Below, in pieces: positions 1 to 64,000 of a stretch of 64,000 nucleotides of DNA. The stretch is taken from positions 4,800-68,799 of the forward strand of contig VGYW01000001.1 in NCBI GenBank assembly GCA_016872875.1, in the 5' to 3' direction. Below the pieces are notes generated by a model that was given only the letters and a program-made list of their open reading frames with translations, searched no databases and had not been told where the DNA came from. This DNA comes from Planctomycetota bacterium. GTDB lineage: Bacteria; Planctomycetota; PUPC01; DSUN01. Position 1 is the stretch's first letter. Each line of letters begins with the position of its first letter. The translations under genes were made by a program, and so were the position numbers.

Positions 1-111
1 GAGTGCGGCGAGGAGTGCAACTACTTCGCCAAGGCCCAGGAACTGAACTTCCACAAAGGAGGAACCGATGGGACAAGAGAACAGCCCCAGCAAGCGGGAG
101 CGCCCGCGTGA
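1..111 (+). CDS. C-terminal end of an unidentified protein (5' end outside window)
   Basis: Frame 1 is open from the first base to a TGA at 109-111. Nearly all its codons up to about position 54 end in G or C, the coding signature of this window, whereas frame 2 stops at 44-46. The visible tail contains a CGEEC motif followed by a Gln/Ala-rich end. It overlaps the start of the JAB-domain gene by 44 bases, so the two are probably translationally coupled. The product is not identifiable. In E1/JAB operons this position could hold an E2-like or ubiquitin-like gene, but nothing visible demonstrates that. Confidence 0.5.
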   Translation, partial: ECGEECNYFAKAQELNFHKGGTDGTREQPQQAGAPA

Positions 112-919
112 GCTCCCAGGCCCGATGCTCAGCAGCGGCCAGAAGCTCGAATGCTCGCTCCCCGGCGACCTCGCCGTGGTGCTGAGCCAGAGGGCATTCA
201 CCAAGCTCTTCGCCTACGCCTACGCCACGGACCTCGAGGTCTCGTGCCTGGGCGTCGTCGAGCGCGAGGGGAACAGGTTCAGGGTCAGCGACCTCTTCCT
301 GGTTGCCCAGGAGTGCGGCCACGCGCACACCAAGCTCGACCAGGGCGCGATCGGGCAGCTCGTCGAGCAGCTCATCGCCCAGGGACGCAAGGACGAGGCA
401 GGCAGCATCCGCTGCTGGTGCCACACCCACCCGGGCAACATGGGCTGCTTCTGGTCGCACACCGACGAGGCCACCTGCCAACTCCTCGTGGCGGACTGGC
501 TCGTCTCAATTGTCGTCAGCGGCGGCTTCAGGCTCCGCTGTCGCCTTGACCTCGCAGGCCCGGTCCCCGTCAGGATTGACCATGTCGCCGTCTGCCTCGA
601 AGGGGCCGCCGACCAGCCGCTCAGCGACGAGTGCAAGCGGGAAGTCGCTGAGAAAGTGTGCCTGGCTCCCCCCGGTGGCCCTCTCGGCTTCGAGCCTCTG
701 GCCCCGCCCGCCCAACCAGCCACGGACAAGGATGACCTCGCCATCGAGGAAGTGGTCTACTGCGAGCGGTGCGGAGCCTGGCACGGCCCCAGACCGGAAG
801 ATTGTGCTCTCTCGAGACTCCCTGGCTTCTCTGAAGCCCTCAAAGAAGGCCTTGCCAAAGACGGCAAGCCCGACTTCTTCGACGACGACTTCCCCTTCGG
901 CGACCTCTTCCCCGAGTAG
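68..919 (+). CDS. JAMM/JAB-domain metallopeptidase (deubiquitinase-like)
   Basis: This 283-residue protein has a complete JAMM signature: HTHP at residues 119-122, then Ser130 and Asp133 (HxHPx7SxxD), with Glu65 as the likely upstream catalytic acid. JAMM proteins are zinc isopeptidases that cleave ubiquitin-like tags or precursors. In bacteria they often sit beside E1-like enzymes, as Cap3 does in CBASS. The C-terminus carries a CxxC pair (CERCG, about residue 237) and an acidic tail. The ATG at 68 follows a strong AAAGGAGGA site at 55-63. An E1-like gene lies 110 bases downstream. Family assignment is firm; the substrate is unknown, and no ubiquitin-like partner is recognisable in the window. 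Confidence 0.85.
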   Translation: MGQENSPSKRERPRELPGPMLSSGQKLECSLPGDLAVVLSQRAFTKLFAYAYATDLEVSCLGVVEREGNRFRVSDLFLVAQECGHAHTKLDQGAIGQLVEQLIAQGRKDEAGSIRCWCHTHPGNMGCFWSHTDEATCQLLVADWLVSIVVSGGFRLRCRLDLAGPVPVRIDHVAVCLEGAADQPLSDECKREVAEKVCLAPPGGPLGFEPLAPPAQPATDKDDLAIEEVVYCERCGAWHGPRPEDCALSRLPGFSEALKEGLAKDGKPDFFDDDFPFGDLFPE

Positions 920-1029
920 CCCACCTTGGCCTGGCCTCCCAATCCCTGTCGTTGGCAAGGTCGAGGATTGCCCGCCGGGTCCTCGACCTTGTCTTCCCCC
1001 TGCAACCCTCAAGAGAAAGGAGTTCCCCC

Positions 1030-1683
1030 GTGGAATCCAACCGCTTCTGGCGACAGCTCGACATCTGCCCGCCCGACAAGCTCCAGTTCCCCGTGACCAT
1101 CATCGGAGCCGGCGCCATCGGCTCCGCAACCGTCATCACCCTCGCCAAGATGGGCTGCGGAGACATCACCGTCTACGACCACGACACAGTCGAGGAGCAC
1201 AACCTCCCCAACCAGTTCCTCCTCGCCAACTCCATCGGCATGCCCAAGGTTCATGCCTTGGCCACCCTCGTCTTCCAGCTCACCGAGACCAACATCAAGC
1301 CCATCGCCCAACGCTACCGCGGCCAGCGCCTTGAGGGCGTCGTCATCTGCGCCGTGGACTCCATGGGCGCCCGAGCAACCATCTGGAAGGCTGTCAAAGG
1401 CAACCGGCGGGTCCAGCTCTACCTTGATGCCCGCATGGGCGCTGAGGTACTCAGGCTCTACAGCATCCGGCCGACCGACACGGATGGCACCACGCTCTAC
1501 GAGGCCAACCTCTACACCAGCGGGGAAGCTGAACGGCTCCCCTGCTCCGCCCGCGCCATCGTCTACTGTCCGCTGGTCGCGGCGGGCATCATCGCCCTCC
1601 AAATCAAGAAGCTCACCGTTGGACAGCCCATCTGGAGGGAACTCCTCCTAGACCTTCCAACGCTTGCGCTTCTGCCGAGCTGA
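1030..1683 (+). CDS. E1/ThiF-family adenylating enzyme
   Basis: This 217-residue Rossmann-fold protein has the ThiF/E1 nucleotide loop GAGAIG (residues 26-31), then acidic Asp50/Asp52, Asn58-Leu-Pro-Asn-Gln and Lys73, in the order seen in E1 adenylation domains. E1-like enzymes adenylate the C-terminal glycine of ubiquitin-like proteins, usually as a thioester step. Cys residues in the LPCSAR segment (about 177) could be a crossover-loop cysteine, but this is a guess. A GTG start at 1030 is chosen because AGAAAGGAG lies 9 bases upstream; an ATG at 952 in the same frame has no comparable site. No E2 domain is fused. With the preceding JAB gene it suggests a conjugation/deconjugation pair. Confidence 0.85.
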   Translation: MESNRFWRQLDICPPDKLQFPVTIIGAGAIGSATVITLAKMGCGDITVYDHDTVEEHNLPNQFLLANSIGMPKVHALATLVFQLTETNIKPIAQRYRGQRLEGVVICAVDSMGARATIWKAVKGNRRVQLYLDARMGAEVLRLYSIRPTDTDGTTLYEANLYTSGEAERLPCSARAIVYCPLVAAGIIALQIKKLTVGQPIWRELLLDLPTLALLPS

Positions 1684-2433
1684 CCATCAGTGCTGCCCCC
1701 CAGGAGCATGCCCATCGTATCAAGGGCCCAGAGGCGCCAGGGGAATGAACAACGGGCTAACGCGCTCAGACTCGCGGTCGTGCCCGGCGGCCGCAGTCCA
1801 TGCTTGTCAACTTGGCGGGACCGCGGCCTCCTGTCGTACGCGGTACTTCGAATAGACCCTCGCGCGGCAGCGGCAAGTCCAGTAGCAACCCTGTGTGGAA
1901 GCGCAGAAATCATCCTACCTTCGCCCGCGAGCGCCGGAACCTGGAGCGCTCAGCGGTTTCGCGAAAGGAACAACGGGAGGACGGTCGCATAGGCCAGCCA
2001 GCGGAGTGTGCGGCTCGAAGACCCGCCTGAAACTCGCGCGAATCTGACCACTGCCCCGCATCGCCTTGCCTGACGCAACCCATTGACGTTGCGTCTGAGA
2101 CTGCGGCATCGCTGATCCTGGGCGCCAGACCTTGACAACCTGCCTTTGGCGTGGTAAACTTCTGTTAGTTGATGGCAGGGCGTATTGTGGCTAAGAACCT
2201 GGCTCGGAGCCAGGGGACCAGCCACTGCGCCTATATCTGCCCACGCGCGGTCAGGCTGGCAACGTCTGCTGGTCTGGCCGCTTTTCTTTAATGGCGGCCA
2301 GCATGAAGATCGAGTGCCAAGGAGATCACTTGGGCGGTATCGTTAGCATGCTGCCCACACGTGACATAGATGATAGGGCTGACGCCCCCGTGGTGTCGCC
2401 CTCATTCGGTCAGTCCCCGTCGGAGGTGCTGCC
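1684..2433. other. Intergenic region, no convincing gene
   Basis: No open frame here has the strong G/C third-position bias of the flanking genes. It holds one good sigma70-type promoter (2132-2160) and leads into the regulator gene. An open frame at 2291-2731 overlaps the regulator in another frame and looks spurious. Confidence 0.6.
2132..2160 (+). promoter_or_regulatory. Sigma70-type promoter for the sigma54 activator gene
   Basis: TTGACA (2132-2137) and TAAACT (2155-2160) are separated by exactly 17 bases, a near-consensus housekeeping promoter reading toward the activator gene that starts 274 bases downstream. Constitutive expression of the activator would fit a sensor that must be present before the signal. 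Confidence 0.6.
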
Positions 2434-3840
2434 GTGCTTCAGCACCTGCGGACACAGCTCGCGGTTGGCCTCACCGTTAGGAGGCATGCCACATATGGAA
2501 CTGCTTCTTGCCAGCGTAATGGCCGGGCCTCAATTCGGGAGCTGTGGTTCCTCCCTACTGAGCGTCTGGAAGGTTCTGACACACAGCCGCAAAGCGAGCC
2601 GGAGGGTGTGGCTTACGACGAGTTGCGCAGTCATCTCGCTCAACAGGATATTCTGGAACCGATTGAGGTGGAAGCGAACTCGGACGGAACTTTCCGGGTC
2701 TTGTGGGATCCGCTTCTTCCGTGGGCATTGAGAAGCCTCGGGTATTGGTATGTCGCCGCCTTTGTCCGCGGAGGTGAGGGACTGGAAGCCGAACTCCCTT
2801 TCGCTGCACCAGCAAGACTCCAGTGGGAGGGGCGGGAAATCGTTGGCAGGCACCCCGGCTTTCTCCGGGCCATTTCGTTGGCTGAAGCCGCCGCCAGGGG
2901 CGACTCTCGTATCCTGATCCAGGGTGAGACCGGCACCGGCAAGGAGCTTGTTGCGCATCTGACTCACGAGAGAAGTCCCCGCCGAGCCCAGCCGTTCGAT
3001 GTGGTCGATGTTCACAGCCTGCCTGAAACGCTATTTGAGAGCGAAGTCTTTGGGCACGAGAGCGGCGCCTTCACCGGGGCCGTTGAGAGACGTGTTGGTC
3101 TCATGCTATCTGTAGGCGATGGAACGCTCGTTCTCGACGAGATTGGCGACATGACCCCTGTCCTTCAGGTGAAGCTGCTTCGTGTTCTGGAGGAAGGGAA
3201 AGTGCGGCCTGTTGGCTCGAACGAGAAGGTTGCAGTTCGAGCCAGGATTATTGCGACAACGAATCGTGATCTGTGGAAGGAAGTAGAGGAGGGACGCTTC
3301 CGGAAAGACCTGTTCTACCGTCTGAGTGTTATCCATATCACCATCCCACCACTCAGGGAGCGGAAGCAGGACATCCCTGACCTTGTGGGTTACTTGTTGA
3401 CGCGCCATGCAGGGGGGCATTGCGCAGTAGGGATAGCGCCTGAAGCCATGGACCTGCTGCTCCTTCACGACTGGCCCGGCAATGTGAGAGAACTTGACAA
3501 CCTCATCGAGCGCGGGTTGCTGGTCAGTACCAATGGGATCATCGGCGTTGCTGACCTACCCGAGCGTTTCCTGCACGACGTAGGCGCACGCACACAGCAG
3601 CACGATGGATCCTGGATCTCGGTGCCGATCGAGCTTCTTGACCCCGTGCAGCTGGCTACGGTGCGTCTCTGCGAGCTCCTGCGACAGAACGGGGAAATGA
3701 CGCTAGAGGAGATCCGCGGGAGATCGGGGTTGGGCGCCAACGAGTGGCGAAAGGTGCTGCCGCTCATGAATCGACTAGGGCTCTGGGAACGGTGGGGGCG
3801 AGGCAGGCACGTGCGCTACCGACGAGGGCCGCAGAGATAA
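2434..3840 (+). CDS. Sigma54-dependent transcriptional activator with possible ParB-like N-domain and winged-helix C-domain
   Basis: This 468-residue bacterial enhancer-binding protein has a AAA+ core with GETGTGKE (Walker A, about 164-171), GAFTGA (211-216, the sigma54-contacting loop) and LVLDEIGDM (Walker B). It should remodel sigma54-RNA polymerase by ATP hydrolysis. The N-terminus (about 30-112) resembles the ParB/sulfiredoxin fold in arrangement (a DELRSHL helix, then a PIEVEANSDG strand, then an ALRSLG helix), but the usual GERR-type motif is replaced. The C-terminus lacks a Fis helix-turn-helix and instead looks like a winged helix (about 415-465). The GTG at 2434 follows GGAGG by 7 bases; the N-terminal 50 residues are of uncertain quality. 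Likely target: the sigma54-type promoter at 4516-4531. Confidence 0.85.
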   Translation: MLQHLRTQLAVGLTVRRHATYGTASCQRNGRASIRELWFLPTERLEGSDTQPQSEPEGVAYDELRSHLAQQDILEPIEVEANSDGTFRVLWDPLLPWALRSLGYWYVAAFVRGGEGLEAELPFAAPARLQWEGREIVGRHPGFLRAISLAEAAARGDSRILIQGETGTGKELVAHLTHERSPRRAQPFDVVDVHSLPETLFESEVFGHESGAFTGAVERRVGLMLSVGDGTLVLDEIGDMTPVLQVKLLRVLEEGKVRPVGSNEKVAVRARIIATTNRDLWKEVEEGRFRKDLFYRLSVIHITIPPLRERKQDIPDLVGYLLTRHAGGHCAVGIAPEAMDLLLLHDWPGNVRELDNLIERGLLVSTNGIIGVADLPERFLHDVGARTQQHDGSWISVPIELLDPVQLATVRLCELLRQNGEMTLEEIRGRSGLGANEWRKVLPLMNRLGLWERWGRGRHVRYRRGPQR

Positions 3841-3849
3841 GGCACACTG

Positions 3850-4335
3850 CTATGGCGAGGGCTGTCTCTCCTGCTCAGACGACCGTGTCCCTCGCCGAAC
3901 CTGGTACTGCCGGATGAGCCGGGGCAGTTCCTGTGAAGAATAGTGAACACCAGGGAGGTCATCCGCGACGAGGTTCAGTCCTCCCGCAATCCTGTCGGCG
4001 CACTCTTGAATCCGGGGGCATGCCTCGTCACCGACGAGCGCGAAGGCGTAGTGGAACAGCGCCTCTCCCTTGCCCGAGCGGCGGGAGACGGGCCGACCGC
4101 CATTCAGCGCGTAGAGGTGGCAGGGATAGGGGGCCGCTTGCTCTTGACGAGCCGGGCGCTCTGCGGCCAGCAACTCACGGGGCATGCCCCAATCGGCGAG
4201 GCTTGGGCAGGAATCCATTGTCTGGACTTCCTGGAAGAACAGATCGTAAAGATTGCCGCTCCGGATTCGGGCGGTCCCAGAGACCGCGATGGCAAGCACA
4301 CCTGACTGGCTCGCTATTGTTTTCACCATTTTCAT
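3850..4335 (-). CDS. Hypothetical protein, convergent with the activator gene
   Basis: A 161-residue protein that I do not recognise. The first 25 residues are mildly hydrophobic but not a clear signal peptide. Three Cys residues are scattered through it (SCPSL, YPCHL, EACPRIQEC). Codon use is GC3-rich like real genes here. It is the only minus-strand gene in the island. Its stop lies 10 bases from the activator stop, and its start faces the 4659 gene across a 323-base regulatory gap. The ATG at 4335 is preferred over the longer frame because GGGGGTGG lies just upstream; a second ATG at 4329 is possible. Being divergent from the sigma54-type operon, it may belong to the same regulatory unit. 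Confidence 0.55.
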   Translation of the reverse strand: MKMVKTIASQSGVLAIAVSGTARIRSGNLYDLFFQEVQTMDSCPSLADWGMPRELLAAERPARQEQAAPYPCHLYALNGGRPVSRRSGKGEALFHYAFALVGDEACPRIQECADRIAGGLNLVADDLPGVHYSSQELPRLIRQYQVRRGTRSSEQERQPSP

Positions 4336-4386
4336 CCACCCCCATCGAGTTCGGCCGCTACGAGCTCGAACGACGGAATAACGTCC

Positions 4387-4402
4387 TTCGAGCGGTCTCG
4401 AA
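4387..4402. promoter_or_regulatory. Candidate activator-binding inverted repeat
   Basis: TTCGAG-CGGT-CTCGAA is a perfect 6-bp inverted repeat. It lies about 115 bases upstream of the -24 element, within the usual range of an enhancer site for a sigma54 activator. The CTCGAA half also occurs about 20 bases upstream. Binding by the neighbouring activator is inference. Confidence 0.3.
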
Positions 4403-4515
4403 TCACGTTCTTTCGTTGTCCGAGACGCCGAGCCTCTGAGACTGGGCCTCAACACTTAATTCTAGGTCGATGTCCCTTATAAGGTTATGCCTCGCTGTGC
4501 TTTCGGTGAAGTGCG

Positions 4516-4531
4516 CGGCATGCCGCTTGCT
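4516..4531 (+). promoter_or_regulatory. Sigma54 (-24/-12) promoter of the cargo operon
   Basis: CGGCATGCCGCTTGCT matches the sigma54 consensus TGGCACGNNNNTTGCW at all key positions: GG (4517-4518) and GC (4529-4530) are 12 bases apart and TTGC is complete. It lies 128 bases upstream of the SprT-like gene, the first gene of a near-continuous operon, and beside a dedicated sigma54 activator. Confidence 0.65.
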
Positions 4532-4658
4532 AATGCCTGTGCAGCAGGAACGGGGAGATGGCTTCTCCCTATCCGCGCCTATCGCGCGGAATATCCGCGG
4601 AGGAAAGCGGCGAAGGGGCTGTCCCCCACGCCGGGTCGTGACGTTGTAGGAACCGAGG

Positions 4659-5300
4659 ATGGCAGACCAGACGTGCGAGCAGATCAACACGGCATTGAGA
4701 GACCACCAGAGAGCAGCAGAAGGTTGGTCCCTTCGTGGGTTGGCAGCGAACCTACACATCTGGGCGGAGAGGATGATCCTTGAGTTTGAACTCAACGTGG
4801 GAACGCCTGCGTTGACGCTCGAGAGGCTGCGTCGGAGACAACTGGGACGCTACAGGCATGGGAGGAACGGCTTCGGGCTGCTCGACGAGATAGCTGTGGG
4901 CAAGGAGCACACCCAAGGAAGCCCCTTCTGGCAGGTTCTGGGCACACTCCTCCACGAACTTCTGCACTCCTGGCAGAACCACAACGGTCACCCAGGCAGT
5001 CTCAGAAACCGGAACTACCACAACCAGGAGCTTCGCGACAGAGCCAAAGGGCTTGGCTTGTTGATCGACCAGTGGGGGCGCACGGAGTACGCGCCCGGTG
5101 ACACTCCCTTCCTCTCTCTGCTCAGGGAGTATGGCGTCGAGGCGCCGCAGCTGCCTGTGGAAGAAACGCTGCCCTTGCCCGCGGGCAGGTCGAAGCTCGT
5201 GCTTTACAAATGCCCGTGTGGGGTAAAAGTGCGAGTGGGGCGCTCACGATTCAATGCTCAGTGCCTGGACTGCGGTGGCGTATTCGAAAGGAAAGGTTAG
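4659..5300 (+). CDS. SprT-like zinc metalloprotease
   Basis: This 213-residue protein has HELLH (residues 99-103) followed by a third likely zinc ligand in YHNQEL (His121), the SprT/Spartan arrangement. A C-terminal zinc ribbon follows (CPCG about residue 187, CLDCG about 203). Spartan-type proteases cut DNA-protein crosslinks in eukaryotes; bacterial SprT-like proteins are common on mobile elements and mostly uncharacterised. It is the first gene downstream of the sigma54-type promoter and overlaps the reading region of the following radical SAM gene, so co-transcription is likely. A DNA-repair role fits the two photolyase-like neighbours but is inference. Confidence 0.75.
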   Translation: MADQTCEQINTALRDHQRAAEGWSLRGLAANLHIWAERMILEFELNVGTPALTLERLRRRQLGRYRHGRNGFGLLDEIAVGKEHTQGSPFWQVLGTLLHELLHSWQNHNGHPGSLRNRNYHNQELRDRAKGLGLLIDQWGRTEYAPGDTPFLSLLREYGVEAPQLPVEETLPLPAGRSKLVLYKCPCGVKVRVGRSRFNAQCLDCGGVFERKG

Positions 5301-5311
5301 GGGTGGCGGCC

Positions 5312-6421
5312 ATGCAGGAGCACTCTGGTCTGCAACGGAGCGAGGAAGGGGCGATGGGACCTGTGGGCTCCATCGACACCATTGGTCTCCCCGACCCAGC
5401 CCTCTTTGCAGGAGTGCCAGACGATCTGGCACGGCGCTGGGTGCAGTACCTCTATGCATGGCCCAGGAAGAAACAGGGGCCCCCGCGGCTGAAGAGCCAC
5501 GTGCTCTGTCTCTACGACCCGTTTGCACAACGGTCTCACTTCCCCGCAGGGCTCCGGCTGTGCTGCAACGTGTATGCGGCTTGCCAGCACAGGTGCCAAT
5601 ACTGCTACGCCAGGAACTACATCCAGAACCCCGACAACCCCCGAGCGAAGGACGCCTTCCTGTCAAGGGCAACCCGTGAGGTGGCGGAACTCAGGGAACT
5701 CCAGCTCAACCCCGTTCCCTTGCACATATCCAACAGCACCGATCCCTTTCAGGAGCCCTTGGAGCGCGGCTGCGCCCATACGCTGGGCCTCGTGAGGCTC
5801 ATCAGGGCAAACAGGCAGCTCTTTACCACGGTGACGTGCCTGACGAAGAACCCGCTACTGGCGGCGGAGCCGGCGTACATCGACATGCTGGCCTCGCTTC
5901 TGCCTTGCCAGGTCGAGGTCAGCGTGGCGTTCTACGATGAGACCCACATGCGGACTTTCGAGCCCGGTGCCCCGAGCATCGCTTCCCGGCTCGAGGGGAT
6001 GGCCCGCCTGCGGCAGGCCGGCATCCCGGTCAGCATCAGGATAGACCGGCTGTTCCCGAGGGGGCCTCTGCCTGGCGCTTTCTGGCCGAGGCCTCGGCTA
6101 CAAGACTATGGTGTCAAGCACACGCACTCGCTGGACGAGATCGAGGCCCTGATCAAGTTTGCGTCCCAGCTCGGTTGCCAGAAGGCCATCGTCTCGCCTC
6201 TGAAGGTTCCGGTCGGTCGCTACGCCTCTCGCGCTTTCAGAGACGCCTTCAAGGAACTCTACGCCGCGCCGTTCGGCGGCCGTCCGAGGACGCGCTCCTT
6301 CGCCTGGCGTCTGCCCGATGAGTACGCCCGCGAGACCCTCATCGGCGAAGTCAGCGCCCTAGGACAACGGTACGGCATACCCGTAGTGACCTGCTGGTCG
6401 AACCTGGTTGGCACGAAATGA
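5312..6421 (+). CDS. Radical SAM protein, spore photoproduct lyase-like
   Basis: A 369-residue radical SAM enzyme with CX3CX2C (Cys91, Cys95, Cys98) to bind the 4Fe-4S cluster that cleaves S-adenosylmethionine. The context around the motif and the NSTDPFQEPLE segment resemble the spore photoproduct lyase / Rv2578c group of DNA-repair radical SAM proteins. The ATG at 5312 is chosen; a second ATG at 5354 has a better AGGAAGG site, so the first 14 residues may be untranslated. The gene follows the SprT-like gene by 11 bases. A second, different member of the family lies at 21488, at the far end of the operon. DNA repair is a family-based expectation, not shown. Confidence 0.75.
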   Translation: MQEHSGLQRSEEGAMGPVGSIDTIGLPDPALFAGVPDDLARRWVQYLYAWPRKKQGPPRLKSHVLCLYDPFAQRSHFPAGLRLCCNVYAACQHRCQYCYARNYIQNPDNPRAKDAFLSRATREVAELRELQLNPVPLHISNSTDPFQEPLERGCAHTLGLVRLIRANRQLFTTVTCLTKNPLLAAEPAYIDMLASLLPCQVEVSVAFYDETHMRTFEPGAPSIASRLEGMARLRQAGIPVSIRIDRLFPRGPLPGAFWPRPRLQDYGVKHTHSLDEIEALIKFASQLGCQKAIVSPLKVPVGRYASRAFRDAFKELYAAPFGGRPRTRSFAWRLPDEYARETLIGEVSALGQRYGIPVVTCWSNLVGTK

Positions 6422-6474
6422 GCATCAGAATGCCCGATCACCAGGCAACGGCTGACACAGCAAGGAGGACGTTG

Positions 6475-7440
6475 GTGTCAAGCGAAGGCGGCGCCAAACC
6501 GAGGGGGACCGACATCGGAACGGGCCGGCACTTGGGCTCAGGGCAGCGGGCCGAACCCGACGGGGAAAGGGACCGCGGCGGCTTGGCAGGCCCGCCGCAG
6601 CGTCAACTCGTCCGCTCGGGCCAGTTGGGGGTGCCCTCCCTCGTGGTGATGCTGCCGAACGGGTCATCCAACACGAGGGGCGACGGGCGCGCCGACACCT
6701 CGGCCTTTCTGGAGCTCGGGCGCGTGCGCCCTGTTGGCTATGGCCCCGGGGAACGCGAGTATTTCCCACGGCTGCCTGGCGCACCGCACATCCAGTTCCT
6801 GGTGGGCCGGCCCCAGGACGCTCCCGCCTTGGCCGCCAGAGGGTTCTTGGACGCCTTCTTGAACTTCGGAGATGTGGTTGAGGAGGCGCGAGAGGCCGGC
6901 CTGTCCGGGGTCGAACTTGTACTGGAACTGCCCTACGGTCTTGTCGAGGTCGCCATGGTGGCTCGGCAGGAAGCTTCGTTCTCGACGATCGGGGGGCTGC
7001 TATCCAGCACAGCAGCACCCATCCGGTGCGTTTCCGAGACACCCTTCCTGGCTCGAAAGGCGCTCCACCAGGAGGAAGCCTATAGGGCGCGATTCGGACA
7101 TCTCCCGCCCGTGATCGAGCTGCACGGAACCGCCATCGCGCAAGGCTGCGAATCGGTGCGCGTCGCGTGGTCCGCGAGGAGCTGTGAGCCCCACGTCTCC
7201 GCAGGCTTTTGCGATTGCGCAGCAGTTGTCAAGGCGACGGGTAGCACAATCCGCCTGTGCGGGTTGAAGGTCATCAAGACACTGGGCACGTACAGGCCGG
7301 GGCTCTACTGCCGGGCCGGCGTGAGGGAGGATCCGTCCTTGGCGGCACAACTCGACTGGTTCGTGCAGCGCCTCGAGGTCGCTACAGGCAGATGGGATGA
7401 GTCCCGCCCGTCGACCCAGCTCGACCTGGAGTTTCGTTGA
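6475..7440 (+). CDS. Hypothetical protein of the island operon
   Basis: A 321-residue protein that I do not recognise. The first 50 residues are Gly/Arg-rich and probably disordered. The remainder is mixed alpha/beta, with a Cys-containing stretch (SCEPHVSAGFCDC, about residues 239-251). No signal peptide or membrane segment is visible. The GTG at 6475 follows AAGGAGG by 6 bases; an in-frame ATG at 6418 overlaps the preceding stop and has no site. It lies directly upstream of the TRIP13-like ATPase gene, so it might act with the HORMA module, for example as a closure-motif partner or effector; that is speculation. Confidence 0.6.
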   Translation: MSSEGGAKPRGTDIGTGRHLGSGQRAEPDGERDRGGLAGPPQRQLVRSGQLGVPSLVVMLPNGSSNTRGDGRADTSAFLELGRVRPVGYGPGEREYFPRLPGAPHIQFLVGRPQDAPALAARGFLDAFLNFGDVVEEAREAGLSGVELVLELPYGLVEVAMVARQEASFSTIGGLLSSTAAPIRCVSETPFLARKALHQEEAYRARFGHLPPVIELHGTAIAQGCESVRVAWSARSCEPHVSAGFCDCAAVVKATGSTIRLCGLKVIKTLGTYRPGLYCRAGVREDPSLAAQLDWFVQRLEVATGRWDESRPSTQLDLEFR

Positions 7441-7516
7441 GGGTGGATGCATGGCCCCAGCGCACAGTGTGTTGGCAACCGCCCACCGCACCACAGGCAG
7501 ATGAGGAGAGTGACTG

Positions 7517-8518
7517 ATGATCGGCGCCAGCGATAGCGTTGCAGCCGGCAGGAGGGCCGCGACGATGCCAGGGGCCGTGGGGTTCTCCCCGGCGCTCTTC
7601 GGCCCGGGCGACATCAGCCGCCGGATGGGGGAACACCAGTTGCTCCACGAAGAGGCCGCGGAGGACGTGCTCTCGGCGACGCGCCTGCCCTCCGCGGAGT
7701 TTGAAGAGGAGCGCCAACGGCTCGTGCTCCGAGAGGACCAGAGCCGAGTGCTCGCGCGCTATGCGGAACTCCTGCACCTCCTTCAGCAGAGCGCGGGCGC
7801 GTGTGCTTTGCTCAACCAGTTTGTTCTCTTCGAGGGAGAACCCGGAACAGGGAAGAGCATGTCGGCGCGGGCGATGGCTCAGACCATGGCTCAACGGCAT
7901 CGTGAGACGTTCTGCAACGATACGGCTTTCGCGCACCTGCGCGTGTCAAGGCTGTTCTGCGAACACCTGGGGAAAACCGGGCGAACCATCGCCTCCGCTT
8001 TCGAACAAGTCCGGGGTTTGGTGCGCCGCCACCAGACGATCCTCATGATAGACGAACTCGACTCGCTCGGGCTTTCCAGAGCGCGGCTGTCGGCCGGCGA
8101 CCCAAGCGACGTCGCCCGGGCGGTCAACGAGCTTCTCACCCAACTCGACGGGATGCGCGGCTGGCCCACGTTCCTGGCGATCGGCACGACGAACCTCCTC
8201 TCTGTGCTCGACCAGGCCTTGCTGGACCGCGCGGACATCGTCGTGCACTTCGACGCGCCTGACGCGGAGGCCGGGGCGCGGATTCTTCTTCAGGCCGCAC
8301 GCGACGTCGAAAGCCTGGGCATCCGGATCGGGGAGGATGAACTGCGCGCCGCTGCTGCGGAACTGTGCGGTGATGGCAATGGCCACAGGGCGTCAGGCAG
8401 GCTCCTAGCGAAGCTGCCCCTCCTCGCCTACCTCGATGGGCGTTCCTCGCAGGTGACCGCGCAGTCCATGATCGAGGTCGCGCGCAGAAGGGCGGGGGAA
8501 CAGGAGGCCGGGCGATGA
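7517..8518 (+). CDS. TRIP13/Pch2-like AAA+ ATPase
   Basis: A 333-residue AAA+ protein with GEPGTGKS (Walker A, 107-114), LMIDEL (Walker B, 176-181), TTN sensor 1 (about 224-226), LLDRADI around the arginine finger (236-241) and a sensor-2 segment GRLLAKLP. The stretches IDELDSLGLSRARLSAGDPS and ELLTQLDG, plus the SGRLLAKLPLLA segment, closely parallel eukaryotic TRIP13 as I know it. TRIP13 enzymes unfold the N-terminus of HORMA proteins to disassemble their complexes; the bacterial homologue does this in type III CBASS. A HORMA-domain gene lies two genes downstream, supporting the call. GAGGAG precedes the ATG. The stop overlaps the next start (ATGA). Confidence 0.85.
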   Translation: MIGASDSVAAGRRAATMPGAVGFSPALFGPGDISRRMGEHQLLHEEAAEDVLSATRLPSAEFEEERQRLVLREDQSRVLARYAELLHLLQQSAGACALLNQFVLFEGEPGTGKSMSARAMAQTMAQRHRETFCNDTAFAHLRVSRLFCEHLGKTGRTIASAFEQVRGLVRRHQTILMIDELDSLGLSRARLSAGDPSDVARAVNELLTQLDGMRGWPTFLAIGTTNLLSVLDQALLDRADIVVHFDAPDAEAGARILLQAARDVESLGIRIGEDELRAAAAELCGDGNGHRASGRLLAKLPLLAYLDGRSSQVTAQSMIEVARRRAGEQEAGR

Positions 8519-8985
8519 GCCTGCTGCGGAAGGGAATCACGGTATTCAACAGGAAGCCGATCGAATGGACCGGCGTCCTTCAGAGGATGATCCGCGAGAT
8601 TGTGGAGGCCGTTCAGGTCGAGCTTTCTGAGGCCGAACTCGACGCCATCCTTTCGTTGCCCTACCGCATCGTCGACCTTGTCCAATCGGGGATCGTGGAG
8701 GCGGTTGAGCTGAAAGCCGGCCAGGAGGGCTGCGCGATCGCCTTCCCATCGGAGCCGGACGCTCCCGACGATGTGGACCTGTCAATGCTCGCGTTGTGCG
8801 ACCTTCGCGCGATGAAGCTCGTGGCGGAGGTTGTGGTGAACGACATGCCCCTGGCCCGGTCGCTCGGGGCTGGAGCGCTGGAACAGATGTCGTCGAACGC
8901 GCTCACCGTGTCGCTTCGCAGCAGTGGGCGGAGCTCGGGCGCCGGGAGCCGGCCACGACCGGGAAGGGACCAACGAAGAAAGTGA
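8515..8985 (+). CDS. Hypothetical protein between TRIP13-like and HORMA genes
   Basis: A 156-residue acidic-to-neutral protein that I do not recognise. The N-terminal 60 residues look helical, and the last 30 are Ser/Gly/Arg-rich and probably disordered. Its start overlaps the stop of the TRIP13-like gene (ATGA) and the HORMA gene begins 9 bases after its end, so it is embedded in that module and a partner role is plausible. No E2-type HPN motif or catalytic cysteine context is visible. Confidence 0.55.
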   Translation: MSLLRKGITVFNRKPIEWTGVLQRMIREIVEAVQVELSEAELDAILSLPYRIVDLVQSGIVEAVELKAGQEGCAIAFPSEPDAPDDVDLSMLALCDLRAMKLVAEVVVNDMPLARSLGAGALEQMSSNALTVSLRSSGRSSGAGSRPRPGRDQRRK

Positions 8986-8994
8986 GGTTGAGCA

Positions 8995-9537
8995 ATGAGC
9001 ACGGTGGTCAGGCAGTCCACGGGTGTAGAGGTCAACGTAACGACGAGATCCGTGGTCTACGTCGCGAACACGCTCTTCCAGATGGTCCTTCGCATCATCG
9101 CGGGACGGGGTCTGCCACCTACCTACATCACGTACAACCGCGACATCATCGGCGACGGTTTTTTCGTCTGGCTGACCGAGCGGTCGCTCAGGACTGTGTA
9201 CCTGGAGGTCGCCATGCCCGGCGGCGCTCAGGCCCTGGAGCGCTGGGACTTCACGCTCGGATACGGGGAGAACGAGGAGGACGTGCCAAGGAATCCACCG
9301 ATCGACGAAGTTGCGAACCTCTGCGCAAGGCTGGCTGCCCTGCCGCAGGGCGCCGAGTACCGAATCCTGGTGCACACAGCCCCGTGGGCCACTCCTGTGC
9401 CCGGCTGGGTGCCTTCGCAGCTCCTTCCCCTGAACTTGTCTGGTTCTGAACAACTCCGCGCCTGGGGATACGGCGGCATCGCGGCAAGCGTGACCTACCG
9501 CGGCGGCGGAGAGGGCCAGCGGCGGACTTCGTCGTGA
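8995..9537 (+). CDS. HORMA-domain protein (bacterial HORMA, Mad2-like core)
   Basis: A 180-residue protein with the order expected of a HORMA domain: an N-terminal helical region, a segment YLEVAMPGGAQALERWDFTL (residues 69-88), and a C-terminal safety-belt-like region ending in WGYGGIAASVTY. The ALERWDFTL stretch parallels LERWQFDIE of eukaryotic Mad2, as I recall that sequence. HORMA proteins switch conformation while clasping a short peptide and are recycled by TRIP13. A TRIP13-like gene lies 477 bases upstream in the same operon. In CBASS the HORMA protein activates a CD-NTase, which is not seen here. The ATG at 8995 follows GTGAGG. The call rests on motif pattern and context. Confidence 0.7.
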   Translation: MSTVVRQSTGVEVNVTTRSVVYVANTLFQMVLRIIAGRGLPPTYITYNRDIIGDGFFVWLTERSLRTVYLEVAMPGGAQALERWDFTLGYGENEEDVPRNPPIDEVANLCARLAALPQGAEYRILVHTAPWATPVPGWVPSQLLPLNLSGSEQLRAWGYGGIAASVTYRGGGEGQRRTSS

Positions 9538-9553
9538 GAACTGGAGAACGGTC

Positions 9554-9856
9554 ATGGAGCCCAACCCCGAAGCCGTGGCGGCCGCAGTCGCAGGCGGGCT
9601 AGCCATCGTCTTCCTCATCTGGGCGGTCAGGGCCTCTGCCACCGCCTCGCAGCGGCAGGAGGAAATCCGCAGCCTCCAGACCGCGGTGGCGGGGCGCGAC
9701 TGGACGATCAACGAGCAGAGGAGGCGTCTGGCAGCGATCAACGCGGGGCTCGGCGAGCTCGAAGAAGCCATCGCCGAGCTCGAGCGAAGCGCGGCCAGAG
9801 GGCCGAGTCGGCTGAGGCTGAGCCCCGACGGGCGGCTCCTGGAGGGTCCGCAATGA
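9554..9856 (+). CDS. Small membrane-anchored coiled-coil protein
   Basis: A 100-residue protein with one N-terminal membrane segment (about residues 10-27, AAAVAGGLAIVFLIWAV), then a Gln/Glu/Arg-rich helix with heptad character to about residue 80, and a short tail. It probably faces the cytoplasm from an inner-membrane anchor. It is preceded by CTGGAG and its stop overlaps the start of the second E1-like gene (ATGA). It could tether the HORMA/E1 machinery to the membrane; that is inference from position only. Confidence 0.6.
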   Translation: MEPNPEAVAAAVAGGLAIVFLIWAVRASATASQRQEEIRSLQTAVAGRDWTINEQRRRLAAINAGLGELEEAIAELERSAARGPSRLRLSPDGRLLEGPQ

Positions 9857-10653
9857 TTGACGACTGGTTCGCTCCTCTCCGCGGCCTGATTGACGTGGCT
9901 CATATCGAGCGCACCGTGCGCCTGCTGGTCGTCGGCTGTGGCCGCGTGGGGCTGTCCTTCATTCACATCGCCATTGCTCGTGGCGTCAGGTGGCTGAGGG
10001 TCATAGAGCCTGACTGGACGGAGAGCCGCAACTACGCGAGCGGCTTCCCCGAGGCCGCCGTGGGGTCTCGGAAGATCGATTTCCTGCGCGAGCACCTGCT
10101 CAGGTACAGCAGCAGGATCTCGTTCGAGGGCGCGTCGGCCCGCCTCACCGCCAGCTCAGTGGAGCCGTTCCTTTCCTGGCTGTCGCGTTCCACGCACGTG
10201 GCGCTGTTCCTCGACAGCTTCGAGGTGGCCTCCGCGCTGGCCAGGATGGCCTACAGGCACTGTCCCTGCCTCTACGCCGCGGTGTTCGAGAACGGCAGCA
10301 CTGGCGAGGCGGCGTGGTCGCTCGGCGGCCAGACCCCATGCCTTGAGTCAACGGTCAGGCTCTCAGAGAAGCGCGGGGCACGGGGCGGGCAGACGGCGCT
10401 GGTCGACGTCCTGAGCACCGTGAACGTATCGGTGCGGCAGTTCCTGGGCCTCGCGCTCGCGGGGCGCCGCGGCTTCGAGCTTTTCGCGCCGTACGTCCGG
10501 CCGCGTTTCCCCCTTGCCGTGGTGGTGAATCGCCCTGGCGGGTTCGTTGAGATGGGGAGCCCCGACGTGCCATCAGGGGTGAGGTTGGTCGAGGTGGTCG
10601 ATGGGAACGGCCGCGGCCCAACCTGTCCCACTTGTGCGGGCTACAGCCCGTAG
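9853..10653 (+). CDS. Second E1/ThiF-like protein, divergent
   Basis: A 266-residue Rossmann-type protein with VVGCGRVG (about residues 29-36), a VIEPDW acidic strand, then ESRNY and VGSRKIDFL, matching the order of the E1/ThiF signature (GxGxxG, acidic residue, Asn, Lys). It differs from the 1030-1683 protein: the second acidic residue of the strand is altered, and a CPTC pair ends the protein, possibly a zinc site or a reactive cysteine. It may be an adenylating enzyme or a pseudo-E1 partner, since eukaryotic E1s work as active/inactive pairs. It is ATGA-coupled to the upstream coiled-coil gene. Confidence 0.7.
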   Translation: MIDDWFAPLRGLIDVAHIERTVRLLVVGCGRVGLSFIHIAIARGVRWLRVIEPDWTESRNYASGFPEAAVGSRKIDFLREHLLRYSSRISFEGASARLTASSVEPFLSWLSRSTHVALFLDSFEVASALARMAYRHCPCLYAAVFENGSTGEAAWSLGGQTPCLESTVRLSEKRGARGGQTALVDVLSTVNVSVRQFLGLALAGRRGFELFAPYVRPRFPLAVVVNRPGGFVEMGSPDVPSGVRLVEVVDGNGRGPTCPTCAGYSP

Positions 10654-10666
10654 AGAGGAGCGTGCC

Positions 10667-10894
10667 ATGAGGCCAGCGGTCTTGTCCAGGGTTCCCTCCG
10701 TGGAACCCCCTGTGATGGCGGAGAGCCCGAGGCCCAGCCGCCTGCGGGCGGCGCTCGCGGACCTCCGTTCGCTCACGAGCGAGCCGGAGGGGAGAGTGCC
10801 AGGCCGGGCCGCAGTGCCGGCGTACGGCGACGAAGCGCCGGCGCCCGTGAGCGCTCCGCGCGTCATCGAACGGCCAGTCGAGGGGATCGACTGA
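10667..10894 (+). CDS. Small disordered protein
   Basis: A 75-residue Pro/Arg/Ala-rich protein, probably unstructured, starting at an ATG preceded by GAGGAG. No recognisable domain. It does not end in a Gly-Gly or Pup-like GGQ/GGE tail, so there is no evidence that it is a conjugated tag. It sits 13 bases after the second E1-like gene. Confidence 0.4.
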   Translation: MRPAVLSRVPSVEPPVMAESPRPSRLRAALADLRSLTSEPEGRVPGRAAVPAYGDEAPAPVSAPRVIERPVEGID

Positions 10895-10956
10895 CCTGGC
10901 GGCCGGAAGGGGCGGGCCCGCGCCGCTCCCTCTCCGGCCGTGCCTGGAGACAACAG

Positions 10957-11367
10957 ATGAGAAAAGACGAAGTGCTGCGCCTCAGACAAGCCGCCGGAGG
11001 CGGGACCAGGCAGACCACCGTCCGCTACGTCGGGGGGCTGGCCTCCGACGGCGGTGTCGCCTTCGAGAAAGAGGAGGTCCAGCTCGAAGAAGACAATGGG
11101 TTACGGACGGTTGAGTGGATAGGAACCCGCTTCTGCGATTGCGGCACGATCATCGACGGCAAGGAGGCCGCCATCACAGGGCGCTGTTCCTATCCTGGCT
11201 GCACGGCATTGACCTGCTCAAAGTGCGTCAAGCGGTGCTGTGCGGATGGCGACGGGAGGACCTTCTGTCCGCGCCACGCTCGGACCTACGGCCACGGCGA
11301 CGGCAAGACCTACTGCTCTCGCCACTCGTGGCTCCGCTGGTGGCGCGCTTTCTGGGGGCTCGACTGA
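10957..11367 (+). CDS. Cys/His-rich zinc-binding protein
   Basis: A 136-residue protein whose second half has dense metal-ligand pairs: FCDCG, CSYPGC, CSKC, CC, FCPRH and YCSRH. The spacing suggests two or more interleaved zinc sites, as in treble-clef, B-box or RING-like modules. It ends in an aromatic WLRWWRAFWG segment that may bind membrane or a partner. Beside two E1-like genes and near a JAB gene, an E3-like role is conceivable, but I cannot match a defined RING signature. Function unknown. Confidence 0.6.
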   Translation: MRKDEVLRLRQAAGGGTRQTTVRYVGGLASDGGVAFEKEEVQLEEDNGLRTVEWIGTRFCDCGTIIDGKEAAITGRCSYPGCTALTCSKCVKRCCADGDGRTFCPRHARTYGHGDGKTYCSRHSWLRWWRAFWGLD

Positions 11368-11368
11368 G

Positions 11369-11614
11369 ATGTCCATTCTGGCCTTTGCGGTCATTCTGCT
11401 CCTGCTCCTCGGGCCGTTGCGGCGCCTGTGCATGCGCAATGCCAGATTCGCCGTGCCGGCGATGCTCGGGGCCGTCGTGGGTTACTGCCTGGGGTTGCTG
11501 GCCCTTGCCGCCGGCCTGCCGTACCCATGGCTGCCGTGGGCGTGGGCCGCCCTCGCCGCGTTCTTTGTCGGGGAGGCAGGCTCCGAGTGGTTCCGCCGCG
11601 TCTTCCGCGAATGA
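11369..11614 (+). CDS. Small two-pass membrane protein
   Basis: An 81-residue protein with a hydrophobic N-terminal segment (about 2-15), a second membrane span (about 30-52) and a third Trp/Ala-rich hydrophobic patch (about 54-68), then a basic end. It starts one base after the previous stop. No family is recognised. It may be a membrane anchor for the adjacent zinc-binding or HerA-like protein. Confidence 0.5.
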   Translation: MSILAFAVILLLLLGPLRRLCMRNARFAVPAMLGAVVGYCLGLLALAAGLPYPWLPWAWAALAAFFVGEAGSEWFRRVFRE

Positions 11615-11624
11615 GGGGCATCCC

Positions 11625-13682
11625 ATGCCGGACGGTTTCGACAGGCTGGCTGATTTCCTCGGCCGAGACCACCGCTCGATAGCGGGGATCCTCTGGGCCG
11701 CACAGCACAACTCCAAGATGAGGGGTGCCGCCTACTACGCACTCCGCAGGCGGTGCAAGCAAGAGACGGGCGTCAATCCCGACAACCTGCCGCCCTTCCC
11801 GCTCGTGAGGGAGCTGCCTGCCGGGGAACTTGTGGTTGGCAATGCGCTCAACGGGCAGATGCTCGGGCCGGTGTTCGCCCTGCCCATTTCGGACACCAAG
11901 GGACATTTCGGCGTCTTCGGCGCGACGGGGCAGGGGAAGTCGTTCCTGGCGAAACACCTCATCACTGAGTTCATCCGAGCGGGAGGGAGGGCGTGGGTGT
12001 TTGACACCGAAGGGGAACATGGCGACATCCTCTCCCTGCTCCCCGCGGAAGTGCTCGTTCCTGTCACGCCCGATGCCCTCCGTATTTCGCTCTTCGAACC
12101 GCCGCGCGATTCCATCGAGCCCAAGGTCTGGCTCGGGGAGATCGGGCTGCAACTCCGCGGCTCAACGTTCATACGCGACGGCGCCGAGAACCTGTTCGGC
12201 TCCTCGATGCTCAAGCTGTTCGAGCGCAAAGGCATCCTCACCGGCTCGCGCGCGTACCCCACCCTCGACGAAGCGTTCGCGCACTTCGCGGGCATGAGCT
12301 TTGGGCCGAAGAGCCGGAACGCAACCTGGCTCGAGAGCCTGACCAACAGGCTCACCATGCTGTCCAACGCGCTCGGCCCGACCTTCAGCGCGTCCACCTC
12401 GGGGGTCCTGCCGTTCCTCGCAAATCGGTCGGCCATCTTCCGCCTCAACGGTCTCCAAGGAGGAGTCGCCGTCCAGTTCTTCGCCGGTTTCCTCCTGGCG
12501 TGGCTTGCGGCCTACAAGGAAGGGGAGACAGAGCCGGCCATGCACATGGTCGTCATTGAGGAAGCGCACGTGCTCCTGCCCGACCGAAACCGCATGGACC
12601 TCGGGGAGGCCGTGCTTCCCGATCTCTTCCGGCGCGGCAGGAAACGTTCGATGATCCTTGCCATCCTCGACCAGGTCCCTGGCTTGCTGCCGCCCGCGGT
12701 CCTTGCGAATCTGGGGTGTTGCATCACGATGCGGATCACTGACCCGAAATCGCTCTGGACCATGGGCAACTCGATGGCGCTCACGCCCGAGCAGTCGGCC
12801 GTGCTGCCGGAACTCCAGGCGCGAGAAGCAGTGGTCCGCATCGCCGCACACCCTAAGCCATTCCTGGCGAGGATCCGTGACCTGTCCTTTGGGCCGAGAC
12901 CTTCCGAAGCTGAGATGCGCCGCAGGGCCGAGGACGCTCTCGCCGGAGTGACGTGGACGCCCGGCATAATGCCGCCCAGCGCACGGCATGGCTCACCCAC
13001 GGTTGCCGACGGGCCTGCCCAGCTCGGTGAACTTCCCGGCGACGCGCTGAAGGTCATGCTCGACATCTGCGCTCGCTCAGACCATTTCATTGACGAGCGA
13101 TGCGAAGAGACACAGCTTGACCGGAGCAGGGAGCTGCGGGCCAGGAAGATGCTCCTGGACAGGGGGCTCATTGAGGAGCTGAGCCAGACGATGGGGAAGC
13201 TCACCTTCTACCAGGTTACGCCCAAGGGTGAGGACTGGGCCCACCAGCACCGCGTCCACGTCAAGAAGTACAAGTCCGGGCCGGTTCACGAGGCCATCCT
13301 CACCAAGGTTCAGCGCGCCCTCGGCATGGCGCTTCCAGGCGCCCGCTTCCAGCGTGGGAGTACGATCGGCTCCGAGATCGGCAAGGAGCCAGACCTCGCT
13401 CTGACCCTCAAAGAAGGACGCGCGATCTTGGTCGAGGTCTGCTGCCACAACGTGACCCGCCAGGTGGAGACCCTTCTCGAGGAAGCGGCGATCCAGGACG
13501 TAGATATGCTCGTCGCGGTCACGGCCGGCGTGGAGCTGCGCCGCAAGCTCCAGCAGGAGCTGGACAAGAAGGCGAAGGACAGCGGGCCTCGGCTCTTCAC
13601 GAAGGGGACTGTGACCGTGATCAGCGCCCCAGACTGCTTAGAGCCGGGTTTTGACTGGGTCGACCTTCTGAGCCGGCCTTGA
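11625..13682 (+). CDS. HerA/FtsK-family ATPase with C-terminal winged-helix and nuclease-like domain
   Basis: A 685-residue protein. GATGQGKS (residues 99-106) is Walker A and MVVIEEAHVLLP (about 308-319) is Walker B with the EEAH typical of HerA/DUF87 ATPases, hexameric pumps that translocate DNA. About residues 450-560 look like a winged-helix region. The C-terminus (about 580-680) has EPDLALTLKEGRAILVEVC, resembling a PD-(D/E)xK nuclease core in which the final Lys is replaced by Cys, so cleavage ability is doubtful. The ATG at 11625 is preferred to the 170-residue in-frame extension, which overlaps two upstream genes. Likely role: DNA mobilisation, processing or defence. Confidence 0.8.
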   Translation: MPDGFDRLADFLGRDHRSIAGILWAAQHNSKMRGAAYYALRRRCKQETGVNPDNLPPFPLVRELPAGELVVGNALNGQMLGPVFALPISDTKGHFGVFGATGQGKSFLAKHLITEFIRAGGRAWVFDTEGEHGDILSLLPAEVLVPVTPDALRISLFEPPRDSIEPKVWLGEIGLQLRGSTFIRDGAENLFGSSMLKLFERKGILTGSRAYPTLDEAFAHFAGMSFGPKSRNATWLESLTNRLTMLSNALGPTFSASTSGVLPFLANRSAIFRLNGLQGGVAVQFFAGFLLAWLAAYKEGETEPAMHMVVIEEAHVLLPDRNRMDLGEAVLPDLFRRGRKRSMILAILDQVPGLLPPAVLANLGCCITMRITDPKSLWTMGNSMALTPEQSAVLPELQAREAVVRIAAHPKPFLARIRDLSFGPRPSEAEMRRRAEDALAGVTWTPGIMPPSARHGSPTVADGPAQLGELPGDALKVMLDICARSDHFIDERCEETQLDRSRELRARKMLLDRGLIEELSQTMGKLTFYQVTPKGEDWAHQHRVHVKKYKSGPVHEAILTKVQRALGMALPGARFQRGSTIGSEIGKEPDLALTLKEGRAILVEVCCHNVTRQVETLLEEAAIQDVDMLVAVTAGVELRRKLQQELDKKAKDSGPRLFTKGTVTVISAPDCLEPGFDWVDLLSRP

Positions 13683-13702
13683 CCGCATGACGGAGGTGTC
13701 CG

Positions 13703-14320
13703 ATGAACGATTGGCCTGAGGACCCGTTAGCGGAACCCCTGGACGACATCGCGAGGCTGCTCGATCAGCTTGAGGCGATCGAGGAGACGCGGATTGCGTT
13801 GGGCGACATACCTCTTGAGGAAATCGGGTTCCGGAATACCGGCGCTGCGCCGACAGCTTCACGGGCACAGGCCGCACCCGACAGCGACCGCTACCTCGAC
13901 CCTCTCGCACGGCAACTGGGCGCTCTGGAGGACTACCAGGAGAGCCTGGTCCTGCCTCCGCCGCCAAAGTTTGAGGCCCCGAAGCCGTACAAGCCCGAGA
14001 GCCAGGCATACGGCTCGTTCCCGACGAAGCCGCCTGTGACACTCGACGAGGGCTTCAGCGGAGCGGGACGGAACTGGGCCGGGCCACGGATCGGGCCTCA
14101 TCCGGTGGGCAGGAGCGCAGGGGTCAGAGCATCGTTTGGCCACGACAGCCACAGCGGAGGCACCCAATCTGAGTTCTGGTGTCTCCGCCTCGGGGAGGCC
14201 GTCACCGGGCCTCATGCTGGCTGCGAAGCCTGCCAACGAGGCTGTCCATTTGCCGAGAGCACGGAAGACGAGGATGACGAGGAGGAGCAGGCCAACAGCA
14301 GAGGAGTTCCTATGGAGTGA
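13703..14320 (+). CDS. Hypothetical protein with C-terminal Cys cluster and acidic tail
   Basis: A 205-residue protein. The N-terminal 35 residues are an acidic helix, the middle is Pro/Lys-rich and probably disordered (LPPPPKFEAPKPYKP), and the C-terminus has WCLRLG, GCEACQRGC, and a run of Asp/Glu. The Cys cluster could bind zinc or iron-sulfur. No family is recognised. It separates the HerA-like gene from the vWA gene in the same operon. Confidence 0.55.
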   Translation: MNDWPEDPLAEPLDDIARLLDQLEAIEETRIALGDIPLEEIGFRNTGAAPTASRAQAAPDSDRYLDPLARQLGALEDYQESLVLPPPPKFEAPKPYKPESQAYGSFPTKPPVTLDEGFSGAGRNWAGPRIGPHPVGRSAGVRASFGHDSHSGGTQSEFWCLRLGEAVTGPHAGCEACQRGCPFAESTEDEDDEEEQANSRGVPME

Positions 14321-14424
14321 ACCCCGTTTGATGGCTCCTGGCCCGCCCGCGTGCGTTGCACGGGCATGGCGTCCGGACAGAAGGCCAGGCATTGTGAGGC
14401 GACCCAAGCCGAAGGAGTTTTCGC

Positions 14425-15237
14425 ATGCCGTACGAGAGGAAAATCAGCCGCGCACAGCCCGGCTGCGTCGTGATGGTCCTCGATGACAGCGGCTCAATGG
14501 GGGAGCCATTGCCCGGGACGTCGGACCCGAAGTACCAGTGGGTCGAACGGCTCCTCGGGTGCGTCCTCAAGGAGCTGCTCGCGCGGTCCACGGAGACGAA
14601 GGGCGACGCGGTCCTCATCAAGCCGCGCTACTTCGCCACCGTGTTCACCTACGGGAGTGCGCCCCAGCTCTGGGGCAGCGAGGGCATGGACATCCAGGCT
14701 GTCGTCGAGAAGTATACGCGCGAGGGGAACTCCTTGGGCCTCGGCGGGAAGTTGGGCGGCACCGACGCCGCGGCCGCGCTCCAGCAGGCGTTCAACTACC
14801 TCGAACGGGCGGTGGCCGACGAGCGGTTCAGCGCGTCCTTCCCCGCTATGCTTTTCCACCTCACGGACGGGATGAGCGCCACGGACCCGAGGCCCGTCGC
14901 CGAGCAGATCAAGCGGCTCGCCACTTCGGACGGGAACATCCTCGTGCTCAATTCCTTCATCGGGACGCAAACCAACCTGGCCTACACGGGTCCCGAGGAT
15001 TTCCCCGGCTACGTCCAGGCCAACGAGGTGGGGCAGAGCGAGGACAACGTGCGGCTCTTCGAAATGAGCAGCGAAATCCCCGAAGTCATGCGGGCCAACC
15101 TCGTCCAGGACGGCATCTTCCCGAATCTCCGCGCAGGCGCCAGGCTCTTCTTCGACGTCCGTACGCGCGAGATGCTGAAGCACACGCTGGCGGTTGTCGG
15201 CTCGATCGGCTCCCGGGCCGACAGGATGGCGAAGTAA
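14425..15237 (+). CDS. vWA-domain protein (TerY-like)
   Basis: A 270-residue von Willebrand A domain with a complete MIDAS: DDSGS (residues 20-24), the GGTDA threonine, and LTDGMSATD. vWA proteins bind partners through a metal ion. Followed directly by PP2C and kinase genes, it forms the arrangement described as the TerY-P triad (vWA, phosphatase, kinase) in Ter-type stress islands. The ATG follows GAAGGAG. The PP2C gene starts 1 base after its stop. No TerD-type gene is visible in the window. Confidence 0.8.
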   Translation: MPYERKISRAQPGCVVMVLDDSGSMGEPLPGTSDPKYQWVERLLGCVLKELLARSTETKGDAVLIKPRYFATVFTYGSAPQLWGSEGMDIQAVVEKYTREGNSLGLGGKLGGTDAAAALQQAFNYLERAVADERFSASFPAMLFHLTDGMSATDPRPVAEQIKRLATSDGNILVLNSFIGTQTNLAYTGPEDFPGYVQANEVGQSEDNVRLFEMSSEIPEVMRANLVQDGIFPNLRAGARLFFDVRTREMLKHTLAVVGSIGSRADRMAK

Positions 15238-15238
15238 C

Positions 15239-16504
15239 ATGAATACTCGCGAGGAAGCGTTTCCCGGCCCGTGCGGTCACGACGCACTCGCCATCGTCTC
15301 TCCGGCCTGCCTGGGGAACGAGGAGAAGAACCAGGACCGGGTGTTCTGGTCGCCGGCCGTCGGCGTCGCCGCCGTGTGCGACGGGGTGACGACCTCCCCC
15401 TTCGCGGCGGAGGCGGCCGAGCTTGTGTCGAAGTCCAGCCCTCTGCTCTTCGGGGGCGAGCTCGAAGACCGCCTGCGGGTTCTGTGCGAGCTTCTCGTGG
15501 CCCGCCGCCTCGAAGCGCGGGGGGCCGGGATCAAGCCCTGCCTAGGCATGCCGGAGGCCATGCAGGAGATGCTGCGCGAGGTCGCCGAGGAGAAGATGGC
15601 CCGCGCGTTCCAGACGACGCTCGCCGCTGCCTGGTTCGTCCTTGGCGACGACGCGGTCTGCGTGACCGTGGTGCGGTGCGGGGACTCCGGCTTCTTCGCC
15701 TTCGGCTCGGACGGGACACTGCTGGTTTCGTCATTGCCGGATGCCTCCAAGCCCGTGGCTTCTGTCAGCGCCACCGGAGGCGGGGAGCAGCCGCCTCCCG
15801 CCTCCGGCCGCTTCCGCTTCGGGCCTGGCGACGAGCTTCACGCGAGAGTGCTCGGCACAGCCAGGGAGCTCCCGATCTTCGCGCAGAAAGCGGGCATGGC
15901 GGCCGGCAGCGGGGACGGCTGGCTCGTCTGCGCCCCCGTGGACCAGCTCACTTGCGCCGGATGCCCTGCCAATGGCGAGCACGCCGAAGGGCGCACCCTG
16001 CGCCTCGGCCCCGACGACCTGCTGCTCGTTCCGAAGTACCTCTGCGGCGCCCCGAACGGCGTGAAGCGACGGCGTTACGTGGACTTCCCTTTCTCCCGAT
16101 CCGTCCGGGTCGTCTCGTCCTCGCCAAACGCCGGCCAGCCCACACGCTTTTCCGAGCGGGGCTCGACTACCGCGGTCCTCCCGGACAGTTGCTGCGCGGG
16201 CGGCTGGGTCAGCTTCCAGGACAGGTTCCCCGCCGACAGCCACTTCGTCCTGGCGAGCGATGGTTTCTACGGCGCCTTCGACGGGCCGGCGGAACTCTTG
16301 GCCTGGTTGAGACAGAACGAGGCCCGACTCATCGACGCGGAAGAGCGCGACAAGGCGCTCCACGACCTGCACGTCCGACTTCAGGCGAAGAGCGGAGACG
16401 ACGACATCTCTTTCGTCTGGGTCCGGCCAGGGTCCGCATTGACTGACGGGTCGAATTGCGGTTCTGCCGACGGTGAAGCAGGAGGAACGAGAAATGCCCG
16501 CTGA
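15239..16504 (+). CDS. PP2C-family serine/threonine phosphatase
   Basis: A 421-residue protein with the PP2C metal-binding order: NQDR (about 31-34), AAVCDGV (44-50), VVRCGDSG, FVLASDGFYGAF and a terminal DDDISF. These residues hold two Mn/Mg ions that hydrolyse phospho-Ser/Thr. An insertion of about 150 residues in the middle contains several Cys (CAGCPANG), possibly a zinc-stabilised lobe not usual in small bacterial PP2Cs. It presumably reverses the two kinases encoded downstream. The start at 15239 gives a one-base gap after the vWA stop; its end overlaps the first kinase start by 11 bases. Confidence 0.8.
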   Translation: MNTREEAFPGPCGHDALAIVSPACLGNEEKNQDRVFWSPAVGVAAVCDGVTTSPFAAEAAELVSKSSPLLFGGELEDRLRVLCELLVARRLEARGAGIKPCLGMPEAMQEMLREVAEEKMARAFQTTLAAAWFVLGDDAVCVTVVRCGDSGFFAFGSDGTLLVSSLPDASKPVASVSATGGGEQPPPASGRFRFGPGDELHARVLGTARELPIFAQKAGMAAGSGDGWLVCAPVDQLTCAGCPANGEHAEGRTLRLGPDDLLLVPKYLCGAPNGVKRRRYVDFPFSRSVRVVSSSPNAGQPTRFSERGSTTAVLPDSCCAGGWVSFQDRFPADSHFVLASDGFYGAFDGPAELLAWLRQNEARLIDAEERDKALHDLHVRLQAKSGDDDISFVWVRPGSALTDGSNCGSADGEAGGTRNAR

Positions 16505-17642
16505 TGTGGTGGAGAGATGGCTGAGGAGCGGCGGCCCGGCCAATGTGGATGGGATTGCCCTGCGCCCGGTCGAGCACAAGGGGATGCCGGGCATGCCACT
16601 CTCGGTCCAGCGTGGGCAAGCTGAGGCCTTCTGCCTCGCGGGCAGCGACGGGAGCCGGTGGGTGCTCAAGAAGTTCCACCCGGGCCGCCGCCTGGACCGC
16701 TCCTATCTTGAGGGGGTCGCCACCGTCCTGCCAGACCACGGTGGCCTGCTCTCCGGGACCGATCGCAGCGTCCTGTCCGTCGCCTCTTTGCACAAGGAAC
16801 ACGGCTTCTACTACACCCCCGACCTCGCTCGGTGGCTCCACGACACGGTGCTGATGCCACGGGTGAACGGGGTGGACTGGGCCACCATCGCCGATGGCGT
16901 TCGCGACGGGAGCATCAAGCTGGAGCGGCCCCACCGCCTCGCCCTCCTTCGTGGCCTCACGGACATCATCCTGCTGCTGGAGGAGCGGCAGTGTGCCCAC
17001 CGCGACCTTTCCAGCGGAAACGTCTTCGTCAACTGCCAGGCCTGGATGGTCCTGCTGATCGACTTCGATAGCGTTTTCCACCCCGCGCTGGCGATGCCGA
17101 ATGCGACCACATGCGGGACGGAGGGATACACACCGCCCTACGCCTGGCAAGGAGGTGCACTGGACCCGCGGCAGACTTGGTGCCAGGGGGCAGACCGTTT
17201 CGCGCTGTGTGTCCTCTGCGTCGAGTTCCTCATTCTGGACGCTGGGGCGCCGCTTGCGGCTGAGGGAGGGATGTTCGAACAGGAGGAACTTCGCTCCCGC
17301 TCGGGAAGGGGCATCTCCCTTGCCCTCGCCGCCTTGAAGGCGAAATACCCCGCGGCCGGGCCATTGTTCGAGGCAGCCCTTCGCAGCACGAGCTTCCGGG
17401 ACTGCCCCTCGCCTAAGGACTGGGCACGCTTCTGCGACTCGACGCCCGGCGCCCCCATGAAGCCGCCGCGCCTCGACGAGCTGGAGAGCGTCTCCCCCGA
17501 CTTCTTCGACCAGCTTCTGGCGAAGGCCCGGCCGGCCGCTCCGCTCTGGCCGGCGCCGCGACTGGCTGACATGCCCGCTCCCACGCTTGAGCTGCCGCGG
17601 AAGAGGGTGCCAGTGGTTTCTCTGCCTCCAGACCCCTGGTGA
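16494..17642 (+). CDS. Protein kinase-like protein (TerY-P triad type)
   Basis: A 382-residue kinase fold: VLKK (residues 57-60, ATP-anchoring lysine), HRDLSSGNVFV (169-179, catalytic loop with Asp171 and Asn176) and DFD in place of DFG (190-192). All catalytic residues are present, so it should be active on Ser/Thr or act as a regulatory kinase. The C-terminal 60 residues are Pro-rich. The ATG at 16494 has a GGAGGAA site 13 bases upstream and lies inside the end of the PP2C gene. Its stop overlaps the next kinase start (GTGA), so the four signalling genes are translationally coupled. Confidence 0.8.
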   Translation: MPADVVERWLRSGGPANVDGIALRPVEHKGMPGMPLSVQRGQAEAFCLAGSDGSRWVLKKFHPGRRLDRSYLEGVATVLPDHGGLLSGTDRSVLSVASLHKEHGFYYTPDLARWLHDTVLMPRVNGVDWATIADGVRDGSIKLERPHRLALLRGLTDIILLLEERQCAHRDLSSGNVFVNCQAWMVLLIDFDSVFHPALAMPNATTCGTEGYTPPYAWQGGALDPRQTWCQGADRFALCVLCVEFLILDAGAPLAAEGGMFEQEELRSRSGRGISLALAALKAKYPAAGPLFEAALRSTSFRDCPSPKDWARFCDSTPGAPMKPPRLDELESVSPDFFDQLLAKARPAAPLWPAPRLADMPAPTLELPRKRVPVVSLPPDPW

Positions 17643-19240
17643 AAGTGAGAGCCAGGACGCACAGAATGAATGCGACGAACTCGTATGCCGACATTGTAGA
17701 GCGATGGCTTGCCTCCAGGCTGACGGCGCGCATCTCGGGCCTCGACCTGCGGCCCCTCCCACACCCGGCGTTGCCCGACACGCCCTGGTACGTGGTCAAG
17801 GGCCAGGCGTCGGTTATTTTCCTCAAGCAGCATCCGCACAACAACGGCTGGCTGCTCAAGAAGTTCATCGAATCCCGCCGGCCGACCGACGAGTACCTGG
17901 CGGCCGTCCCCCGCTGCCTGCCCGGCGGCGCGGAGCTTTTCACCTGCACCCAGCGCCGTCTGCTCACCGCGAGGCACCTGGACTTGTGGAATTCCGGCTT
18001 CAGGGACAAGGCATTGTCCGCCTTGGTGGAGGGGACGATCCTCATGCCCAAGGTCACGGGCTCCTCGTGGGCCTCGGTGGCCGACGATCTCCGAGACGGG
18101 CACGCTACGATGACCATCCGCCAACGGCTCGTGGTCAGCCTGAGCCTGACCGAGTGCGTCGGTCGGCTGGAAGCGGCGCACTGCAGCCACCGGGACTTCT
18201 CGGGCCTCAACGTGTTCGTAACCCCGGACGGCCGGGTCCACCTGATCGACTTCGATTCGTTCTACCACGCCGACCTGCCCTTCCAACCCAACACTACGGC
18301 GGGGACGCCCGGCTACATGGCCCCGTTCCTCCGGGGCCCCTCAGGCGGTTGGGATGCGTCGCGGTCTTGGTGCCCGTGCGCTGACCGGTTCGCCCTCGCC
18401 ATCCTGGTGGCGGAGTTCCTGCTCGTCGGTCCCGACACGCCGCCGCCGAGGGAGGATGGCTCCCTCTTCGCCCAGGCCGAGCTGGACCAGCCGGACGCAG
18501 GCTTTGTCCAAGAGCAGATCAAGGCATTAGAGAGGGTGTCGAGGGAGTGCGGCCTCCTGCTCAGGCGGTGCCTCGCGGCGACGACGTTCGAGGCCTGTCC
18601 TTCGCCGGCGGAATGGCAAAGCGCACTTCGGCACGCGTTGCGGGTCGAGACGGCACGCGAGAAGACCGAGCATCCCAGGGGGGCATTCGCCTGCCGGGTG
18701 AGGTACTTCTGCGCGGAATGCCAGCACCTGCTTTCGATCGATCTGGCGAGGTCGCGTGAGCTAGAAAGGCAGGGCAAGCCCGTCCTCTGCTCGTCCTGCC
18801 TCCAGGCAAAGCTCAGTGCCCAGTCCGCCGCACGCCTGGAGCGCGATTCGGCATACCCCGAGGTCAACTGCGAGCACTGCACGGCCGCCTTCAGGATGCC
18901 GCGCGCCAAGCTCGACCTGCTGCGGTCGCAGGGAAGGCCCATCCTGTGCGGTACGTGCCTGCCGAAGCAGATGCGCCTCTGGGAGGCGGAACGAGACCAG
19001 AAGGCCCGCGACTATCCGCAGGCGACTTGCGCACAGTGTGCAACGAGGTTCCGGATCCGAAGGGAGAAGCTCGAGGGCCTGACAGCCAAGGGGAGGCCAG
19101 TGCTTTGCCGCCGGTGCCTCGAAGCCGCCCTTTCCCCGGGTAGGCCCGCGCCACGCCCCATCGTGCCGGCCACGCTCGGCGCAGGAGGCAACCCGTCCCC
19201 CTTCTGGCAGGCTGTCCGATGGCTCATAGTGGCGCCATGA
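17639..19240 (+). CDS. Protein kinase with three C-terminal zinc ribbons
   Basis: A 533-residue paralogue of the preceding kinase: LLKK (72-75), HRDFSGLNVFV (184-194), DFD (204-206) and GTPGYMAP. After the kinase fold come three tandem repeats of about 55 residues, each with a CxxC pair, a basic helix and a second CxxC pair (CAEC/CSSC, CEHC/CGTC, CAQC/CRRC), surely zinc ribbons that could bind nucleic acid or partner. The GTG at 17639 overlaps the upstream stop; an ATG at 17666 is an alternative. Its end overlaps the ribonucleotide reductase start (ATGA). The kinase pair plus PP2C plus vWA set is a variant TerY-P triad. Confidence 0.8.
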   Translation: MKVRARTHRMNATNSYADIVERWLASRLTARISGLDLRPLPHPALPDTPWYVVKGQASVIFLKQHPHNNGWLLKKFIESRRPTDEYLAAVPRCLPGGAELFTCTQRRLLTARHLDLWNSGFRDKALSALVEGTILMPKVTGSSWASVADDLRDGHATMTIRQRLVVSLSLTECVGRLEAAHCSHRDFSGLNVFVTPDGRVHLIDFDSFYHADLPFQPNTTAGTPGYMAPFLRGPSGGWDASRSWCPCADRFALAILVAEFLLVGPDTPPPREDGSLFAQAELDQPDAGFVQEQIKALERVSRECGLLLRRCLAATTFEACPSPAEWQSALRHALRVETAREKTEHPRGAFACRVRYFCAECQHLLSIDLARSRELERQGKPVLCSSCLQAKLSAQSAARLERDSAYPEVNCEHCTAAFRMPRAKLDLLRSQGRPILCGTCLPKQMRLWEAERDQKARDYPQATCAQCATRFRIRREKLEGLTAKGRPVLCRRCLEAALSPGRPAPRPIVPATLGAGGNPSPFWQAVRWLIVAP

Positions 19241-21447
19241 TGGACGAGAAACCAAGCTTGAACCCCGAGGGAACCAACGCACTCTCCCCGAACGCGGAGC
19301 AACTCCTCCGCGCACGCTACTACGGCCGCGATACGAACGGCGAGGTCATGGAGGACTTCCCTGCCCTGGCGGACCGAGTGGCAAGCTTCCTGGCGAACGC
19401 CGAGCACCGCTACGGCGGCCCCGCCGCGGTGAAGGAGGCGCAAGAGATCTTCCGCGGGCTCATCGTTCCCAGGAGACTCGTGCCGAGCTCCTCGATCCTC
19501 ATGGGCGCAGGCACCCGCTCACCCTCTCTGGCCGCGTGCTTCGTCCTGCCGATGCCGGACATCCTCGATGCCATAATGGAGTCCGTCAAGAGTTCAGCCA
19601 TCATCCAAAAGGGTGGAGGGGGCTGTGGGTTCTCATTCAGTCGCTTGAGGCCCAGAGGCTCACCCGTCGCCGGGACGAACGGCGTCGCCTCCGGTCCCGT
19701 GTCGTTCATCGAGTTGTGCAACGCGACGTCAGAGGCAATCAAACAAGGGGGCCGCCGCCGGGGGGCGAATATGGCCGTCCTCGGGATCGACCACCCGGAC
19801 ATCATGGAGTTCATCCAAGCCAAGACGCAGCCTGGCAGGCTCCAGAACTTCAACCTCTCCGTGGCAGTCACCGACGCGTTCATGGAGGCTGTGCGCGCCG
19901 ACGGCTCATACGAGCTGGTTGCCCCGCATACAAACCAGGTCGTCCGCACGCTTCGAGCGCCAGACATCCTGCGCCGCATCGCCGAGAACGCCTGGCGCAC
20001 CGGCGACCCTGGGGTGGTCTTCATTGACGAGATCAACAAGCACAACCCCCTGCCTGCCCTCGGTCCAATCGAGGCCACCAACCCCTGCGGGGAACAGCCG
20101 CTTGAACCTTGGGGAGCCTGCTGCCTCGCCTCGATCAACCTCTCCGCTCACGTCAAGTCCGGCGAGATAGACTGGGACGCGCTGGCGGAGAGCGCTCGGG
20201 CGGGCGTCAGGTTGTTGGACGATGCCATTGACGCCAGCTCATACCCGCTGGAGCAGATCGAGCGCACGGTCAAGGCATCCCGGAAGATCGGCCTCGGCAT
20301 CATGGGCCTCGCGCACGCCCTTGCGAAGCTGGGCATCCCGTACGACTGCGAAGAAGGCGTCCGGTGGGCGGAGAAGGTCATGAGCTTCATCTCCCAGCAC
20401 GCCTTGGAGGCGTCCCGCCTTCTGGCGAAGGAGCGGGGCCCCTTCCCGGCCTTCAAGCGAAGCGTCTATGCTGAACGAGGCGAGCCGCCTCTCCGCAACG
20501 CGACCCGCACGACGGTCGCGCCGACCGGTAGCCTCAGCATCATTGCTGACACCTCCAGCGGCATTGAGCCCATGTTCGCCTTGGCGTACACCCGAACCGT
20601 CCTCGGCGGCAAGTCCTTCTCGGTGGTCGATCCCGCCTTCAGGGACGTCGCCCAAGCGTGCGGCGTCTTCAGCGACGATCTCGCACGAAAGGTCGCAGAG
20701 ACCGGGAGCGTGCAAGCGGCCAAGGACTTCCCCGACGATCTCAAGGCGGTCTTCAAGACGGCGCATGAGATCGCGCCGGAGTGGCATGTGAAGATGCAGG
20801 CTGCGATCCAGCGACATACGGACAACGCCGTCTCAAAGACCGTCAACCTGGCGGCCTCCGCCACCGTCGAGGACGTCGAGCAGGTCTTCTTACTGGCTCA
20901 CAAGCTGGGATGCAAGGGCACCACTGTCTTCCGGCAGGGCTGCCGCACCGGGGTCTTGAACACAGGCACGACAAGCCCCCAGTACGCCGCAATGCGAAGT
21001 CGGCCCAAGCTGACGCTCGGATCCACAGAGAAATTCCGGAGCGGCTGCGGCTCTCTCTACGTTCATGTGACTCGGGATTGCAACGGGCTGTTGGAGGCGT
21101 TCTCAAACCTGGGCAAGGGCGGCGGGTGCCCGGCCCAGTCCGAGGCGACGGCGAGGCTCGCCTCGTTGTGCCTCCGCTGCAACGTCGATCCGCACGAGAT
21201 CGTCCACCAGCTTCGAGGCATCCGCTGCCCGACAGCGTGCAGCGCCAGGGCCGAGGGAAAGCCCATTGACGTGCTCTCCTGCCCTGACGCCATCCCCCAG
21301 GCGCTCGCCAGGGCCTTGCGGAGTGACGAAGATCCCGCAGGCGAGATTGGCGCCCTCGAACGGTGCCCCAAGTGCGGCGGCCGGCGCGAGCCCGGGCGCT
21401 GCGGCGTCTGCCTCTCGTGCTGGGAGGGCGGGTGTGAAGGATCATGA
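19237..21447 (+). CDS. nrdJ: Class II (adenosylcobalamin-dependent) ribonucleotide reductase
   Basis: A 736-residue enzyme that reduces ribonucleotides to deoxyribonucleotides using a B12-derived radical, independent of oxygen. NPCGEQPLEPWGACCLASIN contains the NxCxE active-site motif. About residues 590-680 match the C-terminal domain typical of B12-dependent reductases (CGSLYV to LRGIRCP), and the end has CPKCG and CGVC pairs for redox exchange or zinc. The length is usual for the class. The start at ATG 19237 overlaps the kinase stop (ATGA). A full reductase inside a signalling/repair operon is unusual; it could raise dNTPs for repair or replication of the element. Confidence 0.9.
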   Translation: MMDEKPSLNPEGTNALSPNAEQLLRARYYGRDTNGEVMEDFPALADRVASFLANAEHRYGGPAAVKEAQEIFRGLIVPRRLVPSSSILMGAGTRSPSLAACFVLPMPDILDAIMESVKSSAIIQKGGGGCGFSFSRLRPRGSPVAGTNGVASGPVSFIELCNATSEAIKQGGRRRGANMAVLGIDHPDIMEFIQAKTQPGRLQNFNLSVAVTDAFMEAVRADGSYELVAPHTNQVVRTLRAPDILRRIAENAWRTGDPGVVFIDEINKHNPLPALGPIEATNPCGEQPLEPWGACCLASINLSAHVKSGEIDWDALAESARAGVRLLDDAIDASSYPLEQIERTVKASRKIGLGIMGLAHALAKLGIPYDCEEGVRWAEKVMSFISQHALEASRLLAKERGPFPAFKRSVYAERGEPPLRNATRTTVAPTGSLSIIADTSSGIEPMFALAYTRTVLGGKSFSVVDPAFRDVAQACGVFSDDLARKVAETGSVQAAKDFPDDLKAVFKTAHEIAPEWHVKMQAAIQRHTDNAVSKTVNLAASATVEDVEQVFLLAHKLGCKGTTVFRQGCRTGVLNTGTTSPQYAAMRSRPKLTLGSTEKFRSGCGSLYVHVTRDCNGLLEAFSNLGKGGGCPAQSEATARLASLCLRCNVDPHEIVHQLRGIRCPTACSARAEGKPIDVLSCPDAIPQALARALRSDEDPAGEIGALERCPKCGGRREPGRCGVCLSCWEGGCEGS

Positions 21448-21487
21448 AACGAGTACCCCAATGACCGAAGCGTGGAAGGAGAACAAC

Positions 21488-22450
21488 ATGCGGTGCTACG
21501 AGTACAGGCTCAAGACAGGGATCACGCGAACCCTCGAGTTTGCGCGCAAGCTGCTTGCGTGGTTCGCCGTCAATGTGGGGCTCAGGTGCGGCCACAATTG
21601 CCTCTACTGTAGCACCGGCGCCGTCCTGCGCACCCACCCCTGCTTCAGGGCACTGGGGGAAAGCCCGTTCGGCCACGGCTACTGCATCGTGGACCCCAGC
21701 ACGCCGGAGCGGGTCGCCAGGGACGCAGCCCGGCTCAGGGAACGCGGCCTCATCCAGCTCTGCACGCTGACCGACGCCTGGGCGCCCGAAGCGAAGAAGC
21801 TCGAGCTCGGCCGCCGTTGCCTCGAGGCTATCCTCGCACAGCCTGGCTGGACGGTTCGCATCCTGACTAAGAGCGCGGCCGTCCGGGAGGACTTCGGCTC
21901 GCTCGAGAAACACCGTGACCGCGTCCTCGTCGGCCTGAGCCTGACGGCCATGCCCGAGAAGAGTCCCATCAACAATATCCTCGAACCGAACGCGTCTGAC
22001 ATCCGGGATCGAATGGCCGCGATGACCGAGGCCGCTGCGCGGGGCCTTCGGGTGTACGGAATGCTGTGCCCCTTCCTGCCGGGCATAGCCGATGCCCCGG
22101 AGGACATCGACCAATTGGTCACGTTCGTCGTGGGCTGCCGAGCCCAGGAGATCTTCGTGGAGGCAGTCAATCCCCGCGGTCCCGGCCTGCTGCACTGCCA
22201 AGAGGCCCTGCAAGCGCGGGGGAACACCAGTGAGACAGCGGCCATCGCACGGATCAGACGCCGCCAAGACTGGTCGCAGTACTGCCTTGACCTTGTCCGC
22301 AATGTCCAGGCGGGCGTTCGCCGGCACTTCGACATCGGGAAGCTACGCTTCCTGCTGTACCCCTCGGGGCTGCTTCCCGGGCACGAGGCCGCGATCCACA
22401 AGGACGACGCCGGTGTCGTTTGGCTGGGGAAGTCACCCACGACGCCTTGA
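21488..22450 (+). CDS. Second radical SAM protein, spore photoproduct lyase-like
   Basis: A 320-residue protein with CGHNCLYC (Cys34, Cys38, Cys41) for a radical SAM 4Fe-4S cluster, followed by a TIM-barrel-like body. The general pattern (VNVGLRCGHNCLYCSTG, LTKSAAVREDF) resembles the SPL/photolyase-like radical SAM group rather than cofactor-maturation enzymes. The ATG at 21488 is chosen because AAGGAG lies 6 bases upstream; an in-frame ATG at 21461 has no site. It is 41 bases after the reductase gene and probably the last gene of the sigma54-type operon. It is not a close copy of the 5312 gene. Confidence 0.75.
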   Translation: MRCYEYRLKTGITRTLEFARKLLAWFAVNVGLRCGHNCLYCSTGAVLRTHPCFRALGESPFGHGYCIVDPSTPERVARDAARLRERGLIQLCTLTDAWAPEAKKLELGRRCLEAILAQPGWTVRILTKSAAVREDFGSLEKHRDRVLVGLSLTAMPEKSPINNILEPNASDIRDRMAAMTEAAARGLRVYGMLCPFLPGIADAPEDIDQLVTFVVGCRAQEIFVEAVNPRGPGLLHCQEALQARGNTSETAAIARIRRRQDWSQYCLDLVRNVQAGVRRHFDIGKLRFLLYPSGLLPGHEAAIHKDDAGVVWLGKSPTTP

Positions 22451-22461
22451 GGGCATGTAAC

Positions 22462-22764
22462 ATGCGGGTAAACGGGCACAGGTCGCGGGAATCGACCGGC
22501 AACGCGGTTGGGTATGTTGAAGCCGGATTCGTCACGCTGACGCGGGCCGCTCAGCGCTCCGTGGTCTCGGCCAAGACCATCCGAGGGCGGATCGCCGAGC
22601 GCCGGTTGCCGCACGGAATTTGCCCGGCGGGCAGGCGCAGCACCACACCCCATCCGATGGCCAATGAGCGAGCCGGCGACCGTGCGCTCCACTTGCAGAT
22701 GTTGCCCGCCTGCTTGAAGGGCGGGATGCTTGAAGATGGCGAGACCTGCCCAAGGGTGGAGTGA
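22462..22764 (+). pseudogene. Excisionase-type helix-turn-helix gene, probably frameshifted
   Basis: The open frame begins with VTLTRAAQRSVVSAKTIRGR and a following RRLP, the pattern of a MerR/excisionase HTH_17 domain, but then degenerates. The expected end of such a domain, PLADVARLLEG, is found in another frame at about 22690-22725. This suggests a frameshift or decay. It lies immediately upstream of an intact excisionase-like gene, so it may be a redundant older copy. Confidence 0.4.
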
Positions 22765-22771
22765 TACGGTG

Positions 22772-23164
22772 ATGGCGGACTCCAAATCCCCCGGCCCTCC
22801 AATGGCCGCTGCGACGGCCGCAGCGAGACCACTGCTGTCCGTCAGAGAGGCTGCTCGATTTGTGGGCCTGAGCGCATCGGCTTTCCGAGCCGCTCGCAAG
22901 CGCAGACCATGCCCTTCATACCGGCCGACGGGCCCGGATGGCCGTGAGCACTTCGCCGAGGCCGATCTGCTTGGCTGGCTCGAGGCAAGCAGAACTGTGC
23001 CCGTGCAACCCAACGTGGAGCCCCGCACGCCCGCTCCTACATCACGAGGACGCAAGTCGGGCGACCCTTGGGCTGAGGTGCTCGGGCGGAAGTCCCTTGA
23101 CACGAGCGACGCGCTGGGTAAACTTGATGATAGCGTGTTGCGTCCCGAAGAAAGGACTGGGTGA
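22772..23164 (+). CDS. Excisionase-like helix-turn-helix protein
   Basis: A 131-residue protein with an HTH_17-type core (LSVREAARFVGLSASAFRAA, then HFAEADLLGWLEA). Such small DNA-binding proteins act as recombination directionality factors or as repressors next to integrases. It ends 3 bases before the recombinase start, so the two are co-expressed. The ATG at 22772 is taken; a 14-residue in-frame extension is possible. Confidence 0.6.
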   Translation: MADSKSPGPPMAAATAAARPLLSVREAARFVGLSASAFRAARKRRPCPSYRPTGPDGREHFAEADLLGWLEASRTVPVQPNVEPRTPAPTSRGRKSGDPWAEVLGRKSLDTSDALGKLDDSVLRPEERTG

Positions 23165-23167
23165 CCG

Positions 23168-24289
23168 ATGGGACGCGTAACGCAACTAAAGGGGAGGGAA
23201 GGGTGGTACGTGGAGTTCTGGCATCCTGCCCGGCATCGCAACGTCCGTGTGCGGGTTCGCGGCACACGGGCAGAAGCGTCCAGGCTGTTGACGGAACTCC
23301 AGGCGAAGGCCCAGCGTGAGCATTTGCTAGGGCCGGCAGCGACCGCCACAAATGATGTGGAGATCGCAGCGCTAGTGACGGCTTGGCGAGCCCACAACTC
23401 GGGACGAGTGCGACCTCGCACCTGGCAGAGCTATGCCTTTTGCCTGCACGATGTGCTCACGTGGATGGAGGCGCACAACCGGCCGCGATCTGTGAGGGAC
23501 ATCCGCCTCGCGGACATGGAGTTCTACAAGGCAGAACTTCTCGAGCGCGGACTGGCCGGACGATGTGTGGACATGCGCGTGGGCGCCTTGAGGCAGGTGC
23601 TCCGATGGGCACTGCGCGAGGGACGGATCGCGAGCAACCCGCTGGAGGGTTGGCGGCCAGTCGGAGGGCCGCAGAAACGTGACGCCCGGCCGCTGACGGC
23701 CTTCGAGATCGGTAAGCTTCTCGCGGCCTCGCCGAGCGACGTGGCAGATGTTTGGATCGTCTTCCTCGAGACGGGGCTTCGGTTTGGGGAGCTGTCGAGC
23801 CTCGAGTGGCAAGACATCGATCTGGAGGCCCGGCAACTCCGCGTGAGAGGCGAGACCAGCAAGAGCCGGCGAACGCGATTCGTCGCCATGACCGACCGTG
23901 TGGCAAGCATCCTTGGTGGCCTGAGACTGCGCCTCGCCGAGCGACCTGAGACCGGGGACGCGAGGCGGTTTGTCTTTGTGAACAGCAAGGGAAACCGCTG
24001 GCGGGGGAATCTCTGGAGAAGGTTCAAGCGGTGTGCAGCGAGGGCTGGGCTGCCCAAGGAAGGTGTGCACCTTCACGCCCTGCGCCATACTTTTGCCACA
24101 TACGCAATCCATGAGGGCTGCGATGTGAAGACCCTACAGGACATCCTGGGCCATTCGACGGCGAAGGTCACGCTCGACTGGTACGCCCATGCCTTCGAAC
24201 GGAGGGCCGCCGAAGTCGTGGGCCTGGTCGGGCGGGTGGTCGAGGAAGCCGAGAGCAGCGCGCGCAGAGCGCGCGCAGCGGAGGCGTAG
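23168..24289 (+). CDS. int: Tyrosine recombinase / integrase
   Basis: A 373-residue tyrosine recombinase. The C-terminal catalytic domain has GLRFGELSSLEW (first Arg), HALRHTFATYA (His/Arg box), ILGHS and DWYAH (nucleophile Tyr). The N-terminal part (about 55-135) is the SAM-like core-binding domain. It catalyses site-specific integration and excision of the island. The ATG has a GAAAGGA site. The stop is about 65 bases from the tRNA-Arg fragment, the expected target, so this is probably the island's own integrase. Confidence 0.95.
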   Translation: MGRVTQLKGREGWYVEFWHPARHRNVRVRVRGTRAEASRLLTELQAKAQREHLLGPAATATNDVEIAALVTAWRAHNSGRVRPRTWQSYAFCLHDVLTWMEAHNRPRSVRDIRLADMEFYKAELLERGLAGRCVDMRVGALRQVLRWALREGRIASNPLEGWRPVGGPQKRDARPLTAFEIGKLLAASPSDVADVWIVFLETGLRFGELSSLEWQDIDLEARQLRVRGETSKSRRTRFVAMTDRVASILGGLRLRLAERPETGDARRFVFVNSKGNRWRGNLWRRFKRCAARAGLPKEGVHLHALRHTFATYAIHEGCDVKTLQDILGHSTAKVTLDWYAHAFERRAAEVVGLVGRVVEEAESSARRARAAEA

Positions 24290-24352
24290 GCCGCACGGAG
24301 CGTCTGTAACTGCTTGTGCCATAACACTTTGCGACCGGTAGGATCGCGGACA

Positions 24353-24405
24353 ACATCGGATTTCTAATCCGAGGGCCGCAGGTCCGAGTCCTGCCGGGCG
24401 CGCCA
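24353..24405 (+). repeat. attR: 3' fragment of tRNA-Arg(TCT)
   Basis: The sequence contains an anticodon arm TCGGA-TTTCTAA-TCCGA (anticodon TCT, Arg), a T arm GCAGG-TCCGAGT-CCTGC, a 3' acceptor strand CGGGCGC, a discriminator and CCA. No matching 5' acceptor strand (GCGCCCG) or standard D arm exists upstream, so it is a truncated tRNA rather than a gene. This is the classic scar left when an element integrates into a tRNA 3' end. The intact tRNA-Arg(TCT) should flank the element's left end. Confidence 0.75.
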
Positions 24406-24683
24406 ACTTGCCGCAAGAGGTTGCAGGATATGTAATTACGAGGACGATTGCGGGGCATTGGATGCGTGAGACACCGGGCGGCGCAGATGGCTGTCAATAG
24501 CAGAACTACCACGTCTGGCCACCAGAACTACTGTCCCTAGACACTGACCGACAGGTTCCACTGAGTGATCGCTTGAACGCCAAACAAGCGGTCACACAAA
24601 GAGGATGTCACGGATCGCTTCAGGATAGCCCGGGCCGGGTCGGGTCAAGATAGGCCGGGCCAGTTGGGTAGGTCCGAGGAACA

Positions 24684-24859
24684 TTAGACAAGTTCCTTGG
24701 GTTCCCTGCACGTGTCTTTTTCGTTTCGGCGGGCTTTGTCTTTGAGGCGGTGGCTGCGGCCGGTGATCTCGATGATGTCGGCGTGGTGGAGGAAGCGGTC
24801 GAGTTGCGTGGGGCGGAGGGGTTGAAGCGCCAGTCGAAGTCGTCGAGGGTCTTGAGGTC
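24684..24859 (-). pseudogene. IS21 istB remnant with internal deletion
   Basis: LKTLDDFDWRFNPSAPR, typical of the N-terminal part of IstB, is joined out of frame to QLDRFLHHADIIEITGRSHR and LKDKARR, typical of the IstB C-terminus. The whole ATPase core is missing. It is a relic of an IS21-type insertion sequence. It runs directly on from the antitoxin fragment upstream, forming a chimera. Confidence 0.6.
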
Positions 24860-25039
24860 GAGGAGTTCGACCACCTCTGCGCTCAGCGAGCGGCTCGAAG
24901 CCTGTGCCAGGCGGCGGATATTCTCCCATCGCGGCAAGCCGCAACCAAACGCGGAGGAAAAATCTTTCCGGAAAACAAGATTCTGCATGTTTGTAGCATA
25001 GAGGGGCTCGGGGATGTTGCGGACATGGAGCGTGGATAT
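24860..25039 (-). pseudogene. Ribbon-helix-helix antitoxin remnant (FitA/Arc type) with 72-nt insertion
   Basis: STLHVRNIPEPLY and, further on, ENIRRLAQASSRSLSAEVVE are the two halves of a FitA-like ribbon-helix-helix antitoxin. They are separated by exactly 24 extra codons (24926-24997) that do not fit the family. The expected ATG start reads ATA. The end runs into the istB relic. No toxin partner is visible. The gene is therefore broken three ways: start, insertion and fusion. Confidence 0.5.
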
Positions 25040-25143
25040 CGGTTGGGCCTCCTTGTTCAGCCACCTGGGGTTATGGCGGTGTTGGTTGCAAGTTGCAGCC
25101 GACACTCGCCCCGCCGAGATGCCAGGTCGCGGGGCCGACTGGG

Positions 25144-26550
25144 TCAGTCCGGGGGCAGGGGTTTGAGGGTTTCGGCGGCCATGTGGGGCGGGAGGCGGCG
25201 GGTGGAGCCGGCCTTGTCGCAGAAGTAGAGGCGCGAGTCGGAGGGCTGGCGGGCGTGGCCGTCGGCCCAGAAGGCGTAGAAGCCCGGGTGGGCGTTGAGG
25301 GGGCGGCGGACGTAGGTGTGGTTGTAGGGGCTGGCCTTGGTCAACTGGCGGGCCTTCTCCCAGGTTTTCCCCTGGTCGCGGCTCGTCCACATGGCGACCT
25401 CGCCGCCGGGGTTGTAGGGCTGGGGGCCGGCCTCGGTGGGGCCGATGACGCGCCAGGCGCCGTCGGCCTCGACGTGGAGGCAGCCGCAGTCGTAGTTGCT
25501 CTTTGAGGTGGTCACGGGGCGGAAGGCCCACTCGCTGCCGGTCCAGTGGGCGATGGTCCAGGTGCGGGGGTCGTTGGCGGGCCCGCTCTGGTAGCCCTTG
25601 CTGGTGATGTAGAGGATGATGGGGCGGCCTTCGGCATCGAAGCTCAGGGCGTGGATGTAGACGAGGAGCTTCTCGGCCTCGTAGTCGCGGATGAGGGCGT
25701 CGTTCTTCACGGCGGTCAGCGGCGGCTCGATGGCCTTGCCTTGAACCGTCCGCCAGGTCTTCCCGAAGTCGGCGGTCTCGACGTAGTAGAGGTTCGTTCG
25801 CCAGTTGAGGCCCAGCTTGAGGGGGTGGTACATGAAGGCGGTGCCGACCTTGCCCTTGTGGGGCCAGCTCACCTGGTAGTGGCCTTCGGCGATGCCGGCG
25901 AGACGCTGCGGCTCGCTCCAGGTGCGGCCGTCGGGGCTGGTGGACCAGTGGAGCATGCGCCCCTTGCGGTAGAGGGTGTGGAGAAAGAGGAAGCCCTTCC
26001 CCTCGATCCACCAGGGCTGGGGATAGGAGAAGTTGGTCTTGAGAACCAGCTCGAATGCCTCGATGTCGTGGGGCTTCACGCTGCGGTAGATGAAGGAGGG
26101 GCGCGACGTTCCGTGGGAGCTACAGAAGACCCACAGGTGCCCCTCGCCGTCAATAGAGAGCACTGGGTTGTCGTGCGCGTCGTCGGTCTGCTTGTCGTGG
26201 AGGATGCGAGGGCGGGGCACGGTGCCCGTCGCGTGGTCGTAGAAGGAGACCATTTCGAGGAGGTTGCGTTTCTCCTTCGAGGTGCCGCCGTAGACGAGGA
26301 AGGTCTTGTTGGCCGCGGGGGCGTGGACGCAGAAGGGGATGTGGTTGGCGGGGTAGGTGCCGAGGCCGCCGCTGTACTTGTAGACGTATTCGTCCTTCGA
26401 GGGCTGGTTGAAGTACCAGATGCCGCGATAGCCGTCGTCCGTCGGCGGCGCGATGACGGTTCCTTGCACGGGCTTCTCTCCTGCGAGGCTGGTGCCTGCG
26501 GCAAAGAGGGCCAGCGTGGCGCAAATGACACGCGACCGAAGGGTGGACAC
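25144..26550 (-). CDS. Secreted BNR-repeat (BNR_4-like) protein
   Basis: A 468-residue protein with a Sec signal peptide (hydrophobic segment about residues 7-19, cleavage near SLAG). The body shows the beta-propeller pattern of BNR/sialidase-fold proteins, for example SPDGRTWSEP, DFGKTWRTV and DQGKTWEKA. The family is found in polysaccharide-degrading bacteria and acts outside the cytoplasm, but its substrate is unknown. The GTG at 26550 follows AAGGAG by 7 bases; the longer in-frame extension would run through a foldback repeat. It is followed upstream by two other secreted hydrolase genes in the same orientation. Confidence 0.7.
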   Translation of the reverse strand: MSTLRSRVICATLALFAAGTSLAGEKPVQGTVIAPPTDDGYRGIWYFNQPSKDEYVYKYSGGLGTYPANHIPFCVHAPAANKTFLVYGGTSKEKRNLLEMVSFYDHATGTVPRPRILHDKQTDDAHDNPVLSIDGEGHLWVFCSSHGTSRPSFIYRSVKPHDIEAFELVLKTNFSYPQPWWIEGKGFLFLHTLYRKGRMLHWSTSPDGRTWSEPQRLAGIAEGHYQVSWPHKGKVGTAFMYHPLKLGLNWRTNLYYVETADFGKTWRTVQGKAIEPPLTAVKNDALIRDYEAEKLLVYIHALSFDAEGRPIILYITSKGYQSGPANDPRTWTIAHWTGSEWAFRPVTTSKSNYDCGCLHVEADGAWRVIGPTEAGPQPYNPGGEVAMWTSRDQGKTWEKARQLTKASPYNHTYVRRPLNAHPGFYAFWADGHARQPSDSRLYFCDKAGSTRRLPPHMAAETLKPLPPD

Positions 26551-26578
26551 GCGGCGCTCCTTCTTCCCTGCTCCACCC

Positions 26579-26702
26579 AGGGACAACAGGGACATCAGGG
26601 ACCGCAGGGACGTAAGGGACGCAACCGGCCTTGCGTGGTCTGCCCCCATTTCCCTCGTCCCTTGGGTCCCTTCCGTCCCTTTGGTCCCTGTGGTCCCTTT
26701 CC
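26579..26702. repeat. Foldback array of GGGAC units
   Basis: GGGAC units with variable 3-5 base spacers run from about 26579 to 26621, then the complement (GTCCC units) runs from about 26655 to 26702. The two arms can pair into a long imperfect hairpin in the spacer between two genes. A second array of the same unit lies at 38911-39006. Confidence 0.75.
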
Positions 26703-26712
26703 TCTCTTCGGG

Positions 26713-27990
26713 CTACTTCGCCGAGAGCCACTCCTTCACCGGGAGCCTCACGAAGTCGCCGCGGTCGGGCGCGTCGAGGAACTCGCCCGCGGCGAACCAG
26801 AAGTCGCCGGCCGTGAGGTCGGCGATGACGGTGTGGACGGTGATGGGGAGCCTCGCGGCGCCCATGGCCTTGCGCGCGGCCTCGAGGTCGAGCTTCGCCC
26901 CACCCTTGGCCTTGCTCATGAGGGAATGACGGAGCAGGGGGTAGCGGTAGTCGGCGAGGGCGAACGGGGGCTTGCGGCGCTTGCGGAAGTGGTTCGTGCA
27001 GGCGAGCATCTCCTTGCTCAGCTCGGGCTCGTTGTCCTGCGGCCTGCGCACGGTCACGCCCCGGTCGCTCGTGTAGTCGTTGTTGTACTCGAAGACGAGC
27101 GCGGGGGGCGTGCCGTCGGCCACGGGCGCCGCGAGGAACACGGCGTTGTCGAAAAGCTGTTGCCGGCCCTCGAGGAGTGGCAGAGCCTGGGCTGCAAGGT
27201 CGCGCGCGGAACAGGACTCCATCAGCCGCCGCAGGACTAGCAGGCGCGGCGAGTACGGCTGCTTCAGCGGGCGGAGGGGGAGAAAGACGTCGTGGACGGA
27301 GACAAAGACGCCCGCGTCGTTGAGGCCGGTCACGCAGCCGATCATGCCGGGCGCGGCCACCGTGGCCCAGCCCCTCTTGCCATCCTGGGGCCTGTGCACC
27401 ACGAGCAGTTGGTGCGAGAAGAATGCCTTGGTCGGGAGGAAGTCGAAGTTGCGTCCCACCCAGACGTGCCCGTCCCTTGTGTGGGCGCCCCAGGCGGCGA
27501 AGGTTGAGCAGGCCTGGCGATACCAGTCGCCCGCCGCGTTGTACGCCTTGAGGTCTTTCAGCGTGAGGGGGCGCCCGAGCCGCCGCAGCATCGCGCCCTC
27601 CCCGAGATTCGACCTCACGCCGTCGAAGACCCCCTGAAGCTCCAGCTCGTCGTCGGGCTCGAACTCGAAGCGGTCGACGAGCGGCAGGATCACCCGCGCG
27701 TAGTCCCGCTTGTGGGACAGCAGCAGGTTGGAGCCGCAGAGGGCGTCCACCATGTCCAGTATCGCGGGGGCGAGGAGCTGGCCGTGGGCGAACCCCCGCT
27801 CGTAGGGGTCGCCCCACAGGGCCAGCACGCCCACCCCATTGACCCGCTCGAATCTGCCGTGCTTCGCCTCGCCCGGGGACACTGGCGGCGGGGCCTTGGC
27901 CACCGACTCTCTGAGCAGGTAGCAGCCCGAGCAGAGCAGGGCGGCTGCGGCAAGTGCGGCGCCGCGGACTCGGCTGGCGACGCGCATCAT
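26713..27990 (-). CDS. C45-type Ntn hydrolase lipoprotein (acyl-coenzyme A:6-APA acyltransferase-like)
   Basis: A 425-residue protein. An N-terminal hydrophobic segment ending SGC (Cys23) suggests a lipoprotein. QACSTFAAWG (Cys161) followed by VWVGRNFDF matches the N-terminal-nucleophile pattern of peptidase family C45, in which Cys becomes the nucleophile after autocleavage. GFAHGQ and EYNNDY are also family-like. It probably hydrolyses an amide on the cell surface; the natural substrate is unknown. Its start overlaps the end of the alpha/beta hydrolase gene (ATGATG context), so the two are coupled. Confidence 0.65.
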   Translation of the reverse strand: MMRVASRVRGAALAAAALLCSGCYLLRESVAKAPPPVSPGEAKHGRFERVNGVGVLALWGDPYERGFAHGQLLAPAILDMVDALCGSNLLLSHKRDYARVILPLVDRFEFEPDDELELQGVFDGVRSNLGEGAMLRRLGRPLTLKDLKAYNAAGDWYRQACSTFAAWGAHTRDGHVWVGRNFDFLPTKAFFSHQLLVVHRPQDGKRGWATVAAPGMIGCVTGLNDAGVFVSVHDVFLPLRPLKQPYSPRLLVLRRLMESCSARDLAAQALPLLEGRQQLFDNAVFLAAPVADGTPPALVFEYNNDYTSDRGVTVRRPQDNEPELSKEMLACTNHFRKRRKPPFALADYRYPLLRHSLMSKAKGGAKLDLEAARKAMGAARLPITVHTVIADLTAGDFWFAAGEFLDAPDRGDFVRLPVKEWLSAK

Positions 27991-28814
27991 CGGCCCCCCT
28001 CCCCGCCCGAACCCGCGGCCTTGCCAAGAGAGAGGAAGAAGTCCACCAGGCGCTGGGACTTGAAGAACTCGTCGCAGACCTGGTGCCCCTTGCCCTTGAC
28101 GACGATGAGCTCGACGGGTCCGCCCAGGGCTTGGTAGCGGCGGGCGAGCTCGCCGCTGTTGCGCTCAAGCGGCACAATGTTGTCGGAATCGCCGTGAAGG
28201 TGCATGATGGGCACCTTGGCTTTCGCAAGCGGACCGAGCCGCTCGATGGGGTTGTGCTCCTTGAGGCGCTCGCGGAGCTCGGCCTCCTTCAGGCCGTAGG
28301 CGCCGCACGCCCGCGCTGGCCCAGGGTAGCTCGTGAGGTCGCACACCGTGTAGATGCCGCCGATGCACTGCGCCCGGTCGGGGTGCTCGGCCGCCCAGTT
28401 GTAGAGCATCAGGCCGCCGCGGCTCTGCGGCAGAAGACACGCCTTCTCCGAAAGCCCATAGGTCTTCGTCACGTGCTGGTATAGCTTGGTGTAGACGGCG
28501 CGGCCCTTCGGGCTGCCGAACGACTCGCCGACCTCGACCCCGCAGACGGCGAAGCCCGCCCCCAGGAGCCGCTCGAACATCCAGGCGTGGCTGGGGTCGG
28601 GGTGCATGCCGATGAACGTCGGCGCGTACCAGAGCCACGGCTTGGAGCCGTCGGGCGCGGGCTTCGTCGGCCGCAGCAGGAAGGCCCGCTGCCCCGCCAC
28701 CACGAAGTCCAGCCGCTCCGTGGCGAACTGCTTCGAGACCTTCGGCGGCTGCGCCTCCCCCGCCAGCGCCACGCCGAGGAGGACCAGGCAGCAGGCGGCG
28801 ACTCTCACACACAC
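27987..28814 (-). CDS. Secreted alpha/beta hydrolase
   Basis: A 275-residue protein with a short signal peptide ending near VALAGEA. The catalytic triad is visible: Ser in PQSRGG, Asp in HGDSDNIVP and His in GKGHQV. It resembles the dienelactone-hydrolase/peptidase S9-like group often found with glycan-degrading genes in planctomycetes. The GTG at 28814 is chosen because the signal peptide begins there; the longer in-frame frame runs into the inverted-repeat element upstream. Confidence 0.7.
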   Translation of the reverse strand: MCVRVAACCLVLLGVALAGEAQPPKVSKQFATERLDFVVAGQRAFLLRPTKPAPDGSKPWLWYAPTFIGMHPDPSHAWMFERLLGAGFAVCGVEVGESFGSPKGRAVYTKLYQHVTKTYGLSEKACLLPQSRGGLMLYNWAAEHPDRAQCIGGIYTVCDLTSYPGPARACGAYGLKEAELRERLKEHNPIERLGPLAKAKVPIMHLHGDSDNIVPLERNSGELARRYQALGGPVELIVVKGKGHQVCDEFFKSQRLVDFFLSLGKAAGSGGEGGR

Positions 28815-28867
28815 CGAGTATGGCCCCCAGTTGTGGTGAACTGCTCGGCAGCCCCCACATGGGCGTA

Positions 28868-29039
28868 CTATATCAGCCCAGGGCGAAGCCCTGGGAAGCA
28901 GGACGGTGTGCGGATCAGCCCTGAAGGGGCGTACTATGAGGCACAGACGCCATCGCCTCCTGTGAGTGGCTAGTACGCCCCTGCAGGGCTGAACAGGTGC
29001 CATCTCCCCTTCCCAGGGCTTCGCCCTGGGCTGATATAG
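28868..29039. repeat. Nested inverted-repeat element
   Basis: Two perfect 31-bp arms, 28868-28898 and 29009-29039, begin CTATATCAGCCCAGGGCGAA and flank a second inverted pair of about 22 bp with one mismatch (about 28915-28936 and 28970-28991, TCAGCCCTGAAGGGGCGTAC). No coding capacity. It looks like a non-autonomous mobile element or a very stable cruciform between two genes. Confidence 0.7.
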
Positions 29040-29089
29040 CACGCTCCGTTCGGAGCTACGGAACCCGGGAAGGTCACCACGATTGGGAG

Positions 29090-29572
29090 TCATACTGACA
29101 CGCACCCCTCGTGGCGGAGCAGCCATCGCTTGATCTCCAATCCCGCGCTGAAGCCCCCCAGCCCGCCGTCCGAGCGAATGACCCGGTGGCAGGGAATAAG
29201 AATGGGGATCGGGTTCGCCCCCACCGCCTGCCCCACGGCCCGCGCCGCGCCAGGGCAGCCGATCCGCCGCGCGAGCTCCCCATAGCTCACCGTCTTCCCG
29301 AAAGGCACCTTGGCCAGCTCCCGCCAGACCCTCCGCTGGAACGCCGTTCCACTGCTAACGTCAAGCTTCGTCTCCCACCGGCGCGGCTTCCCCGCGAGAT
29401 AGCTCGCCAGGTCCTCTGCCAACACTCCGATGAGCGCCTCCTCCGCGCGCGGAAGCCCCTGAGATCTCCTGTAGCTCAGGCTGACAAGCCTGCCACCCAT
29501 GAACAGCGCCGTCACCGGCCCCAATGGCGATGGCAGCTCCGCCGACCGCAGGGCATCCGCTCTTTCTCTCAT
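29090..29572 (-). CDS. ogt: Methylated-DNA--protein-cysteine methyltransferase
   Basis: A 160-residue protein carrying ILIPCHRVI, the active-site motif of O6-alkylguanine-DNA alkyltransferases, preceded by TVSYGELARRIG and GANPIPI. It transfers alkyl groups from O6-alkylguanine to its own cysteine, a suicide repair reaction. The ATG at 29572 is taken because an in-frame start at 29590 lies inside a CAATCAG microsatellite. Family assignment is firm. Confidence 0.92.
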   Translation of the reverse strand: MRERADALRSAELPSPLGPVTALFMGGRLVSLSYRRSQGLPRAEEALIGVLAEDLASYLAGKPRRWETKLDVSSGTAFQRRVWRELAKVPFGKTVSYGELARRIGCPGAARAVGQAVGANPIPILIPCHRVIRSDGGLGGFSAGLEIKRWLLRHEGCVSV

Positions 29573-29581
29573 TCTCTTCCC

Positions 29582-29629
29582 AATCAGCAATCAGCAATCA
29601 GCAATCGAAAATCGAAAATCGAAAATCTC
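29582..29629. repeat. CAATCAG / GAAAATC microsatellite
   Basis: CAATCAG-type units repeat three times and then GAAAATC-type units three times, in the gap between queE and ogt. Unlike the foldback arrays elsewhere, no complementary arm is seen. Confidence 0.6.
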
Positions 29630-30383
29630 ACTTCTGCCTCATCAGCCTGTGCACCTGGGGAATAACCCTCACGTCCCGCAGCCTCCGCTTGAGCGCGGCT
29701 TGGAACGCCAGCAGTTGCTCGGGCGTGGGCGACCGCACCCCGCGAACCGGCGTCACGGGCTGGAGGACAACCGGGGGCTGCGACTTCTGGGTCTCCACGA
29801 CCTCCGCCGCGCGGCCAAGCTCCTCCTCCGTCGTGTCCGCGGCCACGACGATCTTCACCTGCGCGCCGCGCCGCATCGCTAGGTCGAGGAAGCGGTAGTG
29901 GGCGTCCCAGGGCGTCGGCTGGCCCGTCGCCGACTCAAGCTTGATGTCCATCGCCACGTGCCGCACGCTCTCGATGACGCGCTGGAGCGCGTCGGGCAGC
30001 GTGCCGTTGGTTTCGAGGTAGACGGGCAGCCCGTCCGCCGCGAGCCGCGGGCAGAGCGCGGCCAGGAAGTCCTCGTGGATGAGCGGCTCGCCGCCCGTCA
30101 GGCTCGCGGAGTCGTGCAGCCCGCGCGGAGCGTCCAGCGCCACGGCAGCCTTCGCAACGTCCGACACCGACATCGGGTTGCGGTGCTCGTCGAACTCCCG
30201 CGACCCCGGCTCCTGCTCAATGGCGCAGTTTGGGACGGGCAAGAGGGCCTCCTTCGTGTCGCAGTAGAAGCACCTGCGGTTGCACCCGCAGAAGCGCACG
30301 AAGACCTGTCGGACGCCTACCAGCACCCCCTCGCCCTGGATGCCAGAGAAGATCTCGAACACCGGCGCCTTCGGCTCGGCCAT
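29628..30383 (-). CDS. queE: 7-carboxy-7-deazaguanine synthase
   Basis: A 251-residue radical SAM enzyme of queuosine biosynthesis that converts 6-carboxytetrahydropterin to 7-carboxy-7-deazaguanine. FSGIQGEG near the N-terminus and CNRRCFYC (Cys34, Cys38, Cys41) are diagnostic. SLTGGEPL follows at mid-length. The insertion between the glycine motif and later strands is typical of the longer QueE type. Other queuosine genes are not in the window. An in-frame GTG lies two codons upstream of the chosen ATG. Confidence 0.9.
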   Translation of the reverse strand: MAEPKAPVFEIFSGIQGEGVLVGVRQVFVRFCGCNRRCFYCDTKEALLPVPNCAIEQEPGSREFDEHRNPMSVSDVAKAAVALDAPRGLHDSASLTGGEPLIHEDFLAALCPRLAADGLPVYLETNGTLPDALQRVIESVRHVAMDIKLESATGQPTPWDAHYRFLDLAMRRGAQVKIVVAADTTEEELGRAAEVVETQKSQPPVVLQPVTPVRGVRSPTPEQLLAFQAALKRRLRDVRVIPQVHRLMRQK

Positions 30384-30515
30384 AGCCACATCCCGCCGCT
30401 CGCCTCCCGCTCCAACCCCTCATGTTCTCTTATAGCCGAGTTGTCCCGGGAAGGCAAGCGGGGAAATGAGCTCGTGACGGCAAGAGTGGGCGCGCACACC
30501 CCGCACCACCCCCTA

Positions 30516-30630
30516 TGTCATGCTGAGGCCGCCGAAGCACCTTTCAATGGCCTGGCGTGTGCCACCGAAGCTAGCTCCCGTCGCGTCGGTCCGCTCCCCT
30601 GAAAGGTTGCTCGACAAGCTCGCAATGACA
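30516..30630. repeat. 115-bp repeat, copy 1
   Basis: It begins TGTCATGCTGAGG and ends CTCGCAATGACA, so its ends form an imperfect inverted repeat of about 30 bp. The same 115-bp unit occurs at 30666-30780 and 34815-34929. No coding capacity; probably a non-autonomous repeat. Confidence 0.75.
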
Positions 30631-30665
30631 CGAGGGACGCGCGCTCGCAGAACGCACCATCCCGC

Positions 30666-30780
30666 TGTCATGCTGAGGGCGCCGAAGCACCTTTCAGGGG
30701 CTTGACGCACGACACGGAAGCCAGCGCTCATTGAGTCAGTCCACTCCCTTGAAAGGTTGCTCGACAAGCTCGCAATGACA
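30666..30780. repeat. 115-bp repeat, copy 2
   Basis: Same length and orientation as copy 1, 35 bases downstream, with interior differences. Shared ends are TGTCATGCTGAGG and CTCGCAATGACA. Copies 1 and 2 flank the 3' end of the heparinase-like gene, with copy 3 beyond its 5' end. Confidence 0.75.
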
Positions 30781-30810
30781 GGGGGGAGGCCGCGTGGAGG
30801 CATGTAGGCT

Positions 30811-33800
30811 CTACCATCGGACCCTCCCCTCGGCGCTGAGCTCCTTTGTGGTGATGGCGCGTGGCTTGCCGTCGGGGAGGGTGACGGTGACATCCACGTC
30901 GGCGGTCAGCTCGAACTGGCCGGGGGCCACTCGGCGGAGGCTGGCGAAGGTGCTCTGGCGCACGGTGTCGCCGACGCCATACTCCCAGAGCCGCAGGACG
31001 CCTGCCTTGCCGAAGGCTTCTTTGGTCACAGGGCCGCCAGTGAGCTTGAAGACATTGGCCGGCTTGTCGCTGATGATGTCGGCGCGCCAGAAGGTGGTCA
31101 TGTCGTCGTTGGAGGCCACCCAGCCCTTGTTGATGCCGGGCCGATTGCCCATCGTGGGGCCGAGGGCGCAGCGGACCGTGCCCTTTTCGGCATCCACCTC
31201 CTCGATGCCCGAGCGGAAGTAGTCGGCGCCATTCTCGACCGTGATGCGGGTGAGATTGCCCTCGGGCCTCACGTCGAGCGCAGTGTAGGTGGTCCAGTGG
31301 CCTGGCACGCCGATCTCGAAGATGCTCGGCCGGCTGCTCGCGGGCCACGGCTGGTCAATCCAGAGCGTCTTCGCCAGGTAGTCCACCTTCACCACCTTTC
31401 CCGTCCGCTCGCGCTGGGCCGGGCGAAGCTCAATGCCCGGAGCGGCCAGGTGCGTGCCTCCTGCAAGGGTGGCCTGCCGGAACCCCTCTTTGTCTGCCGA
31501 GAGATAGGCGTAGTCGGCGTTGACGAACACCTTTGCTTCTGGAATCACGCGCTCGACGAGCACGCCATCAGCGAAGCAGATGTCCGTGTGGCCGTTCGCG
31601 GTCTTGACCTCGACGGCAACGGCCTCGTAAGCCGCGTTCCCGAGGTTCGCGGGCTGATCCTTCATCTTGCTCGCTTGCACGTTAAGCAATCGCTTGCCCG
31701 TGATGAACGGTTCGCCAACAAAGGGCTCGATGAGAGCGATGAAAGTGCTGTCCTGCGAGTCCTTCTGGGCCATGAGGCAAGCGAAGTCGTACTTGAAGTT
31801 GCGGCAGTTGAGGCTGCCGCGCGTGGCCTTCGCGCCCTTGGCGTCGAGAAGGTGGAGGCGTGTGAAGCGGCGGGGGAGGTCGTCGGAGTAGTTGGCGCCG
31901 CGGTGCGCCCGCTCGTTGCCGAAGAGCTTGGGGTCGCGGGTCTGGCGCCAGGTGGCCTCCAGGATGTCGGGGGCGGTGCCCGCCGCCAGCTTGTCAGGAA
32001 GGCTCTTGAACATGTCGAGGTACTGGGGGACGGGCTGGGTGTCCTTCACGTTCCACGTGGGTTCGTCCTCGACCGTGCCGTGGAAGCAGTAGGTGTGGGT
32101 CTTGCCGCCTGCGACGCGGAAGACATCGAAGACGTAGGAATTGGCCGGAGTGACGCCGGGCGGGAGCTTGGAGCCGGGCTTCTGGGCCTCGATGGGGAGC
32201 GGCTGCGAGCCTTGGCCCTCGTCCACGTCAATGAGGGCAATCTGGCGGCGGAAGAGGGTGGTGCCCTCGGGCGGCTCGGCCTCGGCGGCCAGGTAGCGGG
32301 CGCCGGGGGCGTCGGCGAGGGTCCGCACCCACGAGTAGCCCTGGAAGCCGTGGCCATCCACCTCGACGACGTTGTGGACTCGCGTCGTGCCGTCGGAGGG
32401 GGACGAATAGCCGCTCCGCTGGCCGCCGTCAATCGTCGCGGGGCAGCCCTGGGCGACGACCTGGAGGTCCATCGTGTCGGCGTGCTGGTGTCCCCAGCCG
32501 AAGCCGACGCGGACGTATGCGGCGCGGCGGAAGCGTGGATCGTCGTGCTCCGTGCCGCTCTCGAGGACGCCCGCCCACATGGGCATGACGCGGGAGCGGT
32601 TATCAAGCCAGGGGGCACGCTTGACCTTCGCCGCCGCCTCCTCGATCTTCGCCCAATCGGCGTCCGACTGCTCCTTGCGGCGGACGTAGTGCTTGAGGAT
32701 GAAGGCGAAGCGGGGGTCGGCGGTCCACTCCCAGCCGCGGGCGGCGAAGCCGAGGTCGCGGAGGGTGTGGCCGGCCACCTTGTCGGGGCCGCAGACGTCG
32801 CCGATGCGCACGAAGTCCCAGCCCGCCACCACGTTCTTGAGGCGCCAGTAACACTGCGCAACTGGCTTGGGATAGCGGGCCTTGTCGCTGAGGTCGTACT
32901 TGCGGTTGCCGCCTGCCCGCAGGTAGCGTTCGAGCGATTCGGCCACGCGGCTGGCCCCTTCGCCCTGGGCGTAGAAGGTGGAGCCGATGTACTCGCAGCC
33001 GTCGCGGCAGCACCCCGTGATCATCGCGTCGGCGATGCCCACGGGCGGCAGGGGGTAGATGAAGGTCTTGGAGAAGAGCCACTCCATCCAGGGGTCTGTA
33101 ACCTTCGTGTCGCCGACGACCGCCGCGGCGTTCGCTATGTCCATCGGGTCGGTGTAGTAGTTATAGCGGAGAATCCGCTTGGCCGTGGTCTGCACGAGAT
33201 AGGCGTCAATCAGCTTCACAACGTCCTGCGGGGTCTTCACCCAGGGGACGAAGCGGCCGAGGGACTCGGCCAGCTCCGCGTTGTCCTTGATGTAGTCGAA
33301 CAGCGCGTCGTAGTCGTAGAGGATGGGGTCAACGTAGAGCGGGTAGTGGGGATAGAAGGTCGCGGTGGAGTCGCGTCGGCGGCAGCGGATGTCGCGACCG
33401 TAGGGGCCTGGGTCACGGACGACGTAGGTGAGGAAGTTCGCGGCGTCAATCGCGGGGAAGGCGTAGGCGAAGCGGGCGAGGGCGATGGCTGCGGTGCGGG
33501 CGGCAGTCGTGTCGCCCGACTTCAGGTATTCGCCCACGTTTCGCCGCACGAGGGTGCCTGGGTAGTCGCGGATGCGGCTCTGGACCTGGTTGGCGATGGG
33601 CGCCCACATGTGGCCCTTCCCGGGGTCGGCCGGGTCGGGGAAGAAGAGCCCCGCCCCGTCGTCCTTGTAGGGATACGGCGCCGGGAGCGGCTTGCCCTGG
33701 CGGAAGTCTTCCAGCGTGTATTCGAGCTGGAGCTTCTTGTTGGCGAGGAAGACCTGGCCCTTGCCGGGCTGCCAGTCGCCGAACTCGTCGGCGATCTCCT

Positions 33801-34779
33801 TTGGGGTCTTTCCGGGCGCCCCAATCGTCACGTTCCGGCGGAGGGTGTGCTCGTCGCCGCCCATCCAGCCGTGACCGAAGCCCTGGGCGTTGACGTGCGG
33901 GAAGCCGTTCCAGATTTCGGCGTCGCGGGCCAGCCGCGCGTCCTTCGGCGGCTCGACGTTCGTGGGGGCGGGCGGCTTCTTCTCCGTGACTGTGGTGCGC
34001 GACTTGATCGCCCGCCGCTCGACGCCCGCGAGCGCGTCGTCGAGCGAAATCTCGTGGAGGAGCATGTCAACGCCGCTTCCCTCATCCACCGCAATCTCCG
34101 CGCGGAACGCCCGCTTCTCGTCGGCGTGGAAGTAGATTTCGGCGATGCTGTAGAACTCGTCGCAATAGCCCAGGCGGAGGCGATAGCTGTTCTCTTCGCC
34201 TTTCGGCCCGTCGTTGATCTTCGCCCGCACGAAGAGCGGCGTGCGGAAGGGCTTGAGCTGCTCCGTGGGCACGGCGGCGATGAGGCGGAGGGTGTAGACG
34301 CCGATCTCCAGCGCGCCCAGGTCGAGCTTGAGGACGGTCGAGCCGACTTTGCAGCGGATGACGGGGACAGGCTTCCACCTCAGCCCCGTGTTCACCACGT
34401 CGGAGTGGCGCGGCACCCAGTAGAGCGGCGGCGCGTATCCCTCCGCCTTCGCCGCCCCGGGGATATTCGGCGCGACCCAGCCCTTCACCTTGCTCTGCCT
34501 ATCGAAGAAGCTCCGCGACGGGCAGTACTTGAACCAGTAGTTGCGGTAGAGCTCGGGCGAGCCGGGATTCAGCTCGAAGCATGGCGCGAGCGGATCAGCA
34601 TCGTGCTTCCCCGGCAACTCCCCTGGCTGCCCCGCCCTCTCCCCGTGCTGGGTCGGGAACAGCGGTAGCTTATATCCCGCCAGCGGGCCGCCGACATCGT
34701 ACTCCCCGGCTCCGGCGATGCCTGCGAACGACATAACGGCGAGGGCCGCTAGCATGTAGACCCCAGACTTCAAGAGCAT
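30811..34779 (-). CDS. Very large secreted heparinase II/III-like protein
   Basis: A 1,322-residue protein with a signal peptide (MLAALAVMSFAGIAGAG). The middle contains GFGWGHQHADTMDL, the active-site region of heparinase II/III-family lyases, within an alpha/alpha-toroid pattern followed by beta-sandwich sequence. Such enzymes eliminate uronic-acid polysaccharides. It is roughly twice the size of typical family members; the extra N- and C-terminal regions are not assigned. The ATG at 34779 follows GAGGAGTGA. The start is next to, and the end near, members of the 115-bp repeat family. Substrate unknown. Confidence 0.75.
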   Translation of the reverse strand: MLLKSGVYMLAALAVMSFAGIAGAGEYDVGGPLAGYKLPLFPTQHGERAGQPGELPGKHDADPLAPCFELNPGSPELYRNYWFKYCPSRSFFDRQSKVKGWVAPNIPGAAKAEGYAPPLYWVPRHSDVVNTGLRWKPVPVIRCKVGSTVLKLDLGALEIGVYTLRLIAAVPTEQLKPFRTPLFVRAKINDGPKGEENSYRLRLGYCDEFYSIAEIYFHADEKRAFRAEIAVDEGSGVDMLLHEISLDDALAGVERRAIKSRTTVTEKKPPAPTNVEPPKDARLARDAEIWNGFPHVNAQGFGHGWMGGDEHTLRRNVTIGAPGKTPKEIADEFGDWQPGKGQVFLANKKLQLEYTLEDFRQGKPLPAPYPYKDDGAGLFFPDPADPGKGHMWAPIANQVQSRIRDYPGTLVRRNVGEYLKSGDTTAARTAAIALARFAYAFPAIDAANFLTYVVRDPGPYGRDIRCRRRDSTATFYPHYPLYVDPILYDYDALFDYIKDNAELAESLGRFVPWVKTPQDVVKLIDAYLVQTTAKRILRYNYYTDPMDIANAAAVVGDTKVTDPWMEWLFSKTFIYPLPPVGIADAMITGCCRDGCEYIGSTFYAQGEGASRVAESLERYLRAGGNRKYDLSDKARYPKPVAQCYWRLKNVVAGWDFVRIGDVCGPDKVAGHTLRDLGFAARGWEWTADPRFAFILKHYVRRKEQSDADWAKIEEAAAKVKRAPWLDNRSRVMPMWAGVLESGTEHDDPRFRRAAYVRVGFGWGHQHADTMDLQVVAQGCPATIDGGQRSGYSSPSDGTTRVHNVVEVDGHGFQGYSWVRTLADAPGARYLAAEAEPPEGTTLFRRQIALIDVDEGQGSQPLPIEAQKPGSKLPPGVTPANSYVFDVFRVAGGKTHTYCFHGTVEDEPTWNVKDTQPVPQYLDMFKSLPDKLAAGTAPDILEATWRQTRDPKLFGNERAHRGANYSDDLPRRFTRLHLLDAKGAKATRGSLNCRNFKYDFACLMAQKDSQDSTFIALIEPFVGEPFITGKRLLNVQASKMKDQPANLGNAAYEAVAVEVKTANGHTDICFADGVLVERVIPEAKVFVNADYAYLSADKEGFRQATLAGGTHLAAPGIELRPAQRERTGKVVKVDYLAKTLWIDQPWPASSRPSIFEIGVPGHWTTYTALDVRPEGNLTRITVENGADYFRSGIEEVDAEKGTVRCALGPTMGNRPGINKGWVASNDDMTTFWRADIISDKPANVFKLTGGPVTKEAFGKAGVLRLWEYGVGDTVRQSTFASLRRVAPGQFELTADVDVTVTLPDGKPRAITTKELSAEGRVRW

Positions 34780-34814
34780 GCATTCACTCCTCAAGTTGTT
34801 GCCACGCCCTTCCT

Positions 34815-34929
34815 TGTCATGCTGAGCTTGCCGAAGCACCTTTCAGGGGCTTGACGCACGTGATGCGAGCAACTCCTCATCGCCTCAGTCTGCTCCCTTG
34901 AAAGGTTGCTCGACAGGCTCGCAACGACA
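34815..34929. repeat. 115-bp repeat, copy 3
   Basis: Same 115-bp length; it begins TGTCATGCTGAGC and ends CTCGCAACGACA. It lies between the divergently oriented heparinase-like and isomerase-like genes. Confidence 0.75.
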
Positions 34930-35066
34930 GAGGGCGGGACGCCACGGTCCAGAGCATAGCCGGGCGGCGGGGGCGGGTCAAGCCGTGTTGACGGGCCGGC
35001 CCGTTCTGCTTACCATAGTGGCCCATTGGAATGGGCCGCTGCGAGGACACCGGAGCCAGCGAACAC

Positions 35067-36020
35067 ATGGAGACACTGAGCCGACGCGAGTGGATGGCGA
35101 CAGGCGCCTTGGGGGCCGCGGCGATGGCGACGGGGGCCGATGCCGCCGAGCCGAAGCCGGCGGAGACGCGGGGCGCGGAGGCCCCGCCCACAAGATGGTC
35201 GCTGGGCATCAACACGAGCACGCTCCGCGGGAGCCTGGAGGAGAAGGTTCGGGCGACGGCGAAAGCGGGGTTCGACTCGATTGAGCTGTGGAGCGGCGAC
35301 CTGTCGCGGATCGAGAAGGAGGGGAAGCCGCTCGACGACCTCAGGAAGCTCCTGGCCGACCTGGGGCTTAGCGTGCCAAACGTCATCGGCATCTGGAGCC
35401 CGATGCCGCCCGACGAGGCGGAGAAGGCGAAACGCTACGAGCAGCTCAAGCCGCAACTCGCCCAAGCCGCAAAGGTCGGCTCGAAACACATCGCAGCCGT
35501 CCCTGCCCCGGATAGGCCGGACATTGACGTGCGCTGGGCGGCCAGACGCTACCGCGAGCTGCTCGAGCTCGGCAGGCAGTTCGGCATCACCATCGCCATC
35601 GAGTTCCTCGGGCCGCTCAAGGGCATCCACACGCTCGGGCAGGCGGCAGCGATTGCCATCGAGGCCGACAGCCCGGACGCCCGCATCATCCCCGACACGT
35701 TCCACGTCTATCGCGGCGGCTCGTCGTTCGCGGGCGTGCGACACCTGGCCGGCTCGCTCTACGCCCTGTGGCACTTCAACGACGTGCCGAAGGAGCCGCC
35801 GCGGGAGCAACTCCGCGACGGCGACCGCATCCTGCCCGGCGACGGCATCCTCCCCCTGCCGCAACTGCTGAAGGACCTTTGGGCGAGCGGCTTCCGCGGC
35901 CCGCTGTCCGTCGAGCTCTTCAACCAGGAGCTCCACAAGAAGGACCCCTTCGAGGTCGCTGCTCTGTGCATGGAGAAGATGAATGCCCTCATCGCAAAGA
36001 GCGGGGTTGGCAATGCGTGA
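35067..36020 (+). CDS. Tat-exported sugar phosphate isomerase/epimerase-like protein
   Basis: A 317-residue TIM-barrel protein of the xylose isomerase-like/AP endonuclease 2 superfamily. The N-terminus has SRREWMATGALGAAA, a twin-arginine-type signal, as common in planctomycete members. Later segments such as AGFDSIELW, AIEFLGP, IIPDTFHVYRGG and LWHFNDVP fit the metal-dependent isomerase pattern. The ATG at 35067 is chosen because the Tat motif follows it. Likely substrate: a sugar or cyclitol; unknown. Confidence 0.75.
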   Translation: METLSRREWMATGALGAAAMATGADAAEPKPAETRGAEAPPTRWSLGINTSTLRGSLEEKVRATAKAGFDSIELWSGDLSRIEKEGKPLDDLRKLLADLGLSVPNVIGIWSPMPPDEAEKAKRYEQLKPQLAQAAKVGSKHIAAVPAPDRPDIDVRWAARRYRELLELGRQFGITIAIEFLGPLKGIHTLGQAAAIAIEADSPDARIIPDTFHVYRGGSSFAGVRHLAGSLYALWHFNDVPKEPPREQLRDGDRILPGDGILPLPQLLKDLWASGFRGPLSVELFNQELHKKDPFEVAALCMEKMNALIAKSGVGNA

Positions 36021-36027
36021 TCTTCAC

Positions 36028-36125
36028 TCGTCGTCGTCGTCGTCCTCGTCGTCGTTCTCGAACTGTTCCGGCTGGAGTGGGATCACGAATTCGACGACGA
36101 CGACGAGGACGACGACGAGCACGAG
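36028..36125. repeat. Foldback array of TCGTCG units
   Basis: TCGTCG/TCCTCG units (36028-36060) and the complementary CGACGA/GAGGAC units (36091-36121) flank a short unrelated centre, giving a long hairpin just upstream of the WD40 gene start. The reading frame of the next gene is open through it but the array is unlikely to be translated. Confidence 0.7.
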
Positions 36126-36141
36126 AGGAGGGCTGAGCCTG

Positions 36142-37086
36142 ATGCTCTGGCTTGCGTTAGCAGCAGTGGCCCTCGCCGGCGAGGAAGGCCCCGAGCCGGT
36201 CCAGACCCTCGAGGGCCACATGTCCCTCATCGGCGGGCTGGCGTTCACGCCCGACGGCAAGACGCTCATCAGCGCGGGGAGCTATGTGGACGCGACGCTG
36301 TGCTCCTGGGACGCGGCGAGCGGCGACCTGAAGCAGAGCGTCAGGGGCGAGAAGGGCAGCTTGTCGTGCCTCGCCCTCTCACGCGACGGCAAGCTGCTCG
36401 CGGTTGGCGGCGGCGATACCACGCTACGGCTCCTTGACCCCGCGACGGGCAAGACGCTCCGCGAGCTGGCGAAGCACCGCGGCGGGGTGAACGCCGTGGC
36501 CTTCTCGCGCGACGGCAAGATGATGGCCAGCGCCTGCGACGGCGACGAAGCGGTCCGCCTCTGGTCCGTGGAGAAGGCCGAGGTGCTCAACGCGATGACC
36601 ATCCGCTGGGGGGCGCACTCCGTGGCCTTCTCCCCCGACGGCATGGTGCTGGCGGGCGGCGGCCGCTTCGGGCGGCTCATCCTCTGGAGCACGGCCAACG
36701 GCGCCCAGGTGTCCTCGCCCTATCTCGGCCAGGGCAAGGTCACGGTGGCCATCTCGCCCGACGGCACGCTCCTGGCCAGCGCCAACGACGCCCCAACCGT
36801 TCGCCTGTTCGCCTCCACGGGCGGCAAGCTCCTGCGGACGCTTCCCCAGTGCGCGCCCACCACGCCGCTGGCCTTCTCGCCCGACGGCAAGCTGCTCGCC
36901 ACGGGCGGGCCGGGCGGCGCGGTCAAGCTCTGGTGCCCGCAGACCGCCCAGCTCCTCGCCACCCTCAAGGGCCACAAAGGCGCCATCTCCGCACTCGCCT
37001 TCGCCCCCGATGGCAAGAGCCTTGCCAGCGGCAGCGAAGACCGCACGATCAATCTGTGGGAGGTGGGCAAGCTGGGGGGCAGGTGA
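36142..37086 (+). CDS. Secreted WD40-repeat protein
   Basis: A 314-residue protein with a signal peptide (MLWLALAAVALAGEE) and about seven WD40-type repeats, seen as recurring FSPDGKLLA and VRLWS-like units. It is probably a single seven-bladed propeller acting as a periplasmic or extracellular scaffold. The ATG at 36142 is chosen because the signal peptide begins there and GAGGAGG precedes it; the 53-residue in-frame extension is a translated foldback repeat. No enzymatic domain. Confidence 0.75.
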   Translation: MLWLALAAVALAGEEGPEPVQTLEGHMSLIGGLAFTPDGKTLISAGSYVDATLCSWDAASGDLKQSVRGEKGSLSCLALSRDGKLLAVGGGDTTLRLLDPATGKTLRELAKHRGGVNAVAFSRDGKMMASACDGDEAVRLWSVEKAEVLNAMTIRWGAHSVAFSPDGMVLAGGGRFGRLILWSTANGAQVSSPYLGQGKVTVAISPDGTLLASANDAPTVRLFASTGGKLLRTLPQCAPTTPLAFSPDGKLLATGGPGGAVKLWCPQTAQLLATLKGHKGAISALAFAPDGKSLASGSEDRTINLWEVGKLGGR

Positions 37087-37109
37087 AGCTTGCTCCTCAT
37101 CCGGTCGGC

Positions 37110-37150
37110 TCGATCTACTCGATTGATTCGATTGATTCGATTGATTCGAC
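37110..37150 (+). repeat. GATTCGATT tandem microsatellite
   Basis: Four imperfect copies of TCGATTGAT lie directly upstream of the GH4 gene. No complementary arm is seen. Confidence 0.6.
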
Positions 37151-37190
37151 TGGTCCGACCATGCGTCGCACGCACAAGGGGAAAGCCCAG

Positions 37191-38501
37191 ATGAAGCGGA
37201 AGATCGTCTTGTTAGGCGGCGGAAGCTTCTACCACGAGCAGGTCATCGGCGAGCTGGCCACCACGCCCGAGCTGGCCGGCTGCTCCGCCGTGCTCTACGA
37301 CGTCGAGCCGAAGCGGATGGGCGTCGTCCGCCAGGCAGGCCAGCGCATCATCCAGGCCGTCGGCGCCAAGCTCAAGCTCTCCGCCACCACCGACCTCGCG
37401 CGCGCGCTCGACGGCGCCGACTACGCCATCGGCTCCATCGGAGTCCACGGGCCAGGCCAGCGCTGGCACCTGGCCGACGTCGAGGCCGTAGCACGCCTCG
37501 GCATCATCCAGACCACCGGCGACAGCGTGGGGCCGTCAGGCATCTCCCAGGGCCTCCGCATCATCCCGCTCTACGTGGAAATCGCCCGCCAGATGAGGCG
37601 CTACTGCCCCGACGCCTTCCTGCTCAACCACTCGAACCCGATGGGTCCCATCTGCCGCGCGGTGATCAAGACGACCGGCATCCGCACGATCGGCTACTGC
37701 CACAACGTGGCCCACGAGACCACCTGGTTCGCCAAGGTCCTCGGCCTGCCCGCGGCCGAGCTGGAGGTCACGGCGGTCGGCCCCAACCACATCCTCTGGC
37801 TGCTCGACGTGCGCCACCAGGGGCGAAGCGTCTACCCCGAGCTCAAGCGCCGCATCCTCGCGCTGCCGCCTGAACCGACCCGCACTTTCGCCCGCGAGGT
37901 CCTCGCCCTCATGGACCTCTATCCCATCGCGGGCGACCGTCACATCGTGGAGTTCTTCCCCCACGCCCGCATCCCCACCAAGCCCGAAGAACTGCTCTAT
38001 GGCATGCAGTGGCGCTCGGACATGATCCGCGAGGGCGCGCTCGCACGCGAACTGAGCAAGGAGCCGTCGTCCCTCCAACTTCGCGCCAGGGGCAAGCTGC
38101 CCCCCGCCGTCCCCACCGGCGTCTCGCCCGAGAGCATGGGCGACCAGATCCGCTCCCTCGCCCTCGGCATCGAGAAGCTCCATTACGTCAACACCCCCAA
38201 CCGCGGCGCCGTGGCTGGCGTGCCCGACTGGGCGGTGATCGAGCTGAAGGCCGTCACCGGCTCGCGGGGGGCCACGCCCCTCTATGTCGGCGAGCTCCCG
38301 CCCCAGGCCGCCCGCTGGACCCTCGCGCAGCTCTACGCCCAGGAGTTGCTCGTTGATGCGGCGGTGGAGGGCAGCCGCCAGAAGGCCCTCCAGGCCCTCG
38401 CCTGCGACCCCATGGTCCTCAGCTTCCGCGAGCCAGAGACCATCCTCGACGCCCTCATCGCGGCTCAAAGCCCGCGCCTCGACCGCTTCAGGAAGGCCTG
38501 A
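37191..38501 (+). CDS. Glycoside hydrolase family 4 protein
   Basis: A 436-residue protein of the NAD- and Mn-dependent GH4 family: VLLGGGS near the start (NAD loop), then LNHSNPMG, GYCHN and VGPNHILWL in the expected order. GH4 enzymes cleave alpha- or beta-glycosides by a redox-elimination mechanism; members act on glucosides, galactosides or galacturonides. The ATG at 37191 has an AAGGGGA site; an ATG 30 bases upstream is also in frame. Substrate is not predictable from sequence. Confidence 0.85.
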   Translation: MKRKIVLLGGGSFYHEQVIGELATTPELAGCSAVLYDVEPKRMGVVRQAGQRIIQAVGAKLKLSATTDLARALDGADYAIGSIGVHGPGQRWHLADVEAVARLGIIQTTGDSVGPSGISQGLRIIPLYVEIARQMRRYCPDAFLLNHSNPMGPICRAVIKTTGIRTIGYCHNVAHETTWFAKVLGLPAAELEVTAVGPNHILWLLDVRHQGRSVYPELKRRILALPPEPTRTFAREVLALMDLYPIAGDRHIVEFFPHARIPTKPEELLYGMQWRSDMIREGALARELSKEPSSLQLRARGKLPPAVPTGVSPESMGDQIRSLALGIEKLHYVNTPNRGAVAGVPDWAVIELKAVTGSRGATPLYVGELPPQAARWTLAQLYAQELLVDAAVEGSRQKALQALACDPMVLSFREPETILDALIAAQSPRLDRFRKA

Positions 38502-38628
38502 CTTGAGATGGCCGGTGCGGGCTTTGGCCCGTAGACTCAGTAGGCTACGGCCTGAAGGCCGCACTCCAAACGCAGGATGAAGTCCCGCCACCCGTGACTG
38601 AGGCGTTACGCAATCCCGCAGATCGCGC

Positions 38629-38892
38629 TTGACAACGCGGCAGGCCGACGGCATGCGAAGGCTCGCTGACGTGCTGGCGGGCGACTACGGCCTCACGCTG
38701 ACGGGCTGGACCCTCGAGGAGGCCTGGGGCGTGTCGGCTGACGGCTTGGTCTTCGCCGGCTGGGGCACCAACCCCAGCGGGCAGACGGAGGCGTGGATCG
38801 CGCGGGTGGAAGCCATCCCTGAGCCGGCGGGCCTCGTGCTCCTCCTCGGCGGGCTGGCCGCCCTCGCCCGCCGCCGGCGCAATCCTGCATAG
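38629..38892 (+). pseudogene. PEP-CTERM protein, C-terminal fragment
   Basis: The frame ends with IPEPAGLVLLLGGLAALARR and a short tail: a PEP motif, a membrane segment and an Arg cluster, the sorting signal recognised by exosortase systems. The preceding 55 residues (SADGLVFAGWGTNPSGQTEA) resemble the last repeat of HAF-type surface proteins. No signal peptide or full-length body exists, so it is probably the remains of a larger secreted protein. Confidence 0.55.
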
Positions 38893-38910
38893 TGGCAGCA
38901 CTGTGTAGCC

Positions 38911-39006
38911 AAAGGGACCCAAGGGACATAAGGGACCAAAGGGACGAAGAGGACCTGGGTGATGCCCACGGCGGCCCCTCTTCCTGCGTGTCCCTGTGGT
39001 CCCTTG
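38911..39006. repeat. Foldback array of GGGAC units, second copy
   Basis: AAGGGAC-type units (38911-38953) and complementary GTCCCT units (38988-39006) flank a non-repetitive centre. Same unit as the 26579-26702 array, 12 kb away. Confidence 0.7.
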
Positions 39007-39072
39007 CGCCCGGCCATTGCTATCCCGCCGCGCGTGTTGTATCATACACGAGGTTGAGGGTAGGAGAGAGCC

Positions 39073-39882
39073 ATGAGGTTCATCTATCGCGCGGCGTTCC
39101 TGGCCATCCTTGCGTTTGCGGCTGCCCCGTTCCTGGCTATGGGGGACGTCGTGCACATGGCCGACGGCACGACGCGGGAGGGGCGGGTGGTGGAGTCGAA
39201 TGAGCGGGAGGTGGTGCTGGAGGTGGGCCAGGGGGGCGTGGCGCTCGCCGTCCGACTCCCCCGCAGCCAGGTGGTGCGGATCGAGGAGAAGCCGGTCGGC
39301 ACGACGGCGGTGATGGCGGACTACGTGGCCCGCCTGAGCGCGGCGCTGAAGAGCAAGAGCGCGGACGACTGGCACGCCCTGGGCCTCTGGTGCCGCACGC
39401 AGCGCGGCTTCCGGGACAAGGCGGCCGAGGCATTCGACCGCGCACTCGCACTCGACCCAGACCACGCCCCCACCCGCCTGGTCCTGGGCCACGTGCACCT
39501 CAACGGCGCCTGGATGACCCGCCAGGAGGCGCTCCAAGCCATCGCGCCCGACCTGGAGCAGAACGCGAAGCTCCGCGAGCTCGAGTTCCAGAAGCAGCTC
39601 GAGGAGGCGAAGGCGGCCACGCTGGAGGCCGAGGCCCGGAGCAAGGGCATGGAGGCCAAGCTGGCCGAGCTGCGGAAGGACATCGAGGACCTCCGCCAGC
39701 GCCTCACCCTCCCGCCCCTGCCGCCCGACTACTATCGCCCGCGCATCATCTATCGCCCCTATATCATCATCCCGCCCCACCACCATCCGCGTCCGCCGGA
39801 GAAGAAAGACTCGCCAAAGGAGGGCGGCCCTCCGCCCTCGAAGTCCAAGGACGATGGCGACGCCGAGAAGCCAGCGAAGTAG
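39073..39882 (+). CDS. Secreted coiled-coil/TPR-like protein
   Basis: A 269-residue protein with a signal peptide (LAILAFAAAPFLAMGD). Residues about 25-75 look like an SH3-like beta domain (VVHMADGTTREGRV), about 95-140 resemble a TPR unit (AFDRALALDPDHAPTRLVLG), then a long Glu/Lys/Ala coiled coil to about 215 and a Pro/His-rich then Lys-rich tail. No enzymatic motif. Function unknown. Confidence 0.65.
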   Translation: MRFIYRAAFLAILAFAAAPFLAMGDVVHMADGTTREGRVVESNEREVVLEVGQGGVALAVRLPRSQVVRIEEKPVGTTAVMADYVARLSAALKSKSADDWHALGLWCRTQRGFRDKAAEAFDRALALDPDHAPTRLVLGHVHLNGAWMTRQEALQAIAPDLEQNAKLRELEFQKQLEEAKAATLEAEARSKGMEAKLAELRKDIEDLRQRLTLPPLPPDYYRPRIIYRPYIIIPPHHHPRPPEKKDSPKEGGPPPSKSKDDGDAEKPAK

Positions 39883-40131
39883 GCTCCGTGCAACAACCCA
39901 TAGCGCCGCCTTCCAGGCGGCCCCTGGGCGCCAGCGAGACGCTGGCGCCATGCCCGTCTTCCCATTGTCGCACAGAGCCTTGTTGGGCCGCGTTTGCAGT
40001 GCGGGCTTCGGCCCGTGCCGTGGGCGGGGCCTCTCTGCCCCGAGTTCCCCGGCCGTAAGGTCGCAGGGAGGGCCGTATGTTGTGGGTGAGGCATCCGCGC
40101 CCCGCGCCTCGTTCACCTGAGGGCGAGGGAT

Positions 40132-40159
40132 GATCAAACATTCTATAGAATGTTTGATC
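40132..40159. repeat. Perfect 28-bp palindrome
   Basis: The core AAACATTCTATAGAATGTTT is a perfect 20-bp palindrome extended by GATC on each side to 28 bp. It is strikingly AT-rich for this window. It may be a protein-binding site or cruciform/terminator between convergent genes. Confidence 0.7.
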
Positions 40160-40201
40160 GTCATGGGGCATCGGTGGGTACGGGTGAGAGGTCGAGCACA
40201 T

Positions 40202-40225
40202 TCAATCATTCTATAGAATGTTTGA
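40202..40225. repeat. 24-bp palindrome, near copy
   Basis: It has the same CATTCTATAGAATG core with one mismatched pair in the outer arms, 70 bases from the first copy. Two copies of one palindrome argue for a recurring site or a mobile terminal repeat. Confidence 0.65.
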
Positions 40226-40383
40226 GCATCCGACCCAACTCAGCAGCGACCGGGTGGAGGGAGACACGGCCTGAAGGCCGCACTACAAACTGGGTGGCCC
40301 ACGATCGAGGCAATCTCTGAAAGAGGGCGTGATGGGCGGCCCTGTTGGTGGGGCCGAGCCGGACTGCGCGGGTGAGGTGGCCC

Positions 40384-41670
40384 TCAGAGCAGGATGCCGG
40401 CGATTGTGGCGGTCATGAAGGTGGCGAGGGAGCCGCCGGCGAGGGCGCGGAGGCTGAGGCGCGAGATGTCCGCCCGCCGCTCGGGCGCGAGGGCGCTCAC
40501 CCCGCCGATCTGGATGGCGAGCGAGCCGAAGTTGGCGAAGCCGCAGAGGGCGTAGGTGGCGATGGTGAAGGAACGCTCGGAGAGGACGCCCTTGAGCGCG
40601 CCCAGCTTGCCGTAGGCCACCAGTTCGTTGACGCCGGTCTTGACGCCCATGAGGGAGCCGACCGTCTCGGCGTCCTTCGGCTCGACACCCATGAGGAAGG
40701 ACAGCGGCCAGAAGAGCCAGCCGAAGATTCGCTCGATGCTCTCGGGGAACCACTTGAAGCTTAGGTAGCGCTCGCAGAGGCCGTGGGCGCCGGCCAGGAA
40801 GTAGTTGAGCATGGCCAGGAGCGCGAGGAAGGCGACGAGCATCGCCCCGACGTTCAGCGCGAGCCGCAAACCGTCCGCGGCCCCTGCCGCGGCCGCGTCA
40901 ATCACGTTGGTCGTCGTCCGCTCGTAGGGGATGCGGCCGATGCCGGAGGTCTCGGGCTCGCCTGTCTCGGGGAGCATGATCTTGGCGATGAGGAGCGCTG
41001 CGGGGGCCGACATCACGCTCGCGCACAGCAGGTGCCCGGCCTGGGCGCCGTAGCCGACGTAGATGGCCAGGACGCTACCCGCGATGTTGGCGAGGCCGGT
41101 CGTCATGATCGCGAGGAGCTCGGACTGTGTGAGGCGCGGGACGTATGGACGGATGGCCAGGGGCGCCTCGGTCATGCCCACGAAAACCTCCGTGGCCGCC
41201 ACGAGCGCCTCGGCCCCGCTCACCCGCATGCAGCGCCGCATCACCCAGGCCATCCCGGCCACCACCTTCTGCATCACGCCCAGGTGGTAGAGGACGCTCA
41301 TCAGAGCGCCGAAGAACACGATGACAGGAAGGACCCGGAAGGCGAAGGCAAAACCGATGACGTGGGGGCGGGGTTCTTCCGGCTTAGTGACGTCCGTCAC
41401 GCGCACCCTCGCCCCCCAGTCACCGAAGACGAAGTTCGCCCCTTCGTCGGTGAACTTGATGAGCTGGGTGAAGGCGTCGTTGGCCCACTCGAAGACCCTC
41501 TGGCCCGCGGCGGTCTTGAGGATGAGGAGGGCCAGGGCAATCTGGAGGCCGAGGCCCCACAGGACGATGCGGAGTGGGAATCGGCGGCGGTTCTTGGAAA
41601 GCGCCCAAGCGATGCCCAACAGGGCCACAAGGCCCACTACGCCGATGAGCCGTTGGGGGAGATTGGTCAA
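40384..41670 (-). CDS. nupC: CNT-family nucleoside transporter
   Basis: A 428-residue polytopic inner-membrane protein of the concentrative nucleoside transporter family. VFVGMTEAPLAIRPYV and the ANIAGSVLAIYV segment are characteristic, with about nine hydrophobic spans. It couples nucleoside uptake to a sodium or proton gradient. The TTG at 41670 is chosen because AAGGAGG lies 6 bases upstream; the 41-residue in-frame extension is a translated GAGGAC foldback array. The class is firm, the exact substrate not. Confidence 0.85.
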   Translation of the reverse strand: MTNLPQRLIGVVGLVALLGIAWALSKNRRRFPLRIVLWGLGLQIALALLILKTAAGQRVFEWANDAFTQLIKFTDEGANFVFGDWGARVRVTDVTKPEEPRPHVIGFAFAFRVLPVIVFFGALMSVLYHLGVMQKVVAGMAWVMRRCMRVSGAEALVAATEVFVGMTEAPLAIRPYVPRLTQSELLAIMTTGLANIAGSVLAIYVGYGAQAGHLLCASVMSAPAALLIAKIMLPETGEPETSGIGRIPYERTTTNVIDAAAAGAADGLRLALNVGAMLVAFLALLAMLNYFLAGAHGLCERYLSFKWFPESIERIFGWLFWPLSFLMGVEPKDAETVGSLMGVKTGVNELVAYGKLGALKGVLSERSFTIATYALCGFANFGSLAIQIGGVSALAPERRADISRLSLRALAGGSLATFMTATIAGILL

Positions 41671-41709
41671 GGGAAGCCTCCTTCTATGGTGACCACCTGG
41701 TTTCCCTAT

Positions 41710-41791
41710 CGTCCTCGTCCTCGTCCCTCGTCCTCGTCCTCGACTCTTCTCCTCACCGAGCAGGGCATCGAGGACGAGGGACGAGGACGAC
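41710..41791. repeat. Foldback array of GTCCTC units
   Basis: GTCCTCGTCCTCG-type units (41710-41742) and the complementary GAGGACGAGGGACGAGGACG units (41770-41791) flank a short centre between two minus-strand genes. Confidence 0.7.
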
Positions 41792-41798
41792 AAGAGCC

Positions 41799-42485
41799 CT
41801 AAGGCTCAGCGAAAGCACTCTGCTCGGGGCGGATGCCCACGAGGGCCTCGGCCCGGCGCGTGGCCTCAGTGATGGCGTCCTCGACCCGCTTGCGCCAGAC
41901 CTCGAGGTCGGCCTCCGTGAGCTTGGGCGGGACGAGGATGGGCTCGCCGTAGCAGAGGACGGCTCTCGACCAGGGCTTGGGCACGCGGAAGCGGTCCCAG
42001 GAGCGGAGCTGCCAGAAGCGCCTGGAGGCGAAGCCCATAGGGACGATTGGGCAGCCGCTCTTCTGGGAGAGGACGACGACGCCGGGCTGAGCGACGCAGC
42101 GGGGGCCGCGCGGGCCGTCGGGCACGAAGCCTAGGCTGCCGCCCTCGCGCATCTTGCGGACGAGCTGGATGAGGCCGCGCGCGCCGCCGTGGGTGGTGGA
42201 GCCGCGAATGGAGGTGTAGCCGATGCGGCGGAGCGCCCGGGCGATCAGCTCGCCGTCGGCGTGCTCGCTCACGAAGGCGTAGCCGCCCACGTGGCGGTGG
42301 TGGTAGAGGGTGGCCAGGAGCTCGAAGTGCCAGGACACGAACACGATGGCGCCGAACTGCTTTTCGATGGCCTCAAGCTGCTCGTCGCCGTGGACCTCGA
42401 GGCGGAGCGAACGGCAGATGAGGCCCCAGAGCCAGGTGCCCACCCATTCGGCAAGGAACCATTCGAGGTTGCGCCAACGGGCCAT
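41799..42485 (-). CDS. DUF374/LpxL-like lysophospholipid acyltransferase
   Basis: A 228-residue protein. VFVSWHFELLA (an HX4-like site) and GFVPDGPRGPRC are the signature of the DUF374 acyltransferase family, related to lipid A acyltransferases and often next to Kdo transferase genes. It probably acts at the inner membrane in envelope lipid synthesis. The ATG at 42485 is chosen because the longer in-frame extension is a translated GGATG array. Confidence 0.75.
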   Translation of the reverse strand: MARWRNLEWFLAEWVGTWLWGLICRSLRLEVHGDEQLEAIEKQFGAIVFVSWHFELLATLYHHRHVGGYAFVSEHADGELIARALRRIGYTSIRGSTTHGGARGLIQLVRKMREGGSLGFVPDGPRGPRCVAQPGVVVLSQKSGCPIVPMGFASRRFWQLRSWDRFRVPKPWSRAVLCYGEPILVPPKLTEADLEVWRKRVEDAITEATRRAEALVGIRPEQSAFAEP

Positions 42486-42521
42486 GGGCGACCTCAACAG
42501 GGCCTCAGGCCACCACCAAGG

Positions 42522-42595
42522 GGGATGAATGGATGTGTGGATGAATGGATGATTGTCCGACATCCATCCACCCATCCATCCATCCACTCATCCCC
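42522..42595. repeat. Foldback array of GGATG units, copy 1
   Basis: GGATGAAT/GGATGTGT units on the left and CATCCATCCACCC units on the right flank a centre TTGTCCGACA. The arms can form a long imperfect hairpin. Three similar arrays occur in the ribosomal region, with centres related to TGTCNGACA. Confidence 0.75.
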
Positions 42596-42613
42596 TGCGA
42601 TGAAGGTATCCAG

Positions 42614-43903
42614 CTACCTTCCGACGACGCGAGCGATATGGCGGCGCTGGAGCCAGGGGGTCGGGCCGACGATGACGAGGCTGCGCCGCTCGGGCCGGAG
42701 GACCTCGCGCGCGACGCGGCAGAGCTCCTCGGCGGTCAGCGACTTTATCCGCTCTCCCTCGTCCGTGGGCGTCACGATGTCCTGGGGCGAGAGGAGTATC
42801 TCGCGGACGCCGAGCCACTCGGCGACGGCGTCGGGGCTGTCTTCGAGGATTTCCATGTTGCAGGCGACGCGCTCCTTGATGATCTGGAGCTGAGCGTCGG
42901 GGATGCCTTCGTCGGCGAGGCGGCGGACCTCCTCCACGGTGGCCTCGACGGTGGCCGCCACTTTGCCGCGGCTCGTGGTGGTGACGATCTCGACCCAGCC
43001 GCAGTCGGAGAAGAGCGTGGAGCCGGCGGAGACGTCGTAGACGAGTCCCTCGCGCTCCCTGAGCCGGGCGAAGAGGCGCGAGGTCACGCCGCCGCCCAGG
43101 ATGTCGGCGATGGCGAGGACGGAGTAGACCTTTGGGTCGTGGTACGAGCAGGCCTTGTGGCAGAGCTTGAGGTAGGCCATCTTCGAGCGGGCGTGGTGGA
43201 AGAGGAAGCGGGGGGCGTCCTGGGCGTCGGCCAGGGCCGAGCAGGTGGCTGGCTCGCCGCTCTCGAGGGTCCCGAAGGACTCGCCGAGGAGGCCGCTCAC
43301 CTGGCGCTCGTCGAAGTTGCCCGCCACGCAGACGGCCATGTTGCGCGCCTTGAGGAAGTGGCGGTAGTGGGCGTGGAGGGCGTCGTGGGTGAAGCTGGCG
43401 ACGTTTGCCTCGCTGCCCAGGCATCGGAACGTGTGGCCCTGGCGGGGCCACATGAGCTCGTAGGAGAGCTCGTCTATGCTGCCCGCCTCGCCCGCGAGGT
43501 CGCGGTACTGGCCCATTTCTTCGAGGACGACCTTCCGCTCGGTCTCGACGTGCTCGCGGTCGAAGCGGGGGCGCAGCACCACCTCGGCCAGGAGGGTGAG
43601 GGCGCGGGCGAAGTGGCGGCTGTGGGAGCCCGCCATGACCTCGGTGTACTCGGGCATCGTGGCCCCGTTGAGCTCAACGCCGTGGGCGTCTATCTCCGTC
43701 GAGAGCGTGTCGGGGTCGGGGTAGCGCTCGGTGCCCTTGAAGAGGACGTGTTCGGCGAAGTGGGAGAGGCCGTTGTGGTCTGGGGGCTCGAAGCGCGGCC
43801 CCATGCGGAGGTATGCGATGGCGATGGCCGAGTGGAAGCTCGGCATCCGCACGTAGAGCACCCGCAAGCCGTTCGGGAGGATTTCGCGCCTGCACTCGAC
43901 CAT
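42614..43903 (-). CDS. M16-family zinc peptidase
   Basis: A 429-residue protein with the inverted zinc motif HFAEH (about residues 48-52) and a downstream Glu in ETERKVVLEEMGQY, as in insulinase/PqqL-type peptidases. A second half has the usual non-catalytic M16C-like fold (SRLFARLREREGLVYDVSAG). Homologues often sit close to translation genes in bacteria, for unknown reasons. No signal peptide, so probably cytoplasmic. Confidence 0.85.
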   Translation of the reverse strand: MVECRREILPNGLRVLYVRMPSFHSAIAIAYLRMGPRFEPPDHNGLSHFAEHVLFKGTERYPDPDTLSTEIDAHGVELNGATMPEYTEVMAGSHSRHFARALTLLAEVVLRPRFDREHVETERKVVLEEMGQYRDLAGEAGSIDELSYELMWPRQGHTFRCLGSEANVASFTHDALHAHYRHFLKARNMAVCVAGNFDERQVSGLLGESFGTLESGEPATCSALADAQDAPRFLFHHARSKMAYLKLCHKACSYHDPKVYSVLAIADILGGGVTSRLFARLREREGLVYDVSAGSTLFSDCGWVEIVTTTSRGKVAATVEATVEEVRRLADEGIPDAQLQIIKERVACNMEILEDSPDAVAEWLGVREILLSPQDIVTPTDEGERIKSLTAEELCRVAREVLRPERRSLVIVGPTPWLQRRHIARVVGR

Positions 43904-43910
43904 CGGGTGC

Positions 43911-44900
43911 TCAGAACTGTTCGAGGAAGCGGAGGTCGTTTTCGAGGAGGAGGCGTATGTCTGGGATGCCGAACTTGAGGAGCGCCACGCGGTCTATGCC
44001 CATGCCGAAGGCGAAGCCGGTGTAGCGTTCGGGGTCGTAGCCGACGGCCTGGAAGACCTTTGGGTGGACCATGCCGGCTCCGAGGAGCTCGAGCCAGCGC
44101 TGCTGGCCGCCGATCTCGCAGCAGACGTCCACCTCGGCGCTCGGCTCGGTGAAGGGGAAGAAGGAGGGGCGGAAGCGGGTCTGGGTGTTCGGCCCGAAGA
44201 GCTCGCGCATGGCCATCGTGAGGACCGCCTTGAGGTCGCCGAACGTCACGTCCTCCCCGACCACGAGGCCCTCGATCTGGTGGAAGACGGGCGAGTGGGT
44301 GGCGTCGGGGGTGTCGGGGCGGAAGACGCGGCCAGGGACGACGACGCGGATGGGGGGCTTGCGCTGCTCCATGACGCGGACCTGGACGGGCGAGGTGTGG
44401 GAGCGGAGGAGGATGTCGCCACCGATGTAGAAGGTGTCGAAGCTGTCGTGGGACGGGTGCTCGGCCGGGATGTTGAGGGCCTCGAAGTTGTAGTAGGCGA
44501 GCTCGACCTCTGGGCCTTCGACCGCCTCGAAGCCGAGGCGGGCGAAGACCTCACGGAGCTCGGCCTCGGCCTGGCGGAGCGGGTGCTCGTGGCCGATGGG
44601 GCGGCGCTCGCCGGGCACCGTGATGTCGGCGGCGGCCCTGGCGGCCTGGCCGCGGATGCGCTGAAGTGCCTCCTCGCGCGCGGCAAGCGCTTCGAGGATG
44701 GCGGCCTTGATCTCGTTGGCGAGTCGGCCTGCGGCGCGGCGCTCCTCGGGGGGCAGTGCGCCGAGGCGCCCAGTGAGGGCCTTGAGCGCGCCGCTGCGGC
44801 CGAGGTAGGCGGAGCGCGCGAGCTCGAGCTCGTCGGGGGTGAGCGCCCCCTCGATGCGGGCAATCGCCTGCCTGCGCACTTCCAGCAGCTCGGCCTCCAC
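43911..44900 (-). CDS. pheS: Phenylalanine--tRNA ligase alpha subunit
   Basis: A 329-residue class II synthetase subunit. The coiled-coil N-terminal arm is followed by the catalytic core (GPEVELAYYNFEALNIPAEH, PVFHQIEGLVV, GMGIDR). With PheT it charges tRNA-Phe; pheT is not in the window. The GTG start is preceded by AGGAGG 6 bases upstream. It follows rplT as in many bacteria. Confidence 0.95.
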   Translation of the reverse strand: MEAELLEVRRQAIARIEGALTPDELELARSAYLGRSGALKALTGRLGALPPEERRAAGRLANEIKAAILEALAAREEALQRIRGQAARAAADITVPGERRPIGHEHPLRQAEAELREVFARLGFEAVEGPEVELAYYNFEALNIPAEHPSHDSFDTFYIGGDILLRSHTSPVQVRVMEQRKPPIRVVVPGRVFRPDTPDATHSPVFHQIEGLVVGEDVTFGDLKAVLTMAMRELFGPNTQTRFRPSFFPFTEPSAEVDVCCEIGGQQRWLELLGAGMVHPKVFQAVGYDPERYTGFAFGMGIDRVALLKFGIPDIRLLLENDLRFLEQF

Positions 44901-44921
44901 GGCACGCCTCCTGGCAGGGGG

Positions 44922-45278
44922 TCAGCCTGAGGTTCCGCGGGCGACGGCGACGAGGCGGTCGAAGCCTTGGGGGTCGGCAATGGCGATCTCAGAAAGAGAC
45001 TTGCGGTCGAGCGCCACGCCCGCCTTCGTCAGGCCGTGGATGAAGCGGTTGTAGGGCATCCCGCGCAGGCGGCAGGCGGCGTTCAGGCGGGTGATCCAGA
45101 GCGCGCGGAACTCGCGCTTGCGGGCGCGGCGGTCGCGGTAGGCGTAGGCCAGCGAGCGCGTGATCGCCTGCTTTGCGAAGCGCCAGAGGCGCGAGCGGTT
45201 GCCCCAATAACCGCTCGCGGCCTTGATGATGCGCTTGTGGCGCCTGCGCCGCGCGGGGGAACGGGTGACTCTTGGCAT
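44922..45278 (-). CDS. rplT: Large ribosomal subunit protein L20
   Basis: A 118-residue protein with the basic N-terminal extension (RVTRSPARRRRHKRI) and the conserved RSRLWRFAKQAITRS core. It is needed early in 50S assembly; in several bacteria it autoregulates the infC-rpmI-rplT operon. AAGGAG precedes the ATG. The 126-base gap to rpmI holds a GGATG foldback array, which could interfere with or substitute for such control. Confidence 0.95.
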   Translation of the reverse strand: MPRVTRSPARRRRHKRIIKAASGYWGNRSRLWRFAKQAITRSLAYAYRDRRARKREFRALWITRLNAACRLRGMPYNRFIHGLTKAGVALDRKSLSEIAIADPQGFDRLVAVARGTSG

Positions 45279-45298
45279 AGGTTTGTCTCCTTAGGCTT

Positions 45299-45370
45299 GG
45301 ATGAATGGATGAATGGACGAATGGATGGGTGTCAGACAATCATCCATTCATCCATCCATCCAATCATCCC
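45299..45370. repeat. Foldback array of GGATG units, copy 2
   Basis: ATGAATGGATGAATGG units, centre GGTGTCAGACAATC, then CATCCATTCATCC units. It lies between rpmI and rplT inside an otherwise tight operon. Confidence 0.75.
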
Positions 45371-45403
45371 CTCTGGCTACGGCCAATGGCCGTCCCAAGC
45401 GGG

Positions 45404-45601
45404 CTAGCCTCCGGCCAAGGCGCGGATGATGGTCTTGACGATCTTGCCGTCCACGCCGGTCGGCCGGCTGAGGTTGCGGCGACGCTTGGCGTTCTTGGTG
45501 CTCATGAGGTGGCTCTTGCCGCACTTGCGGCGCACGAGCTTGCCGGAGCGGGTGACTCGGACGCGTGCTTTGAGGCCCTTGTGGGTCTTGAGTTTCGGCA
45601 T
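45404..45601 (-). CDS. rpmI: Large ribosomal subunit protein L35
   Basis: A 65-residue basic protein with the L35 pattern (KTHKGLKARVRVTRSGKLVR, then SHLMSTKNAKRRRNLSR). AGGAG precedes the ATG at 45601. It lies between infC and rplT. Confidence 0.95.
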   Translation of the reverse strand: MPKLKTHKGLKARVRVTRSGKLVRRKCGKSHLMSTKNAKRRRNLSRPTGVDGKIVKTIIRALAGG

Positions 45602-45642
45602 GGGTCTCCTCTTGCGGTGCTGACTGGGAAGGACCAAGGTGC

Positions 45643-46155
45643 TCAACTCGTCTTGGAGACGAGCGTCATGGTCATCCGGCGGCCCTCGATGCGCGCCTCC
45701 TGTTCGACCTTTGTGGCGTCTTCGAGGAGGGCCTTGAACTTTGCGAGGACCTCGTGGCCAAGCTCGCGGTGCGCCATCTCGCGCCCCTTGAAGAAGACGT
45801 TGGCCTGGATCTTGTCGCCGAGCGCAAGGAGCTTCCGCGCGTGGTTGGCCTTGACCTCGAGGTCGTGATCGCCCGTCTTGGGGTGCAGGCGAATCTCCTT
45901 GGTATGGACCCTGTGGTGATGGGCCTTCGCCTGGTGCGCGCGCTTCTTCTGGCGGTACTTGTACTTCCCGTAGTCCATCAGCTTGCACACGGGCGGCACG
46001 GCGCTGGGCGCGACCTCGACGAGGTCCACGGTGGCCTCGCGCGCGATGGCGAGGGCCTCGCCGAGCGACTTGATGCCGAGTTGTTCGCCCTCCGGGCCGA
46101 TCAGGCGCACCTGCGGGCTGCGAATCTGCTCGTTGATCCGGGGCTCCTGGGAGAT
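45643..46155 (-). CDS. infC: Translation initiation factor IF-3, non-AUG (ATC) start
   Basis: A 170-residue factor that monitors start-codon pairing on the 30S subunit. The sequence from ISQEPRINEQIRSPQVRLIG onward matches IF-3 N-termini, with EIRLHPKTGDHDLEVKANHA later. No ATG, GTG or TTG fits the beginning; the codon at the expected place is ATC (46155-46153), with TAGGAGG upstream. IF-3 genes commonly use AUU/AUC, which lets IF-3 limit its own synthesis. The thrS stop codon TAG is part of the TAGGAGG site. Confidence 0.93.
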   Translation of the reverse strand: MSQEPRINEQIRSPQVRLIGPEGEQLGIKSLGEALAIAREATVDLVEVAPSAVPPVCKLMDYGKYKYRQKKRAHQAKAHHHRVHTKEIRLHPKTGDHDLEVKANHARKLLALGDKIQANVFFKGREMAHRELGHEVLAKFKALLEDATKVEQEARIEGRRMTMTLVSKTS

Positions 46156-46169
46156 TGGGTCACCACCTC

Positions 46170-47924
<1,755 letters not shown>

Positions 47925-47956
47925 GGTGTTGATACGGTCGTTAGCCGCAATGAAAG

Positions 47957-48032
47957 GGGATGATTGGATGGGTGGATGAATGGATGACTGCGTGACACTC
48001 ATCCACCCATCCATCCATTCATCCATTCATCC
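47957..48032. repeat. Foldback array of GGATG units, copy 3
   Basis: GGATGATTGGATGGGTGGATG-like units, centre CTGCGTGACACTC, then CATCCACCC/CATCCATTC units. Located between tRNA-Val and thrS. Confidence 0.75.
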
Positions 48033-48113
48033 TGGGTATGCCCGCCAAGCGCGCGCATAGAGGTCATGGCGAACGGCCGGCCTGCTGGCGCGTGCCAACC
48101 GGCCGGCCGTGGG

Positions 48114-48190
48114 TGGTGGGCGATACTGGATTCGAACCAGTGACCTTTAGCTTGTCGAGCTAACGCTCTAGCCAACTGAGCTAATCGCCC
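48114..48190 (-). tRNA. tRNA-Val(GAC)
   Basis: A complete cloverleaf on the minus strand: acceptor GGGCGAT/ATCGCCC, D stem GCTC/GAGC, anticodon stem TTAGC/GCTAA with loop TCGACAA, T arm ACTGG-TTCGAAT-CCAGT, discriminator A, and an encoded CCA. The anticodon reads GAC (Val). Position 33 is C instead of the near-universal U. Its first 10 bases overlap the end of the rplQ reading frame, whose TAG stop is T8-A9-G10 of the tRNA. Confidence 0.9.
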
Positions 48191-48690
48191 TCTGCCTGCT
48201 GGGCGCCGGGCGCGGACTCCTGGGCGGCGGCCGACGCGTCGGGCTTCTCCTGCGGCCTGGCTGCGACCCTTGGGGCCACGGGTTCGGCGGCCTTCGCCCC
48301 CGCCGCGGCCGCCTCGGGGACCAGCTCGAGGTAGCAGAGGTCCGCGGCGTCGCCCACCCTGCACTTCGGGAGCCGCACCACACGAGTATACCCGCCGTTG
48401 CGGTTGGTGTAAAGCGGAGCGATGTCTTCGAAGAGGGACTTGACGACCCCCTTGTTGGCGAGGAGGGCGAGGGCCTGGCGTCGGGCGTGGAGCGTGCCCC
48501 TCTTGCCGAGGGTGACGGCGCGGTCGGCGAGGCGCCGGGCCTGCTTGGCCTTGATGATGGTGGTCGTGACCCTTCGCGGCATGCCCTCCTTGGGCTCGAC
48601 GAGGAGCAGGTTGCACACGAGGTTCCGCAGCATGGCCTTGCGGTGTGCGTCGGTGCGGCTGAGCTGTTTGCCGCCTTTGCGGTGTCTCAT
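48181..48690 (-). CDS. rplQ: Large ribosomal subunit protein L17 with C-terminal extension
   Basis: A 169-residue L17; residues 1-125 match the family (MRHRKGGKQLSRTDAHRKAM), and a further 45 residues are an Ala/Pro/Glu-rich disordered tail. It overlaps rpoA by 4 bases. The stop codon is inside the tRNA-Val gene. Confidence 0.95.
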   Translation of the reverse strand: MRHRKGGKQLSRTDAHRKAMLRNLVCNLLLVEPKEGMPRRVTTTIIKAKQARRLADRAVTLGKRGTLHARRQALALLANKGVVKSLFEDIAPLYTNRNGGYTRVVRLPKCRVGDAADLCYLELVPEAAAAGAKAAEPVAPRVAARPQEKPDASAAAQESAPGAQQAEGD

Positions 48691-49733
48691 GCTGTGCTTT
48701 CGTCCTGTGCTCCCTCGCCCTCTGGGGCCGGCGCCGGGGCGGCGTCGAGGCCCATCCCGAGCGAGAGGCCGAGGTTGGCGAGTTTGGCCTTGATGTCGTT
48801 CAGCGAGGTCTTCCCGAGGTTGCGGACCGCGAGGAGCTGGGGCTCGGTCTTCACGATAAGGTCGCGGACCGTCTGGATGTTCTCGGACTCCAGGCAGTTC
48901 TGTGCCCTGACGGAGAGGTCGAGCTCCTCGACGGTCATAGCCAGCTTGCGGCCGAGCTCGTCGGGCACCTGGCGTATCTCGCGGCGCTTGCCGCCCCGGT
49001 CGTCTTTCTCAGCGGGCAGCTCGCGCCCGATCTCGAAGTAGAGGATGAACGGGTCGAGGTGCTTGCGCAGTATCCTGGTGGCCTCCACCAGGGCGGTCTC
49101 GGGGTGGAGGGTGCCGTCGGTCCAGACCTCGAGGGTCAGGCGGTCGTAGTTGGTCTTCTGGCCGACGCGCGTGTTGTCGGCCCTGTAGCTCACGCGGCGG
49201 ACCGGGGAGAAGAGGGTGTCAACGGGGATGACGCCGACCTCCTGTTCGGGCTTGGTGTTCTCCTCGGCGGTGGCGTAGCCGCGGCCGCGCCGGGCGCCCA
49301 TCTCGACGGAGAAGCTCACGTCCTCGTTCAGCGTGGCGATGTGCAGCTCGGGGTTCACGATCTCCACGTCGGGGTCGGCCTGGATGTCAGCCGCGGTAAC
49401 GTCCCCGCGGGTGCGGCGTTCGATCTTGAGGACCTTCGGGCCTTCCGAGTGGAGCTTGAGGCGCACCTGCTTGATGTTGAGGATGATGTCGGTGACGTCC
49501 TCCACGACGCCCTGGATGGTGGAGTACTGATGCTGGACGCCCGCGATGCGCACGGTGGTGATGCCGGCGCCCTCGATGGAGGAGAGGAGGACGCGGCGCA
49601 GGCTGTTCCCGATCGTCGTCCCGAAGCCCCTCTCGAAGGGCTCAGCAACGAACTTGCCGTAGGAACTGGTCAGCGACTCGCGGTCGCAGACCACGCGTGT
49701 TGGAAGCTCGAAGCCTCGCCAGCGGATTCGCAT
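48687..49733 (-). CDS. rpoA: DNA-directed RNA polymerase subunit alpha
   Basis: A 348-residue alpha subunit: the N-terminal dimerisation domain (FVAEPFERGFGTTIGNSLRR) and C-terminal DNA-binding domain (LDLSVRAQNCLESENIQTVR) are both complete. It ends in an acidic Pro/Ala tail. It lies between rpsD and rplQ as in most bacteria. Confidence 0.97.
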   Translation of the reverse strand: MRIRWRGFELPTRVVCDRESLTSSYGKFVAEPFERGFGTTIGNSLRRVLLSSIEGAGITTVRIAGVQHQYSTIQGVVEDVTDIILNIKQVRLKLHSEGPKVLKIERRTRGDVTAADIQADPDVEIVNPELHIATLNEDVSFSVEMGARRGRGYATAEENTKPEQEVGVIPVDTLFSPVRRVSYRADNTRVGQKTNYDRLTLEVWTDGTLHPETALVEATRILRKHLDPFILYFEIGRELPAEKDDRGGKRREIRQVPDELGRKLAMTVEELDLSVRAQNCLESENIQTVRDLIVKTEPQLLAVRNLGKTSLNDIKAKLANLGLSLGMGLDAAPAPAPEGEGAQDESTA

Positions 49734-49751
49734 TCGTGTCTCCTGGACGGC

Positions 49752-50378
49752 CTATTTGGAGCAGAGCTCGACGATGAGTTGTTCCCTGACGGGGGCCGAC
49801 ACTTCATCGCGGTTGGGCAGATTGACGACGCGGCCCTGAAGGGGCTCGGGGGTGAGGTCGAGCCAACTGGGCATCGGCCGGTTCTTCATCAGCTCGCGGA
49901 CGCTGGCCAAGAGCTTGCCGGTGCCCTCGTCGCGCTTCGGGGCGATGACGTCGCCCGGCTTCACTGGCCTGGAGGGCATGCTGATGGCCCGGCCGTTGAC
50001 CTCGATGTGGCCGTGGGTGATGAGCTGCCGGGCCTGCTGGCGCGAGGCGGCCATGCCGAGGCGGTGCACCACGTTGTCGAGGCGGCGCTCGAGGGCGACC
50101 AAGAGGTTCTCGCCCGTGTTGCCCTTCTGGCGCTCGGCCTGCGCGAAGTAGTGGCGGAACTGGCGCTCCAGGATGCCGTAGAAGCGTTTGAGCTTCTGCT
50201 TCTCGCGGAGCTGGACTCCATAGGCTGAGAACTTGCCGCGTCGCCAGGCGTGCATGCCGGGCGGGAAGTCGCGCCGGCTGAACGCGCACTTGGCGGTCTC
50301 GCAGCGGGGGCCTTTGAGCATGAGCTTCATGCCCTCGCGGCGGCAAAGCTTGCACTTGGGACCGGTGTCTCTACCCAA
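49752..50378 (-). CDS. rpsD: Small ribosomal subunit protein S4 (zinc-binding form)
   Basis: A 208-residue S4 with four N-terminal cysteines (CKLC, then CETAKC) for zinc, followed by the S4 RNA-binding core ([20 protein letters not shown]). It organises early 30S assembly. GAGGAG precedes the ATG. Confidence 0.97.
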
Positions 50379-50407
50379 CGACTAGGGCTCCTCTCGTGGG
50401 CGGCCGG

Positions 50408-50842
50408 CTACACGCGCCGCTTCTTGCGCGGCCGGCAGCCATTGTGCGGCAGTGGGGTGACATCCTCGATGGACTTTATCTCCAGGCCGGCGGCCTGGAG
50501 GGCGCGGATGGCCGACTCGCGGCCCGAGCCAGGCCCCTTGACCTTGACCTCGACCTGTCGGACGCCGAGCTTCTGGGCCTGCTGGGCGGCGTTCTCGGCG
50601 GCGCGCTGGGCGGCGAAGGGCGTGCTCTTGCGCGAGCCCTTGAACCCGATCGTGCCGGCCGACGCCCAGCAGATCGCGTCGCCGTTAAGGTCGCTTATCG
50701 TCACCACGGTGTTGTTGAAGGACGCCTTGATGTGTGCGACGCCGAGCGCGACGGTGCGGCGGACGCGCCGGCGCGCGGCGGGCTTCGGGGCGGCCTTCTG
50801 TGGTGCCGGCGCTGCCGGCGGTGCTGGTGCAGCCTTTCCCAT
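50408..50842 (-). CDS. rpsK: Small ribosomal subunit protein S11
   Basis: A 144-residue protein with an Ala/Pro/Lys-rich N-terminal extension, then the S11 core ([38 protein letters not shown]) and the conserved [11 protein letters not shown] end. Confidence 0.97.
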
Positions 50843-50863
50843 GCGTGCTCCTGTAGGGGCGGC

Positions 50864-51250
50864 TCAGCCGCGGGTTTCCTTCACGCTCTTCTTGCCCGCA
50901 ACGGTCTTGCGCGGCCCCTTGCGGGTGCGCGCGTTGGTGCGCGTGCGCTGGCCGCGCACGGGGAGGCCCAGGCGGTGCCTGATGCCCCGGTAGCAGGCGA
51001 TGTCGCGCAGCCGCGCGATGTTCTGCGAAACCAGCCGCCGCAGCTCGCCCTCCACCATGAAGTTCTTGTCCACGATTGACGCGATGCGCGACAGCTCGTC
51101 CTCCGAGAGGTCCTTGGCGCGGACGTTGCCGTCAATGCCCGCCTGGTGGAGGATTCGGCCGGCCGAGGCCGGGCCGATGCCGTAGATGTAGGTGAGCGCT
51201 ACGACGGAGCGCTTGTTTCCCGGAATATCCACGCCAGCGACTCGTGGCAT
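50864..51250 (-). CDS. rpsM: Small ribosomal subunit protein S13
   Basis: A 128-residue S13 ([20 protein letters not shown], then [20 protein letters not shown]), followed by rpsK, rpsD and rpoA in the standard alpha-operon order. Confidence 0.97.
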
Positions 51251-51289
51251 GCCAGAGCTTCCTTTCGCAATGCGGGGCCGGGGGCGGCC

Positions 51290-51403
51290 TCAGCCCTGCC
51301 GCTGCTTGTGGCGCGGGTTCGTGCAGATGACGCGCACCACCCCCTTGCGCCGCACAAGCTTGCAGTTCTCGCAAATCCGCCGAACGGACGAACACACTTT
51401 CAT
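51290..51403 (-). CDS. rpmJ: Large ribosomal subunit protein L36
   Basis: A 37-residue protein ([20 protein letters not shown], then [16 protein letters not shown]) with the Cys/Cys/Cys/His zinc set of the C+ form. It lies between infA and rpmS-type position of rpsM, as usual. Confidence 0.95.
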
Positions 51404-51440
51404 GGTTCACCCACCTCAGAGCAGGCCCGGCCTGCCGGGC

Positions 51441-51656
51441 CTACTCGCGGTATACGATGCGCCCCTTGCTCAGGTCGTAGGGCGATAGCTCAACCGTCAC
51501 GCGGTCCCCAGGCAGGATGCGGATGAAGTGCATCCGCATCTTGCCCGAGACGTGTGCCGTGACGATGTGGCCGTTCTCCAACTGCACCCGGAACACAGCA
51601 TTCGGGAGGGCATCCTTCACCACCGCCTCGACGCGAATGCCTTGCTCTTTCCCCAT
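51441..51656 (-). CDS. infA: Translation initiation factor IF-1
   Basis: A 71-residue OB-fold factor ([37 protein letters not shown]). The ATG at 51656 gives the normal family length. It lies between map and rpmJ. Confidence 0.96.
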
Positions 51657-51664
51657 AGGCCATT

Positions 51665-52447
51665 CTATTCCTTCTCGCCGGGCGCGAGGGTCATCACCTC
51701 CACGCCGTCGCGGGTCACGCAGACCGTGTGCTCGAAGTGGGCAGACGGCGAGCCGTCGGCGCTCACCACGGTCCAGCGGTTCGGCAGCGTCCGCACCTGC
51801 CAGCGTCCGGCGTTGATCATCGGCTCGATCGCCAGCACCATGCCCGGACGCAGGACCACGTCCTTGAGCTTGGAGCTGTAGTAGTTCGGCACCTGCGGGT
51901 CTTCCCACAGGCTTGAGCCGACCCCGTGGCCCACAAGGTCGCGGACCACCGAGAAGCCGTTGGCCTCGACGTGCCGCTGGACCGCGCGGCTGATGTCGGC
52001 TAGATGGCGGCCAGGGCCCGCGGCCCTGATGCCCAGCCAGAGCGCCTCGCGGCAGACATCGAGGAGCCGTTGGGCCTTCGCCGACACGGCGCCGATGGCC
52101 AGGCTCACGGCGCCGTCGCCGTAGTAGCCCTTGTAGCGCGCGCCAACGTCCACGCTCAGCAAATCCCCCTCGCGCAACGACCGCTCGCCGGGGATGCCGT
52201 GGACGACTTCTTCGTTTATCGAAGTGCAGATGCTGCCCGGGAAGGGGGGGCGCTTGCCAGTGGCGCCGTGGCCCTTGAACGCCGGCTCAGCTCCGCATTC
52301 TATTATCCGTTTTTCGACCGCGTTGTCAAGCTGCCCCGTGGTCACGCCGGGCCTGGCAAGGGAGCGGACGAGCGCGAGCGCCTCCACGACGACCCGACAG
52401 GCAACCCTGATCTGCGCCAGCTCGCGCTCCGACTTCAGCGTGATCAA
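51665..52447 (-). CDS. map: Methionine aminopeptidase, type I
   Basis: A 260-residue metalloprotease that removes the initiator methionine. The metal ligands are visible: [16 protein letters not shown] (two Asp), [12 protein letters not shown] (His), EPMI and EHTV (Glu). The TTG start at 52447 overlaps the adk stop; no better start exists in frame near the conserved LKSEREL segment. Confidence 0.93.
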
Positions 52448-53112
52448 GCCCGGTTCCGTCCAGCTCCCGCCGCGGCGACGGCGGCGTTCACGGCGCTCCG
52501 CACGTCCTCGATGCCGCGGTCGGCGTCCACGCGCACCAGGAGGCCTCGGGAGCGGTAGTAGTCGAGCAGGCTTGCGGTCTGCTCCTCGTAGACCTTGAGG
52601 CGGTTCCTGACCGTTTCCGGCCGGTCGTCCTCGCGCTGGTAGAGCTCGCCGCCGCAGCGGTCGCACAGGGCGCCGCGCTTCGACGGCAACGTGTCCACGT
52701 GAAACGTCGCCCCGCACTGGCGGCAGACCCGCCGCCCCGAGAGGCGGCTGACCACGGCTTCGGGGGACGCATCGCAGTAGAGCACTGCGTCGAGGGCCTC
52801 GCCCCGCTCCGCCATCAGGCGGTCGAGCGCCTCGGCCTGGCCGAGGGTGCGCGGGAAGCCGTCGAAGACCACCCCGTGTTGCGTCCCCGGCTCCGCCAGG
52901 AGCTCACGCACGAGGCCGATGATCACCTCGTCGGGCACCAGGCGCCCGCTCGCGGTGTAGGCCCTGGCCTGCTGGCCGAGGGGCGTGCCGGCTGAGATCG
53001 CCTTGCGCAACTCGTCGCCCGTGGCGATGTAACGGAGCTTCCGCTCCTCCGCCTGCCGCGTCGCCTGGGTGCCCTTGCCTGCGCCGGGGGGGCCGAGGAA
53101 CACGAGTCTCAC
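52444..53112 (-). CDS. adk: Adenylate kinase with zinc-binding lid
   Basis: A 222-residue enzyme converting ATP and AMP to two ADP. LGPPGAGKGTQ is the P-loop, FDGFPRT the conserved core, and CRQCGATFH with CDRCG the zinc-type LID. The GTG start at 53112 overlaps the secY stop (GTGA). Confidence 0.96.
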   Translation of the reverse strand: MRLVFLGPPGAGKGTQATRQAEERKLRYIATGDELRKAISAGTPLGQQARAYTASGRLVPDEVIIGLVRELLAEPGTQHGVVFDGFPRTLGQAEALDRLMAERGEALDAVLYCDASPEAVVSRLSGRRVCRQCGATFHVDTLPSKRGALCDRCGGELYQREDDRPETVRNRLKVYEEQTASLLDYYRSRGLLVRVDADRGIEDVRSAVNAAVAAAGAGRNRA

Positions 53113-54488
53113 CACGAGCTCCTGCTGTGGATGCGCCCGCGCTTCATGAACCCCTCGTAGTGGCGCATGAGCAGGTGCGATTCGATCTTCTGGACCAGTT
53201 CGAGCGCCACGCCCACCACGATGAGCAGGCTCGTGCCGCCATAGAGATAGGCCACGTTCGGGTCCACGTCCATGCTGCTGTGGATGAGCTGCGGCAGGAC
53301 GGCGATGAAGGCCAGGAACGCCGAGCCTGCCAGGGTGATGCGGGTCATGAGGCGCTCGAGGTACTGCGCGGTCATCTTGCCCGGCCGGATGCCGGGCACG
53401 AAGTGCCCGTAGTTCTTCATCTCCTCGGCCATCTTCAGCGGGTTGAACACCACCGCGGTCCAGAAGTAGCAGAAGAAGACGATCAGGAGGATGTAGACGA
53501 GGGTGTAGGTGAACGCCCCGACCTGGAAGGCGGAGGCCAGGAAGGCGAAGGAGGGCCAGCGCGCGCTGAGCGAGCCGAAGATGATGTTCGGAAAGGTCAG
53601 GAGCGACTGGGCGAAGATGATCGGGATGACGCCCGCCTGGCCCACGCGCAGCGGCATGTAGTGGCGCTGGCCGCCGTAGACGCGGTGGCCGCGGGTGTGC
53701 TTGGCCTGTTGCACGGTCACGCGGCGCTGGCCCTGCGTGATGATCACCACGCCCACGACCACGGCGAAGTAGATCGCGATGAAGAAGGCCAGCATGATGA
53801 CGTTCATCTGCCCCGCCTCGGGGGTGAACGGGCGGCTCCAGTCCACGCGGTTCCACAGGTGGCGCGCCGTCATCGGCATCCTGTCCACGATCCCCGCCAT
53901 GATCAGCACCGATATCCCGTTCCCGATCCCGTGCTCGGTCAGCGTCTCGCCCAGCCACATCAGGAACACGCTGCCCGCGGTGAGCGACATCATCGTGGCC
54001 AGCTCGAACCACGGCCCCGACCGCATGCCGGGGCTGACGAGCGACACTTCCGTCTGGCCCTCGATCCAGGACGACATGAAGAACGACTGGACCATGCAGA
54101 GGACGACGGTGGCGTATCTGGTGTACTGGTTGATCTTCTTGCGGCCGGCCTCGCCCTCGCGCTGGAGCTCTTCGAGGGGCTTGACGACGGTGGCGAGGAG
54201 CTGGAAGATGATGGAGGCGGAGATGTAGGGCATGATGCCGAGGCCGAAGACGGCGCAGCGCCCGAGCGCGCCGCCGGTGAAGAGGTCAATGAACCCGAAG
54301 GCGCGGCCGGTCGCGCTGTCGCCCTGCCCCTCGCGCATCTTGTCGGCGATCTGGCGGATGGCCGCCGTGTTCACGCCGGGCAGCGGCACGTAGGTGCCGA
54401 CGCGGAAGACGACGACCATGGCAAGGGTGATGAGGACCTTCTTGCGGAGGTCAGGCACGCGGAAGATGTTGGCGAAGGTGCGTAGCAT
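53109..54488 (-). CDS. secY: Protein translocase subunit SecY
   Basis: A 459-residue polytopic channel with ten predicted spans, starting MLRTFANIFRVPDLRKKV. It forms the membrane pore for Sec export with SecE/SecG. The segment VTVQQAKHTRGHRVYGGQRH is typical of cytoplasmic loop C4. It lies between rplO and adk as in the spc operon. Confidence 0.97.
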   Translation of the reverse strand: MLRTFANIFRVPDLRKKVLITLAMVVVFRVGTYVPLPGVNTAAIRQIADKMREGQGDSATGRAFGFIDLFTGGALGRCAVFGLGIMPYISASIIFQLLATVVKPLEELQREGEAGRKKINQYTRYATVVLCMVQSFFMSSWIEGQTEVSLVSPGMRSGPWFELATMMSLTAGSVFLMWLGETLTEHGIGNGISVLIMAGIVDRMPMTARHLWNRVDWSRPFTPEAGQMNVIMLAFFIAIYFAVVVGVVIITQGQRRVTVQQAKHTRGHRVYGGQRHYMPLRVGQAGVIPIIFAQSLLTFPNIIFGSLSARWPSFAFLASAFQVGAFTYTLVYILLIVFFCYFWTAVVFNPLKMAEEMKNYGHFVPGIRPGKMTAQYLERLMTRITLAGSAFLAFIAVLPQLIHSSMDVDPNVAYLYGGTSLLIVVGVALELVQKIESHLLMRHYEGFMKRGRIHSRSSW

Positions 54489-54509
54489 CAGGCCGCCCCG
54501 CGTCCTCCC

Positions 54510-54953
54510 TCAGAGCACGACCGCTGTGCCGCCGGCGGCCTGAATCTTCTCCAACGCCGCCTGGCTGAAGCGGTGGGCCTTCACCGTCAGCTTGCGCTTC
54601 AGCTCGCCGTTGGCGAGGACCTTGACGCCGTCGAGCACGCGCTTCGTGAGGCCGGCTTTCAGAAGGGCGGCAGGGTCCACCTCGTCCCCGTCCTGAAAGC
54701 GGTTGAGGCCGCCGGTGTTCACGATGGCGAATCGTTTGGCGAAGACCTTGTTGTTGAAGCCGCGCTTGGGCAGCCGGCGGAAGAGGGGCATCTGGCCGCC
54801 CTCGTAGATGCCGGGTCCCTTGCGCCCGGAGCGCGCGCGCTCGCCGGAGGTGCCGCGGCCAGAGGTCTTGCCGCGTCCTGAGCTGCGCCCCCGCCCAAGC
54901 CGCCTTACTCGCTTGCGCCCGCTGGGTTCGGCCTTGATGTCGTTGAGGTTCAT
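54510..54953 (-). CDS. rplO: Large ribosomal subunit protein L15
   Basis: A 147-residue protein with the Gly/Arg-rich N-terminus (RVRRLGRGRSSGRGKTSGRG) and the L15 core. Its start overlaps the rpsE stop by 4 bases, leaving no room for rpmD (L30), which is usually here. Confidence 0.97.
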   Translation of the reverse strand: MNLNDIKAEPSGRKRVRRLGRGRSSGRGKTSGRGTSGERARSGRKGPGIYEGGQMPLFRRLPKRGFNNKVFAKRFAIVNTGGLNRFQDGDEVDPAALLKAGLTKRVLDGVKVLANGELKRKLTVKAHRFSQAALEKIQAAGGTAVVL

Positions 54954-55444
54954 TCGATCGTCACCCCGCGCAGGCGCTCGACGTCCGCGCGCGTCCGCAG
55001 CGACACCAGCGCGTTCATCGTTGCCTTGGCCACGTTCTTGAGGTTCCTCGAGCCGAAGACCTTGGAGAGGATGTTCTTGATGCCCGCGGCCTCGCAGACG
55101 GCGCGGACGCCTGCCCCTGCGATGACGCCCGTGCCGGGCGCAGCCGGGCGGAGGAGCACCTTGCTGGAGCCGAAGCGCCCCGTGATGACGTGGGGGATGG
55201 TGTCGCCCGCCAGGGCCACCTTGCGCAGGGTCACGCGCGCGCCGGCCATCGCCTTGTCCACGGCGGAGGGCACCTCGTTGGCCTTGCCGTAGCCCATGCC
55301 CACGCGCCCCTGGCCGTCGCCGATGATGACGAGGGCGGCGAAGCTGAAGCGGCGCCCGCCCTTCACCACGGCGGCGCTGCGGTAGACCTTCAGCACGGTC
55401 TCGATCAGCTCGCGCCCCGAACCTGCGTCCTGCTCTCTTCGCAA
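54950..55444 (-). CDS. rpsE: Small ribosomal subunit protein S5
   Basis: A 164-residue protein containing VVKGGRRFSFAALVIIGDGQ and GRVGMGYGKANEVPSAVDKA, diagnostic of S5. The TTG at 55444 is chosen because AGGAGG lies 9 bases upstream; another TTG lies three codons before it, right on the site. Confidence 0.95.
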   Translation of the reverse strand: MRREQDAGSGRELIETVLKVYRSAAVVKGGRRFSFAALVIIGDGQGRVGMGYGKANEVPSAVDKAMAGARVTLRKVALAGDTIPHVITGRFGSSKVLLRPAAPGTGVIAGAGVRAVCEAAGIKNILSKVFGSRNLKNVAKATMNALVSLRTRADVERLRGVTIE

Positions 55445-55478
55445 AGCCGTCAACCTCCTGCTGCCTGGGGCCGTGGCG

Positions 55479-55847
55479 TCAGAACTGGAGCCCGGCCTCG
55501 CGGGCGCCGTCGGCCAGGGCGCGGACTCGCCCGTGGTACTTGTAGCCTCCGCGGTCGAACGCGACCCGTTGGATGCCGGCCTCGATGGCCCTGCGTGCGA
55601 GCTCCTTGCCCACGATGGCGGCGGCGGCGGCCTTCTTGGCGCCGCGGCACGCCTCGCGGAGCGCCGGCGTGAGGGTGGAGGCGGCGGCGAGGGTGCGGCC
55701 GCCAAGGTCGTCCACGACCTGGGCGTGGATGTGCCGCAGGCTGCGCCGCACGCACAGGCGCGGGCGCTCGGGCGTGCCGAACACCTTGCGCCGCACGCGC
55801 CGGTGGCGCCGGAGCCGTCGAGTCGTCTTCTTCCTGCTCAGCTCCAC
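55479..55847 (-). CDS. rplR: Large ribosomal subunit protein L18
   Basis: A 122-residue 5S rRNA-binding protein ([40 protein letters not shown]). It is placed between rplF and rpsE. Confidence 0.96.
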
Positions 55848-55853
55848 TGGCCG

Positions 55854-56444
55854 TCACTCCTGGGCGGCGAATGCCTTGCCCGCCTTGCGCCGTATCTCCT
55901 CGCCCTCGTAGCGGATGCCTTTGCCGCGGTAGGGCTCGGGGGGCTTGATGCGGCGGACCTCGGCGGCGAACTCGCCGACCTTCTGCTTGTCCACCCCGCG
56001 GATGCGGAACGTCGCGCAGGGCACGCTCCCCACGCCGGAGACCAACAGGTTGCCGGTCTCGGGTGGGTCGATCTTCAGGCCGTCGGGAATGGGCACCCGC
56101 ACGTCGTTGTGGAAGCCGACCTGTAGGACGAGGGTCTGGCCATCGACCTTGGCCGAGTAGCCGACGCCGACGACCTGGAGGCCGCGGATGTAGCCCTTGG
56201 TGACCCCCGCGACCATATTGACGATGAGGTTGCGCAGGAGGCCGTGGAGGGCGCGGGTCTGGCGGTCGTCGGCCGTCCGCTCCACGCGCACGACCTTCTT
56301 CGCCTCGTCCACCGCCACACGGAGGCGCGCGTCCACGGCCTGCTCGATCTCGCCGAGCGGGCCGCTGATCCGCAGCTTGCCGTCGTCCACCACGGCCTTC
56401 ACGCCGCCGGGCAACGGCACGGGTTGTCTGCCAATCCGGGACAT
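55854..56444 (-). CDS. rplF: Large ribosomal subunit protein L6
   Basis: A 196-residue protein (MSRIGRQPVPLPGGVKAVVD, ending with PPEPYRGKGIRYEGEEIRRK). Two L6-fold repeats are evident. A GGATG foldback array separates it from rpsH. Confidence 0.97.
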   Translation of the reverse strand: MSRIGRQPVPLPGGVKAVVDDGKLRISGPLGEIEQAVDARLRVAVDEAKKVVRVERTADDRQTRALHGLLRNLIVNMVAGVTKGYIRGLQVVGVGYSAKVDGQTLVLQVGFHNDVRVPIPDGLKIDPPETGNLLVSGVGSVPCATFRIRGVDKQKVGEFAAEVRRIKPPEPYRGKGIRYEGEEIRRKAGKAFAAQE

Positions 56445-56485
56445 TTCAACGGTTCCCTAACGCGGCCGTTGGCCACAACCGAACG

Positions 56486-56548
56486 GGATGATTGGATGGC
56501 TGGATGAATGGATGGTTGTCTGACATCCATCCACCCATCCATTCATCC
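56486..56548. repeat. Foldback array of GGATG units, copy 4
   Basis: GGATGATTGGATGGCTGGATG units, centre TTGTCTGACA, then CATCCATCCACCC units, in the 160-base gap between rplF and rpsH. Confidence 0.75.
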
Positions 56549-56604
56549 TCCACAAACGCGCGCAGAGCGCGCGATAGTCACAAACCACACTTCCGTGCCT
56601 ACGG

Positions 56605-57000
56605 TCAGGCCACGGTGCAGAGCAGTTCTCCGCCCACGCGGTGCCGGCGGCACTCGCGGTCGCTCAGGATGCCCTTCGAGGTCGAGAGGATGGCCACGCC
56701 GAGGCCGTTCTGCACGCGAGGGATATCGGCCACCCCGTGGTAGACGCGGCGGCTGAGCTTGCTCTCGCGCCGGAGCCGCGTGATCACCATCTCGCCGTCG
56801 GGGCCATACTTGAGGTAGACGCGCAGGAGGCGGCGCGGGCCGACCTCCAGCACCTTGTAGTCCAGGATGTAGCCCTCGTCCTTCAGCACGCGGGCCACGC
56901 CGACGTTGGGCTTGGTGCCGAGGACCTCGACCTCGCCCTTGCGGGCCTTGAGGGCGTTGCGCACGCGCGTGAGCATGTCCGAGATAGGGTCGTTCACCAT
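56605..57000 (-). CDS. rpsH: Small ribosomal subunit protein S8
   Basis: A 131-residue protein (NDPISDMLTRVRNALKARKG, GLGVAILSTSKGILSDRECR). The ATG at 57000 gives the usual N-terminus; a GTG-initiated form six codons longer is possible. Confidence 0.96.
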   Translation of the reverse strand: MVNDPISDMLTRVRNALKARKGEVEVLGTKPNVGVARVLKDEGYILDYKVLEVGPRRLLRVYLKYGPDGEMVITRLRRESKLSRRVYHGVADIPRVQNGLGVAILSTSKGILSDRECRRHRVGGELLCTVA

Positions 57001-57037
57001 GGTCGAGACCTGTCCCACTGGCCCGGCGTCGGGCGGC

Positions 57038-57223
57038 TCACCAGCTCGCCTTCCTGACGCCGGGGATGTGACCTCTGAGCGCGAGCATGCGGAAGCAGAT
57101 GCGGCAGAGGTGGAACTTGCGGTAGTTGCCGCGTTCCCGCCCGCACAGCTCGCATCGCAGGACCTTCCGCGTGGAGAACTTCGGCTCCCGCCTGCTCTTG
57201 TTGACGGCTGCCTTCCGTGCCAT
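57038..57223 (-). CDS. rpsN: Small ribosomal subunit protein S14, zinc type
   Basis: A 61-residue S14 of the short C+ form, with CELCG and CRICF pairs holding zinc ([20 protein letters not shown]). It lies between rplE and rpsH. Confidence 0.96.
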
Positions 57224-57233
57224 CTTGGCTTCT

Positions 57234-57776
57234 CTAGCTCCTGCTGAACGGCATCCCGAACAGGGTGAGGAGGGCGAACGCCTCCTCATCCGTGCGGGCG
57301 GTCGTGCACAACGTCACGTCCATGCCTTGAACCGCCTGAACGTCGTCCACCTTGACCTCGGGGAAGACGAGTTGCTCGCCGATCCCGAGGGAGTAGTTGC
57401 CGCGTCCGTCGAAGGACGTGGTGGAGAGCCCCCGGAAGTCGCGGAGGCGCGGGATGGCCGCAGACACCAGGCGGTCGAGGAACTCGTACATCCTGGTGCC
57501 GCGGAGGGTGGCCTTCACCCCCACGTGGAAGCCCTCCCGAATCTTGAAGGCCGCCACGCTCTTGCGGGCCTGAACGGTCGCGGGCCGCTGGCCCGTGATG
57601 GCCGTGAGGTCCCGCACGGCCTGCTCCAACCGTGTCTTGTCGTCGTGCGAGTTGCCCACGCCGACGTTGATGGCGATCTTCGTGATGCGCGGCACGGCCA
57701 GGCGGTTCTTGTAGCCGAACCGCTCCATCATCTTCGGCACGATCTCGGTCTTGTAGCGTTCGAGGAGTCTGGCCAT
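57234..57776 (-). CDS. rplE: Large ribosomal subunit protein L5
   Basis: A 180-residue 5S rRNA-binding protein ([40 protein letters not shown]). It lies between rplX and rpsN. Confidence 0.97.
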
Positions 57777-57779
57777 CTT

Positions 57780-58136
57780 CTATCGCACCACGGGGATTAC
57801 GTTGCCGCACCTGGCGCACGCGCGCACCTTCTTGCCGCCGTCAGCGGCCCTGGCACGCACGCGCACCCCACGGTTGCACTTCTCGCAGAACAGGAGGACG
57901 TTCGATGCCTCCACGGCCGCTTCCTTCTGGATGCGGCCGCCGCGCGGGTTCTGCTGGCTCGGCCGCACGTGCCGCCAGCGATAGGCGGCGTTCTGAAGGA
58001 TCAGCTTGCCCTCTTTGGGCATCACGGCCAGCACCTTCGTGCGCTCCCCCTTCTCCACCACGGGGGTGCCCTCGGCGTTCTTGCACGACGTGATGTCCTT
58101 GATGAGCACCACGGTGTCGTTTTTCCGAATGATCAC
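57780..58136 (-). CDS. rplX: Large ribosomal subunit protein L24 with C-terminal zinc ribbon
   Basis: A 118-residue protein with a KOW-type N-terminal core, then EASNVLLFCEKCNRGVRVRA and CARCG, a zinc-ribbon end. The GTG at 58136 has AGGAG 9 bases upstream. Confidence 0.95.
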   Translation of the reverse strand: MIIRKNDTVVLIKDITSCKNAEGTPVVEKGERTKVLAVMPKEGKLILQNAAYRWRHVRPSQQNPRGGRIQKEAAVEASNVLLFCEKCNRGVRVRARAADGGKKVRACARCGNVIPVVR

Positions 58137-58156
58137 GCTGGCAAACTCCTGCGGCC

Positions 58157-58525
58157 TCAGACGACCTCTGCCGCGAGCGAGATGATCTTCATGAAGTTCC
58201 GCTGCCGCAGCTCGCGCGCCACGGCCCCGAAGATGCGCGTGCCGCGCGGGTTCCGCTCGTTGTCGATCAGGACCACCGCGTTGCTGTCGAACTTCACGTA
58301 CGAGCCGTCGTCGCGGCGCAGGCCGCGGCGCGAGCGGACGACGACGCCCTTGACGACCTCGTGCTCCTTGACGGCCCCCGTGGGGATGGCCTTCTTGACG
58401 CTGCACACCACGATGTCGCCGATGTTGGCATACCGGTGCTTGGAGCCGCCGAGGACCTTGATGCACGAGACGACCTTGGCGCCCGTGTTGTCGGCCACGT
58501 CGAGGATGGTCCGCATCTGGATCAT
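58157..58525 (-). CDS. rplN: Large ribosomal subunit protein L14
   Basis: A 122-residue protein ([40 protein letters not shown]). The ATG at 58525 overlaps the rpsQ stop by 4 bases. Confidence 0.97.
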
Positions 58526-58791
58526 GGCGTCTCCACCCCGCGGGCGCGGCCCACGACCTCGACCAGGCGCCAGCACTTCGTCTTGCTCAGCGGACGGGTC
58601 TCCATGATGCGCACCGTGTCGCCCACCCGCGCCTCGCGCCGCTCGTCATGGACCTTGTAGCGGGTGGTGGCGCGGATGTACTTGCGGTAGCGCGGGTGCA
58701 TGACCCGCCGCTCGGACTCCACCGTGATCGTCTTCTGCATCTTGTCGCTCGTCACGACCCCGACCACGGTCTTGCGTTGGCCCCGGTTCAC
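58522..58791 (-). CDS. rpsQ: Small ribosomal subunit protein S17
   Basis: An 89-residue OB-fold protein ([40 protein letters not shown]). The GTG start overlaps the rpmC stop (GTGA). Confidence 0.95.
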
Positions 58792-58994
58792 GCCTTCTTC
58801 TCCAGTCCAAGCTCGCGCTCGCGGATGATGGTCCTCACGCGCGCGATCTCGCGCCGCGCGATGCGGATGCGCGAGGGGTTCTCGAGCTGCTCGGTGCCCG
58901 CCTGGTAGCGGAGGTTGAAGAGCTCCTTCATCCGGTCGTCGGCCTCGCGGAGGAGCTCCTGGTTCGTCAGGCGGCGCAGTTCGGTGAGCTTCAT
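58788..58994 (-). CDS. rpmC: Large ribosomal subunit protein L29
   Basis: A 68-residue helical protein ([40 protein letters not shown]). It overlaps rplP by 4 bases. Confidence 0.96.
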
Positions 58995-59401
58995 ACCCTG
59001 TGTCTCCGCAGGACGAAGCGCGTGGGGAGGGGGAGCTTGCGCGCGGCGCGGTTGAGCGCCTGCTTCGCAACGTCCTCCGGCACGCCGCCGAGCTCGTAGA
59101 GCACCATGCCCGGCTTGATCACGGCCGCCCAGTACTCCGTCTCGCCCTTCCCCTTGCCCATCCTGGTCTCGAGCGGCTTGGCCGCGACCGGCTTGTGGGG
59201 GAAGATGCGCATGAAGAGCTTGCCCTCGCGGTGGAGGAAGTGGGTGGCGGCCACGCGCGCGGCCTCGACCTGTCGGGCCGACAGCCAGGCCGGCCCCAGC
59301 GCCTGGAGGCCGTACTCGCCGAAGGCAACGTAGTTGCCGCGCGAGGCCGTGCCCCTAACACGTCCCCGCTGGCTCTTGCGGTGCTTGACCCGCTTCGGCA
59401 T
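58991..59401 (-). CDS. rplP: Large ribosomal subunit protein L16
   Basis: A 136-residue protein ([40 protein letters not shown]). Its first 47 bases overlap the C-terminal coding region of rpsC. Confidence 0.97.
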
Positions 59402-60050
59402 GAGCGGCACTGCGCTTCTCCTTCAGGGGCTTCTCGCCCCGGTAAATCCACACCTTGACCCCGATGCGGCCGTAGGTGGTGCGGCACTCGGCAAAGCCGT
59501 AGCTGATGTCGGCGCGGAGGGTGTGGAGCGGGATTTCGCCCACGACGAGGCGCTCGCTCCTGGCGATCTCGGCGCCGCCGAGGCGCCCGCCCACCTGTAT
59601 CTTGATGCCCTTCGCGCCCGCCTGCATCGCCGTGTCGGCCGCCTTCTTCGTCACGCGGCGGAACGGCGTGCGCTTCTCGAGCTGCTCCACGATGCTCTCG
59701 GCGACGATCTGGGCCTCGAGCTCGGGCTTGGTGACCTCCTCGATCTTGATCTGGACGTCGCGGCCCACGAGCTTCTCGAGGTCGCCCTTCATGCGGTCGA
59801 TCTCGGAGCCTTTGCGGCCTATCACGATGCCGGGCCGCGCCGTGTAGAGGATCACCTTCACCTGCTCGCGGGTGCGCTCGATGTCGATCCGCGGGATTCC
59901 CGCGAAGTGGTACACCTTCTTGACGTGGCGGCGCACCAGCTCGTCCTGCACCACGTAGCGCCCGAAGTCCTTCGCGTCGGCGTACCAGCGCGAGCGCCAG
60001 TCCTCCGTCACCCCGATGCGCAGCCCGATCGGATTGGTCTTGTGGCCCAT
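59355..60050 (-). CDS. rpsC: Small ribosomal subunit protein S3
   Basis: A 231-residue protein (MGHKTNPIGLRIGVTEDWRS, KH-type core, VKVWIYRGEKPLKEK). The last 16 residues are a low-complexity tail encoded within the start of rplP, a 47-base overlap unusual for ribosomal operons. Confidence 0.96.
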   Translation of the reverse strand: MGHKTNPIGLRIGVTEDWRSRWYADAKDFGRYVVQDELVRRHVKKVYHFAGIPRIDIERTREQVKVILYTARPGIVIGRKGSEIDRMKGDLEKLVGRDVQIKIEEVTKPELEAQIVAESIVEQLEKRTPFRRVTKKAADTAMQAGAKGIKIQVGGRLGGAEIARSERLVVGEIPLHTLRADISYGFAECRTTYGRIGVKVWIYRGEKPLKEKRSAAHAEAGQAPQEPAGTC

Positions 60051-60051
60051 G

Positions 60052-60402
60052 CTACCTCTCTGCGCCCTGCCCGTCGCTGAGCACGACGGTGATGTGGGCG
60101 AAGCGTCGCAGGATGATGTTGGCGCGGCCCATGCTGCGCGCTCTCATGCGTCGCAGGCGCGGCCCGGTCTCCACGGTCGCGCTCTTCACGAAGAACGCCT
60201 CCTCGTCGAAGCCCGAGTCCTTCTCCTGGGCGTTGGCCCAGGCCGCGCGCATGACCTTCTCCACCAGGTCGGCGCCGCGGCGCTTCTCGAGCCGCAGCAC
60301 CGTCAGGGCCTGGTTGAGCGGCATCCTCTGCACCAGGCGCGCCAGCGGCCGCACCTTGGTCGGGGCGACCCGCGCGAACTTCCACGTTGCCCTGAAGTCC
60401 AT
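60052..60402 (-). CDS. rplV: Large ribosomal subunit protein L22
   Basis: A 116-residue protein (FARVAPTKVRPLARLVQRMP, RRMRARSMGRANIILRRFAH). One base separates it from rpsC. Confidence 0.96.
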   Translation of the reverse strand: MDFRATWKFARVAPTKVRPLARLVQRMPLNQALTVLRLEKRRGADLVEKVMRAAWANAQEKDSGFDEEAFFVKSATVETGPRLRRMRARSMGRANIILRRFAHITVVLSDGQGAER

Positions 60403-60420
60403 CGCTTGCTCCGCGCTGCC

Positions 60421-60687
60421 TTACTTCTTGCGCCCGCCGTGGCCCCGGAAGGTCCGCGTGGGCGAGAACTCGCCAAGCTTGTGGCCCACCATGTTCTCAG
60501 TCACGAACGCCCTGAGGAAGTTCTTGCCGTTGTGGACCAGGAACGTGTGGCCGACGAACTCCGGCACGATCGTGCAGGCCCGCGACCAGGTGCGGAGCGG
60601 GTCGCGGCTGCCCTGGTCCTTCTGGGCGGCCACCCGTGCCAGGAGCTTGCGGTCAACGAACGGCCCTTTGCGAATCGAGCGCGACAC
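60421..60687 (-). CDS. rpsS: Small ribosomal subunit protein S19
   Basis: An 88-residue protein ([40 protein letters not shown]). Confidence 0.97.
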
Positions 60688-60704
60688 TTGCGCTTTCCCC
60701 TACT

Positions 60705-61544
60705 CTAGCCTCTCGACTTCTTCTGCCTGCGGCGGATGATCATGGCGCTTGTGGGCTTGCGGCGCTGCCGGGTCTTGCCGCCCTTGGCGAGCTTGCCCCA
60801 GGGCGAGCAGGGGTGCCGCCCGCCAGAGGTCCGCCCCTCGCCGCCGCCCATCGGGTGCGAGACCGGGTTCTGCGCGACGCCCCTGGGGCAGGGCCTGTGG
60901 CCGTGCCAGCGGTGACGCCCCGCCTTGCCCATCGAGATGCTGGCGTGCTCCACGTTGCTCACCTGGCCAATCGTGGCCCGGCAGCGGATGTGGACCTTGC
61001 GCACCTCGCCTGAGGGCAGGATGATGTGCGCGTGGTCGCCCTCCTTGGCCGAGATGCTGGCGCTGAGGCCCGCCGAGCGGACAAGTTTCGCGCCCCGCCC
61101 GGGCCGCAGCTCGACGTTGTGGACCGGCAGGCCGCTCGGGATGTTCGCCAGCGGCATGCAGTTCCCCGTGTTTGGCTCCACCTTCTCCCCGCTCTCCACC
61201 GTCTGCCCAACCTGGAGGCCCCTGGGGGCCAGGATGTAGCGCTTCTCGCCGTCCGCGTAGTGCAGCAGGGCGATGCGGCCGGTCCGGTTGGGGTCGTACT
61301 CGATGGCCGCCACCTTGGCCGGCACGCCGTCCTTGTCGCGGCGGAAGTCTATGATCCGATAGCGCCGCTTGTGCCTGCCGCCCTGGCGGCGAGCCGTCAC
61401 CCGCCCGTAGTCGTTCCTTCCCCCCCGCTTGGGCAGCGGCTCGAGGAGCGACTTCTCCGGCCGAGCCTTCGTCACGTCCGCGAAATCGTCGAGGGCCGTG
61501 AACCGCAGGTTCGGGGTCGTCGGCTTGCGTTGGCGTATCGGCAT
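60705..61544 (-). CDS. rplB: Large ribosomal subunit protein L2
   Basis: A 279-residue protein containing [20 protein letters not shown] and [20 protein letters not shown], diagnostic of L2, with the conserved C-terminal [10 protein letters not shown] region. Confidence 0.97.
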
Positions 61545-61562
61545 GGGCTGCTCTATCTGCGC

Positions 61563-61844
61563 TCAGACGTTGATGGTGCTCTCGGGCGAGACGAAGACGA
61601 GTGCGCGCTTCCAGCTCCGGCGGTAGCCCGACTTGTAGCGGAGCCGCCGCTTCTTCCCCTTGCGCATCATCGTCTTCACCGCCACGACCTTCACGTTGTC
61701 GAAAATCTGCTCCACGGCCTTGCGGATTTCCACCTTCGTGGCGTCCGCGGCCACCTCGAACGGGTAGGCGCGCGCCCGCTCCTTGAGCCTCTCGCCCTTC
61801 TCATTGAGGAGCGGCCGCAGCACTACCTGCCGTGGGTCACGCAT
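61563..61844 (-). CDS. rplW: Large ribosomal subunit protein L23
   Basis: A 93-residue protein (QVVLRPLLNEKGERLKERAR, VAVKTMMRKGKKRRLRYKSG). The ATG at 61844 gives a normal L23; the longer frame extends through a foldback repeat. Confidence 0.95.
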   Translation of the reverse strand: MRDPRQVVLRPLLNEKGERLKERARAYPFEVAADATKVEIRKAVEQIFDNVKVVAVKTMMRKGKKRRLRYKSGYRRSWKRALVFVSPESTINV

Positions 61845-61860
61845 CGCTGCACCAATCTTC

Positions 61861-61962
61861 GAGCCGCGAGCCACGAGCGCCGAGCTACGAGCCTTGGGCT
61901 TCAGAACCCGCACTGCTTTGCGCCTGGCTCTGAAGCTCGTCGCTCGCGGCTCGTGGCTCGCC
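61861..61962. repeat. Foldback array of GAGCCACGAGC units across the rplD end
   Basis: CGAGCCACGAGC-type units on the left and the complement GCTCGTGGCTCG-type units on the right flank a centre of about 35 bases, including a matching CTTCAGA/TCTGAAG pair. About 75 bases of it encode the last 25 residues of rplD. Confidence 0.65.
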
Positions 61963-62604
61963 GCTTTCCGGCCGCCGGGCCTTGCGCATGGACTCGACGA
62001 GGCTCCCCAGAGCCCCCTGGGTGATCACCAGCGTCCGGTGGCGGAGGAGGTCGTAGGCGTTCACCTCGGCCACCGGCTTCATGAAAACGCCCGGAAGGTT
62101 CCGGGCGGATTTCCAGAGGTTCGCGTTGGGCTTTTCGATTGCGATGAGGCAGCCGCGGCTGGCTCCCAGCGCGGCAAGCGTCGCCGCCATCTCTCTCGTG
62201 CGCGGCTGCGCCGCGTCGAGGGCGTCCACCACCACGGCCTCCTTGTCCTGGAACTTCGCCAGGAAAGCGGAGCGGGTGGCGGCCCGGAGGGCCTTACGCG
62301 GCATCGCGTAGCGGTACTCGCGCGGGTGCGGGCCGAAGACGATGGCGCCGCCGCGCCAGAGAGGCGAGCGCTTGAAGCCCACCCTCGCGCGCCCCGTGCC
62401 CTTCTGCCGCCAGGGCTTCACGTGCGAGCCGTGAATCGCGCCGCGCACGAGCGTTGAGTGGGTGCCCACGCGCTGGGCCGCCTCGTACATCAGCACGGCC
62501 TCGCGCAGCACCTGCCGGCGCACCTCGCCCCCAAAGTCGGCCTCGTCCACCTCCACCTTGCCGACCACCTGGCCCTCGCGATTGTGGACGGGCAGCTCGA
62601 TCAT
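61885..62604 (-). CDS. rplD: Large ribosomal subunit protein L4
   Basis: A 239-residue protein with the L4 core (VPGKVE-like start, [30 protein letters not shown] end). The ATG at 62604 overlaps the rplC stop. The last 25 residues are Ser/Ala/Gln-rich and coincide with a foldback repeat, so they are probably a recent addition. Confidence 0.95.
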
Positions 62605-63344
62605 GCCTCCCTCCTGGGCGCAGCCAGCTTCAACGCGCGGTGGGCCTGGCTGGGTCTCGCCGCCAGCCGCAGGGCCGGCCGCACGATCACGTAGCCACCC
62701 GCCGGCCCAGGCACCGCTCCGTGGACTACCAGCAGGTTCCTCTGCGGGTCCGCCTGGAGCACCCGCAGGTTCTGTTCCGTGTGGCGCTCGTGGCCCATGT
62801 GGCCCGACATCCGGCGGCCTGGAATGACCCGCGACGGCGCGGCCGACGAGCCAATCGAGCCCGGCTGCCGCACGTTCATCGAGCCGTGCGTCACGTTCCC
62901 TCGCACGAAATGGTGCCGCTTCACCGTCCCCTGGAACCCCTTCCCCTTGCTCGTGCCGATGATGTCCACGTGGCTCACGCCAGCGTAAAGGTCCACCGTG
63001 AGCTGCTGCCCGGGCTGGTAGGTGTGGTCCGGCTCGACCTGCACCTCGCGGATGAAACGCTTGGGGGTGGTTCCCGCCTTGCGTGCCAGGCCGATCTCGG
63101 GACGGTTGGCCCCGCGGCGCTCGACAGCCTTGCGCCGCTCCGCCTTCCCGTGCTTCCTTCGCACCTTCTTGTCCCCGAAGCCCAACTGGAGGGCCGAGTA
63201 GCCGTCCCGCTCCTTCGTCTTCACCTGGAGGACGACGCAGGGGCCGACCTCCAGCACCGTGGCCGCGCGCGCCGACTCCTCGGAGTCCCACAACTGCGTC
63301 ATGCCAACCTTCTTGCCGAGGAGGCCGGGAACCATCGCGCTCAC
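62601..63344 (-). CDS. rplC: Large ribosomal subunit protein L3
   Basis: A 247-residue protein ([29 protein letters not shown] core at [28 protein letters not shown]). It carries the conserved Gln-methylation neighbourhood of L3. The GTG at 63344 overlaps the rpsJ stop; an ATG three codons later is possible. Confidence 0.96.
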
Positions 63345-63649
63345 GCCTTGATCTTGATGTCCACGCCGGCAGGCATCATCAGGCGGTGGAGAGCGTCCAC
63401 CGTCTGCGCCGTCGGCTCTTCGATATCTATGATCCGCTTGTGCGTGCGAATCTCGAACTGCTCCCGCGACTTCTTGTCCACGTGGGGCGACCGCAGCACC
63501 GTATAGCGCTCGATCTTCGTCGGCAGCGGCACTGGCCCGTAGACCTTCGCCCCGCTGCGCTTCACCGCCTCCACGATCTGGCGCGCGGACTCATCGAGGA
63601 CCTGGTGGTCGTAGGCCTCCATCCTGATGCGTACACGCTGCTCTGCCAT
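63341..63649 (-). CDS. rpsJ: Small ribosomal subunit protein S10
   Basis: A 102-residue protein ([40 protein letters not shown]). It is the first gene of the superoperon. Proteins such as EF-Tu or EF-G are not encoded just upstream in the window. Confidence 0.97.
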
Positions 63650-63715
63650 CTCACTTCCCCAACCGCACACGACAAACATGGGGGAATCAGCCGAGCGCTG
63701 ATGCCAGAATGAAGA

Positions 63716-63744
63716 ATTATACAGATTGCCGCGGATCGAGTCAA
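63716..63744 (-). promoter_or_regulatory. Sigma70-type promoter of the ribosomal superoperon
   Basis: On the minus strand, TTGACT (63744-63739) and a perfect TATAAT (63721-63716) are separated by 17 bases, 67 bases upstream of the rpsJ start. This is the strongest promoter-like sequence seen in the window. Confidence 0.8.
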
Positions 63745-63818
63745 GTGCAAAAATTCCGGCGGGTGCGTGTAATCTCCTACGGACCAGTTTCCGCTTTTCT
63801 TCTTTGGCCGTATGTGAT

Positions 63819-63836
63819 ATAAGTGTATACGCTTAT
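63819..63836. promoter_or_regulatory. Operator-like inverted repeat before the DUF6788-like gene
   Basis: ATAAGTGTATACGCTTAT is an 18-bp near-palindrome with two mismatched pairs, 5 bases before the ATG of the partial gene. Its position suggests a repressor site. Confidence 0.4.
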
Positions 63837-63841
63837 GTTAT

Positions 63842-64000
63842 ATGGAGTCCGACGTGGAAGACTCGGCCCAACGTAGCCTGGAACGCACGCGGAAGGCCCT
63901 CATGGGGAAACTCGCCTCTTGGGGGAGCTTCGTGCGAGGGTCTGTGGTGCTCATGAAGCGGCGATGCATGTATCCGCGTTGCCGCAAGTGCGCCGCGGGG
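63842..64000 (+). CDS. DUF6788-like protein, N-terminal part (continues outside window)
   Basis: 53 residues from an ATG at 63842 to the window end. FVRGSVVLMKRRC followed by CRKCAAG matches, as I recall it, the start of DUF6788 proteins, small Cys-rich proteins often located next to transposase genes. It is read away from rpsJ. Low GC content and the palindrome upstream hint at a mobile-element context outside the window. Confidence 0.5.
   Translation, partial: MESDVEDSAQRSLERTRKALMGKLASWGSFVRGSVVLMKRRCMYPRCRKCAAG

Follow-up and report, generated by a model that had tools for sequence, protein, structure and literature searches.

The interval 4659–22450 of the window (the whole stretch of 64,000 nucleotides analysed here) holds a densely packed run of genes in which TRIP13-like and HORMA genes, ordered as in type III CBASS, stand alongside vWA–PP2C–kinase signalling genes and genes for DNA and nucleotide enzymes; no ORF in the 64 kb matches our cyclase profile, and the run is followed by an integrase gene and a tRNA-like end. 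Our preferred reading, which we consider quite possible though short of probable, is that a CBASS-type TRIP13–HORMA switch without a detectable cyclase in the window controls, via TerY-P-type signalling, a DNA-processing arm that answers phage or DNA damage. The broader view of a defence or DNA-repair island under signalling control is plausible.

The run comprises 19 open reading frames (ORFs; A–R and J2 in Table 1), all on the + strand and spaced −22 to 104 nt apart, with 4-nt overlaps at B–C, D–E, G–H and O–P; 98.0% of the interval is coding. It encodes a SprT-like protease, two radical SAM proteins, HisG-like, TRIP13, HORMA, ThiF/E1, HerA, vWA and PP2C proteins, two paralogous kinases, a class II ribonucleotide reductase (RNR) and small ORFs without an assigned function, and the active-site motifs of the kinases, vWA, AAA and RNR proteins are intact. 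The modules and tight packing of the original prediction were thereby borne out, while its single kinase proved to be two (O and P, 37% identical, E 7e-58), and the JAB gene that it counted within the operon lies upstream, outside the interval. Its statement that no described system has this set agrees with our literature search, which gave no such paper among those listed, these being for several queries 10–15 of 16 to 2,664. The + strand between 3800 and 23400 carries a single terminator-like site, at 11542 within J2, and over both strands such sites were fewer than in shuffled sequence (7 vs 10.8). The promoter listing contains no sigma-70-like promoter ahead of the run, and matches to sigma-54 promoters were not enriched. 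The 19 genes likely form one operon. As to gene boundaries, the start of HerA likely lies where Table 1 puts it, and the one at 11115, in the region of J and J2, is probably false; the first ~70 residues of C are perhaps non-coding.

Table 1 Features of the run and its flanks, with positions in the window.
Gene	Position	Strand	Assignment	Evidence
	68..919	+	JAB/JAMM-type isopeptidase	motif HTHPGNMGCFWSHTD
	1030..1683	+	ThiF/E1-type adenylyltransferase	PF00899 64.2 bits; PADLOC E1-E2 55.2
	2434..3840	+	sigma-54-type activator	PF00158 198.1 bits; ends 818 nt ahead of gene A
A	4659..5300	+	SprT-like zinc protease (putative)	HELLH motif, C-terminal CLDC; phrog_6361 29.7 bits
B	5312..6421	+	radical SAM, PA0069/Rv2578c-like	PF04055 34.4 bits; CQHRCQYC
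C	6418..7440	+	HisG-like (ATP phosphoribosyltransferase family), 340 aa	PF01634 30.2 bits, cut-off 25.5
D	7517..8518	+	TRIP13-like AAA+ ATPase	PADLOC TRIP13 102.4 bits (runner-up IetA, 55.9)
E	8515..8985	+	156-aa protein	slot of small HORMA protein of CBASS, by position and length
F	8995..9537	+	HORMA protein	PF18173 (bacHORMA_2) 64.9 bits, cut-off 27.3; PADLOC HORMA 70.4
G	9554..9856	+	100 aa; by eye, a hydrophobic N-terminal segment followed by a coiled-coil-like part	open frame; Pfam sub-threshold only
H	9853..10653	+	ThiF/E1-like protein	PF00899 45.0 bits; PADLOC E1-E2 25.4
I	10667..10894	+	75-aa ORF	no Pfam match
J	10957..11367	+	Cys/His-rich, 136 aa; by eye may be a zinc finger	no Pfam match
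J2	11369..11614	+	81-aa hydrophobic, probable membrane protein (by eye)	
K	11625..13682	+	HerA-like ATPase	PF01935 (DUF87/HerA) 38.6 bits; PADLOC mad8 61.2, HerA 44.2
L	13703..14320	+	205-aa protein	
M	14425..15237	+	TerY-like vWA protein	PADLOC TerY 68.0 bits; MIDAS motif DDSGS..GGTD..LTDG
N	15239..16504	+	PP2C-type phosphatase	PF13672 (PP2C_2) 33.5 bits, cut-off 24
O	16494..17642	+	protein kinase 1	PADLOC STK_OB 28.6 bits; LKK, HRDLSSGN, DFD
P	17639..19240	+	protein kinase 2, C-terminal zinc-ribbon-like CxxC pairs	PF00069 32.1 bits, cut-off 31.7
Q	19219..21447	+	class II (B12) ribonucleotide reductase	TIGR02504 652.4 bits, cut-off 400; PF02867 457.6
R	21488..22450	+	second radical SAM, Rv2578c/PA0069-like	PF04055 36.2 bits; CGHNCLYC
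S	22772..23164	+	excisionase-like HTH	phrog_66 20.3 bits; Pfam HTH_17 19.3, under cut-off 27
T	23168..24289	+	tyrosine integrase	PF00589 99.2 bits; phrog_1 206.9
	24331..24405	+	tRNA-Arg(tct)-like sequence	ARAGORN

The putative switch was compared with type III CBASS using profiles built from eight plasmid CBASS loci and searched against the 691 six-frame ORFs of the window. D matched the TRIP13 profile (89.6 bits, 7.7e-27), in addition to the Pfam AAA model above its cut-off (80.6 bits), and F matched the HORMA2 profile (64.7 bits), while a two-row profile of F (A1) retrieved PDB entries 6p8r and 6p8s (E 4e-14 and 5e-14). Of the 10 plasmid matches, 8 are annotated, and all 8 have the order TRIP13, ~156-aa ORF, HORMA, with a middle ORF of 152–159 aa and a cyclase gene directly after HORMA; here, HORMA is followed by G, with its candidate transmembrane and coiled-coil segments, and then by the E1-like gene H. 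E occupies the middle position with 156 aa, but no sequence similarity was detected to the small, second HORMA protein that a subset of CBASS systems has there (hhalign probability 0.7%; 5 of 100 shuffles scored equally high), the best hit of the HORMA1 profile among the window ORFs (E 2) fell on an ORF other than E, and a single-sequence structure model of E (pLDDT 45.6) gave no HORMA among the matches listed (50 of 143). The CD-NTase profile, representing the cyclases of the eight loci, matched none of the 691 ORFs (best E 2.6), and neither did a profile of the next-gene effectors (best E 6.1), which covers six DUF6602 and two SAVED proteins. Since these two profiles match nothing in the 64-kb window, the HORMA/TRIP13 switch appears to be detached from the client it normally serves. 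The prediction that the pair are CBASS accessories can be made more specific, in that the three genes are ordered as in type III CBASS while no cyclase was detected in the window. In bacteria, HORMA and TRIP13 are described as a threshold or disassembly switch that controls CBASS cyclases (PMC7159879 and PMC10419184, each in part).

The genes M–P form the signalling block. M scored 23.5 bits against Pfam VWA_2, under the cut-off of 27, N had no match to the PADLOC PP2C model at E 0.01, and O scored 20.4 bits against the Pfam kinase model (cut-off 31.7). The second kinase carries six CxxC and exceeds the cut-off of TIGR02098 (24.2 vs 20.9 bits), and its best PADLOC matches were MkoA (29.1), PglW (27.5), PD-T4-6 (27.5) and mad6 (25.8).

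Downstream of the run, the integrase and excisionase genes adjoin a tRNA-derived end, as in a tRNA-targeting integrative element. The 3′ half of the tRNA-Arg-like sequence is regular and ends in CCA and its 5′ half is irregular; Rfam did not report it at cut-off (tRNA-Val scores 71.6), and its exact repeats in the window do not exceed 12 nt (one 12-nt match at 3823–3834, between the activator gene and the run, BLAST E 0.75). It is likely the attachment site. Upstream, the JAB gene had no Pfam match above cut-off and no NCBIfam or PADLOC match, and in the PDB it resembled an Rpn11-like protein (E 0.37) and CSN5 (E 1) only weakly; the neighbouring E1 gene scored 60.3 bits against the NCBIfam anti-phage model 6A-MBL cap2_3, far under the 320-bit cut-off. 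With the excisionase, integrase and tRNA-Arg-like end (22772–24405) after it and the JAB/E1 pair (68–1683) before it, the run is likely part of an integrated element, to which we infer that the JAB gene also belongs.

A HORMA pattern search of GTDB contigs and viral contigs found no relative. For HORMA and for TRIP13 a single close homologue turned up, on contigs of unlike size (longest 15,703 and 9,627 nt), so that even there the two need not be linked. A tblastn comparison (E 1e-3) of the run with RNR loci, 80 from GTDB and 80 viral, a good number of which are short, brought up no second gene set; apart from RNR it yielded a weak AAA match and two to integrases, and nothing else. The unity of the system is something that we infer, because these searches did not show the gene order a second time. 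The element could alternatively be a defence or repair island in which separate systems (a TRIP13–HORMA remnant, TerY-P, HerA, and RNR with radical SAM) are stacked head to tail, sharing a promoter and no function. We regard this as a serious, if somewhat unlikely, explanation, which, as a cargo island, fits the integrase end, the upstream JAB/E1 pair, the lack of a conserved gene order in the GTDB and viral searches, and an RNR clade wider than the close HORMA family, but sits less well with the 19 same-strand genes, some of them overlapping, and their 98.0% coding density, with functional classes that interlock, and with the lack of any integrase or transposase match among the run ORFs scanned with Pfam.

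The RNR, with its NPCGE motif and C-terminal cysteines CPKC..CGVC, falls in a separate clade of 14 sequences including Q (support 100/100) that, with one exception, carry a C-terminal REPGRCG[VIL]C; identity to the remaining 106 of the 120 RNRs listed does not exceed 52%. Since the clade has 13 other members against the one close HORMA relative found, RNR genes of this kind may spread independently of HORMA. As a correction to the original prediction, C, the 340-aa protein encoded next to the first radical SAM gene, is HisG-like by its Pfam match, although it falls under the NCBIfam hisG cut-off (TIGR00070, 27.7 vs 75.75 bits). A HisG-like domain above the Pfam cut-off and a catalytic-looking RNR in one run would suit a pathway in which these two, both radical SAM proteins and the E1-like protein make a modified nucleotide (a chain terminator or DNA mark) under the control of HORMA/TRIP13 and the kinases; Ter systems were reportedly linked to a nucleoside-like metabolite by Anantharaman in 2012. 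Given the sub-cut-off hisG score, and with no DNA-modifying glycosylase, transferase or methylase matched in the run by Pfam, PADLOC or NCBIfam models, we consider such a pathway improbable.

The repair genes themselves bear on a further alternative. We presume A to be SprT-like from its motif, a weak assignment, as Pfam protease models were all sub-threshold and the matched PHROG, phrog_6361, is of unknown function. The radical SAM proteins B and R, which scored under the cut-offs of NF033668 (60.6 vs 360 bits) and NF038135 (58.0 vs 430 bits), respectively, and aligned with each other by BLASTP in little more than the cysteine motif, we take to be akin to photoproduct lyases, and this assignment is likewise weak. 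K has the motifs GATGQGKS, MVVIEE and PDLAL..VEVC, and its C-terminal stretch by eye resembles a PD-(D/E)xK nuclease with the usual Lys replaced by Cys. Together with the RNR, these proteins could constitute a pure DNA-damage cassette of the element or host, dealing with DNA–protein crosslinks, damaged bases, breaks and dNTP supply and having no anti-phage role, a notion in keeping with the control of DNA end resection by eukaryotic MAD2L2 and TRIP13 (PMC8440562, in part). We find it very doubtful, given the frailty of the SprT and photoproduct-lyase assignments, the JAB/E1 genes upstream, and the fact that HORMA/TRIP13 in bacteria, like TerY-P, has a known link to defence (parts of PMC10419184 and PMC10889362). 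Least credible, and in our view highly improbable, is a reduced type III CBASS that has its cyclase and effector at another site in the genome, or has ones of a type missed by the profiles, and to which the other genes of the run are unrelated: D and F are homologous to, and ordered as in, type III CBASS, but a transmembrane/coil ORF and an E1-like gene take the place of the cyclase seen in the eight annotated loci.

Under our preferred reading of a cyclase-free switch governing a DNA-processing arm, HORMA would close on a peptide from phage, stress or a partner protein, and TRIP13 would reopen it, thereby setting the threshold. The vWA/PP2C/two-kinase module would sense the closed HORMA complex, and phosphorylation would turn on HerA together with the repair and dNTP enzymes, so that the arm would consist of the HerA-like motor, the radical SAM enzymes, the SprT-like protease and the run's own class II RNR. 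By position, the client replacing the cyclase could be G, H, E or one of the kinases. HORMA–TRIP13 is a molecular switch common to bacteria and eukaryotes, and eukaryotic pairs control DNA-end repair, among other things (PMC8440562, in part). A more far-reaching proposal, unlikely as we judge it, is that a cyclase-free HORMA–TRIP13 checkpoint, wired on a mobile element to a kinase/phosphatase module, a HerA-nuclease motor, enzymes for crosslink repair and radical-SAM repair, and a private RNR, is a prokaryotic counterpart of eukaryotic REV7/TRIP13 DNA-end control. If true, a cyclase-free bacterial pair among kinases and DNA-processing genes would make the switch a general-purpose module, and the origin of HORMA repair checkpoints would become directly testable. 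The RNR clade may, in turn, be dedicated to conflict or repair.

HerA-based defence systems pair HerA with SIR2 or DUF4297 partners; K shares with them a HerA-like ATPase with Walker motifs, whereas the PADLOC scan, which covered the run ORFs other than J and J2, gave no match to a SIR2 or DUF4297 model. The mad8 and mad6 matches of K and P recall MADS, but the NCBIfam MADS6 match on P (24.4 bits) is far under its cut-off of 460, no methylase was found, and PADLOC mad models gave nothing further beyond a mad1 match below significance (14.6 bits), which fell on a doubtful ORF past the end of the run, and a weak score of D against mad8. Q resembles NrdJ carrying a C-terminal cysteine-rich domain (part of PMC5704485) in its NrdJ_Z score and motifs, and differs in its clade and C-terminal ending. 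The signalling block has the vWA–PP2C–kinase order of the canonical triad on a Calothrix plasmid, the MIDAS motif, and a kinase with C-terminal zinc ribbons, a TerY-P feature (PMC11090510, in part); in P. aeruginosa PAO1, TerY-P is protective against phages (PMC10889362, in part). Unlike TerY-P, the block has a duplicated kinase and is embedded in a 19-gene run, its PADLOC scores are far from those of the canonical proteins (TerY 68.0 vs 378.8 bits, kinase 28.6 vs 348.3 bits, no PP2C match), and the alignment of P with the Calothrix kinase spans only 61 residues. Type III CBASS is matched in the order of the three genes and in the resemblance of HORMA to 6p8r/6p8s; the differences are the middle ORF, which is not detectably the small HORMA protein, and the lack of CD-NTase or DUF6602/SAVED profile matches within the window. 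With shieldin (MAD2L2/REV7 and TRIP13), the likeness is one of logic only: there too a HORMA protein and TRIP13 stand beside DNA-end-processing functions, whereas the HORMA protein here is of the bacterial HORMA2 type.

To assess the gene cluster as a unit, we delimited its ORFs, compared their products with known families and systems, and surveyed the surrounding sequence. The tight, operon-like packing predicted for positions 4659-22450 was borne out by ORF listing, translation and family searches, which resolved 19 ORFs on the forward strand (the "run", with ORFs lettered A to R plus J2 in gene order). ORFs cover 98.0% of the run, and adjacent genes either overlap by at most 22 nt or are spaced by at most 104 nt. 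The run has natural borders, since a sigma-54-type activator gene lies 818 nt upstream and an excisionase-like gene 321 nt downstream (see table). Terminator-like sites were rarer than in shuffled sequences, with a single forward-strand site located within ORF J2; combined with the tight packing, this is consistent with a single transcript, which it supports but does not prove. No sigma-70-like promoter ahead of the run was among the sites listed for 3800-23400, where 1.4 sites are expected by chance and the sole promoter-like site listed (10/12) stands immediately upstream of the integrase gene. Control by sigma-54 promoters was considered and set aside (23 matches in the window vs. 26.4 expected).

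Features of the run and its neighborhood (window coordinates)
Feature	Coordinates	Assignment	Remarks
JAB + E1/ThiF genes	68-1683	JAB-type isopeptidase, then E1/ThiF	left edge of window
Activator	2434-3840	sigma-54-type activator	N-terminal part unassigned
A		SprT-like protease	motif only
B, R		radical SAM proteins	nearest families PA0069/Rv2578c, scores far under their cut-offs
C		HisG-like protein
G		hydrophobic/coil ORF
H		E1-like protein
I, J, J2		small ORFs	J Cys/His-rich, J2 hydrophobic
K	11625-13682	HerA-like	top PADLOC match mad8 (61.2 bits)
L		ORF with no family assigned
M		TerY-like vWA	under Pfam cut-off
N		PP2C
O		kinase	37% identical to P over 311 residues; Lys, HRD...N and DFD motifs
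P	17639-19240	kinase	same motifs as O
Q		class II RNR
Promoter-like site	23097-23124
Excisionase		excisionase-like HTH	downstream of run; phrog_66
Integrase		tyrosine integrase	downstream of run; phrog_1, 206.9 bits
tRNA-Arg(tct)-like	24331-24405	ARAGORN	directly behind integrase; 3' half regular, 5' half irregular
Inverted repeat	28845-29062		54-nt arms, spacing 110 nt
Inverted repeat	40128-40231		30-nt arms, spacing 44 nt, 93% complementarity
Four related 90-nt copies	42496-42585, 45272-45361, 47931-48020, 56459-56548		rich in GGATGAATGGATG and its complement

Among the enzymes of the run, the two radical SAM proteins are not recent duplicates, as BLASTP similarity between them hardly extends past the cysteine motif. 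The C-terminal tail of the HerA-like K resembles, by eye, a PD-(D/E)xK nuclease with Cys in place of the usual Lys, which makes nuclease activity of the tail doubtful. An earlier start for K at 11115 was rejected in favor of 11625 because the gene would then overlap the Cys-rich and the hydrophobic ORFs, and a single-sequence structure model of the HisG-like C (mean pLDDT 36.2) was useless.

The TRIP13-like D and the HORMA protein F connect the run to a described system. A tblastn search with F returned 10 matching records among 72,556 plasmid records and no match in phages. All 10 plasmid loci were inspected; two are unannotated across the stretch, and in 8/8 annotated loci an AAA ATPase gene is followed by genes for a 152-159-aa protein, a HORMA protein, a "CBASS oligonucleotide cyclase" and a further protein (DUF6602 in six, SAVED in two) that we read as the effector. 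The first three slots of these type III CBASS loci are repeated in the window (D, E and F; 333, 156 and 180 aa), whereas the position after HORMA, held by the cyclase in the plasmids, is here taken by a 100-aa ORF and then the E1-like gene. Profiles built from the eight loci were run against all 691 stop-to-stop ORFs (≥50 aa) from the six frames of the whole window, where the TRIP13 profile matched D (89.6 bits, 7.7 × 10−27) and the HORMA2 profile matched F (64.7 bits, 3.4 × 10−19). Based on this shared gene order and the profile matches, we assign the TRIP13-HORMA pair, and the slot it occupies, to type III CBASS, with no cyclase detected in the window. The cyclase profile, which represents only the eight plasmid cyclases, had no match among the 691 ORFs (best E-value 2.6), and neither had the profile of the DUF6602/SAVED genes (best E-value 6.1). 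A rival explanation is a reduced CBASS whose cyclase is distant or unrecognised.

The 152-159-aa protein of the plasmid loci corresponds to a solved HORMA-family structure (PDB 6p8p, 6p8s chain C; 230 and 216 bits), the latter chain carrying the name HORMA1. Sequence comparison does not support ORF E as its counterpart, with an hhalign probability of 0.7% and a score that was reached by 5/100 shuffles; the small-HORMA profile likewise had no match among the 691 window ORFs, its best E-value (2) falling elsewhere than on ORF E. In a low-confidence single-sequence model of E the order of helices and strands looked similar to that of the CBASS protein. A Foldseek search with this model gave no match at E ≤ 0.001, and none of the best 50 of 143 matches was a HORMA protein.

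A word-based search of 5.8 billion proteins found one homologue of HORMA F besides itself (53%, contigs up to 15,703 nt), and for TRIP13 D one close homologue (52%, contigs up to 9627 nt) plus seven weaker ones. This search depends on 5-residue words in common and overlooked the plasmid HORMA proteins (27-30% identity) recovered by tblastn, so it shows the absence of close relatives only. TRIP13 matched 96 plasmid records at E 1e-8, none of which (0/96) covered 80% of the query, and of these the neighbors of HORMA matches were inspected. Searching GTDB and viral contigs with HORMA patterns turned up no relative; the HORMA_2 family was found in 0/8 and 0/395 genomes, which is no proof of absence because the controls were silent too. 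Kinase P, HerA and the E1-like H had no plasmid match in tblastn, and scanning viral sequences for relatives of kinase P and of HerA was equally negative. When the run proteins were searched by tblastn against 160 and later 227 loci fetched for comparison, the hits besides RNR were integrases, weak AAA matches and the vWA of a Calothrix plasmid, whose locus was included in the set because of its vWA match. Among the best-matching papers, from a literature in which many more contain the terms, we found no description of this gene set.

For the class II RNR (Q), 7999 of 8000 scored candidates pass E 1e-100. Among the 120 matches listed, 13 besides Q are 57-81% identical and the remaining 106 at most 52%. 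In a maximum-likelihood tree of 36 of these rows (the 14 close RNRs, Q included, and 22 others selected by hand), a branch with 100/100 support separates the 14 from the others, and all of the 14 except P0020 share the C-terminal signature REPGRCG[VIL]C. Most class II RNRs have a redox-active cysteine-rich domain, according to PMC5704485, with which the C-terminal cysteines of Q agree. The signature pattern was found in 0/400, 0/395 and 0/12 genomes (the first two sets being the phyla of loci L062 and L054), and its sole viral match (L228) was rejected as not an RNR. GTDB and viral relatives among the matches listed reach at most 51% identity over more than 300 residues, except for a 106-residue fragment at 55% (L217); the GTDB scan used six peptides, and several clade members contain none of them (seen for P0019). 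In the phylum of L060, 38 of 58 genomes had a match, at most 51% identical except for an 85-residue piece at 54%, and in that of L013 the clade profile matched 62 of 201 genomes at E 1e-230, all eight loci inspected being at most 49% identical.

The downstream integrase and excisionase-like genes point to mobility, and the tRNA-Arg-like sequence is read as an attachment end. Its D arm and acceptor stem are irregular (ARAGORN), and it was not listed by Rfam, where the tRNA-Val of the window scores 71.6 bits. The longest exact repeat of the tRNA-Arg-like sequence elsewhere in the window measures 12 nt and lies at 3823-3834, just upstream of the run (E 0.75); the left border would therefore lie either outside the window, in which case the JAB and second E1 genes belong to an element of at least 24 kb, or near 3823, giving a 20-kb element of run plus integrase. 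Core genes (PheS, ThrS, RpoA) lie to the right of the element, and GC content rises from 0.623 upstream of the run to 0.660 inside and 0.677 beyond the tRNA-like end. The JAB and E1/ThiF genes may encode a ubiquitin-like conjugation or deconjugation pair, its start perhaps cut off; this E1 scores 60 bits to the "anti-phage 6A-MBL" model, under its cut-off. Farther right, the two long inverted repeats are possibly small mobile or regulatory elements, and some of the four 90-nt copies also make inverted repeats.

From the genes present we infer every step of a working model, comprising a HORMA trigger, a TRIP13 threshold, a kinase relay and the switching of HerA, repair and dNTP functions. HORMA would close on a trigger peptide and TRIP13 would reopen it, thereby setting a threshold, a cycle described for CBASS and conflict systems in PMC7159879 and PMC10419184. 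In place of cyclase control, the closed HORMA complex would likely act on the vWA/PP2C/kinase module, which in turn would switch HerA along with the repair and dNTP enzymes. Rival explanations that read the run otherwise are a pure repair cassette, a modified-nucleotide pathway, or the accretion of cargo genes.

Among known systems, TerY-P shares the gene order vWA-PP2C-kinase with M-N-O-P. According to PMC11090510, TerY-P consists of vWA, PP2C and a kinase bearing a fused C-terminal zinc ribbon, and OB-fold kinase variants act as stand-alone anti-phage systems; protection of PAO1 cells from phages by TerY-P is reported in PMC10889362. In the window, kinase O falls under the Pfam cut-off and kinase P has additional zinc ribbons. 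The Calothrix plasmid match, the sole vWA hit there, proved to lie in a canonical triad (TerY 378.8, PP2C 100.3, STK_OB 348.3 bits), complete at L161:7530-11608 and annotated as hypothetical proteins. Because the window TerY scores 68 bits compared to 378.8 in this triad, PP2C (N) is not matched by the PADLOC PP2C model, and kinase P can be aligned to the Calothrix kinase across just 61 residues, M-N-O-P is at best a diverged TerY-P relative with a duplicated kinase. Kinase P scores about equally (25.8-29.1 bits, PADLOC) against the defence kinases MkoA, PglW, PD-T4-6 and mad6, the last at 25.8 bits, and together with the mad8 match of K this suggests a possible distant link between the run and MADS. 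Eukaryotic control of end resection by MAD2L2-TRIP13, as outlined in PMC8440562, resembles the run in logic rather than by descent.
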